Below are positions 1-30,294 of a DNA stretch of 30,294 nt, one piece after another; the first letter of the stretch is position 1, and each line of letters starts with the position of its first letter. Location of the stretch: the IMG/VR virus record IMGVR_UViG_3300037245_001922, positions 1 through 30,294 of that record; one strand, given 5' to 3'. Origin of the DNA: a virus. Below the pieces are notes generated by a model that saw only the letters and a program-made list of their open reading frames with translations, made no database searches and was not told where the DNA came from. Made by a program: the position numbers and the translations under genes.

Positions 1-1577
1 AAATTACCTTCTTCTGATTGCAATATGAAATTTCCATCCACATAATCTTTCATAGAATCATTAAAAATTATATCTTGTCCATCCACATAGCTTGTCATAG
101 AATCGTTAAAGTCTACGTTCTGACCATCTACATAGTTTTTCATTGAGGTGTTAGCATTAGATATTTCAGTATCGGTCTGAGTAGATGTATAATAATTTGC
201 AATATCAAAATCAGTTAAATTGTAATATCCAAAACCTTCTATTTGAGCTATAGTATAATAATCTGTTATAACGAAATCAGTAGAATTATAATAATTAAAT
301 CCTAGAACTTCTGCCTTTGTAAAGTAATCAGTAATTACAAAATCAGTTGAGTTATAATAATTAAATCCTAGGATTTCTACCTTTGTGAAATAATCAGTAA
401 TGACGAAATCGCTTGCATTATAATAATTAAAGGCAAGGACTTCTACTTTAGTGAAGTAATCACTAATACTAAAGTCAGTTGAATTATAATATCCAAAACC
501 TTCTATTTGTGATTTAGTAAAATAATCAGTGATTACAAAATCGGATGAATTATAATAACCAAAAGCTATAATCTCTGCCGTAGTTGAATAACTAGATTCG
601 TTCCCAGACCATAAAGGATCAACTTCAGTCTGAGGATTAGTGCTATTATAAAATCCAGGACCATTTGTGAAATTAAGTAAATCTGTATATCCCCTATCTC
701 CAAGGTCATCTGTAAAGTTTGACAGCAATGTTGGTTTTCCTGTTAGACTTGCCCAAGTCCCATCGAAGATTGTTGCTATACCAGCGTACACGGTATCAAG
801 CCATTCGGTTACTCCGGTTGTATTTAATGCAAATGTTGTTCCGATCAACGTAAGATTCGAACCTGCCGTATATGTCGTATCATTTTCTCTGGCATCAATA
901 GTAGCATTCAAATAAGTTTCATTGAAATAAATTGTATCTGAATCATTATATAGATAAACATCATCGCCTTTGACGTGAGTATCAACAACCGAAATGTCAG
1001 CATACAAACCATCAGCATACGACTCATTAAAAGTAGCATAAGTATCATTCCAAAATGTTGATGGGTTATCAATACCATAATATAAAATATCAGCATAAGT
1101 CTTATTCCAATCATCACCATAATTTATTGGAGCATAGATAGTGTCTGCGTGACTCTCATTCCAAGAACTATTATCCGGTACTGCCAATTCAGTAATAGTA
1201 TTATTCAACTGTGTTTCATTGAAATAAATTGTATCTGAATCATTATATAAATAGTTTGATGTTTGATCAGGAACTAGCCAAGTAATAATCCATGATACTA
1301 TTCCCGCTAATAAAGAAGTATGTTCTGAATTATTAAAGTGATAATATTCGCTGGTATTTCCTCCTTGTAATCCATTAAGCAAATTATGATCCAATGTAGA
1401 TTCATTTGAAGTTACACCAGTCAATTGACTTCCATTACCATAATAAATCGTAGCGTTCACGTATGGAGCTCCCGTTATGTTATAATAATCTCTCAAATTG
1501 ATATTCCCCTGGGGCGTGAAGTCTACCGCAGACACCATAGTAATACAAATAAGTATTATAATAAAGTAGTAATACAT
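1..1577 (-). CDS. Exported repeat-containing fibre/surface protein (C-terminus outside window)
   Basis: Open from the ATG at 1577 to the left edge (525 codons plus 2 nt), with no stop, so the C-terminus is missing. Residues 1-17 look like a Sec signal peptide: a hydrophobic stretch ending VSA, then VDFTPQG. The motif YYGNGSQLTGV (residues 45-55) is the G-x-GS-x-LTG signature common in tail fibres and in DPANN-type surface proteins. Residues about 338-469 are six tandem 22-residue repeats of the pattern YYNSTDFVITDYFTK. After them come repeats of about 16 residues containing YVDG. Many N-x-S/T sequons suggest glycosylation. It lies 14 bp downstream of the head-tail connector gene, so it is expressed with late structural genes. 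Likely a host-binding fibre or a protein displayed on the infected cell. The reading frame is certain, the function is inferred. Confidence 0.85.
   Translation of the reverse strand, partial: MYYYFIIILICITMVSAVDFTPQGNINLRDYYNITGAPYVNATIYYGNGSQLTGVTSNESTLDHNLLNGLQGGNTSEYYHFNNSEHTSLLAGIVSWIITWLVPDQTSNYLYNDSDTIYFNETQLNNTITELAVPDNSSWNESHADTIYAPINYGDDWNKTYADILYYGIDNPSTFWNDTYATFNESYADGLYADISVVDTHVKGDDVYLYNDSDTIYFNETYLNATIDARENDTTYTAGSNLTLIGTTFALNTTGVTEWLDTVYAGIATIFDGTWASLTGKPTLLSNFTDDLGDRGYTDLLNFTNGPGFYNSTNPQTEVDPLWSGNESSYSTTAEIIAFGYYNSSDFVITDYFTKSQIEGFGYYNSTDFSISDYFTKVEVLAFNYYNASDFVITDYFTKVEILGFNYYNSTDFVITDYFTKAEVLGFNYYNSTDFVITDYYTIAQIEGFGYYNLTDFDIANYYTSTQTDTEISNANTSMKNYVDGQNVDFNDSMTSYVDGQDIIFNDSMKDYVDGNFILQSEEGN
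171..566 (-). repeat. Six tandem 66-bp repeats inside the fibre gene
   Basis: Six units of exactly 66 bp keep the reading frame and encode a 22-residue module with core YYNSTDF and DYFTK. Units 3 to 5 are closest to each other. A second, dispersed 37-bp exact duplication in the same gene (916-952 and 1213-1249) encodes YNDSDTIYFNET. The pattern fits a fibrous shaft that changes length by recombination. Confidence 0.9.
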
Positions 1578-1591
1578 TTTATTTATCATCA

Positions 1592-2428
1592 TTAGAATAC
1601 TGCAGGCCTTATGCTAATCCTGGCCATCATCTCGTCTCTTATCCGGATTAGTTGGTTTGCCGTTTCCCTCCATTGTGTATAAGGTTCACCCTTTTGAACA
1701 TGCAACTCTGCCAAAGTATAACCGACAATATCTGTATAAGATTGGCCTATGATCCTTGCAACACAAGCGATCGCGCAAACCGTATTCATTAATTCGGTGA
1801 ATGTATGTTCTATTTCTAATTTGACAATGCTGCTTCCGGCCTCATGCGTTAATACTAATTTATCGAGAACTATGTTTGTTCCGTCTGTTACTGAGCTTAT
1901 TTGGGCCGCTTCTCTGTTGCCATCCATGCCAAAAATCTCGACCCAATCCTCCCCAGCGAAATCCGTTGAGCTTGCTACCGCAACTGAGATTGCAGTGCCC
2001 GCCACTTCATCTTCTGAGGAAGTTGTGCCAACTGTCTGTGAAATTACTACGCTCCCATGTAAATATTTTACTACGACAGAATTACGTCCGAATTTGAATG
2101 TTGGCGTGTCTGATCCGGATCCTATAAAAATATAACCTGAGTCCTTTTGTATCTCTAAATCTGATACGTCCAAAGCAGTTCCATCAACCTTAAGCTCCCT
2201 AACTGACAAAACTGGGTTCTTTTCTAAATGATGCCTGTTTGTTCCATCGCCATCATTAATCTCTATCCTTTCTGTTACTTTAAAAAAAGTATTAAAAAAT
2301 CTTGGAATCTTTGCCTCTGCATCTGTGATCATTCCTCCAACGTCAATGTCGCTTATTTCTGTTGCGGCAATTCCAGAAATCCTTCTCACTTCTGAAACCG
2401 TTGCAAAGTCGCCATCTCCTGTGGCCAT
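1592..2428 (-). CDS. Putative head-tail connector/adaptor protein
   Basis: A 278-residue protein placed after the capsid genes, where head-completion proteins usually lie. The N-terminal part (SEVRRISGI, then IDVGGMITDAEAKI) and the helical C-terminus (about residues 210-278, with WRETANQLIRIRDEMM) match the helix pattern of gp6/gp15-type connectors that dock under the portal. The middle has NPVLSVRELKVDG, which is typical of these proteins, and a Ser/Thr/Val-rich beta segment at about residues 125-205 that looks like an inserted domain. The ATG overlaps the upstream stop as TAATG, which suggests translational coupling. The call rests on position and pattern; a tail terminator is the main alternative. 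Confidence 0.6.
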   Translation of the reverse strand: MATGDGDFATVSEVRRISGIAATEISDIDVGGMITDAEAKIPRFFNTFFKVTERIEINDGDGTNRHHLEKNPVLSVRELKVDGTALDVSDLEIQKDSGYIFIGSGSDTPTFKFGRNSVVVKYLHGSVVISQTVGTTSSEDEVAGTAISVAVASSTDFAGEDWVEIFGMDGNREAAQISSVTDGTNIVLDKLVLTHEAGSSIVKLEIEHTFTELMNTVCAIACVARIIGQSYTDIVGYTLAELHVQKGEPYTQWRETANQLIRIRDEMMARISIRPAVF

Positions 2429-2628
2429 TATGCTCTCACCGCCTGTTCAAGTATAAATATTGCCGCGCCGGTCAAAACAATTAACCAAGGGTATTGAATC
2501 TTTTGGTGAAATTTATATCCATCGATTGCACAAATTGTTAGTCCAAGATTTTCATAAAGGCAATCCAGTTTCTTCTTTGAAGGAAGTGATCTAAACTCAT
2601 CTAGCCCAATACTTAATCCTTTACTCAT
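2428..2628 (-). CDS. Small membrane-anchored protein of the head module
   Basis: A 66-residue protein not recognised as a named family. The first 45 residues are charged and probably helical (SLPSKKKLDCLYENLGL). A single predicted transmembrane helix follows (about 46-63, YPWLIVLTGAAIFILEQ). The start overlaps the upstream stop by 8 nt and its own stop overlaps the next start, so it is translated within the late structural operon. Single-TM proteins of this shape among connector genes could be lysis accessory or virion-membrane contact proteins. No function is assigned. Confidence 0.7.
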   Translation of the reverse strand: MSKGLSIGLDEFRSLPSKKKLDCLYENLGLTICAIDGYKFHQKIQYPWLIVLTGAAIFILEQAVRA

Positions 2629-2992
2629 ATTGTTCCCTCAATAATTTTTCAATATCATCTCTTACTGGTATTCTCTTCCCTAACTTTATCATCTCGATTA
2701 AACTTTCTTTGGTATAGATAGCTGCAATATCCTCCGCAGTCTTTTTTCCAATACCCTTAATCGATTTTAATTCATCGCAGAAATCCAAAATACTTTCTTT
2801 AGTAACAATCTGTTTTGTTTCTACCTTCTTGGATCCAATTTGGCCCTCAGTAGTTTTAACGGAGAATCCATACGAAAGGCCTGCTTCTCGAGTTAAGTCT
2901 ACGACTTCCCCTGTTCTTATTGTGGCCCAATAACACTCGCTAGGCTCTCCTATACGAATCTTAACTGGTACACCAAAATTGATGAATTCCAT
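2621..2992 (-). CDS. Head-module protein with beta domain and helix-hairpin-helix
   Basis: A 123-residue protein in two parts. Residues 1-50 (VPVKIRIG, then YWATIRTGEVVDLTREAGL) resemble the C-terminal half of the protein at 3474-3743 (WITVKKGEVVTLPRKLAL), so the two probably share a small beta-domain. Residues about 70-115 contain a helix-hairpin-helix, SIKGIGKKTAEDIAAIY, as in Rad51 N-terminal or topoisomerase HhH units that grip duplex DNA without sequence specificity. A DNA-contacting HhH in a head-completion position could bind the packaged DNA end or the portal region. That role is inference; the HhH motif is clear. Confidence 0.75.
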   Translation of the reverse strand: MEFINFGVPVKIRIGEPSECYWATIRTGEVVDLTREAGLSYGFSVKTTEGQIGSKKVETKQIVTKESILDFCDELKSIKGIGKKTAEDIAAIYTKESLIEMIKLGKRIPVRDDIEKLLREQYE

Positions 2993-2993
2993 T

Positions 2994-3368
2994 TTATGTC
3001 CTGTATGTGATTGTCATTGTGACTGTTTCTGCAGCTGCTGCATTTGCCAATGTTAATCTCAATTTACCGTATACTACAAAAGGTGTAAATTTCTTAACTG
3101 GCCCACCTTCCGAATCACTTGCGTCTAGCGATGCACCTGCATTATCTACTGCCTCTGTCTGAGGATAATATGTTGTATCTGTGTTTCCGGTTATATTCAA
3201 GATCGCTTGGGCTTTTTGTTCGCCTAGTGAATCAAGATTGATATCCATAGAAGCACCAGTCACATCCATATCTACCTTAACGATTTCTCCATGTACAATC
3301 TCAGTATCTGCTGTTGCCCCAGTTGCGCCTGCGGCTACAGTTGCAGTTATTGTTTGTTGTGTTATCAT
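2994..3368 (-). CDS. Beta-rich virion structural protein
   Basis: A 124-residue Thr/Ala/Val-rich protein without charged clusters, starting MITQQTITATVAAGA and ending TVTMTITYRT. The pattern of alternating beta strands, with YYPQTEAVDNAG in the middle, matches small head or decoration-type proteins often encoded between the capsid and connector genes of tailed viruses. The start has GGAG 13 nt upstream and a hairpin-containing leader after the oligo-T tract at 3438-3462. It resembles the protein at 4805-5098 in composition, but I cannot establish homology by eye. A structural role is likely; the exact one is not known. Confidence 0.7.
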   Translation of the reverse strand: MITQQTITATVAAGATGATADTEIVHGEIVKVDMDVTGASMDINLDSLGEQKAQAILNITGNTDTTYYPQTEAVDNAGASLDASDSEGGPVKKFTPFVVYGKLRLTLANAAAAETVTMTITYRT

Positions 3369-3416
3369 TTCTTTGTTTCTCCATTTAGTTAGTTTAAAGT
3401 CCTGCGACCCCTTGTT

Positions 3417-3445
3417 TTTTCTTAAGCGAAAAACAAGGAAAAAAA
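3417..3445 (-). promoter_or_regulatory. Leader hairpin after the oligo-T tract
   Basis: On the minus strand CCTTGTTTTT pairs with AAAAACAAGG around a short loop containing GCTTAAG. It lies directly after the T-tract at 3438-3462 and before the start at 3368. It could protect the 5' end of a processed downstream mRNA or assist termination. Confidence 0.5.
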
Positions 3446-3462
3446 AATAAAAAAAATGTTTT
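3438..3462 (-). terminator. Oligo-T terminator, bipartite type
   Basis: Minus strand reads AAAACA, then 8 T, A, 9 T, starting 12 nt after the stop codon of the gene at 3474-3743. Archaeal RNA polymerase terminates at such U-rich tracts. The same arrangement recurs after four other genes in the window. Confidence 0.65.
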
Positions 3463-3473
3463 GATTTAAAACT

Positions 3474-3743
3474 TTACTCAACTTCTACGAGTTTGTTTCT
3501 TAATGCAAGTTTTCTAGGTAATGTTACCACTTCGCCTTTCTTCACAGTTATCCACCTGAACTTCTTACCATCTACCAATTTAATCTTCATGCCTTCTCCG
3601 ACATTCTTAAATCGTGGTACCTTTGTTTCAACTAGTTTTGTTTCGACTGGCTCTTCTGCTTCATCAGTTACTTCCTCAGATTCCTCTTTCGGTTTCTCTT
3701 CAGACGCTTTATTAACCTTTGATTTGTTATCTTTTTTTACCAT
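3474..3743 (-). CDS. Acidic-linker protein with small beta domain, head module
   Basis: An 89-residue protein starting MVKKDNKSKVNK. The ATG at 3743 lies one base after the upstream stop; an in-frame start at 3761 would overlap that gene and is less likely. Residues 1-45 are Lys/Glu-rich and probably disordered. Residues 48-89 form the beta unit KIKLVDGKKFRWITVKKGEVVTL (quoted in parts elsewhere as WITVKKGEVVTL), shared with the N-terminus of the protein at 2621-2992. The position among capsid-associated genes suggests a minor virion protein or adaptor. It is followed by an oligo-T terminator. Confidence 0.7.
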   Translation of the reverse strand: MVKKDNKSKVNKASEEKPKEESEEVTDEAEEPVETKLVETKVPRFKNVGEGMKIKLVDGKKFRWITVKKGEVVTLPRKLALRNKLVEVE

Positions 3744-3744
3744 C

Positions 3745-4785
3745 TTATGAATTTGCTCCAATAGTGATTTCTCCAGTCTCTGTTGCAGTCTCTGATTGTC
3801 CGTAACAATTCATTATGTGAACTGTTGTTGGTAATTTACCAGCCGTACCTGCAGCCAAGAATGTCAATGTCGTTCCAGTATTACCTGTATTACATCCGAA
3901 AGTACAATTTGTTACTGTTCCACTAAGTGTTCCAGTCAAATCGAAATATCGATCATTTGTACCACCAAGTGCTGGTAATTGTCCAAATCTACAATTGTCA
4001 ATCTTAATCGAACCAAATCCAGATCCTGTTCCAGTTCCAAAGATATTACAATCAGTAAACTCTGCATACCCTGAAAAGTCACAATCTTCGATTACTACAT
4101 CTTGTGGTCTTGTATTGCTTGTTCCCATCAAAGTAATATCTGCTACATTTTTGTAGAATCTACATCCCCTAATAAGAACTTGCCATGCATTACCTTCTGT
4201 ACTCCACATAATTCCGCCGCCAGTAACTGCACTATCTGCAACTGAACCAACACAATTTTTAATGTGGCAATTCACAATTGTAGTTCCGAAAGCAGTCTTT
4301 GTTGAATTATCATCATCAAGCAGAATTCCTCCACCTGTTGAACTAATCCCATTAAAGCCTAAATTTGCAATCAAACATCCGGCTGCTCTTACTGTAAGTA
4401 AAGCAGTCGAACCTGCACCAATCTTAATCTGTGGCAAACCACCTTGGGTTCTACCTCGACTAACACCGATTATAGACAAACTACTTTTGGCTAATGGAAT
4501 TATAATCGTCTCTGCATAACTTGTTGGATCTCCAGTTGCATCCGTAATAGCTTTGGCTGTTACATAAATTGTATCACCCGCACTTGCTGCTGCAACCGCT
4601 AAAGAAATTGTATTCATTGCTGTTTTCCAACTCTTTCCAGTTCCACCAGTAGTTCCGTTTGTACCATCTACATACCAAACTTTACCTTGCCCATTTGGGC
4701 CCGAGTTACCTTGAGTAAATGTGCATGGATCGTGATAAATTCGGTCACCATACATATCTCCACTTACTGTTCCGTCTCTTACCAT
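3745..4785 (-). CDS. Right-handed beta-helix virion protein
   Basis: A 346-residue protein rich in Gly, Thr and Asn. The N-terminal section WYVDGTNGTTGGTGKSWKTA followed by AASAGDTIYV is the start signature of pectate-lyase-like beta-helix proteins of aquatic tailed viruses. After it come repeated short coils of the type IVNCHIKNC, VLIRGCRFYKN, VVIEDCDFSGY, IKIDNCRFGQL and VTNCTFGC, spaced about 22-30 residues, each one rung with a Cys/Phe ladder. No catalytic set is visible. Encoded two genes after the major capsid protein, it is more likely a capsid fibre or decoration spike than an enzyme. Start codon: ATG 20 nt after the previous stop. Confidence 0.8.
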   Translation of the reverse strand: MVRDGTVSGDMYGDRIYHDPCTFTQGNSGPNGQGKVWYVDGTNGTTGGTGKSWKTAMNTISLAVAAASAGDTIYVTAKAITDATGDPTSYAETIIIPLAKSSLSIIGVSRGRTQGGLPQIKIGAGSTALLTVRAAGCLIANLGFNGISSTGGGILLDDDNSTKTAFGTTIVNCHIKNCVGSVADSAVTGGGIMWSTEGNAWQVLIRGCRFYKNVADITLMGTSNTRPQDVVIEDCDFSGYAEFTDCNIFGTGTGSGFGSIKIDNCRFGQLPALGGTNDRYFDLTGTLSGTVTNCTFGCNTGNTGTTLTFLAAGTAGKLPTTVHIMNCYGQSETATETGEITIGANS

Positions 4786-4804
4786 ATTATGTTAAAAGAC
4801 AAAA

Positions 4805-5098
4805 TTAAGAACAGTATAAAATTGCAGTTTTTACTCCGGTATCTGATCCACCTAAATCAATCACTAATACTCCTGACGAAACAACTGTTGTTGCTGCTTC
4901 AAGAACTACTACTGATCCTGTAGTTGTTTGATCAAATAAAAGTATACCATCTAGCTTTGTACATCCGTAATCGTTAAGGTCAACCTGAACTGTGTCAGTC
5001 CCACCTATAACCGTATCCGGAAATTTAACACTCAAAACCTTCACTCCTGCGTTTGGTGTCACCTCTGTAACCGTTCCTACTTCTCCTAATGCTGTCAT
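4805..5098 (-). CDS. Putative capsid decoration protein
   Basis: A 97-residue all-beta protein encoded directly after the major capsid gene. The segments VQVDLNDYGCTKLDGILLF, TGSVVVLEAATTVV and GVLVIDLGG follow the pattern of a widespread family of small head proteins found next to HK97-type capsid genes. A strong ribosome binding site (GGAGGAAAAATA before ATG) suggests high expression, as expected for a protein needed in hundreds of copies. An oligo-T tract and a palindromic hairpin separate it from the capsid gene, so the two may be expressed at different levels. Identity as a decoration protein is inferred from position and fold. Confidence 0.7.
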   Translation of the reverse strand: MTALGEVGTVTEVTPNAGVKVLSVKFPDTVIGGTDTVQVDLNDYGCTKLDGILLFDQTTTGSVVVLEAATTVVSSGVLVIDLGGSDTGVKTAILYCS

Positions 5099-5160
5099 TA
5101 TTTTTCCTCCATTTTTTTATTTAGTTCTGATTACCCCTCCGGGTCTATGCCGCTTATTCT

Positions 5161-5177
5161 GTTCTCCGGCCGAGAAC
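5161..5177 (-). promoter_or_regulatory. 17-nt palindromic hairpin in decoration-gene leader
   Basis: GTTCTC and GAGAAC flank a 5-nt GC-rich loop. It lies just after the capsid-gene T-tract and 60 nt before the next start. Possible roles are stabilisation of a processed mRNA end or support of termination. Confidence 0.5.
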
Positions 5178-5183
5178 ATTTGA

Positions 5184-5208
5184 TTAAAAAAAATAAAAAA
5201 AAATGTTT
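5184..5208 (-). terminator. Oligo-T terminator after the major capsid gene
   Basis: Minus strand AAAACA, 9 T, A, 8 T, starting about 8 nt after the capsid stop. It is nearly identical to the tract at 3438-3462. It may be partial, setting a step-down in expression after the capsid gene, because I see no convincing TATA box right after it. Confidence 0.65.
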
Positions 5209-5215
5209 TATTGAT

Positions 5216-6316
5216 TTACAATATATTGTCTATAAACGCGTTGAAGTTTACGTTTTTCATCACTAGACACTGGTACTGTTTCAAGAAGAACTTATCTGAA
5301 TCATTAGCTTTACCTAATGCTTCATATGTAGTATCTTGAAGTACACGCATCTCGATGTAATCTGTATCAAGGAAGTAAATTTGTTTTGCGCCTGAAGTAT
5401 TGCTCAAATATTGTGATGGGATCAGTGGAACTGGTCCTACCATTGTTTGAAGTAATACTGCAGATGGGACACCGAATGGCAATACGCCGCCAGGGATATC
5501 GCTTGGAGAATATCGGTAAGTATCCAATATAATCTTTCGAACGTCTCTAATTGCAGAACTTGATCCAATTGCCAACTTTACGTTTCCGCTGTCGTCAAAT
5601 GCATACTGAACTGCTTTTTCAATGTCGTCAAAAGTCAAAGCTGAGCCGTCCAAATCTACAACATTTGTTGTTCCCTGTAACTTTACGATACCGGAGAACT
5701 CTGTTGGATCTGTGGATGCATCACCATTGACTATCAAACTTTCTTCCAATTCCTTTAGTGATCTTGCCGCTGTTAAGACTCTTAATTGCATAGCGTTAGA
5801 GGACGCAACGTTTCCGAATGCGCTTCCACCTAACCCAGAACCAGTACCTTGGAAACCTTCAAGAACGAATGCCGGTTGCCCAGCTCGTGCTTGTCCAGTA
5901 ACTCGACCAACTGAATAAAGGAATTTGATTGGCGTAGATTTCCTGACGATTACATCGTCAGCTTCTCCGAATGCTGCATCTTCGTATGCAGTAAAGGCCG
6001 CACCTTTTTCAGTTATCTCGTTCCAGTCAGCAAACATTCCCAAGTTTGTAACTCGAGGAATCAACTCAACCAATGGTGTTCTCTTCCTTGTCTGATCAAT
6101 CAGCAAAGGAGATAAGTAAACCGGAATCATTGCAAAACCTGCAGTTCCAGCTCCACCTTGTTCAGTATTTGTAGCTTTCATGTTGGCATCAAGCCTCATG
6201 TCCACTCCGTTTACTGGGTCCCAATATCTAGTCTTTGTTTTAAGATTTGCGAACGATTGGTAGTATGCATCTTGGAAATCCAAGTCTGCTGTGCTACCTG
6301 TGTATGCTTGTCCCAT
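5216..6316 (-). CDS. Major capsid protein, HK97 fold
   Basis: A 366-residue protein with the order and size of an HK97-type capsid protein. It has an N-terminal variable region (1-60), then FAMIPVYLSPLLIDQTRKRTP (N-arm/E-loop entry), a beta-rich P-domain, and the central helix with SLKELEESLIVNGD (about residue 190) followed by FSGIVKLQGTT, a typical spine-helix context. A-domain sequence with SSSAIRDVRKIILDTYRY and YIEMRVLQDTTYEALG closes it. It starts one base after the protease stop and is followed by an oligo-T terminator. Its place after protease-scaffold and before decoration proteins is the standard head-gene order. I see no separate delta domain; scaffold sequence is in the upstream gene. 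Confidence 0.9.
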   Translation of the reverse strand: MGQAYTGSTADLDFQDAYYQSFANLKTKTRYWDPVNGVDMRLDANMKATNTEQGGAGTAGFAMIPVYLSPLLIDQTRKRTPLVELIPRVTNLGMFADWNEITEKGAAFTAYEDAAFGEADDVIVRKSTPIKFLYSVGRVTGQARAGQPAFVLEGFQGTGSGLGGSAFGNVASSNAMQLRVLTAARSLKELEESLIVNGDASTDPTEFSGIVKLQGTTNVVDLDGSALTFDDIEKAVQYAFDDSGNVKLAIGSSSAIRDVRKIILDTYRYSPSDIPGGVLPFGVPSAVLLQTMVGPVPLIPSQYLSNTSGAKQIYFLDTDYIEMRVLQDTTYEALGKANDSDKFFLKQYQCLVMKNVNFNAFIDNIL

Positions 6317-6317
6317 T

Positions 6318-7601
6318 TTAGCAAAGATCTAAAGGATCAACAGATTTCTTATCAGGGTCTGATGCGTTTTTGTCTGGATCTGGCGTATTTGTGTTCATGG
6401 ACTTATGTACTGGTTTGCTTAAAGCTTCTGTAATCTTAGCAAGTTCACTTTTCATTTCTGAAAAAGATTCCTTCAAAGTAACATTATCTTTCGCAACAAC
6501 ATCGTACTTTTCGTTCATAGACTTCAATTCGCTAGAAATAGATTTTAGCATCTCAACTGATTTCGCTTCAACATTGTCAGACTTAGCATCTTCTGCTGCT
6601 TTCGCGTCAGCTTCTGCCTTTATTTCTGCTTCTGTTTTATCTGTCATCTTAGAATTTTTTGTGTTTAATTTAGTTATATCTTCCGATTTCTCGGTTGAAT
6701 TTGATTTGTATGGCAACGATTCTGTGGCCATAACTGGGGCATCGTCTTCTTGATGTTCTATCTCAATTAATTCTTTAAAAATATAATATTCTTTGTAAGT
6801 CAATTTTACTCCACTAACAACTTTGTCAAAATATTCATTAACAAGTTGTGCTTGAGTTCCTTTATTGTCTGCCACATCGATTGCTGACTTCAATAATTTT
6901 ATTTCTTTCTTATCTAAAACATTCCCAGACATAATTTTATTCCATACATAACTTAATGGGTTTTCTTTCTTCTCTTTATTCTTAACCTCAAGCTGTGATT
7001 CGAAGTTTGGATCTGCTTCCTTTCTTTTCTTATACTCTTCAAGTGCATCCATAGATTTTGTAAATACTTCTGCTACTTGGGCCTTTGTGTTGCAGGGGTT
7101 CCCGGTCATTGCTACGTTCAATAAAATAACATCATTAAGCATTCGAATTGATTTCCCTTCTCTTTGTTCGTATGATATGTCGATTGGCAAAAATGCGACC
7201 GAAAATGCATCTAAATATTTCTCCACTAGGTTTCCCTTAATCGATTTGTAGTTTGGGTTATGCCGGTTGATCTCACACTTGACAGTTGTTGAATATCTGT
7301 CGTCTCCTAAATCTTTAACCGTTGCATCGATTATCTTCCCGGCAGGGATCTTGGTCTTGTTGATTTCCTTCTCTTCATGTGATTCTCCCTTAAACGCTTC
7401 ATGCTCCAAATCTAATTTCATGTTTCTCTCCAGAATCTGTTTTTGCATGCTCTCCTGACAGTTTTTTGTCATGATATCGTTTACGAAATCTATATCGTTT
7501 GTAGAAATATCGCCCTCAACGTATAGGTGCTCTTCGCCTTTTAAATTAACTATATTTACATTTAATGGAGTGGTGAACGTAAAACTCGCCTCTAATGTCA
7601 T
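6318..7601 (-). CDS. Prohead maturation protease fused to coiled-coil scaffold
   Basis: A 427-residue protein. The HK97/U35-type serine protease half has His67 in LDLEHEAFKG and Ser134 in DAFSVAFLP, followed by LLNVAMTGNPCN. The second half holds charged linkers and a coiled coil (about residues 335-400, with VEMLKSISSELKSMNEKYD) typical of scaffolding or delta domains that are digested during maturation. I chose ATG 7601 over an upstream TTG at 7616 because a TATA box (7623-7631) lies about 25 nt before this ATG, which gives a leaderless mRNA. An internal ATG at 6647 (Met319) begins MTDKTEAEIK, exactly at the scaffold segment, and could give a separate scaffold. It has no clear ribosome binding site. 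Confidence 0.88.
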   Translation of the reverse strand: MTLEASFTFTTPLNVNIVNLKGEEHLYVEGDISTNDIDFVNDIMTKNCQESMQKQILERNMKLDLEHEAFKGESHEEKEINKTKIPAGKIIDATVKDLGDDRYSTTVKCEINRHNPNYKSIKGNLVEKYLDAFSVAFLPIDISYEQREGKSIRMLNDVILLNVAMTGNPCNTKAQVAEVFTKSMDALEEYKKRKEADPNFESQLEVKNKEKKENPLSYVWNKIMSGNVLDKKEIKLLKSAIDVADNKGTQAQLVNEYFDKVVSGVKLTYKEYYIFKELIEIEHQEDDAPVMATESLPYKSNSTEKSEDITKLNTKNSKMTDKTEAEIKAEADAKAAEDAKSDNVEAKSVEMLKSISSELKSMNEKYDVVAKDNVTLKESFSEMKSELAKITEALSKPVHKSMNTNTPDPDKNASDPDKKSVDPLDLC

Positions 7602-7622
7602 GTAAGAATTAACCAACTGATA

Positions 7623-7631
7623 GTTATAAAA
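7623..7631 (-). promoter_or_regulatory. TATA box for the capsid operon
   Basis: Minus strand TTTTATAAC. Its centre is about 25 nt upstream of the protease ATG at 7601, the usual archaeal TATA-to-start distance, so the mRNA would be leaderless. A second TATA-like CTTATAAATT lies at 7643-7652 and overlaps the end of the portal gene. Confidence 0.6.
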
Positions 7632-7645
7632 CTACTTTCAAAAAT

Positions 7646-10006
7646 TTATAAGGATTCTTCTTCTTCAACTTCCACAAATAACATGGTGGATCTGCAATTG
7701 ACATGGCTTGGTGGTGACTGGCCACTCCATCCAGTTTTTCCATCAACAAAGTCAGAATCTAAATCAACAGTCTGTCCGTCAAGTCTTTTACAAATATCTG
7801 AGGTCCTGTCATCCTCATGAGTTAACCATTGCTTTTTCATTTCTAGCCCGGAGTTCTTCATTGCCAACAACTTTCCATTGTTCTCTGCTCGGTTTGTTTC
7901 TGTCCGGGCAATCATCTCGGCTCGGTTTTTTCCTACGTCAAATACTTTGGTCACTCGCGCTTTTAGCTTAGTGATCCCTTCTCCATTGATTATTCCTCTG
8001 CTTAACTCGGCCTTCAAGTCGTTTGCTACTTCCTTAGTCATGTCCTTAATATTCTCGAACGTATGGTCCTGTAAGAATTCTACGGCCTTGTTATTCATTG
8101 GGACGTTCTGGTCGATTTGCTTCTCTGATTTATCCCAACCAAAATTAAACTGGAATTTTATGACCTCATCAACAACTTTTTTGAATGTGAAAATACTAAA
8201 TATACTCTTAATTATGCCTGGAATATCATCAATGCCCTTAATCTGCAATAACTGCTCAGGTTTGCCTTGCTCTTCTAAGACTTCGAACACCTTATCTTTG
8301 TTGATTTGCAATAGGTCTATTATCTGCTTTTTAAGTTTCTTCTCAGATGGGGCAATCTCTTCTCCTGGGATTAAAACTGTTGGTGAATCGGTTGTTGTTG
8401 CCTTCTTAATATCTCCCAGCTTATTTCCCTTTGGCTTGCCAGTCATTTTGTCGCGAGTGTTTTGACTATCTCTATTAATCTTGTCAGAGTCTTGTTGTCT
8501 GGGATCACCAACATTGATGTTCGTTCCAGTTTGTGGGCTTCTCTCTCCGACATTCTTATCTCCCCATTCTACATCTTCTAGTCCTTCAGAGTTACGCACC
8601 TCATTAATTGTTTTAAGGTCTGATTCTGTCTGTAATTTATACAAGCCCCACTTCTTTACTTCTTCATCCACATCAAAAATCTTATACTTATAACGAACGC
8701 CCTCAACTCCAAACTCCGGGATTATCTCTGTATTAACATGATATTCGATTAATCTTAATAATGGATAGATGATCCTTTTCTTGGCGATGCTTGTTTGAAC
8801 TATCTGGTTTGCGCTTCCCTTTGCGTCTTCTGTGAAGCCAAGTTCTGTTGCAGTGATTCCGAATGCTCCCCATACTAGCTTTGACCACCACTTCTGGGAT
8901 TCTATTAATTCAAGCTCCTGGTTAGTGAATCCTAATCTCTCAAACTTTGGAGTCTTATTGACCATCGGTAATCTATGGGTTGCTCTCTTCCAGTTTCCTA
9001 AAGAATCTTGAACCTTTTGCTGTTGGATCCATTGCTGACCAAATGCCTTTAAATCATCACTACTTAATCCATCAAAGCCCAACACCCCTGGAGGTATTTG
9101 GTTGTCATTAAAGTATTCCAATTGAGATTCCACTGCATAAATTAATGTCTGAACCGTTTTGGCCAAAATCTCCATAGATGATCTTCCGTATAAATTGTCT
9201 GTCCGGACCTTCTTTTCAAACCACACTATTTCTCGCCTTCCGAACGGGATCGGTCTTGCGCCTGTATTAAATCCGTATTGAAAGTATGCGCCCTCTTGTT
9301 CTGCATCAACTGCATCCATTTCGGCTTGAATTGCAGGGTAGTCCATTTGTTGGGTTTGTGTTTCTCCCTCTCCTAGAATATTCCTCATTAAAATTAAGTC
9401 TGCCCTGTTCGTATACATTCCATAAGGATCCGGATTCTTTGTGAACGCCATTCCATCCCTGGCCACTATTTCGACCATCTCTCCAAACATGTTGAAAACC
9501 TTGACCATTATCCCCGAATTAAGCTCAAGTAAATCTGGCAGCATCATCCTTACAATCATCTCCCAACTCTCTTTGTTTGTGTTTGGGTTATAAAAGAACT
9601 CTTGAATCCTCTCAATATCTTTTTCCTTTCCTGGTACTTCATTGCCGGCACGATCCTCTGCAACTATTTCCCACTCAACAGAACACACCTCATCTATGAT
9701 TGCTGTCGTGCACATATCAACATAAATTGAAGCTGCTAATTGTCTAAAATAATTAAGGTCTTTGTATCTTGGATATCCAAATGGTGCACGATAGAAAAAG
9801 TTTGGGATGTATGCTTTCGGGAGGCCATCTCTAGTCTCTTCAAAAACTGTCACCACATTATCACTTTTTGGATTTCTAATAATGTTTGCTTGATTATATG
9901 GGCCTATTGGTCGTTTGCCTGCTTGTTTGCCTAGTGGCTGTAGAACTGATTCGCTACCTGATTCCCAAGGGCAATTTGAGAATAGTTGGGCAGATTTTCT
10001 TTCCAT
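7646..10006 (-). CDS. Portal protein fused to Mu F/SPP1 gp7-like head domain
   Basis: A 786-residue protein in two parts. Residues about 50-520 have portal features: YKDLNYFRQLAASIYVDM, EIVWFEKKVRTDNLYGRSS and VQTLIYAVESQLEYFNDNQI, then the WWSKLVWGAFGITATELGF and SANQIVQTSIAKKRI segments found in HK97/SPP1-type portals. After a polar linker (about 520-570), the C-terminal part (about 650-780) is a phage Mu F-like domain: RAEMIARTETNRAENNG, then KQWLTHEDDRTSDICKRLDGQ (the conserved D-R-T-x-x-C core) and PPSHVNCRS. Portal forms the DNA gate and the F-like protein is a minor head protein ejected or attached near it. Its own TATA box is 57 nt upstream. Fusion of the two is known in some viruses. 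Confidence 0.9.
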   Translation of the reverse strand: MERKSAQLFSNCPWESGSESVLQPLGKQAGKRPIGPYNQANIIRNPKSDNVVTVFEETRDGLPKAYIPNFFYRAPFGYPRYKDLNYFRQLAASIYVDMCTTAIIDEVCSVEWEIVAEDRAGNEVPGKEKDIERIQEFFYNPNTNKESWEMIVRMMLPDLLELNSGIMVKVFNMFGEMVEIVARDGMAFTKNPDPYGMYTNRADLILMRNILGEGETQTQQMDYPAIQAEMDAVDAEQEGAYFQYGFNTGARPIPFGRREIVWFEKKVRTDNLYGRSSMEILAKTVQTLIYAVESQLEYFNDNQIPPGVLGFDGLSSDDLKAFGQQWIQQQKVQDSLGNWKRATHRLPMVNKTPKFERLGFTNQELELIESQKWWSKLVWGAFGITATELGFTEDAKGSANQIVQTSIAKKRIIYPLLRLIEYHVNTEIIPEFGVEGVRYKYKIFDVDEEVKKWGLYKLQTESDLKTINEVRNSEGLEDVEWGDKNVGERSPQTGTNINVGDPRQQDSDKINRDSQNTRDKMTGKPKGNKLGDIKKATTTDSPTVLIPGEEIAPSEKKLKKQIIDLLQINKDKVFEVLEEQGKPEQLLQIKGIDDIPGIIKSIFSIFTFKKVVDEVIKFQFNFGWDKSEKQIDQNVPMNNKAVEFLQDHTFENIKDMTKEVANDLKAELSRGIINGEGITKLKARVTKVFDVGKNRAEMIARTETNRAENNGKLLAMKNSGLEMKKQWLTHEDDRTSDICKRLDGQTVDLDSDFVDGKTGWSGQSPPSHVNCRSTMLFVEVEEEESL

Positions 10007-10062
10007 GAATTTGAAGTAATGATATTCTAACCGTAATGTGAATGTTTAAATTATGTTTCCTA

Positions 10063-10073
10063 AATTTATAAAC
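10063..10073 (-). promoter_or_regulatory. TATA box upstream of the portal gene
   Basis: Minus strand GTTTATAAATT. The centre is about 60 nt before the portal ATG, which predicts a leader of about 35 nt. It lies in the 110-bp gap after the small-gene operon and likely starts late-gene transcription. Confidence 0.6.
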
Positions 10074-10116
10074 CTAGTTGTCAAATTCACTAAGCGAGTC
10101 TTGTCATCAATAATAA

Positions 10117-10467
10117 TTATTTTAAGTTATCATTCAATTCCAACTGAGCATGATATTCACAAATAGTTACCCCTAATAGTTCACAATTGCTCACGACTCT
10201 TTCATTCTTTACGGCTGAATAACCAGTCACTCTAATAATTGGTGCAACAGTAATAAGTTTCTTCTTATTTATTCTTCTACAATCAATCGACAAATCAATT
10301 ATTAAATAATTACCTTCTATTCGTGGATTAGTAGCAACCCCATAAACTTTATCAAAATCACTCTCAATAATTTGCATCTTTTTGTGTTTGAAAACAAAAT
10401 TTTCTATTGTATCTCCTACTTGGTCTTGTTCATTTAACTTGAATAATCTTATGTTCTTAAACTTCAT
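10117..10467 (-). CDS. Unknown protein, last gene of operator-1 operon
   Basis: A 116-residue protein not recognised. It looks globular and beta-rich, with two Cys-containing strands (LSIDCRRINKKK, NCELLGVTICEYHAQ). Its ATG overlaps the stop of the preceding gene (ATGA), so it is translationally coupled. It ends 50 bp before the portal TATA box. No motif indicates an enzyme. Being last in an operator-controlled operon of very small proteins suggests a host-interaction or early regulatory role. Confidence 0.7.
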   Translation of the reverse strand: MKFKNIRLFKLNEQDQVGDTIENFVFKHKKMQIIESDFDKVYGVATNPRIEGNYLIIDLSIDCRRINKKKLITVAPIIRVTGYSAVKNERVVSNCELLGVTICEYHAQLELNDNLK

Positions 10468-10685
10468 TTTCCTTTCACCATAAATTTACCCTGTGGAAGT
10501 TTCACTCTTGGAATTAAATCACATATTAATTTTGGTTCTACTCTCACTCTAGGTGGTTCATCCATAAAGCCAAAGAATATTTTTATCTTCTCCCATCTAG
10601 TTAAATTTGCTCTTTCAGAAGTGATTCCTTTCATAGCATCAAGAATCTTGGGATGAATATAAACCTTCTGGTACAAATGATTCAT
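10464..10685 (-). CDS. Unknown 73-residue protein, paralogue of 17204-17425 product
   Basis: Starts MNHLYQKVYIHPKILDAMKG and ends CDLIPRVKLPQGKFMVKGK. The protein at 17204-17425 has the same length and the same landmarks in the same order (KIYIDPKIVDAANGIT, then LMDLIPRTTHPKSTCKIEG), so the two are duplicated copies. Both sit in operons under the same 18-bp operator. No known domain is recognised. The Y-I-x-P-K-I start and D-L-I-P-R motif may mark a small family specific to this virus group. The start overlaps the upstream stop as TAATG. Confidence 0.75.
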   Translation of the reverse strand: MNHLYQKVYIHPKILDAMKGITSERANLTRWEKIKIFFGFMDEPPRVRVEPKLICDLIPRVKLPQGKFMVKGK

Positions 10686-10939
10686 TATTCACTCTCCATA
10701 ATTTTATTAATCTCTTCAAGTCCGCCCTTCAACTTTGCTAAGGTAGGACAACCAGTGAGCTCTCTCATCGATAAAAATGTTTCAATTAAAACCTTCTGAT
10801 TCCTAAGTAATAAATCAAAATTAGCAGAGGATTTTGATTTAGGCCTCTTTATTATTGTATCAGTTTCTTGTACTGGTTTAAATGTCTCGCCACCATCATA
10901 TGATATTTCATGAGTAGTTATCTCCTTTTTAACCATCAT
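10685..10939 (-). CDS. Unknown 84-residue protein, operator-1 operon
   Basis: Not recognised. The N-terminal 25 residues (HEISYDGGETFKPVQETD) look like a short beta-hairpin. The remainder is helical and ends EEINKIMESE. Its ATG overlaps the upstream stop (ATGA). No function is proposed. Confidence 0.65.
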   Translation of the reverse strand: MMVKKEITTHEISYDGGETFKPVQETDTIIKRPKSKSSANFDLLLRNQKVLIETFLSMRELTGCPTLAKLKGGLEEINKIMESE

Positions 10940-11202
10940 CCATACCTCTCAATCATTTTGGTTAGTTCTTTGATGTCTTCTTTCAATTCACTTGGTCTAT
11001 CGTCTTCTTGGACAGATGTAATATCTTGGCCATTCTCATGAAAATCTCTACTTTCTTCCCAGTATTCATGTTCCGATTCCATGTATTCCTTTAAGTTAAT
11101 TAGGAAGCTTATATGAAATTTAATATTAATCTTCTGAAAAAATTCATTGGACAATATTCTCTCTTGCCTTTCTTTCTCTAGTTCTATTATTTTACTTACC
11201 AT
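10936..11202 (-). CDS. Unknown charged helical protein, operator-1 operon
   Basis: An 88-residue, mostly helical and highly charged protein: an N-terminal helix with IIELEKERQERILSNEFF, an acidic middle (SEHEYWEESRDFHENGQD) and a C-terminal helix with LKEDIKELTKMIERYG. The start lies one base after the upstream stop. Not recognised; an interaction protein is possible. Confidence 0.65.
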   Translation of the reverse strand: MVSKIIELEKERQERILSNEFFQKINIKFHISFLINLKEYMESEHEYWEESRDFHENGQDITSVQEDDRPSELKEDIKELTKMIERYG

Positions 11203-11203
11203 C

Positions 11204-11389
11204 TTAAGTTTTATCTATAATCTCAACAATTGAATCCAATGAAATATATCTCTTCTTCCAAATTTCATCAATGTTTGTGTCAACATTTAATTTATTATAA
11301 TCTAAAACTAGGAAATTCCCTGTATGTGATAACGAAACCTCATCATCAATCTCCTCAGAGCTCTCATCCTTGTAATATATTGTTATCAT
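11204..11389 (-). CDS. Unknown acidic small protein, operator-1 operon
   Basis: A 61-residue acidic protein with alternating strand-like segments (MITIYYKDESSEEIDDEVSL cut at 20, then GNFLVLDYNKL and YISLDSIVEIID). ATGA overlap with the preceding gene. Not recognised. The compact beta pattern could be a small barrel, but this is a guess. Confidence 0.6.
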   Translation of the reverse strand: MITIYYKDESSEEIDDEVSLSHTGNFLVLDYNKLNVDTNIDEIWKKRYISLDSIVEIIDKT

Positions 11390-11586
11390 GGATTGTTCCT
11401 ATTCTTAATTATTTTTTTAATTCTTTCAAGTCTATCTTGTTTTGCTATTTCCAAACAAGCTCCTTGTTCTCCAACTATTCTTCCCAATGACATTAATACC
11501 ATTGCATGACCTCTCATAGAATTTCCTTTTTGAAAGTGGCGATCTAAATATTGAACATCATAATCTTCAATCATCTCTTGTCCCAT
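11386..11586 (-). CDS. Unknown 66-residue protein, operator-1 operon
   Basis: I chose ATG 11586, which overlaps the preceding stop as TGATG and has GGGGAG upstream; an in-frame GTG at 11595 is less likely. The protein starts MGQEMIEDYDVQYLDR and has a helical middle (MRGHAMVLMSLGRIVGEQGA) and a basic end (RLERIKKIIKNRN). Not recognised. Confidence 0.65.
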   Translation of the reverse strand: MGQEMIEDYDVQYLDRHFQKGNSMRGHAMVLMSLGRIVGEQGACLEIAKQDRLERIKKIIKNRNNP

Positions 11587-11693
11587 CAAATACACTCCCC
11601 ACAGAAATCTTCGCCATCTTTTACTTTATTACCGCAATTACACAAAACATCAACATCATATTCTTCATCATGTTCTTCATCAAATTTTTCCAT
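11586..11693 (-). CDS. 35-residue zinc-ribbon mini-protein
   Basis: An acidic N-terminus (MEKFDEEHDEEYDVDV) is followed by LCNCGNKVKDGEDFCGECI. The two Cys pairs (C-x-C-G and C-G-x-C) form a knuckle pair characteristic of zinc ribbons. It overlaps the upstream gene by 14 nt and the downstream start as TGATG, so it fits the coupled operon. Such mini-ribbons are often protein-binding. Confidence 0.65.
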   Translation of the reverse strand: MEKFDEEHDEEYDVDVLCNCGNKVKDGEDFCGECI

Positions 11694-11949
11694 CTTTCAC
11701 CTCTAGTTCTTCTTCTGTGATATTAAAAAAGTTTTTAATCCATAATATTGTGGCACACTTATTATTCATAATGTGTATATCTTCTGGAGTTATATGATTA
11801 CCCTTATTCCCAAATTCTGTATTAAATTCTTTAATCCACTTAATTGCTTCTTGTTTTAATCTCCACACTTCAATTGTTAATCCTTCTTGGCCACTACATC
11901 CACAAGTACCCCACATTTTAAAGTCTTTTAATGTTTTTAGTTTGTTCAT
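11680..11949 (-). CDS. Unknown 89-residue protein, first gene of operator-1 operon
   Basis: Starts MNKLKTLKDFKMWGTCGCSG, then two predicted helices (IEVWRLKQEAIKWIKEFN and ATILWIKNFFNITEEELEV). The ribosome binding site AGGAG lies 7 nt before the ATG. Upstream are the operator (11962-11979) and a TATA box, so this is the first gene under control of that promoter. The C-x-C near the N-terminus could bind metal with partners. Not recognised. Confidence 0.7.
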   Translation of the reverse strand: MNKLKTLKDFKMWGTCGCSGQEGLTIEVWRLKQEAIKWIKEFNTEFGNKGNHITPEDIHIMNNKCATILWIKNFFNITEEELEVKDGKI

Positions 11950-11961
11950 CGTTTTCTCCTA

Positions 11962-11979
11962 GAATATACAGGTCTATTC
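11962..11979 (-). promoter_or_regulatory. Operator copy 1 (18-bp dyad)
   Basis: Plus-strand sequence GAATATACAGGTCTATTC. Half-sites GAATATAC and GTCTATTC are inverted around a variable 2-bp centre. It lies 2 bp from the TATA box and overlaps the expected transcription start, so a bound dimer should block initiation. The same site occurs at 17620-17637 and 24931-24948. Confidence 0.75.
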
Positions 11980-11981
11980 CC

Positions 11982-11990
11982 TTTATAAAA
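11982..11990 (-). promoter_or_regulatory. TATA box of operator-1 operon
   Basis: Minus strand TTTTATAAA. The centre is about 25 nt from the inner end of the operator, which predicts a 12-nt leader holding the AGGAG ribosome binding site of the gene starting at 11949. It overlaps the end of the terminase gene. Confidence 0.65.
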
Positions 11991-11994
11991 CTTC

Positions 11995-13491
11995 CTATTC
12001 AACCAATATCCTGTCTCCGACCATTCTGACCTCTTTTCCATTGACCACCTTGGTATTGATTTCGGATTCTCCATAAACTTTGAACTTCTCGGGCTCACTA
12101 ATTGAACCGCCTTGGGCCGGGAATGCCCATGCTCCTTCGTTTGGATTAATCTCAAAATACATCCGCATCATAAGAACGTCACCTGCGTCTGTTGATCTAC
12201 TAAGTGCTGCGGTGTCATGCAGTTCCTTCTTGGTTATAACTCTAGCTTTTCCATCTTTGTCTGCGTCCATTTGTTTCATGACCTCTAAATCCTCTGTTAA
12301 TAATTCCTTGATCTTGATTGGTAGTTTTCTGTAGATTCCTATCATTCCATTATTAACATGATTTGCTAGTTCGAACCAACATTGGCTTCTTAGGTTCTTG
12401 TAATTGTCTAAGCCCTCCTCATCTGTACTCTTTTTCTTCTTTGTCAATGGTGCTGCGTTTGCTACAAACGATACGATTTCTGGCATATCTTTCTTTAGGC
12501 CAAATCCCACACCAATCGAATCTACTAAACATTGACTTCTTGGTATTTGTCTTGATGTCAAAACTTCATCAAGTCCAACCTCATCATCTACTCCCGGCTT
12601 ATCTTTTATTCCGAATGCTGATATCCCATTTGGAAATTGTAAAAACTCGGTGATAAACAAACCATCCCAAATCGACACCATACAACTATCCCTTCCGAAT
12701 CCGGACTGATCAACTATGCAATACTTCTTTCCACGCCTGGCCTCGTTTGTGTATAAATCAATAATCTTATCATATTCGAATATCTTTGTCGGGTCGTCAT
12801 CGTACTCCCAATTTCCGTTCAACAATCTCTCACGGTTCTTCTGGTCTAGCTTTTTCAAGTTATCAATATAATGCACTGAGATGAATGGGTTGTCATAAAC
12901 ACTTGCCGGCACATACGCCTTAAACGGTTCAAGCTCATCATCTCTCCATCTCTTATAAAAATCCCTATAAATAAAAGTCTTGCAAGGATTGCTCCCCATA
13001 CCTATCTTTGGGATTAATCCGAACTCATCCAATTTGAACCTCATACGACTTCTTATGATTTGGTAAGCCTGCTCGCCTATGTCACCCATCTCATCAATTG
13101 CTCCGTCCGTGTACTCAGTAGAACCTAAACTAACAAAGTCTGGATCACTTGGATAAAAAAACAAATCCTTAAGATACTCCTCACTTCCATTACTAAAAGT
13201 GATCACTGCTGATTGGGCATTGTATTTATAATCTACGCCCATCTTTAGGCCGAGTTTGCCACACACTTCAAAAAATGTCAAAAGTGTTGAGGCCTTCAAA
13301 TCCTTAAGACGCGCCCTGGCCAAAAATCCCCTAGAACCTTTGTATTGTAATCTTCGTTTTATCTGCCATAAACAAAGCGTGAACGATTTGGCTCCACCTG
13401 CAGCTCCACCTAAAAATACTTCGGTATGCTCATCATCATCAAGCGCAATAAGCATCTCATTTTGCTTTGGGCTGATTGTTAAGTTTCTCAA
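11995..13491 (-). CDS. terL: Terminase large subunit
   Basis: A 498-residue packaging motor. Residues 28-36 form a Walker A-type loop, GGAAGGAKS, with Ala instead of the usual Gly before Lys35. Walker B is GAIDEMGD (Asp133, Glu134). The RNase H-like nuclease has Asp261 (CIVDQSGFG), Asp324 (CLVDSIGVG) and a third acidic group near 435-438 (STDAGD). This set defines TerL, which cleaves and translocates DNA into the prohead. The start is uncertain. A TTG at 13491 keeps the conserved N-terminal SPKQNEML motif and overlaps terS by 35 nt. The first ATG, at 13455, follows the terS stop but would remove that motif. Confidence 0.93.
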   Translation of the reverse strand: MRNLTISPKQNEMLIALDDDEHTEVFLGGAAGGAKSFTLCLWQIKRRLQYKGSRGFLARARLKDLKASTLLTFFEVCGKLGLKMGVDYKYNAQSAVITFSNGSEEYLKDLFFYPSDPDFVSLGSTEYTDGAIDEMGDIGEQAYQIIRSRMRFKLDEFGLIPKIGMGSNPCKTFIYRDFYKRWRDDELEPFKAYVPASVYDNPFISVHYIDNLKKLDQKNRERLLNGNWEYDDDPTKIFEYDKIIDLYTNEARRGKKYCIVDQSGFGRDSCMVSIWDGLFITEFLQFPNGISAFGIKDKPGVDDEVGLDEVLTSRQIPRSQCLVDSIGVGFGLKKDMPEIVSFVANAAPLTKKKKSTDEEGLDNYKNLRSQCWFELANHVNNGMIGIYRKLPIKIKELLTEDLEVMKQMDADKDGKARVITKKELHDTAALSRSTDAGDVLMMRMYFEINPNEGAWAFPAQGGSISEPEKFKVYGESEINTKVVNGKEVRMVGDRILVE

Positions 13492-13921
13492 GTTTGATTT
13501 CCTCCACAGGCTTCACTATTAAATTGAAAATATTATCCTGATTATTATGAACATTTAGATTTTCAGCAATCTTATCCTTAAATCCATAATTCTCCATAAG
13601 CTTAGTCAAAGTCTCTGCTGTTTGATTCGATGCCTGAATAGCCTTTATTTGCTCTGCAGAGGTCCCCTTTGACTTTAATCCCTCAGTTATAGACATATTC
13701 TTCATAACACTCATAATCAACTTACGGCCCTCTATATCCATTCTCTTAAGATCAATCTTATTAATCCAAAACTGGATATCATTATAAATTACTTTAATCG
13801 TAACTCCATGCTTCTCTGCAAGTATTTTCTTTGGAACACTGTATGGACCCAATGTCTCCATGAAATCCTTTACCTCCTCACGCCTCTCAGCAGTTTCTGC
13901 TGGTGTTTTAGTTCTTACCAT
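13457..13921 (-). CDS. terS: Terminase small subunit
   Basis: A 154-residue protein directly upstream of terL. An N-terminal helix-turn-helix (about residues 25-55, with VPKKILAEKHGVTIKVIYND) is followed by a long helical region (about 60-115) suited to ring oligomerisation and a C-terminal tail ending KLEKLNNQPKAK. TerS recognises the packaging site and stimulates TerL. I chose ATG 13921; an upstream in-frame TTG at 13942 is possible but adds only seven residues. The call rests on the position next to terL plus the HTH. Confidence 0.8.
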   Translation of the reverse strand: MVRTKTPAETAERREEVKDFMETLGPYSVPKKILAEKHGVTIKVIYNDIQFWINKIDLKRMDIEGRKLIMSVMKNMSITEGLKSKGTSAEQIKAIQASNQTAETLTKLMENYGFKDKIAENLNVHNNQDNIFNLIVKPVEEIKLEKLNNQPKAK

Positions 13922-13942
13922 TTTGTAATAGATTGTAATCAA

Positions 13943-14557
13943 TTATGTTCCTAGTATGTCAAATATCATGCCACCTGTCGGAATCAATACAACCTCCTTG
14001 AGTGATAGTTCTGTTTCCTGTAATTCAGTCAATAATTTCTGCGCCTGCTCATCAGTCAACTTAAAGCTAATAAAATGAGTTCTTTTCGTGTTTTTCTTCT
14101 CATCAATAATCATTGACAAGTAACTCTCTGGCACTTGATTCACTGATTCAAGAAAGTCTGTAAGTTGTTTTTCCTCTTGTCCCAAATACTCTGATAACTT
14201 ATTGACACCGTATTCCTTTGATAATTTGATAAGGTCATAGGCGTCCTCTACTGGATTATGTGACCCTTTTATCTTATTCATGGTCTGTCTCAACAATCTC
14301 CTCTCAGAATCTGTTACATCTAGCCTATAGCACTGAATCTTCTCCATTCCAACTTCTTTTGCTGCAAGGAATCTATGCTCACCATCAATCATCAGATTAT
14401 CCTGGTTAATTAGAATTGGTTGCAACATTCCCTTCTCTTGGATCATTTTCTTTAAAGCATCCATCTTTCTTGCATCCATCTTATTAGGATTAGATTCATC
14501 TAGCCGTATCTCAGAAATATCTACATCTTCAACACTATACGTTTTTATGTTTTTCAT
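13943..14557 (-). CDS. ParB/sulfiredoxin-fold nuclease-like protein
   Basis: A 204-residue protein with an N-terminal ParB-like domain: ISEIRLDESNPNKM, MLQPILINQDNLMIDGEH and HRFLAAKEVGM, with the D-G-E-H-R core of ParB box II. A helical segment with HNPVEDAYDLIKLSKEYG and a C-terminal domain of unknown fold follow. Such proteins commonly lie beside terminase and methyltransferase genes in viruses, where they may act as DNA-modification partners, nucleases or packaging cofactors; CTP-dependent clamps are also possible. It overlaps the methyltransferase gene by 23 nt, so the two are expressed together. No ParA is present here. Confidence 0.8.
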   Translation of the reverse strand: MKNIKTYSVEDVDISEIRLDESNPNKMDARKMDALKKMIQEKGMLQPILINQDNLMIDGEHRFLAAKEVGMEKIQCYRLDVTDSERRLLRQTMNKIKGSHNPVEDAYDLIKLSKEYGVNKLSEYLGQEEKQLTDFLESVNQVPESYLSMIIDEKKNTKRTHFISFKLTDEQAQKLLTELQETELSLKEVVLIPTGGMIFDILGT

Positions 14558-15476
14558 TAAAGCCCTCCATTATACTTCTTCCAATTGCTTCAGCCATTTG
14601 TACCGGCACTGCATTCCCGATCTGCATATACATTTGTCTCATGGATCCACAGAACTTGAAATCATCTGAAAATGTTTGAATCCTAGCACACTCTCTCACA
14701 GATACTATCCTGTTATACTCCGGATGAATATATCTCCCAGACTTTGTGATTGTACATGAGAATCCATTCGATTTCAATTTCTTATTAGTAGATTTGAACA
14801 ATCCATAGTTCGATCCTTCCTTTATGTGTGAGAATCTATAATTTTGTAACTTCTTTGGCTTTTCATAAATGTGCTGCAAATCTTCAATCTCCTCATAAGG
14901 TAAATCTAGAATCTCTTTCAAGAACTTCTTTTTCTGGAACACTGGATACTTATTCTCTGCTCCAATTCTATTTCCAATAAATATTGCTCTTTGCCTTGTT
15001 TGTGGAACATTATAATTACTAGAATTCAACACCTTGGCCTCAACTTCATATCCTTCATTCTTGAACATTTGCATGATCTCTTTGAAAACACTTTCTCCTT
15101 CCGGGTTTTTCATTGATCCTATCCCTTGTACATTCTCCATCACAAAGAACTTTGGTTTTATTATACTAATGAATCTCAAATAATCTATAAATAATCTGTT
15201 TCTGTTATCATTCACGTCTCTCTTTCCTGCCATTGAAAATCCCTGACATGGCGGGCCACCAACAACAACATCAATAGTCCCTGCATACTGTTTGATATCT
15301 TTCTCCTGGATCTGTGTTATATCCTTTCCTATCAGAACTCCTTCACAATTATTCAAATGTGTATCAATCGCCGGTTGCCAAAATTCTACAAATCCCACAC
15401 ACTTGAAACCAGCATTCTCTAATCCTTTACTCATCCCTCCGCATCCAGCAAACAAATCTATAAACGTTTTTTGCAT
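14535..15476 (-). CDS. C5-cytosine DNA methyltransferase
   Basis: A 313-residue protein with the full motif order of 5-methylcytosine methyltransferases: motif I FAGCGGMS (9-16, SAM binding), motif IV GGPPCQGFS with catalytic Cys77, motif VI ENV (114-116), motif VIII QTRQR (159-163), a target recognition region (about 185-255) and motif X GNAVP near the C-terminus. It transfers a methyl group from SAM to cytosine C5. No cognate restriction endonuclease is adjacent, so it is most likely an orphan enzyme shielding viral DNA from host restriction or marking packaging DNA. The neighbouring Tad2-like gene strengthens an anti-defence reading. Target sequence cannot be read from here. Confidence 0.95.
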   Translation of the reverse strand: MQKTFIDLFAGCGGMSKGLENAGFKCVGFVEFWQPAIDTHLNNCEGVLIGKDITQIQEKDIKQYAGTIDVVVGGPPCQGFSMAGKRDVNDNRNRLFIDYLRFISIIKPKFFVMENVQGIGSMKNPEGESVFKEIMQMFKNEGYEVEAKVLNSSNYNVPQTRQRAIFIGNRIGAENKYPVFQKKKFLKEILDLPYEEIEDLQHIYEKPKKLQNYRFSHIKEGSNYGLFKSTNKKLKSNGFSCTITKSGRYIHPEYNRIVSVRECARIQTFSDDFKFCGSMRQMYMQIGNAVPVQMAEAIGRSIMEGFNEKHKNV

Positions 15477-15877
15477 TGTAATTCCCTGGCACGTTTAATT
15501 GCCTTCTCTAAATCATTAAGTTCACTCGGATGAATTACTTTCAATCCATTACTATTATAAATCTCATTAGTTCCAGCTATCAATTGAAATGATCCAAACC
15601 TGTTTTCTTCATAAATCTCCCAGTCTGTTGTCACAACAAAATCTAAAAGTGCTACAAAATGCTGAGAGTCTTCTCTTTTATTGGTATTCCAATGTTTTGA
15701 AGATAAAAAGATTTGATCAGTACCGCGACTCGTTCCTGGCGATTTGTTTTCTATATAAAGATATGATTTGCAACTAGTAAATCTCCACTTTTTCCTCATA
15801 ACCTTCTTTCCTTGCTTCATTTGCTCTACAGCCCACATGAATGATCCTTCTATATAAGAACATCCTTCTTCAACCAT
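15458..15877 (-). CDS. Tad2-like (DUF2829-type) domain protein, possible anti-Thoeris
   Basis: A 139-residue protein. I start it at ATG 15877, which overlaps the upstream stop as TAATG; a longer in-frame start at 15928 would overlap that gene by 52 nt. Residues about 12-90 carry the family landmarks: SFMWAVEQMKQGKKVMRKKW, then SYLYIENK, then DFVVTTDWEIYEEN. This matches the GKxVxRxxW and TDWE pattern of DUF2829/Tad2 proteins, known in phages as sponges that sequester the Thoeris signal 1''-3' gcADPR. The C-terminal about 50 residues (IHPSELNDLEKAIKRARE) are extra. Whether it binds a nucleotide is untested; many family members have no proven role. Confidence 0.65.
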   Translation of the reverse strand: MVEEGCSYIEGSFMWAVEQMKQGKKVMRKKWRFTSCKSYLYIENKSPGTSRGTDQIFLSSKHWNTNKREDSQHFVALLDFVVTTDWEIYEENRFGSFQLIAGTNEIYNSNGLKVIHPSELNDLEKAIKRARELQCKKRL

Positions 15878-16080
15878 TAATAGTAAATCTCCATTTTTAG
15901 ACAATTCTTGCAAGTTACTCTTTTCCACCGCTTAGTCATGTTTTTTTTCTTTGGAGTTACCATGTGATTGCATAAATGTGAACCATTATGATTATAGTGT
16001 ACTTTCTTTTGACTATATTCTAAACTAGGCGCTGATAAGAAAAGTATCTTAAAAATTTCTATTATTTTCTTAATTATCAT
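15877..16080 (-). CDS. Small zinc-binding protein
   Basis: A 67-residue protein with a hydrophobic N-terminus (MIIKKIIEIFKILFLSAPSL) and then VHYNHNGSHLCNHM and WKRVTCKNCLKMEIYY. The H, C and C-x-x-C ligands with the VTCKNCLK ending match small viral zinc proteins widely found in tailed viruses, of unknown function. The ATG lies 11 nt inside the preceding gene. The N-terminal hydrophobic helix is unusual for that family and could be an alternative start effect or a membrane anchor. Confidence 0.65.
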   Translation of the reverse strand: MIIKKIIEIFKILFLSAPSLEYSQKKVHYNHNGSHLCNHMVTPKKKNMTKRWKRVTCKNCLKMEIYY

Positions 16081-16309
16081 CTAAATCCTCCGAATCTACC
16101 GGATCACATTTAAATTTGTAGCGATAGCCCTCAATTCCGCCCAGACCTTTATTGTATGGTTTCCAAAGCACTTCACTCCTTAATCTTAATTTTCTTAATA
16201 ATCTATTAGCAGCTTTTCTGTTACACCCCATCCTATCAGCTATTTCTTGGGAGTCCATCCACTGCTTCTTGTCTTCCCTTAGTGCATTAATCACCTCTGT
16301 CTCTCCCAT
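16070..16309 (-). CDS. Winged-helix DNA-binding protein
   Basis: A 79-residue protein with a clear helix-turn-helix: QWMDSQEIADRMGCNRKAAN, then RLLRKLRLRSEV, followed by a wing-like beta segment (EGYRYKFKCDP) and an acidic tail. The start is ATG 16309; an in-frame TTG three bases earlier is less likely. A 16-codon frame directly upstream ends TGATG on this start and could act as a leader peptide. Probably a transcription regulator. As first gene of the run toward the methyltransferase and terminase genes, it could control them. Confidence 0.75.
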   Translation of the reverse strand: MGETEVINALREDKKQWMDSQEIADRMGCNRKAANRLLRKLRLRSEVLWKPYNKGLGGIEGYRYKFKCDPVDSEDLDDN

Positions 16310-16390
16310 CAATTCGCATCCTCTCCTATTTCGTTTGTTATTTCTTTGTCTAATTTCATTGTTTTATCACCATGTTTTTTTGGGTTCTCC

Positions 16391-16425
16391 TAAAAAATAA
16401 AGAAGAAAAAAATAAAAATTGTTTT
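16391..16425 (-). terminator. Oligo-T terminator, bipartite type
   Basis: Minus strand AAAACA, AT-rich link, then T-tracts interrupted by single A/C bases, 10 nt after the stop of the gene at 16430-16891. Same layout as the tracts after the capsid and ParB-like genes, but less regular. Confidence 0.55.
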
Positions 16426-16429
16426 GAAA

Positions 16430-16891
16430 TTAAAGCTTTAATCGTGTTCCGATTTCGTCCTTAATATCTTTGAGTTCCTTGTTAACTATTTTGAGTCTCT
16501 CTTCAACTGCAACGATTTCATTTTTGGATTTCTCCGCCTTGTCTATCTTAGCAATTTTCTGCAAATCGTCTTTAAGCTTTTGTAATTCTGGAGTCATTTC
16601 TCCGGCCTCTTTTAGTCCATTCCTCAAATCAACAAGATGCTTATCGTGATATTGTTTCTCCTGGTTTAATCCTTTGTATGCAATTTTTATTCCTTCTGTA
16701 GAATATTCAACTTCCATGATAGACTTAACTGTTGAGACAAGCTTAGATTTCTCTGTGACTTCATTGCCTTCCGATGAAGTTTTTATTTCATCAGTTCTGT
16801 TCTCCGTAACATTAGACTTCTTCTGTAATAGGACTTTCCTCCTATCATCATAAGTTAACTTAGATGTATTTTCAAGTTCTTTCTGTACCAT
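16430..16891 (-). CDS. Coiled-coil protein of unknown function
   Basis: A 153-residue, Lys/Glu-rich protein with long predicted coiled coils (about residues 75-150, with MTPELQKLKDDLQKIAKIDK and VEERLKIVNKELKDIKDEIG). The N-terminal third (TYDDRRKVLLQKKSNVTENR) is polar and probably flexible. It overlaps the upstream MarR-like gene by 20 nt and is the last gene of the operator-2 operon, ending at an oligo-T terminator. Not recognised. It may be a binding partner of the upstream regulator or an oligomeric scaffold. Confidence 0.7.
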   Translation of the reverse strand: MVQKELENTSKLTYDDRRKVLLQKKSNVTENRTDEIKTSSEGNEVTEKSKLVSTVKSIMEVEYSTEGIKIAYKGLNQEKQYHDKHLVDLRNGLKEAGEMTPELQKLKDDLQKIAKIDKAEKSKNEIVAVEERLKIVNKELKDIKDEIGTRLKL

Positions 16892-17210
16892 TTTTTCCTC
16901 CCTTCTCAGTAATTATATTATTAATCGTGCTTTTGAGGTCTTCCTTGTTTTTATTATAATTCTTTTTTAGTTCCCTTAATAATTTCACTTGCTTTGCTCC
17001 ATACTCAGTTAATGTGATTATGATCTCTCGGCCCCTTTCTCCATCGGCTTTTGTTTTGCATATAACGTTCTCTCTTGCTAATCTCGATATTAATGTTGAC
17101 GCAAAGCTCAATGTTAAATCTCCAAGTTTCGCTAGCTCGGATATGTTCCTGGGCCTGCTTGCAATCAGAAATAAAAAGTTCATGTTCTTCTGGTTAATCA
17201 TCTCTAACAT
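16872..17210 (-). CDS. MarR/ArsR-type winged-helix regulator
   Basis: A 112-residue protein. Residues 1-75 give the winged-helix order: MNFLFLIASRPRNISELAKL, DLTLSFASTLISRLARENVI (recognition helix) and the wing KTKADGERGREIIITLTEYG. It ends in a long basic helix (VKLLRELKKNYNKNKEDLKS). This matches MarR-like dimeric repressors of archaea. It sits in the operon behind operator 2, so it is a candidate for the protein that binds the dyad operators and represses its own synthesis, although the winged-helix protein at 17425-17619 is another. Its ATG overlaps the upstream stop by 7 nt. Confidence 0.8.
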   Translation of the reverse strand: MLEMINQKNMNFLFLIASRPRNISELAKLGDLTLSFASTLISRLARENVICKTKADGERGREIIITLTEYGAKQVKLLRELKKNYNKNKEDLKSTINNIITEKGGKNGTERT

Positions 17211-17425
17211 AATACACCCTCAATTTTACATGTCGATTTTGGATGAGTTGTTCTTGGTATTAAATCCATTAAACAAACACTCTCTAGTCTCTTCGGTTCA
17301 AACTTCTTTATCCTGAGTAAGTCCATAATCTTCTGAATAAGTGTTGGATTTGTATATGTTATTCCATTAGCTGCATCTACTATTTTTGGATCAATATATA
17401 TCTTCATCCCCAAAAAATCTACCAT
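17204..17425 (-). CDS. Unknown 73-residue protein, paralogue of 10464-10685 product
   Basis: Shows MKIYIDPKIVDAANGIT near the N-terminus and LMDLIPRTTHPKSTCKIEG near the C-terminus, matching the product at 10464-10685 in length and order of landmarks while the middle differs (LIQKIMDLLRIKKFEPKRLE). The duplicated pair lies in two operons with the same operator, so both copies are probably made at the same stage. Its start overlaps the upstream stop. No known domain is recognised. Confidence 0.75.
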   Translation of the reverse strand: MVDFLGMKIYIDPKIVDAANGITYTNPTLIQKIMDLLRIKKFEPKRLESVCLMDLIPRTTHPKSTCKIEGVLC

Positions 17426-17619
17426 TATTTGAGTTTGACTCTCCTGTCTTTATTGATTCGGACATTGAGCATTGTTAGTGCTAATTTTACAGAATTGCAA
17501 TCCACACATACGCCCTTTACGATGTCTGATATGAATACTGGTTTCTCTTGTTCTTTTAGAAATTTTCGGACCTTTTCGAGAGTAGAAACATTTATATTTT
17601 TTCTCTCTGTCTTCACCAT
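17425..17619 (-). CDS. Winged-helix-like regulator, leaderless mRNA
   Basis: A 64-residue basic protein with the helix-turn-helix pattern LEKVRKFLKEQEKPVFISDI, VKGVCVDCNSVKLALTML, and a short basic wing (VRINKDRRVKLK). The ATG at 17619 directly touches operator 2 and lies about 25 nt from the centre of the TATA box, so the mRNA is expected to be leaderless. Being first behind the operator makes it a strong candidate for the autoregulated repressor or anti-repressor of the regulon. The specific binding site cannot be proven from sequence. Confidence 0.75.
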   Translation of the reverse strand: MVKTERKNINVSTLEKVRKFLKEQEKPVFISDIVKGVCVDCNSVKLALTMLNVRINKDRRVKLK

Positions 17620-17637
17620 GAATATACGTGTCTATTC
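17620..17637 (-). promoter_or_regulatory. Operator copy 2 (18-bp dyad)
   Basis: Plus-strand sequence GAATATACGTGTCTATTC, the same half-sites as copies 1 and 3 with central GT. It fills the space between TATA box and start codon, so binding would prevent initiation. It lies 3 bp from the TATA box. Confidence 0.75.
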
Positions 17638-17640
17638 TTC

Positions 17641-17650
17641 TTTATAAATA
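17641..17650 (-). promoter_or_regulatory. TATA box of operator-2 operon
   Basis: Minus strand TATTTATAAA. The centre lies about 25 nt from the A of the ATG at 17619, the canonical archaeal distance, predicting leaderless transcription. Confidence 0.7.
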
Positions 17651-17679
17651 TATGCTTTTATCAAAAGACTAGGACTCGT

Positions 17680-17811
17680 TCAGATATACCTTCCGAATTC
17701 ATCGCCCTTTGGGTATAGTTGTATTACTATTGTTTTAGTGTAGCCCATATAGGGATATTTAGTCTTTTGAATATCATTTGTAAAACCTGTTATACTTAAC
17801 CATAAAATCAT
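17680..17811 (-). CDS. Possible 43-residue protein
   Basis: An open frame starting MILWLSITGFTNDIQKTKYP and ending KGDEFGRYI. It overlaps the 3' end of the nuclease gene by 38 nt; an internal ATG at 17748 could be used instead. Composition looks protein-like, but short frames occur by chance. A 10-bp inverted repeat (CAAAAGACTA within the frame, TAGTCTTTTG after its stop) spans the stretch, so an RNA structure is an alternative reading. Confidence 0.35.
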   Translation of the reverse strand: MILWLSITGFTNDIQKTKYPYMGYTKTIVIQLYPKGDEFGRYI

Positions 17812-18370
17812 GATAAACAATCACAACCTTATTTTTTACTTTTGTTTTCTGTGCAATCAAAATCTTACTAAAAATTTTATTATCCAATAACCATTTACAC
17901 TTCTCTTTTTCCTGTTTGTCTAGCTCTCCGGTTAGTTTTGATTCAACTCCAATAATTATATTTCCGCCATAAGTGGTATCGTTATATCCATCACAACATA
18001 ATATACATTCATCCTTTTTATCTGGGAATCCCATAATTTCCTTAAACGCAATAAAGTCCGGGAACCCTGCGCCCATCATCATTGGCCTTCCTGGTCCTGC
18101 CCACTTGTTTTTTGCTCTAGCTAGATTTCCTCTAAATGCTCCCTTAACCACATTTGTTAAATAATCGACTTGGCCCTGAAGGTAATGATTAGCCATCTTA
18201 TTTGATTTGATTTCATCGATCTCCTTGATAAACTCAACATTATTTGTCCACTTGTCAACAACCCATCCCTTCTCTTCCAAATCTTCCCGGACTCGTAGTT
18301 CGAATGCATTTCCCTGGGCCTTTGACACTCTACCCTTCTTCACTTTTGTTGGATCCTTTTGTTTTTCCAT
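17774..18370 (-). CDS. PD-(D/E)XK-type nuclease (resolvase-like)
   Basis: A 198-residue protein with the restriction-endonuclease fold pattern: Glu24 in GNAFELRVREDL, Asp105 in GAGFPDFIAF, then Glu143-Ser-Lys145 in IIIGVESKLTGELDKQEKEK, followed by the helix/strand NKIFSKILIAQK. This E...PD...ExK order is that of Hjc, VRR-NUC and related structure-specific nucleases. A likely job is Holliday junction or branched-DNA cleavage before packaging, next to the putative annealing protein upstream in the genome. A 60-residue insertion between Glu24 and Asp105 carries basic residues that may contact DNA. Exact subfamily is not certain. Confidence 0.75.
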   Translation of the reverse strand: MEKQKDPTKVKKGRVSKAQGNAFELRVREDLEEKGWVVDKWTNNVEFIKEIDEIKSNKMANHYLQGQVDYLTNVVKGAFRGNLARAKNKWAGPGRPMMMGAGFPDFIAFKEIMGFPDKKDECILCCDGYNDTTYGGNIIIGVESKLTGELDKQEKEKCKWLLDNKIFSKILIAQKTKVKNKVVIVYHDFMVKYNRFYK

Positions 18371-18372
18371 GA

Positions 18373-18597
18373 TTATAATTTGTATTTTTCACACAATAAT
18401 TTAAATATTGCTGAATAATTACAACCTCCACAATTTACGCATTCTTCTGTAATTTCGTACAAAATGGTTAATCCAGTCTCTCTTGTTCTTCCTATTCTCT
18501 CGTGAATTCCTATTACTGTATTACATGGAAAATTCTTTCTCCTGGCTACAACTAATCCCTTCTCTTGCATTTTTATTATGAATTCTTTTCGTTCCAT
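18373..18597 (-). CDS. Unknown Cys-rich 74-residue protein
   Basis: Starts MERKEFIIKMQEKGLVVARR and has FPCNTVIGIHERIG, then EECVNCGGCNYSAIFKLLCEKY. The C-x-x-C-x-x-C cluster plus an upstream and a downstream Cys suggest metal or Fe-S binding. The ATG lies inside a 17-nt box (TTTTATAATCACAATGG) shared exactly with the gene starting at 20526. Both follow structured RNAs. There is no Shine-Dalgarno sequence. The gene is 2 bp from the nuclease gene. Not recognised. Confidence 0.65.
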   Translation of the reverse strand: MERKEFIIKMQEKGLVVARRKNFPCNTVIGIHERIGRTRETGLTILYEITEECVNCGGCNYSAIFKLLCEKYKL

Positions 18598-18610
18598 TGT
18601 GATTATAAAA
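18594..18610 (-). repeat. 17-nt box shared with 20523-20539
   Basis: Minus strand TTTTATAATCACAATGG, identical at the two sites. It joins a GC-rich hairpin with a U-run (RNA 3' end) to the start codon of a following gene. The downstream genes are unrelated, so conservation is not due to coding sequence. Confidence 0.8.
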
Positions 18611-18676
18611 GAGCCTAGATGCCGACTCCTAGGCTCAATGCGGCTCCCTTGTAAACCGTTGGTCTGTTAAGACCAA
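18611..18676 (-). ncRNA. Three-hairpin RNA directly after tRNA-Thr
   Basis: The 66 nt between the tRNA discriminator base and a U4 run fold into three consecutive hairpins. H1 is TTGGTCT/AGACCAA with a TAAC loop (18659-18676). H2 is CGGTT/AGCCG (18641-18658). H3 is GAGCCTAG/CTAGGCTC with a 10-nt loop (18611-18636), followed by TTTT. H3 plus the U-run looks like a terminator. GC content is well above the surroundings, as expected for structured RNA in an AT-rich genome. It is probably co-transcribed with the tRNA from the TATA box at 18772-18782. Identity unknown. Confidence 0.6.
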
Positions 18677-18749
18677 AGCATCCGGCCGGATTCGAACCGA
18701 CGGCCTCCTGATTACAAGTCAGGCGCTCTTCCAACTGAGCTACGGAAGC
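18677..18749 (-). tRNA. trnT: tRNA-Thr (anticodon UGU)
   Basis: A full cloverleaf of 73 nt: acceptor GCTTCCG/CGGATGC with one U-U mismatch at pair 3-70, D-arm GCTC/GAGC, anticodon stem CCTGA/TCAGG with loop CTTGTAA (anticodon TGT), a 5-nt variable loop, and T-arm GTCGG/CCGGC with TTCGAAT. The discriminator is T and no CCA is encoded. A viral tRNA for ACA/ACN codons would help the Thr-rich structural proteins. The mismatch may mark early decay or be tolerated. Confidence 0.85.
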
Positions 18750-18771
18750 ATATCCAACATAAAGATAAGAA

Positions 18772-18782
18772 TATTTATAAAT
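18772..18782 (-). promoter_or_regulatory. TATA box for tRNA-Thr
   Basis: Minus strand ATTTATAAATA, centred about 27 nt upstream of the tRNA 5' end. It overlaps the stop codon of the SWIM-HNH gene. Confidence 0.65.
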
Positions 18783-19327
18783 CATTTCTTTGCTCCTGGT
18801 GTTCCATGCCATTTTTGATATGTGACCAACTTATGATGCTCCTCACATAATAGAATACAATTATCTTTGTTATACTTTCCACCATTTGTTCTTGGAACCT
18901 TTCTATGGACTTCGACTCCATGATTGGTGCAAACCCCATCCCAAACAGGAAACTCACACATTCCTCCGGATCTCTTCATAATAATTTTCCTTAACTCTGC
19001 AGTGCATTTGTCAGTTCCTTCCATTGTCTTTGGCCGTTTTAGTTTTCCACCCTGCATCTCCATTACCTTAATGTCTGGCAATAAATGTTTGCATGGTTCT
19101 GCGTAGAACTTCTTATCAGAAAACTCTCCACTATTTTTTAATCGTTCCCCTGGGAACCAACTTGCTTCTCTTATTACTTTTCCTTTGACAACTTCTTTTG
19201 GCCGATACACTCCACTGAAATCTCCGCACGTACAGTCAATAAAATAAATCTCTTTGGTTTCCTTGATGTACTTTATAATCTGCTCATAACCACCACGATC
19301 CAATATCTTTGTTATTTTTGTTTCCAT
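18782..19327 (-). CDS. HNH endonuclease with N-terminal SWIM-like zinc finger
   Basis: A 181-residue protein. The C-terminal HNH unit (about 115-168) has Cys124 and Cys133 (GMCEFP, DGVCTNHG), His141 in VEVHRKVPRTNGG, then DNCILLCEEHHKLV, giving the His-Asn-His set and a zinc-binding CxxH pair. The N-terminal half holds C-x-C (Cys32, Cys34 in DCTCGDFSG) and C-x-H (Cys79, His81 in EPCKHLL), which match the SWIM finger CxC...CxH that binds DNA or protein. HNH enzymes cut DNA in homing, restriction or packaging roles. It neighbours tRNA-Thr and is not near terL, so a mobile or processing role is open. Confidence 0.8.
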   Translation of the reverse strand: METKITKILDRGGYEQIIKYIKETKEIYFIDCTCGDFSGVYRPKEVVKGKVIREASWFPGERLKNSGEFSDKKFYAEPCKHLLPDIKVMEMQGGKLKRPKTMEGTDKCTAELRKIIMKRSGGMCEFPVWDGVCTNHGVEVHRKVPRTNGGKYNKDNCILLCEEHHKLVTYQKWHGTPGAKK

Positions 19328-19533
19328 TTATAATCATCCAATTTAAATTTTTCTTTTTTCTCAAATATTCTTAATTTTGCAAATTCGAATTCAAGAAAGA
19401 TGTACTTAAAAATTAAGTCTGATGGTACTATATCACCATTACTTATTTCATAAATAGTAAATGCATTTTTTACATGCTCTCCATAAAATCTTTTATCAAA
19501 AACATTAATTGTAAAACAAGATAATTTCATCAT
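19312..19533 (-). CDS. Unknown 73-residue protein
   Basis: A hydrophobic/basic small protein (MMKLSCFTINVFDKRFYGEH, then IVPSDLIFKYIFLEFEFAKL, then a Lys-rich end). ATGA coupling with the preceding gene and a 16-nt overlap with the SWIM-HNH gene indicate one operon. Not recognised. Confidence 0.6.
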   Translation of the reverse strand: MMKLSCFTINVFDKRFYGEHVKNAFTIYEISNGDIVPSDLIFKYIFLEFEFAKLRIFEKKEKFKLDDYKWKQK

Positions 19534-19868
19534 AATAAACCCTCCGAGTCAATTCCAATATTATCAGTATCGACTTCTTTTGGTTCGATTACTTGCTCTC
19601 TTTCATCTGTTTCTTTCTCATCCAGGAGTTTGTCAATCAGAATCCCTGCCTCTTGCTTTGTCATGTTGATAGGAGCAATTCCACCAAGTGCTACGATATA
19701 TTTCTTTTGTCCTGGGGATGCCATTCCAAATTTGTTTTGAGGTTTTTGTTTTGCCGGTTCATAGAATCCCTCTTTGTTTGGGATAGAGATTCTTGATATC
19801 TTATCTTCTAAAACTTCGATTCTTCTTAATGCGCTTGCAAGTGCTTCTTCGTATATTTTGTTATCCAT
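19530..19868 (-). CDS. Protein with C-terminal Q-K-Y-I...LGG motif domain
   Basis: A 112-residue protein. An N-terminal coiled coil (EEALASALRRIEVLEDKISR) is joined by a Pro/Gln linker to a compact helical module with MASPGQKKYIVALGG and INMTKQEAGILIDKLLDE. This module (Q-x-x-Y-I-x-x-L-G-G, T-x-x-E-A-x-x-x-I) recurs in many viral and plasmid DNA-metabolism proteins, often as a C-terminal accessory of recombination or single-strand DNA-binding proteins. The acidic tail supports this. A role with the annealing protein is inferred only. Confidence 0.7.
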   Translation of the reverse strand: MDNKIYEEALASALRRIEVLEDKISRISIPNKEGFYEPAKQKPQNKFGMASPGQKKYIVALGGIAPINMTKQEAGILIDKLLDEKETDEREQVIEPKEVDTDNIGIDSEGLL

Positions 19869-20011
19869 TATTTTTTCATCTCCCTGATTATTTCTTCAAC
19901 TAAAAAATTTACAAAACATTTCATATTTTCTTTGAATTGGTTGGCTGTATTAGGATATTTCTCAGCAAATCTTTCTCTCACTTTTGATTTTATATCCTCT
20001 TTATCCATCAT
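19868..20011 (-). CDS. Unknown 47-residue helical protein
   Basis: Begins MMDKEDIKSKVRERFAEKYP and continues NTANQFKENMKCFVNFLVEE to a basic end. Mostly amphipathic helix. GAGGTGG lies 5 nt before a tandem ATG-ATG, and the stop overlaps the next start as TAATG. Too short for a function call. Confidence 0.6.
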   Translation of the reverse strand: MMDKEDIKSKVRERFAEKYPNTANQFKENMKCFVNFLVEEIIREMKK

Positions 20012-20068
20012 GTAACCACCTCATCAACAAAATATGATCTGCATTCGTTGCAATATATCTCACTTTAG

Positions 20069-20236
20069 TCATTTTAATAATCCCTTTTTTTTTAGTTCCT
20101 TCCATCTCTCTGAATCCTTCATTACTTCTCCTATGCCCCTCAAATGTGGCGGATAGTTGGCAACACACTTTTTACACTTTGTTCCCTGATCTCTCCAAGA
20201 ACAATGTCTCTCGCAATATATTAATTCTTCACTCAT
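20069..20236 (-). CDS. Small zinc-ribbon-like protein
   Basis: A 55-residue protein with IYCERHCSWRDQGTKCKKCV: Cys8, Cys12, Cys21 and Cys24 plus His11 could hold one zinc. The rest is MKDSERWKELKKKGLLK, a basic helix. The ATG overlaps the stop of the preceding gene (ATGA). Function unknown. Confidence 0.65.
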   Translation of the reverse strand: MSEELIYCERHCSWRDQGTKCKKCVANYPPHLRGIGEVMKDSERWKELKKKGLLK

Positions 20237-20526
20237 ATTAATCCATCTCCTGCAAATTTATATAATCTTTCAATAGCTCGTCTCGGGTGAATATGTGGCT
20301 CACAATTAGCTTTTTTACAAAATTCCCAATCATCCTTAAAACCTTCTTCCAACTGCTTAATAAACCCTCTAACATCGTTTGCCAATTTTGCTGTTAACTT
20401 ATGAAGTGCATACCATTCCTTTGAGTCTTTATCGAATCCATAACTGTCAGACAATTCTACAAATGTAGAGTTCATCTTCTTAGTCAAATTCATCAGTTCC
20501 TTCTCTTTTTCTGTTTTGTTTACCAT
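20233..20526 (-). CDS. Unknown 97-residue helical protein after RNA cluster
   Basis: Starts MVNKTEKEKELMNLTKKMNS, continues as charged helices (AKLANDVRGFIKQLEEGFKD) and ends with CKKANCEPHIHPRRAIERLY, where Cys and His could form a metal site. The ATG is inside the 17-nt box that also starts the gene at 18597. It lies directly after the U-run of the GC-rich structured RNA. Not recognised. Confidence 0.7.
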   Translation of the reverse strand: MVNKTEKEKELMNLTKKMNSTFVELSDSYGFDKDSKEWYALHKLTAKLANDVRGFIKQLEEGFKDDWEFCKKANCEPHIHPRRAIERLYKFAGDGLI

Positions 20527-20539
20527 TGTGATTATAAAA
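20523..20539 (-). repeat. 17-nt box shared with 18594-18610
   Basis: Second exact copy of TTTTATAATCACAATGG, again between a terminator-like hairpin and an ATG. Confidence 0.8.
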
Positions 20540-20681
20540 CCCAGGATGTTTCGCGCACCCTGGGCGTGGGGTCTTTGCCTCCTGTCATCTCTTTGCGAAC
20601 AGGGCTGTCTAGAACACCTTACCTCGCAGGCTTGACGCCTTCTGGTCTGGATGGTCTTTAGTCCGTTTACTCCATTCCATA
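20540..20681 (-). ncRNA. GC-rich structured RNA of unknown type
   Basis: There is no protein gene here. GC content is clearly above the rest of the window, and the minus strand has several hairpins: GGAATGG/CCATCC enclosing AGT/ACT, AGGC/GCCT around GTCAA, CCTGT/ACAGG, and a final CCCAGG/CCTGGG (20540-20564) followed by TTTT. It follows the tRNA-like element at 20682-20748 and is probably co-transcribed. It does not show the conserved core of RNase P RNA, SRP RNA or box C/D sRNA that I could recognise by eye. A viral regulatory or decoy RNA is possible. Confidence 0.5.
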
Positions 20682-20748
20682 TGGGAGAGGCAGGATTCGA
20701 ACCTAATCTAGCCGCTAAGCCATTGCAACCCACATTACACTCTCTCCC
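20682..20748 (-). tRNA. tRNA-like element with reduced anticodon arm
   Basis: A full 7-bp acceptor GGGAGAG/CTCTCCC, a D-arm TGTA/TGCA with an 8-nt loop holding GGG, and a T-arm with TTCGAAT and 4 pairs (one mismatch). Only 17 nt remain for anticodon arm and variable loop, about five too few. The best fold is a 4-bp stem TGGC/GCTA with a 6-nt loop TTAGCG, so no anticodon can be assigned. Total 67 nt, discriminator A, no CCA. It may be a decayed tRNA gene or a tRNA mimic. Confidence 0.5.
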
Positions 20749-20824
20749 TAAGTACCAGTTTTTAAAGATGCTTAGCACTCATCCATCTGTTTGTTTGATT
20801 CCGGATAGCAGTTTTCTCTGCTAA

Positions 20825-20919
20825 TGGCGGAGGGTGGATTCGCACCACCGAAGGAATATCTCATCATGTTTGATACTCCGCGAGTGTTTCGCCCCATTTG
20901 ACTGCTCTGGCACTCCGCC
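20825..20919 (-). tRNA. tRNA-Leu-like element with rearranged anticodon region
   Basis: The 7-bp acceptor GGCGGAG/CTCCGCC is extended by flanking TAAT/ATTA to 11 bp. The D-arm TGCCAGAGCAGTCAAATGG matches archaeal tRNA-Leu, including a compensated A-T pair. T-arm GGTGG/CCACC has a TGCGAAT loop in place of TTCGAAT. The centre is unusual: a 13-nt hairpin (GCGA/TCGC), then an 8-bp stem GGAGTATC/GATATTCC with an 11-nt loop. If the first five pairs are the anticodon stem, the loop would read ATCAAAC, anticodon CAA (Leu), with about 10 extra nt. An intron or degeneration could explain this. Confidence 0.5.
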
Positions 20920-20937
20920 ATTATGAGCAAATAGCTC

Positions 20938-20955
20938 AAAAAAAATATGTTTTTA
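20938..20955 (-). terminator. Oligo-T terminator after ParB-like gene
   Basis: Minus strand AAAACATA followed by 9 T, about 12 nt after the stop at 20967, then a GAGC/GCTC hairpin. Same AAAACA-oligo(T) pattern as at the other unit ends. Confidence 0.6.
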
Positions 20956-20966
20956 TGTGATTTTAT

Positions 20967-22448
20967 TTACAACATTATCTGGGGGACTTTTCCTTTTAGA
21001 TTTTGTTGTAGTATGTGTACTATTAGTTCTGCTTTTTTGACATTTCCAGCTTCTTCCAACTTGAATTCCTTGATTAAGTCACTCAATTGATCCTTAGTGT
21101 ACATTTTCAAGTAATCCTCAGTTATCACAAAGTCTGTTTTTATATCAACACCAAAGTTTCTAGAAATTAATACCAGATTCTTCAAGTCTACTCCTCGAAG
21201 TGCATTTTTACTTAACACTGCAATCGTATTGTCTAGCGCCATATCATCTGCTGCAAAGATGTTCTTCACATTCGCATAAGCTCCACATTCGTCCTCCATT
21301 AATTTTCCAATCTCTTCAGCTGCCCTATCCTTTTCTTCGTAATCTGCCTGTTGTATGATTCTTAAAACTCCAAGCTTTTTGGCTTCGATTGTTCCTGGTT
21401 GAACTTTCTCTTTTGTTTGTTCAATCAAAAACTGTGTTTTAAATGCACTAACTTTTGTCAATAATGCAGTTTCCTTCTTCTCAACTTTCTCTTCTGATAC
21501 TTCAACTTCTCCGGCTTCAACCTTTTGTGGCCGCTTTTTGAAGTATTCAGTAAATCTTCCAGAATCATCAACTTTTACTAAGTAATTCTCTCGCTTCTCT
21601 CTACATTTCTTCTTATAAGCATCAGTGATTTTGAATTCTGTGCATTTCCAAGCATGATCTCCATCGATATAACCTTCTGGTGATGTATAGCTTTCTCCTT
21701 CGTATAAAATATCTGCGAACTCTTTTCTTTTGTTATACACAAACTCTCGCAACTTTTTATTAAAGCATTTGCTATTCATACAATTTCCATTCAGTATTGT
21801 TCCTGTTTCAAATAATTCTGCTTGTTTAGATCCATTGTGAATACAATCCTTACAATCTCCTTTACAGAACTTTGCATCTTCCAAGTTCATACTTCTGTAT
21901 GACATGTTATCTTTTGCCTCTTGGACACCAAGTTCATCATCAATAATTTCTTTCATTAATTCATCTCTTGCTTCCCCAGAAATTCTTGCTAATAATAAAG
22001 CGTGACCCATTTGGATCTTATTTTTTACTAATGCTGTCTGGACCTTAACTGGTAACTTAGCAATCTCTAGCCTTTTTTCCACATAGTTTTGTCGCTTTGA
22101 TATTCTCACTGCGAGTTGTTCTATTGTTACGCCTTCAGTCTCAATGTATTGCGCGAATGCTTTTCCTTCTTCAACCGGATTAAGATTCTTCTGAAATATT
22201 CCTGCAATCATTTGTGAAGTCCTTTCGTCGATTCTGTCATTTGCATAGAAAAACGGAACCTCTTTAAGTCCTGCTGCTTTTGCTGCAATAACCCTTCTGT
22301 GTCCGTCAATAATTTCATCTTCAGAGTTCAAGATTATCGGTTGCCTCATACCGTGAGCCCTGACTGATTCAGTTAACTCGGTTAAGTCGCCGTAGTCCTC
22401 TCTGATGTTTTCTTTCTTTTTGATGTTGTCTATTTTTATGTTTTCCAT
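20967..22448 (-). CDS. ParB-like protein with Cys cluster and C-terminal SAP-like segment
   Basis: A 493-residue protein. Residues 1-70 form a ParB N-terminal domain (MRQPIILNSEDEIIDGHRR, then VIAAKAAGLKEVPF). NLNPVEEGKAFAQYI and the HTH GVTIEQLAVRISKRQNYVEK follow, as in ParB/KorB-type DNA binders. At about 192-235 lies a Cys cluster, FCKGDCKDCIHNGS and NGNCMNSKCF, a pattern known in plasmid ParB relatives. The end (YTKDQLSDLIKEFKLEEAG, ELIVHILQ) resembles a SAP helix pair. It has a strong Shine-Dalgarno (AGGAGG). Likely a partition, replication or chromatin-organising factor; no ParA is seen in the window. Confidence 0.85.
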   Translation of the reverse strand: MENIKIDNIKKKENIREDYGDLTELTESVRAHGMRQPIILNSEDEIIDGHRRVIAAKAAGLKEVPFFYANDRIDERTSQMIAGIFQKNLNPVEEGKAFAQYIETEGVTIEQLAVRISKRQNYVEKRLEIAKLPVKVQTALVKNKIQMGHALLLARISGEARDELMKEIIDDELGVQEAKDNMSYRSMNLEDAKFCKGDCKDCIHNGSKQAELFETGTILNGNCMNSKCFNKKLREFVYNKRKEFADILYEGESYTSPEGYIDGDHAWKCTEFKITDAYKKKCREKRENYLVKVDDSGRFTEYFKKRPQKVEAGEVEVSEEKVEKKETALLTKVSAFKTQFLIEQTKEKVQPGTIEAKKLGVLRIIQQADYEEKDRAAEEIGKLMEDECGAYANVKNIFAADDMALDNTIAVLSKNALRGVDLKNLVLISRNFGVDIKTDFVITEDYLKMYTKDQLSDLIKEFKLEEAGNVKKAELIVHILQQNLKGKVPQIML

Positions 22449-22491
22449 ATTTTCCTCCTGGATTTAGTTTGCGTTCCGCGCCCGGTCTTTC

Positions 22492-22520
22492 TAAAATAAA
22501 AAAAAATAAAATTTGTTTTA
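22492..22520 (-). terminator. Oligo-T terminator, bipartite type
   Basis: Minus strand AAAACAAA, then T4-A-T9-A-T4, a few bases after the stop at 22524. It separates the annealing-protein operon from the ParB-like gene, whose leader then carries a GC-rich segment and AGGAGG. Confidence 0.6.
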
Positions 22521-22523
22521 CAG

Positions 22524-22715
22524 TTATACAGCTACTTTTTCTCCGTATCTCTCAGACATTGCTGTTTCAATTTCAGCCAAAGTTACAAGAGCTTTCTGCG
22601 GATCCTGGTCATAAACCTTCACTTCCCAAGTATACCCTTTCGAGTTCCTTGTAACCTTAACACTGCTTTTTTGTTCAACCGTTACGTTTTGTGTGTTTTC
22701 TACTTCTTCTGCCAT
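22524..22715 (-). CDS. Small protein downstream of annealing-like protein
   Basis: A 63-residue protein starting MAEEVENTQNVTVEQKSSVK, then KGYTWEVKVYDQDPQKALVT and a helix ending SERYGEKVAV. The beta-hairpin plus helix layout (SKGYTWEVKVYD) is common in small viral proteins next to recombination genes. The ATG lies one base after the preceding stop; an in-frame upstream start at 22769 would run into that gene and is unlikely. Function unknown. Confidence 0.7.
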   Translation of the reverse strand: MAEEVENTQNVTVEQKSSVKVTRNSKGYTWEVKVYDQDPQKALVTLAEIETAMSERYGEKVAV

Positions 22716-22716
22716 C

Positions 22717-23442
22717 TTATGTTGTTTTTGGATCAACGACCTCTTCTGGTACTTTTGTAACTGGCACATTGTCTGGGTCTGTATCTACTCTTGAAGGAGT
22801 TGTTGCTGCATCTTCAATTGTTCCACTTGGGAGCTCTTCTTCTGCAACTTCCATATTATTTGTTGCCTGCTTCAATGCTCTAACTTGCGCCCTTGTGCTA
22901 GCCATACGGATCCAAGCATTCCTTATTGTCTTTTGCTCGATGTTTCCGCCTTCTTCTTCTTTAAGTCCACATGCATCTCCAAAATCTACATACGTTTGGT
23001 GTATAATTTCTATTGATCCATTAACTCCAACGTTTTTTCTTATCGTTGCAGTAGCCTTAAAACACGCAGTTTTCATTAAAACATTTGAAAGCTCTGGTAC
23101 AAACTCAACATCCATTGAAACTAATCCGATCTTATGCGCCTGGTCTGTTAATGTTTTGTAGTTGACTTTATCTAATTGGTCTTTGAATGATCCCTTTGCC
23201 GATTGTTCAACCTTATCATTTAGAACCTCAATATCTTTTATTATATTCAGTTCAACACTCAGCTCGACTTCAAAACCTTTCTTCAATCTATTTAAAAGAC
23301 TTTTCAGCTTTTCCTCTGTTTCATGAAAATTATAAAACGCCCCATTGACTTTAATACTCAATTGTAGTTGATCTTGATATTTATTCGGTTTGTCAGCAAT
23401 CCAATCAATCTTTCCTCGTACTTTTTTCATTTCGTTTTCCAT
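22717..23442 (-). CDS. Putative single-strand annealing-type recombination protein (Rad52/ERF-like)
   Basis: A 241-residue protein. The core (about 90-205) has LVSMDVEFVPELSNVLMKTA, CFKATATIRK, QTYVDFGDACGLK and NAWIRMASTRAQVRALKQAT. The last motif (A-x-TRA-x-x-RAL) is the family signature of Rad52/ERF/Sak-type annealing proteins and their relatives in archaeal and bacterial viruses. The N-terminal 90 residues are a strand/helix domain of unknown type, and the C-terminal 40 residues are acidic and Pro-rich, suited to binding partners. Annealing of single strands would support recombination-dependent replication together with the PD-(D/E)XK nuclease. The assignment is by motif only. Confidence 0.6.
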   Translation of the reverse strand: MENEMKKVRGKIDWIADKPNKYQDQLQLSIKVNGAFYNFHETEEKLKSLLNRLKKGFEVELSVELNIIKDIEVLNDKVEQSAKGSFKDQLDKVNYKTLTDQAHKIGLVSMDVEFVPELSNVLMKTACFKATATIRKNVGVNGSIEIIHQTYVDFGDACGLKEEEGGNIEQKTIRNAWIRMASTRAQVRALKQATNNMEVAEEELPSGTIEDAATTPSRVDTDPDNVPVTKVPEEVVDPKTT

Positions 23443-23443
23443 G

Positions 23444-23623
23444 TTAATAGCTAGTTGAAGGAATCGTTTTAGTTTCTATTACCCCATCATCAGATATTTT
23501 TAATCCTGCATCTCGAGCTTCTTCAAGGTAGTTTGCATTGATAGCTAATATTACTAAAACCCCATCTTGTATACTACAAATTTGTTGCTTACCTTCTAAT
23601 ATTTTTATTTTGTTTTCCATCAT
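23444..23623 (-). CDS. Unknown 59-residue protein
   Basis: Starts MMENKIKILEGKQQICSIQD and has GVLVILAINANYLEEARDAG, then KISDDGVIETK. GGAGG lies 5 nt before the tandem ATG, the strongest ribosome binding site of this operon. It ends one base before the annealing-like gene. Not recognised. Confidence 0.65.
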   Translation of the reverse strand: MMENKIKILEGKQQICSIQDGVLVILAINANYLEEARDAGLKISDDGVIETKTIPSTSY

Positions 23624-23750
23624 TTACCTCCTTCTCAGTAATTTTAACATGATTTTTTGATAAGGGGCAGGTAGGAGAACCCGATGAAAGATTCATCCTA
23701 CCCCCGTTTTTATTACTAAAAACTGTTACTTCGTCTTTGGCTTCTTTCAT
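23589..23750 (-). CDS. Unknown 53-residue protein
   Basis: I use ATG 23750, which overlaps the upstream stop (ATGA); an in-frame start at 23786 lies inside the membrane-protein gene. The protein reads MKEAKDEVTVFSNKNGGRMN, then SSGSPTCPLSKNHVKITEKE, and ends basic. It overlaps the next gene by 35 nt. No function can be read. Confidence 0.5.
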   Translation of the reverse strand: MKEAKDEVTVFSNKNGGRMNLSSGSPTCPLSKNHVKITEKEVNDGKQNKNIRR

Positions 23751-24133
23751 TTCATACCCTTCCCGGTCCAGAATCCTATCGCCCATGCTATTAATATTGT
23801 AATTATCGACCTTCCAATCCCTACAATTTTTTCTGAAGTCTCCCTTAAACTATTGTATTCCTCTACCCCATCGTACTCCGAGAAATTGAATTTTGTATAA
23901 GCAATCAAATATCCACTTTGTACACTATCATTTATCTTTAAGTTAGTTGTGACACAGATTTGTTCTGCTCCCTTCATATGTACCGAATGAAAAATTTCTT
24001 CTGCGATAATTGCACTAAAGAATATCCCAATCAGTATAAATCCCAATAGTGTTACCATGAATAATTTTTTGATTACCATTTTGTAACTAACCCTGCTACA
24101 CATATTCAGTATTTTATTTTTTATTTCTTCCAT
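23747..24133 (-). CDS. Two-TM membrane protein
   Basis: A 128-residue protein with two predicted transmembrane helices: about 24-44 (LFMVTLLGFILIGIFFSAII) and about 106-122 (IITILIAWAIGFWTGKG). Between them lies a 60-residue loop with CVTTNLKINDSVQSG and two N-x-S/T sites, probably outside the cell. A poly-G ribosome site (GGGGGG) precedes the ATG. Membrane proteins in early viral operons often act in superinfection exclusion or host-envelope change; this is only a suggestion. Confidence 0.7.
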   Translation of the reverse strand: MEEIKNKILNMCSRVSYKMVIKKLFMVTLLGFILIGIFFSAIIAEEIFHSVHMKGAEQICVTTNLKINDSVQSGYLIAYTKFNFSEYDGVEEYNSLRETSEKIVGIGRSIITILIAWAIGFWTGKGMK

Positions 24134-24154
24134 TGTTCCCCCCTTTTTGCTTTT

Positions 24155-24286
24155 TCATTCTAATACACTCCTAAGTGCTTTTATACAAAATTCTAATCCC
24201 AACCATTCCAAAGAGTCATTACTAAAAGCTTGTTGGTCTATTTCCAAATCTCTTATATTATCTCTTATTTGTTCTTCTGTTTTCAT
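24155..24286 (-). CDS. Unknown 43-residue acidic protein
   Basis: Starts MKTEEQIRDNIRDLEIDQQA and ends WLGLEFCIKALRSVLE; amphipathic helices throughout. ATGA overlap with the upstream gene. Short, but phase, coupling and composition all support a real gene. Confidence 0.6.
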   Translation of the reverse strand: MKTEEQIRDNIRDLEIDQQAFSNDSLEWLGLEFCIKALRSVLE

Positions 24287-24468
24287 AAAGACTCCAAAAT
24301 CTTTTTAATTGGAGTTTTGTTATGTTTTCTATTATCTTGAACCTCTACTTCAACTTTTCCTTTACCTTCACAGCAAAAACAATCATCTATCACCATTTTG
24401 CCACCAACAAAATTAGTTTTCTGAATTCCTTCTCCTCCACAATACCTACACTCTATTTTCATTTTCAT
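24283..24468 (-). CDS. DnaJ-type zinc-finger mini-protein
   Basis: A 61-residue protein with two C-x-x-C-x-G-x-G units, IECRYCGGEGIQK and DDCFCCEGKGKVEV, the repeat of DnaJ zinc-binding domains, and a basic tail (NRKHNKTPIKKILESL). One zinc is expected. ATGA coupling on both sides. Such single-finger proteins may bind unfolded protein or RNA; function unknown. Confidence 0.7.
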   Translation of the reverse strand: MKMKIECRYCGGEGIQKTNFVGGKMVIDDCFCCEGKGKVEVEVQDNRKHNKTPIKKILESL

Positions 24469-24608
24469 AATTTACTGACCTCCACTTTGTATCCCTCTTT
24501 TGTTTTTGCTTCGGCCCACTCTTTTGCTTCCTTCTCGCTTTGGAATCCGAATTGTCCAGGACAAAAGTTCCCAGTTACTTGATGAGTCGGATGCATATAT
24601 TTTTCCAT
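24465..24608 (-). CDS. Unknown 47-residue protein
   Basis: I start at ATG 24608, which overlaps the upstream stop as TAATG. It reads MEKYMHPTHQVTGNFCPGQF, then SEKEAKEWAEAKTKEGYKVE. The helix-strand end resembles small SPOR-like or YegP-like folds, but it is too short to call. Confidence 0.55.
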   Translation of the reverse strand: MEKYMHPTHQVTGNFCPGQFGFQSEKEAKEWAEAKTKEGYKVEVSKL

Positions 24609-24763
24609 TATGAACAAACCTCCATATATCCGCCACATAATATACAAACATTTGGTAAAGATTCGGGGAAACCTACAAAATTATCGTTCACTCTTGAAGT
24701 AATATTAGCATCATCAAAAATTGGATTTGCCCCACATTTAGTGCATTTTACTTCCCATTTCAT
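24608..24763 (-). CDS. Zinc-ribbon protein, 51 residues
   Basis: ATG 24763 overlaps the upstream stop (ATGA). It contains MKWEVKCTKCGANPIFDD and SLPNVCILCGGYMEVCS: two C-x-x-C-G knuckles 33 residues apart, a classic zinc ribbon. Function unknown; zinc ribbons of this size often join host complexes. Confidence 0.65.
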   Translation of the reverse strand: MKWEVKCTKCGANPIFDDANITSRVNDNFVGFPESLPNVCILCGGYMEVCS

Positions 24764-24918
24764 CTCTCGAATTTCTCCACATTTAATTCCCATGATATTC
24801 TATATCCATCTTCATTGTCTAAAATTCCAGAGGTGTTACCTTCTTTGATTAATCTTGCGATCTCCTCGTTGTCGGTCTCAAGATTTCTTTCGATTGATTG
24901 TTTAATATTTTGTTTCAT
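24760..24918 (-). CDS. Unknown 52-residue protein, first gene of operator-3 operon
   Basis: Starts MKQNIKQSIERNLETDNEEI, then ARLIKEGNTSGILDNEDGYR and ISWELNVEKFER. AGGAGA lies 7 nt before the ATG, and the leader from operator to ATG is the same as in copy 1 (TTCTAGGAGAAAACGATGAA). It is directly controlled by operator 3. Not recognised. Confidence 0.65.
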   Translation of the reverse strand: MKQNIKQSIERNLETDNEEIARLIKEGNTSGILDNEDGYRISWELNVEKFER

Positions 24919-24930
24919 CGTTTTCTCCTA

Positions 24931-24948
24931 GAATATACACGTCTATTC
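24931..24948 (-). promoter_or_regulatory. Operator copy 3 (18-bp dyad)
   Basis: Plus-strand sequence GAATATACACGTCTATTC, half-sites as in copies 1 and 2, central AC. It lies 2 bp from the TATA box at 24951-24959 and overlaps the expected start site. Confidence 0.75.
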
Positions 24949-24950
24949 CC

Positions 24951-24959
24951 TTTTTAAAA
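24951..24959 (-). promoter_or_regulatory. TATA box of operator-3 operon
   Basis: Minus strand TTTTAAAAA preceded by GGAGG, similar to the promoter at 26050-26060. It predicts a 12-nt leader for the gene at 24918. Confidence 0.6.
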
Positions 24960-25039
24960 CCTCCTATACACTCTAGGGTTACGGCGTTATGCAGAAAATT
25001 AGACTTTACCGTCTATAAAAATAATAATTAAAGTTTTAA

Positions 25040-25156
25040 CTAGAAAAAAGGTATCAATTCTTCTTGAACTTCTCTAGGTGTTTCTTGTTTTTGAACTTCT
25101 TTTGGTTTTCCATAGTCATCTATTATAAAAACATCCAGATGCATTTCTGGTGCCAT
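25040..25156 (-). CDS. Possible 38-residue protein with acidic-Pro-Phe end
   Basis: Starts MAPEMHLDVFIIDDYGKPKE and ends REVQEELIPFF. The frame stays open upstream of the ATG but shows no earlier start. The acidic, Pro-Phe C-terminus is like the tail by which single-strand DNA-binding proteins recruit partners, but the body is too short for such a protein. Low-confidence gene. Confidence 0.45.
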   Translation of the reverse strand: MAPEMHLDVFIIDDYGKPKEVQKQETPREVQEELIPFF

Positions 25157-25190
25157 TAATATATTAAGAAACAGGGGTTTATAGTTGTTG

Positions 25191-25316
25191 TTATTCTTTG
25201 GTGACTTCTCGTCTGTTCACATATCCACAGTTTGCACATGATATTTGATAATAATCACCAATTATTTGATCTGTAATCCTAGAACTATTACAGGCAGGAC
25301 ATTTTTTAATTACCAT
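25191..25316 (-). CDS. Zinc-ribbon protein, 41 residues
   Basis: Reads MVIKKCPACNSSRITDQIIG, then DYYQISCANCGYVNRREVTK. Two C-x-x-C knuckles 19 residues apart match a TFIIB/TFIIS-like zinc ribbon. The start overlaps the upstream stop as TGATG, so it is coupled to the ribbon-helix-helix gene and may act with it. Confidence 0.7.
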   Translation of the reverse strand: MVIKKCPACNSSRITDQIIGDYYQISCANCGYVNRREVTKE

Positions 25317-25621
25317 CATACATCATCCACATCACCACCAAGTTTTAATATTTTATTACCATTAATCTCTATTTGTTTTGATGATTCACGCATCTGCTTC
25401 AGTAGATCTATTCTCTCGCCCTTTAACATATTAATCTTATAACCATCAAACTCTTCCTTTGAACTTAAATGATGTACAATTAATTCTCTCACTAACTTTG
25501 ATAATTTATTTTTTCCAAACTTCCTTTCATAGATTTCAACGAGCTCTCTTGATGGATCCCCAACTCTTCCGAAATTTACAGACCTTATTAGTCTATCTTT
25601 TTTATTTCCATTATTTGCCAT
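25316..25621 (-). CDS. Ribbon-helix-helix-like DNA-binding protein
   Basis: A 101-residue protein. Residues about 12-50 fit a ribbon-helix-helix: strand IRSVNFGRVG, helix DPSRELVEIYERKFG, then NKLSKLVRELIVHHL. A C-terminal coiled helix follows (GERIDLLKQMRESSKQIEIN). RHH dimers bind short direct or inverted repeats. Upstream of its start lies a region with six TAACAAC heptamers, so autoregulation or a plasmid-type partition/origin role (CopG, ParR, Omega type) is plausible. Assignment by pattern only. Confidence 0.6.
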   Translation of the reverse strand: MANNGNKKDRLIRSVNFGRVGDPSRELVEIYERKFGKNKLSKLVRELIVHHLSSKEEFDGYKINMLKGERIDLLKQMRESSKQIEINGNKILKLGGDVDDV

Positions 25622-25637
25622 TTTCCATTATTTTTTG

Positions 25638-25854
25638 TAACAACTCGTTGTAACAACCTTAACACCTTTTTCTAAAATTGTTAACAACCCCCATTATTGT
25701 GGATAAACCTGATTTTTTTAATTATATCCACTTCTAGGAGTTTCATTAATTTTTATGTTTCTTCTTACTTTCCGTCCTAAAACGAAGAATAAGCTATTTG
25801 TTTGCAAAAGTTGTTAACTCATGTTGTTACATGTGTTACGTTTAGTTAACAACT
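25638..25854. repeat. TAACAAC repeat region, possible origin or partition site
   Basis: No gene between 25622 and 25813. TAACAAC occurs at 25638-25644, 25651-25657, 25682-25688 and 25847-25853. Its complement GTTGTTA occurs at 25810-25816 and 25823-25829. An 11-bp perfect inverted repeat AGTTGTTAACT/AGTTAACAACT (25809-25819, 25844-25854) includes the stop codon of the neighbouring gene. Between the clusters is an AT-rich core flanked by GTGGATA and TATCCAC (25699-25705, 25725-25731). Repeats plus AT-rich core next to a DNA-binding gene are typical of origins, centromeres or operators. Confidence 0.55.
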
Positions 25855-26020
25855 CATACTTCTTAATATCATCAGCTCTAAAGCCGACAGTTTTTCCATA
25901 TTTATCAATCATCTCAATCATTAAAAATCCTAAAGAATTATCAGTTGACGTAATCACACCATTAATGCAAGTACCGTCAACTAATTTTATAAAATAATTA
26001 TCACCCACATTCCATTCCAT
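25814..26020 (-). CDS. Small beta-barrel-like protein
   Basis: A 68-residue protein starting MEWNVGDNYFIKLVDGTCIN, then GVITSTDNSLGFLMIEMIDK and FRADDIKKYELL. The strand pattern (VGDNYFIKLVDG, GVITSTD, FLMIEMID) resembles Sm/SH3-like small barrels. I chose ATG 26020; a GTG at 26026 also fits the promoter. A TATA box lies about 29 nt upstream. The C-terminal end overlaps the repeat region. Confidence 0.6.
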   Translation of the reverse strand: MEWNVGDNYFIKLVDGTCINGVITSTDNSLGFLMIEMIDKYGKTVGFRADDIKKYELLTKRNTCNNMS

Positions 26021-26049
26021 TATCACAAACTATAACAAGACATCTTTTT

Positions 26050-26060
26050 AAAACCTTCTT
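26050..26060 (-). promoter_or_regulatory. TATA box of the gene at 25814-26020
   Basis: Minus strand GTTTTAAAAAG, nearly the same as the operator-3 promoter but without the operator dyad downstream. The short distance to ATG suggests a leaderless or near-leaderless mRNA. Confidence 0.55.
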
Positions 26061-26075
26061 TCTCCACAGGAATCT

Positions 26076-26297
26076 TTACTTAGATTCGTACTTTCCTAAC
26101 CACTTATATCCTGCATTCACGATGAATGGTAGGAATGTTATTGCAAGTTCATTAAAGGATCCGTAGTCGATCACTCCTGTTGAGTTTGCGACCCATCCAA
26201 GAACAGCTGCTGCAACTGTTAATAAAAGAGACTTTCCAATCTTCTTAAAACCAGTCTTGTCAAGCTTTCCGTTTGATATGATTTTTACTTTTGCCAT
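26076..26297 (-). CDS. Holin-like two-TM protein
   Basis: A 73-residue protein with a basic N-terminus (MAKVKIISNGKLDKTGFKKI), two hydrophobic helices (about 22-40, SLLLTVAAAVLGWVAN, and about 50-64, ELAITFLPFIVNAGY), and a basic end (KWLGKYESK). Size, topology and position after tail genes suggest a holin or a related small membrane protein of lysis or virion assembly. GGAGG lies 6 nt before the ATG. No endolysin is recognisable nearby, and archaeal virus lysis is poorly known, so the role is tentative. Confidence 0.55.
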   Translation of the reverse strand: MAKVKIISNGKLDKTGFKKIGKSLLLTVAAAVLGWVANSTGVIDYGSFNELAITFLPFIVNAGYKWLGKYESK

Positions 26298-26316
26298 GTT
26301 TAACCTCCGTTTGGAT

Positions 26317-27759
26317 TTAACTATATAATAACACCATACTATATATTTGTGTCACCACCGAATTTATATCAACTTTTAATAATATATTTTTCCCTTGCAA
26401 TTCGATGAGTTTCAACTCATTTGGAACTATTGTTTGATAAATAAGACCATTATCAACACTCACATAAAATACTGTACCTGGTATTGATTGACCGATTACT
26501 CTTAATTCAAACTTAGTAGGAATATCTGAAGGTTGGTTAATATCACTTATCCACGTTCCAGATGCTCCACCATCAGTTTTTAAAACACCTTCTGTTATTT
26601 CTGTTCCGGAATGTATACCAGAATCTGAACTAAAGTCGAAGTTCCAAGAGAAATTCAATTTATTAATGTTATCGGCCTGTCTCAACCGATCGCTTTTCCT
26701 ATCCATTTCCCTTAAAACTCTTGGCACATCTTCTTCATGTTGTTCTACCATTATTTCGGTTCTCCATCCGCCACTTTTAGCTCCGAATTTATGCATTATT
26801 TTAATTATTTTATATTGCCCATAAACTTTCTGTCTAGGGATCAATACCGATAAATTTTCTCCTGGCTTTATTGTTTCTAACCCGAATGATTTGATACTCG
26901 CCTCTGGAGTCCTGTTCGTAAGTGATGACAATCTTGCCTCTGCTAGATTCTTAACTTTCTCAGCAGTATCTGCCGAAACGTCCTTAACAAATGCTTCCCT
27001 CTGTTCATCTCCCTCCGTAGCGCTTATGGCCGTATAGACTATCGGTAGTCCCTCTTTTGTCTGTCCTGATGCAATAACCCTAGTTTTTTCATAATAATCG
27101 TTTATACCCCATCCCTTAGAGCTTATCTCGTTGTCTCCTTCAACAACTGCATCGGTCTCATTTACTATAGAGTTTTCTTCGAAGTAATGTGCATCAAGAT
27201 CATTATCAATATAACAATCATGCCTTGTATCGTCAGCAAAGTTACATAATTCAATCACACAATCCCAGAACGGTTTATAATTCCACTCAACACTCATGGA
27301 ATCGTCTGATGTTGAAACATTATCGTAAGTTATTCCATAAGATTCAGGAAGCTTATCAATTATGTCTTTCAATATTTGTGATGTTGGTGTATTTAAAGCA
27401 GAATGGCAAACCAAGAATTCTGTCAATTTATACGCCCTATGCCTTCCCTCTATCACCAAGAATTGGCCATTGTCACTCACATCATCCTTAACATGATCTA
27501 TTCTACCCCAAAACTGGATAGTCGATGCATCCTTATTATCTGCATAGAATTTAACAATATCTCCTTCCTTATAAGAGTCAGAAATTTGACCAAAAGCGTT
27601 AGACAAAGCAAATCTGAAAGTTCCGATACCATCAGTTACTGGATAAACCCACAGGCTTTCTCTAACGCGCCCTGTCAAATCATCTCCTGCAACCTCAACC
27701 TTTACTTTAGTATTCCTAACCTTTGGAATTGGGATAAATAACTCCGTACTTTCTCTCAT
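26317..27759 (-). CDS. Tail hub / gpD-gp27-type baseplate protein
   Basis: A 480-residue protein (ATG 27759 overlaps the preceding stop as TGATG). Residues about 15-115 with GTFRFALSNAFGQISDSYKE, IVKFYADNKDAST and IQFWGRIDHVKDDVSDNGQF form the barrel domain of tail hub proteins. LVIEGRHRAYKLTEFLVCHS and LKDIIDKLPESYGITYDNV continue the gpD/gp27 pattern. Residues about 260-340 (TAEKVKNLAEARLSSLTNRT, IKPGENLSVLIP) are typical of hub proteins as well. The C-terminal 130 residues (FNFSSDSG-type, SGTWISDINQPSDIPTKFEL) form an extra beta domain. It marks the distal tail end, linking the tube to the adhesin encoded next to it. Confidence 0.75.
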   Translation of the reverse strand: MRESTELFIPIPKVRNTKVKVEVAGDDLTGRVRESLWVYPVTDGIGTFRFALSNAFGQISDSYKEGDIVKFYADNKDASTIQFWGRIDHVKDDVSDNGQFLVIEGRHRAYKLTEFLVCHSALNTPTSQILKDIIDKLPESYGITYDNVSTSDDSMSVEWNYKPFWDCVIELCNFADDTRHDCYIDNDLDAHYFEENSIVNETDAVVEGDNEISSKGWGINDYYEKTRVIASGQTKEGLPIVYTAISATEGDEQREAFVKDVSADTAEKVKNLAEARLSSLTNRTPEASIKSFGLETIKPGENLSVLIPRQKVYGQYKIIKIMHKFGAKSGGWRTEIMVEQHEEDVPRVLREMDRKSDRLRQADNINKLNFSWNFDFSSDSGIHSGTEITEGVLKTDGGASGTWISDINQPSDIPTKFELRVIGQSIPGTVFYVSVDNGLIYQTIVPNELKLIELQGKNILLKVDINSVVTQIYSMVLLYS

Positions 27760-30294
27760 CAGCTTGTCACACATTCTACACAATATGAATCAATTTGTAT
27801 GTATGGTCTTAATATTCTTTGATCAGAACCATTACAATTTTCAAAATCCGCCCAGAACCAATATTGTGAATTATTTAGATATTCTACATTTAACAATAGA
27901 CTTTGAAATGTTGTGTTCAACTTATTTCCTGATGGTTTTGTACTATTATTACTCCACGTAATATTCATGCACGAGAAGCTCTCGTTTATTCTTATTGATA
28001 AATTCAATAGGCCACCATAATTTGTTGCGGTTATATTATAAATCGGCTTTGTTGTTGTCTGCGAATATGGAGTAACATTTTTTGAGCTGTTAGTTCTTGG
28101 CCTGAAGAATACTATATTGACCCAGGTGTATGGAAGGATCTTAAAAAAACTAGAATAATAATTAATTATACTCATTATTGATCCTTCTCTCTCCAAACTA
28201 ATATTGATATTAGAATATTCAATGTTGCCTGTTGTATCAGAATGAAATAGGAATGGAACATCGCAATATCCACCAACAAAAGAACAAGTCGAAAGATATA
28301 TATTTATCGGGCTTGATAAGTCATCAGTTGTTATACTTTCAGTAAAGTTCCCAGTATAATTCCATTCATAATCTCCGTCTGGAGTCCCAACTTCTAAATA
28401 AGGATTACTTATATTCGAGAATGTGCCAGTAAGATTCGATCCATAGAAGTCACCATCCCAATCTCCAACAATTAAATACCATATACTATCTCTTTGAAAA
28501 ACTGTGGGATTAGGACCGTCCAAGAAAGCCAAATAATCTAACCCGCTAACTGATTCTGTATTGTTCTCCCAAGAAGATTCATTCCATATATATCCCTGAA
28601 ATTGTATTTCATCATAGCCCGCAATTAAAGTTAATTTTCCATAAATATTATCTACAGTTGGAGATGCTAAAATGCCAGAATTTACGAGACCGCCGGCAAT
28701 ATTTAAATCTGATTGCCATGCCGAACCAGTCCAATTATATCCGAAAAAATCTCCATTTCCATTTCCGAATATTAAATACCAATCAGTACCAATCTGAAAT
28801 ACCGTAGGACTTGGATCTTGATTATTGTTTACGAGACCACTGACAATATTAGCATCAACTTGCCAAGCCGAACCAGTCCAATTATATCCAGCGAAATAAG
28901 TTTCTGTCGATATACCACTAATCAAATACCAAGTACTGTCTTTGTAGAATACTGTAGGAGAAGATGATTCTCCTTCGTCTGTAAGACCACTGACAATATT
29001 AGCATCAACTTGCCAAGCCGAACCAGTCCAATTATATCCAACATATTCACCGAAAAATTTACCACTAATCAAATACCAAGTACTGTCTTTTTCAAAAACT
29101 GTTGGATGCGCGGCATCTTCTCCAATATTTGAAAGACTATTATTAACTCCACTATCTGCCTGCCAAACTTGTGATAATGGGGCAATCGAGCCACTTAAAT
29201 TAATAAATGCACCAATAACTGTAGAATTTTCTACTATGCTAAGCCAACGAGTTATATTTTGATCTCCACTAAATAATAATGTTTCTGAGGAAAGGCTATT
29301 ATTAAATGATTTTGATTCATATCCCGTTCTGTCATTTACAGAAATATTAATTGTATCATTTCCTCCAGCATAATCGTATTGTAAATCGTATACATCTATC
29401 AGACCCAATCCATTACTAGCTATAGTTATTGGTATTGATGTATATTCATCACTAGAATTAACAAAATTATTTAGACTGTCTAAAGACAACGTTATCGGAT
29501 TAACGTCTGCATTATAACTAATATTTATATTTGCTAATTCTATAGTACCACTACTAGCAGAATGTACATATAACGGGACGTTACAAAACCCATCAGAATC
29601 TTCGGTGCAGTTCTCTAGATATGAATTAATCGAAGATGAAAAGTCGGAGGTTGTTTCTGTTATATTATAATTTCCTGTATAATTCCATTCTCTTGTCCCA
29701 TCAAAAGTTCCGACTTCAAGGTATGGATCTGTTGGATATGAATAACCAAAAAGAACGATGAACAATGTCGCAATTCCTACATCATTTATATCCTGAGGAT
29801 TTGATGGATCATTATTTGAACTAGAGGTTGCACTAGTAAACCAATAATTAGCCGAACTACCAAGTACAATATTATCATATCCGGAGTCCAAGTTATCAAA
29901 AGAAACTTTAAAGACTTCATCTAATAATGGAACTAAGGGACTATCAAGATAAGTTTTGACAGGGAATGTGGCCACTTCACCTAATGTCTTAATTATAGTA
30001 TCATTGTCATAACGAAGACTATATGTTCCAGGCATATTCCAGTTTGCAAATAAAGCTACAATAGTCTCATTGGATTTGAATCTTTGTTCAGCAGTAAAAC
30101 CGGGAGCATAATCTGAATCTAATGATAAAGATCTGTCGCTACCACCAGAATTCCTAAAAACATATTCTGTAGGAACCCCTGTTATATTTATTGTTGCAGA
30201 AAATACATTCGAGTTTTTTGGTAATTTTACAAACTCTACATTTGTCCCTGATCCTGAGTAGGTTAAATTCTTAGAAATACGATCATCTATAAAA
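27759..30294 (-). CDS. Large adhesin with repeat propeller (N-terminus outside window)
   Basis: Open from the right edge to the stop at 27759 (845 codons), so the start is missing. Order: an N-terminal domain; a domain with YLEVGTFDGTREWNYTGNYN and CTEDSDGFCNVPLYVHSASS; a linker; then five propeller-like units of about 50 residues (SPTVFYKDSTWYLISG, GYNWTGSAWQVDANIVSGL); then a second copy of the first domain (YLEVGTPDGDYEWNYTGNF, CSFVGGYCDVPFLFHSDTT); and a C-terminal beta domain with a hydrophobic stretch. The units resemble FG-GAP/VCBS blades. Many N-x-S/T sites are present. It lies next to the tail hub gene, so a host-binding role is likely. Confidence 0.85.
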   Translation of the reverse strand, partial: FIDDRISKNLTYSGSGTNVEFVKLPKNSNVFSATINITGVPTEYVFRNSGGSDRSLSLDSDYAPGFTAEQRFKSNETIVALFANWNMPGTYSLRYDNDTIIKTLGEVATFPVKTYLDSPLVPLLDEVFKVSFDNLDSGYDNIVLGSSANYWFTSATSSSNNDPSNPQDINDVGIATLFIVLFGYSYPTDPYLEVGTFDGTREWNYTGNYNITETTSDFSSSINSYLENCTEDSDGFCNVPLYVHSASSGTIELANINISYNADVNPITLSLDSLNNFVNSSDEYTSIPITIASNGLGLIDVYDLQYDYAGGNDTINISVNDRTGYESKSFNNSLSSETLLFSGDQNITRWLSIVENSTVIGAFINLSGSIAPLSQVWQADSGVNNSLSNIGEDAAHPTVFEKDSTWYLISGKFFGEYVGYNWTGSAWQVDANIVSGLTDEGESSSPTVFYKDSTWYLISGISTETYFAGYNWTGSAWQVDANIVSGLVNNNQDPSPTVFQIGTDWYLIFGNGNGDFFGYNWTGSAWQSDLNIAGGLVNSGILASPTVDNIYGKLTLIAGYDEIQFQGYIWNESSWENNTESVSGLDYLAFLDGPNPTVFQRDSIWYLIVGDWDGDFYGSNLTGTFSNISNPYLEVGTPDGDYEWNYTGNFTESITTDDLSSPINIYLSTCSFVGGYCDVPFLFHSDTTGNIEYSNINISLEREGSIMSIINYYSSFFKILPYTWVNIVFFRPRTNSSKNVTPYSQTTTKPIYNITATNYGGLLNLSIRINESFSCMNITWSNNSTKPSGNKLNTTFQSLLLNVEYLNNSQYWFWADFENCNGSDQRILRPYIQIDSYCVECVTS
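28834..29090 (-). repeat. Near-identical 150-bp repeats in the adhesin gene
   Basis: 57 bp are identical at 28834-28890 and 28984-29040, offset 150 bp. A further 30 bp are identical at 28914-28943 and 29061-29090. They encode neighbouring propeller units. Such identity implies recent duplication or gene conversion. Confidence 0.85.

Follow-up and report, generated by a model that had tools for sequence, protein, structure and literature searches.

The window analysed here (the whole 30,294-nt stretch of DNA) probably derives from a tailed virus of Nanoarchaeota (DPANN), tiny symbiotic archaea. It contains an 18-bp dyad, GAATATACNNGTCTATTC, in exactly three copies, with 0.00 expected by chance, and none of 100 dinucleotide shuffles of the window holds any match to it. 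The three copies are located in the promoters of three operons, together with the following features:

11962-11979, minus strand: dyad 1, coding-strand sequence GAATAGACCTGTATATTC, in the promoter of the operon that follows the terminase gene (E 7.9e-9 with the relatives-only model described below)
11982-11989, minus strand: TATA box TTTATAAA of promoter 1
11945-12001, minus strand: copy 1 of a 57-bp promoter repeat, with TATA box, dyad, Shine-Dalgarno (SD) leader TAGGAGAAAACG and ATG
17620-17637, minus strand: dyad 2, GAATAGACACGTATATTC, adjoining the ATG of the winged-helix gene in a leaderless promoter (E 1.1e-6 with the same model)
17641-17648, minus strand: TATA box TTTATAAA of promoter 2
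24931-24948, minus strand: dyad 3, GAATAGACGTGTATATTC, in the promoter of an early-type operon (E 8.6e-10 with the same model)
24952-24959, minus strand: TATA box TTTTAAAA of promoter 3
24914-24970, minus strand: copy 2 of the 57-bp promoter repeat, 93% identical to copy 1
10065-10072, minus strand: TATA box of the portal-gene promoter, without dyad, for contrast

Architecture of the three promoters and their operons

All 16 bases of the dyad arms are invariant across the three sites and only the centre differs (AG, GT and AC on the plus strand), just as the original prediction had it, including the count and position of the sites. The symmetry of the arms is imperfect, with 7/8 positions matching between them. 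The three sites share one layout on the coding (minus) strand, in which a TATA box, also correctly placed by the prediction, is followed after 2-3 bp by GAATAGACNNGTATATTC and then either directly by the ATG or by a short SD leader. The last base of the dyad is located 24-25 bp from the TATA centre at all three window sites, and the ATG 26 bp from it at site 2 and 37-38 bp at sites 1 and 3. The dyad thus occupies the interval between TATA box and start and, rather than overlapping the expected start of transcription as first proposed, abuts the predicted start, ending just before it. An RNA element was considered and rejected, the only Rfam matches being to tRNA and the dyad being upstream of the predicted start.

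A scan of the window allowing up to 3 mismatches found no further sites, and the dyad is absent from the portal and other TATA promoters of the window. Sites 1 and 3 lie within the one 57-bp repeat (family D9), including its TATA box and SD leader, so that the window holds only two independent instances of the dyad; site 2 stands by itself, and sites 1 and 3 duplicate a single promoter cassette. The genes downstream are organised as follows:

10117-11949, minus strand: operon 1, seven tiny ORFs
17425-17619, minus strand: first gene of operon 2, a 64-aa winged-helix (wHTH) protein and candidate binder, conserved in every larger genome with the dyad (wHTH fold by AlphaFold, pLDDT 80)
17204-17425, minus strand: 73-aa protein encoded between the two regulator genes and paralogous to 10464-10685
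16872-17210, minus strand: 112-aa MarR/Lrs14-like protein and candidate binder (profile match to solved MarR proteins, E 5.8e-7)
16430-16891, minus strand: conserved last gene of operon 2, an uncharacterised 153-aa protein
16391-16420, minus strand: poly-T terminator-like run at the end of operon 2
22524-24918, minus strand: operon 3, tiny accessory ORFs and then the conserved genes 22717-23442 and 22524-22769
22492-22514, minus strand: poly-T terminator-like run at the end of operon 3

Operons 2 and 3 are bounded by the poly-T runs. Among the ORFs of operon 1, one has a weak (30%) match in relatives, the rest are without match there, and no Pfam family was found. The proteins 17204-17425 and 10464-10685 share 36% identity (E 1e-10), which bears out the predicted occurrence of paralogues in two operons. 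In the window, a Tad2-like domain (PF11195) exceeds the Pfam cut-off only at 15458-15928, beyond the terminator-like run of operon 2; Tad2-like genes are found between the wHTH and MarR-like genes in G042, G036 and L231, with scores below the cut-off. The proposal that the 73-aa protein is a domain split off the Tad2-like protein of G013 was discarded (E 0.007 across 11 residues). A PADLOC search returned an MTase as its sole match.

Recurrence and co-variation of the dyad in related viruses

A search of related viral contigs for the dyad had been set beforehand as a refutation test. The promoter-dyad module was found again in more than 10 related viruses, at homologous as well as novel operons, with half-sites kept far beyond chance, which supports an operator common to the three operons and hence a viral regulon. 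A sequence model trained on 17 promoters of relatives only, without the window sites, recovers precisely the three sites in the window at the E values listed above, the next best being 0.05, and in a negative control on bacterial loci that encode related terminases (639 kb) it gives nothing below E 0.07. A scan of IMG/VR with the exact motif alone was set aside: 10 of the 11 matches are due to chance, being without TATA box, and L008 is the only relative among them. In most relatives the shared regulatory sequence, which precedes many small accessory genes, has a strong TATA/BRE core of the form AATAGAAAG-TTTTAAAAAGG, and the portal promoters, as in the window, are without dyad.

These data bear on whether the dyad is instead a virus-specific core promoter or initiator (extended TATA, melting region and start) spread by recombination, with incidental symmetry and no dedicated reader protein. 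The duplicated 57-bp cassette that accounts for sites 1 and 3 is what such spread would produce, as is the segment repeated in L028 and L034, which consists of the terminase tail plus promoter. Moreover, the right arm GTATATTT varies less than the left one, and chance can give A/T-rich melting regions a partial symmetry. However, the arms are fixed while centre and flanks differ, both in the window and in L230, where GATTATACTGGTATAATT stands at two accessory promoters with unlike flanks and GATTATACTGCTATAATT at the wHTH gene. The arms also change jointly: position 3 is A/A in 15 sites, T/T in 8 and asymmetric in 6 (permutation P 0.00025, relatedness ignored and many of the sites having themselves been located by the motif), and C/C is a further paired change at position 6, where G/T asymmetry is seen in many sites. 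Finally, the same virus has working TATA promoters without the dyad, and presence of the dyad tracks the wHTH gene. We therefore regard a core promoter without a reader as unlikely. Operators resemble one another within genomes (P 0.028, relatedness ignored), and part of this resemblance could stem from promoter duplication or gene conversion, as at sites 1 and 3.

Candidate regulators encoded in operon 2

Both proteins put forward as binders by the original prediction belong to the proposed classes, the 64-aa protein by its AlphaFold wHTH fold and 16872-17210 by a MarR-type winged-helix domain evident from the profile match and from Foldseek (E 2.4e-5), Pfam MarR_2 being reached only below the cut-off. 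Each of the six larger relatives with the dyad (6/6) has kept the adjacent wHTH and MarR-like genes, which sets this pair apart from the candidates of ParB, RHH-like or other HTH type. MarR/Lrs14 dimers bind short palindromes and are often autoregulating. The MarR-like protein resembles the MarR/Lrs14 regulators ST1710 and AbfR2 in both profile and fold, but it is viral, is linked to a second wHTH and lacks their N-terminal dimerisation helix, such that dimerisation would rest on a long modelled C-terminal helix (residues 69-103). The 64-aa wHTH has no evident dimerisation element.

Model R1 recognises the operator (E <= 0.005) at the wHTH genes of G042, L230, G036/G018, G013, L208, L231 and L228, the sites of G042, L230 and G013 belonging to its training set. 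The wHTH promoters of G026, G041, L218 and L219 show no recognisable dyad, and autoregulation would thus not be universal. A Mantel test of recognition helix against operator is weak for both proteins and does not discriminate between them as binder. Residue 45 of the wHTH is K with GAATAGAC, G with AAATATAC and mostly N with GATTATAC, with exceptions in G041, L231 and L218; this post hoc pattern was not accepted as proof. Nanoarchaeota genomes gave only weak partial matches to the wHTH, and 50,697 phage records gave none to either protein.

Another reader of the dyad could be a host factor or a further viral protein, namely the ParB-like 20967-22448 (used in the manner of KorB/parS), the RHH-like 25316-25621 or the HTH protein 16070-16312. 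The ParB-like protein carries ParB_N and HTH_ParB domains, and proteins of the ParB type can regulate promoters and recognise palindromes roughly as long as the dyad. Homologues of 20967-22448 are, however, undetected in G042, G018 and G036, which have the wHTH and dyad-like promoters (in G018 the wHTH-promoter variant only), and are present in G034, which is without dyad. The RHH-like protein has no homologue in relatives and the HTH protein one partial match, while a host factor would not differ virus by virus. Because the viral proteins among these candidates have a phylogenetic distribution that misfits the dyad, they were rejected, and we consider any such binder highly improbable.

Proposed mechanism and relation to known regulons

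Based on the above data, we propose, with a probability of roughly 0.7, that the dyad is a cis-acting operator in a viral promoter module, at which an autoregulated, virus-encoded wHTH and/or MarR-like repressor blocks recruitment of RNA polymerase. Operon 2 would yield the wHTH and/or the translationally linked MarR-like protein, which would occupy the dyad either as a dimer or as a pair of subunits spaced by one turn of the helix, and stop host RNA polymerase from docking beside TBP/TFB. It would act on the operon that encodes it, on the early operon at site 3 and on an accessory operon at site 1, with portal and other structural genes presumably running from promoters without dyad. A likely use is an early and accessory (possibly anti-defence) burst on entry, followed by shut-off as the regulator accumulates; the dyad looks like a master on/off switch for these genes.

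A regulator positioned downstream of the TATA box fits steric repression in archaea, where activators mostly bind upstream of BRE/TATA. The same position argues against an activator (or activator/repressor switch) that turns on the three operons at one stage, since a protein bound after the TATA box and before the start would stand in the way of the polymerase. AvtR is among the archaeal viral factors that both stimulate and repress (review PMC5569661), and constitutive strength of the promoter has no independent support; even so, we think activation quite unlikely. Taking the repressor model further, a two-component switch of the wHTH and its translationally coupled MarR-like partner may run the early/accessory regulon in a large uncultured group of tailed Nanoarchaeota viruses, the operator-promoter module being a portable cassette that brings in new accessory, largely anti-defence, genes. 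This extension is tentative; if true, the dyad itself could be used to search for the anti-defence genes of DPANN viruses. These viruses have no cultured model, and the motif together with the wHTH/MarR pair could serve as bait for a list of their early and candidate anti-defence genes. At 64 and 112 aa, the candidate regulators are small enough for direct in vitro work.

The closest parallel is found in rudiviruses and relatives, in which one conserved TATA-box regulatory sequence, in a virus-specific version in each genome, lies upstream of many small, poorly conserved genes and of the small wHTH gene Aca8, whose product is thought to shut off the genes that share it (Bhoobalan-Chitty et al. 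2024, PMC11065993). By analogy, the present regulon would work like these early/anti-defence regulons in probable Nanoarchaeota tailed viruses, as a shared sequence here too recurs before small accessory genes and a wHTH gene. It differs in that the viruses are tailed and of HK97 type and probably have DPANN hosts, the shared sequence precedes operons and not single genes, a second, MarR-like protein is linked, and the regulator is non-homologous to Aca8 (BLASTP E 2.4 and hhalign probability 0.3%). The shared sequence of SMV2 has inverted repeats that a repressor is believed to bind (PMC11065993); these overlap the BRE, whereas the present dyad comes after the TATA box and before the start. 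In the papers searched, early regulons that share a promoter/operator and have an Aca-like regulator are described for Sulfolobales viruses and related contigs, and none for DPANN viruses.

Bacterial Aca repressors of acr-aca operons, such as Aca2 and Aca10, are likewise small HTH regulators encoded in the operon that they repress through an inverted-repeat operator in the promoter (PMC8434428, PMC9410881). Here the promoter is archaeal, a Tad2-like gene is present in the regulator operon of some relatives only, mostly below the Pfam cut-off, and no known anti-CRISPR gene was identified. A further parallel is offered by the archaeal viral repressors SvtR, AvtR and F55 and by the GTC element that follows the TATA box in promoters of SIRV1/2 (review PMC5569661). 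In common with the proposed system, there is a virus-encoded DNA-binding factor that acts on a few viral promoters, with imperfect inverted repeats as targets, and a virus-specific element past the TATA box; the three repressors are, however, ribbon-helix-helix proteins, whereas the candidates here are winged-helix and MarR-like, with one compact 18-bp dyad per promoter.

A dyad promoter shared by three operons

The sequence GAATATACNNGTCTATTC occurs three times in the window (at 11962, 17620 and 24931) and in none of 100 dinucleotide-preserving shuffles, which bears out the original prediction of three copies of an 18-bp dyad. Permitting up to three mismatches yielded no additional place in the window. 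The dyads lie at the promoters of three small-gene operons, whose main features are as follows.

11962-11979, read on the minus strand: site 1, dyad of the operon 1 promoter
17620-17637, read on the minus strand: site 2, dyad of the operon 2 promoter
24931-24948, read on the minus strand: site 3, dyad of the operon 3 promoter
17425-17619: 64-aa winged-helix protein (wHTH), operon 2
16872-17210: 112-aa MarR-like protein, operon 2
16391-16420, minus strand: poly-T run closing operon 2
22717-23442 and 22524-22769: conserved genes of operon 3
22492-22514, minus strand: poly-T run closing operon 3

Since nearly all predicted genes of the window are on the minus strand, the dyad is best read there, as GAATAGACNNGTATATTC. 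At each site a TATA-like box (TTTATAAA, TTTATAAA and TTTTAAAA) precedes the dyad by 2-3 bp, and the dyad spans base 7-8 to base 24-25 from the TATA centre. It therefore fills the TATA-to-start interval; the predicted spacing holds, whereas the predicted overlap with the transcription start does not. The dyad of site 2 runs straight into the ATG of the next gene, at base 26 from the TATA centre. This is the usual archaeal start distance, so the transcript should, from its sequence, be leaderless. A TAGGAGAAAACG leader with a Shine-Dalgarno sequence comes after the dyad at sites 1 and 3. Both sites fall within a 57-bp repeat whose copies are 93% identical and are thus copies of one promoter cassette, with which site 2 has only the TATA box and dyad in common. 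Two promoters of the window, that of the portal gene and one at 26,053, have a TATA box and no dyad.

Operon 1, a set of seven tiny ORFs, lies between the terminase and portal genes. Operon 2 encodes, in order, the wHTH, a 73-aa protein, the MarR-like protein and a 153-aa protein, and operon 3 has about eight tiny ORFs before its conserved genes. Poly-T runs resembling archaeal terminators occur at only four places on the minus strand (the two listed, 3435-3460 and 5181-5207), confined to operon ends. Homologues in relatives were found neither for most operon 1 genes nor for the tiny genes of operon 3.

Recurrence of the module in related viruses

Terminase relatives were taken from IMG/VR for promoter comparison. 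Where the post-terminase gene block is missing, terminase leads directly to a long-leader portal promoter; in the window and six related loci (L008, L022, L024, L026, L028, L034) the block begins with TATA and dyad directly after the terminase stop. Scans located this module elsewhere in related viruses: twice each in G013, L022, G042, G041 and L218, three times in G026, twice plus the wHTH promoter in G024/L230, in L211 and, more weakly, in G036. A model built from sequence alone, on 17 promoters of related viruses and no window sequence, picked out the window's three sites (E 8.6e-10, 7.9e-9 and 1.1e-6); the place ranked next in the window (E 0.05) was the TATA part of another promoter. It recovers the expected sites in related loci, its 17 training sites matching by construction, and had no match below 0.07 across 639 kb of bacterial loci whose terminases are related. 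The dyad expected in related contigs thus recurs there, and this comparative evidence supports the reading of the three operons as a putative regulon under a common operator.

Among 29 distinct sites, the two arms showed greater symmetry than after shuffling of left and right arms among sites (179 matches versus 164.7, P 0.00025), a value indicative only, because the tests take no account of relatedness and the motif itself served to collect the sites. Position 3 is A/A in 15, T/T in 8 and other in 6; position 6 is C/C at both L218 sites. Two accessory promoters of L230 with different flanks have the same 18 bp, from which the wHTH promoter dyad departs by one base.

The terminase frames of L024, L028, L031, L032, L034 and L049 carry apparent long in-frame insertions, possibly inteins; in L028, query residues 1-441 extend over 2241 bp and the frame is open up to 5078.

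Candidate regulators and mode of control

Of the candidate regulators, only the wHTH and MarR-like genes were present in all six larger dyad-bearing relatives. Profile scans found 18 viral loci for the wHTH and 15 for the MarR-like protein; the wHTH gene immediately precedes MarR in three of four new MarR-like loci, and in L230 and similar loci its stop overlaps the MarR start. A tentative link to defence is a Tad2-like gene (anti-Thoeris family) that separates the two in G042, G036 and L231, with sub-threshold scores. The window has a better match, above cut-off, at 15458-15928 (minus strand; Pfam PF11195, E 5.5e-6), past the operon 2 terminator-like run. The more distant relative G034 (L121/L122) encodes a distant MarR-like protein and has no wHTH gene. 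A promoter of a different kind, gaaacTTTTAAAAAGGATAAAAACANAG, which lacks the dyad, is repeated in this genome; another regulator and its operator may occupy the slot there.

Modelling gives the wHTH a canonical three-helix winged-helix fold (Foldseek E about 0.05 to IclR/DtxR/Z-alpha); the MarR-like protein combines a MarR wing with a long C-terminal helix, and its profile matches MarR and Lrs14 proteins of solved structure. A palindrome of 18 bp whose half-sites are a turn apart would fit either a dimer of MarR type or a pair of wHTH units, and operator versus recognition-helix distances did not separate the two as binder. We slightly favour the wHTH, since the operator directly adjoins its gene and the gene's occurrence tracks the dyad more closely. 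Autoregulation is not universal, since the wHTH promoters of G026, G041, L218 and L219 have no recognisable dyad.

In archaeal transcription, TBP and TFB bind first and polymerase then has to settle on the DNA. A dyad-bound protein would cover the stretch where polymerase settles, and repression is the effect expected from this general scheme. Expression of the early and accessory operons would be shut off and that of the regulator's own operon damped, while structural promoters would stay free. We infer both this repression and the identity of the binder.

Such viral early-gene control is already known. In Sulfolobales viruses, early small genes have common regulatory sequences through which the wHTH protein Aca8 probably represses them; those of SMV2 include inverted repeats that overlap the BRE (Bhoobalan-Chitty et al., PMC11065993). 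On paper the putative regulon of the window would operate in the same way, but it differs in regulator, dyad position and virus type: the wHTH is not homologous to Aca8 and has a MarR-like partner, the dyad sits on the downstream side of TATA rather than over the BRE, and the viruses are tailed.

Virus and host

The linear 30,294-bp record encodes tailed-virus-type terminase, portal and major head proteins. Among cellular terminases the nearest, at 52% identity, belongs to a Nanoarchaeota MAG, and major-capsid relatives (59-60% identity) occur in 2 of 371 Nanoarchaeota-phylum genomes, so the host is probably a DPANN archaeon. The window encodes a tRNA-Thr(UGU) at 18677-18749 (minus strand), to which the best matches within genomes of that phylum are 79-86% identical.

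A cytosine-C5 DNA methyltransferase (14535-15476, minus strand) has no evident restriction partner in the window. The small protein at 25316-25621 (minus strand) resembles a ribbon-helix-helix regulator by eye, with no match in Pfam or PHROG. A 66-nt tandem repeat array occupies the left end (201-591), and 147-150-nt tandem repeats (28460-29106) lie inside the large gene 27759-30035, which probably encodes a tail or adhesin protein built of repeats.
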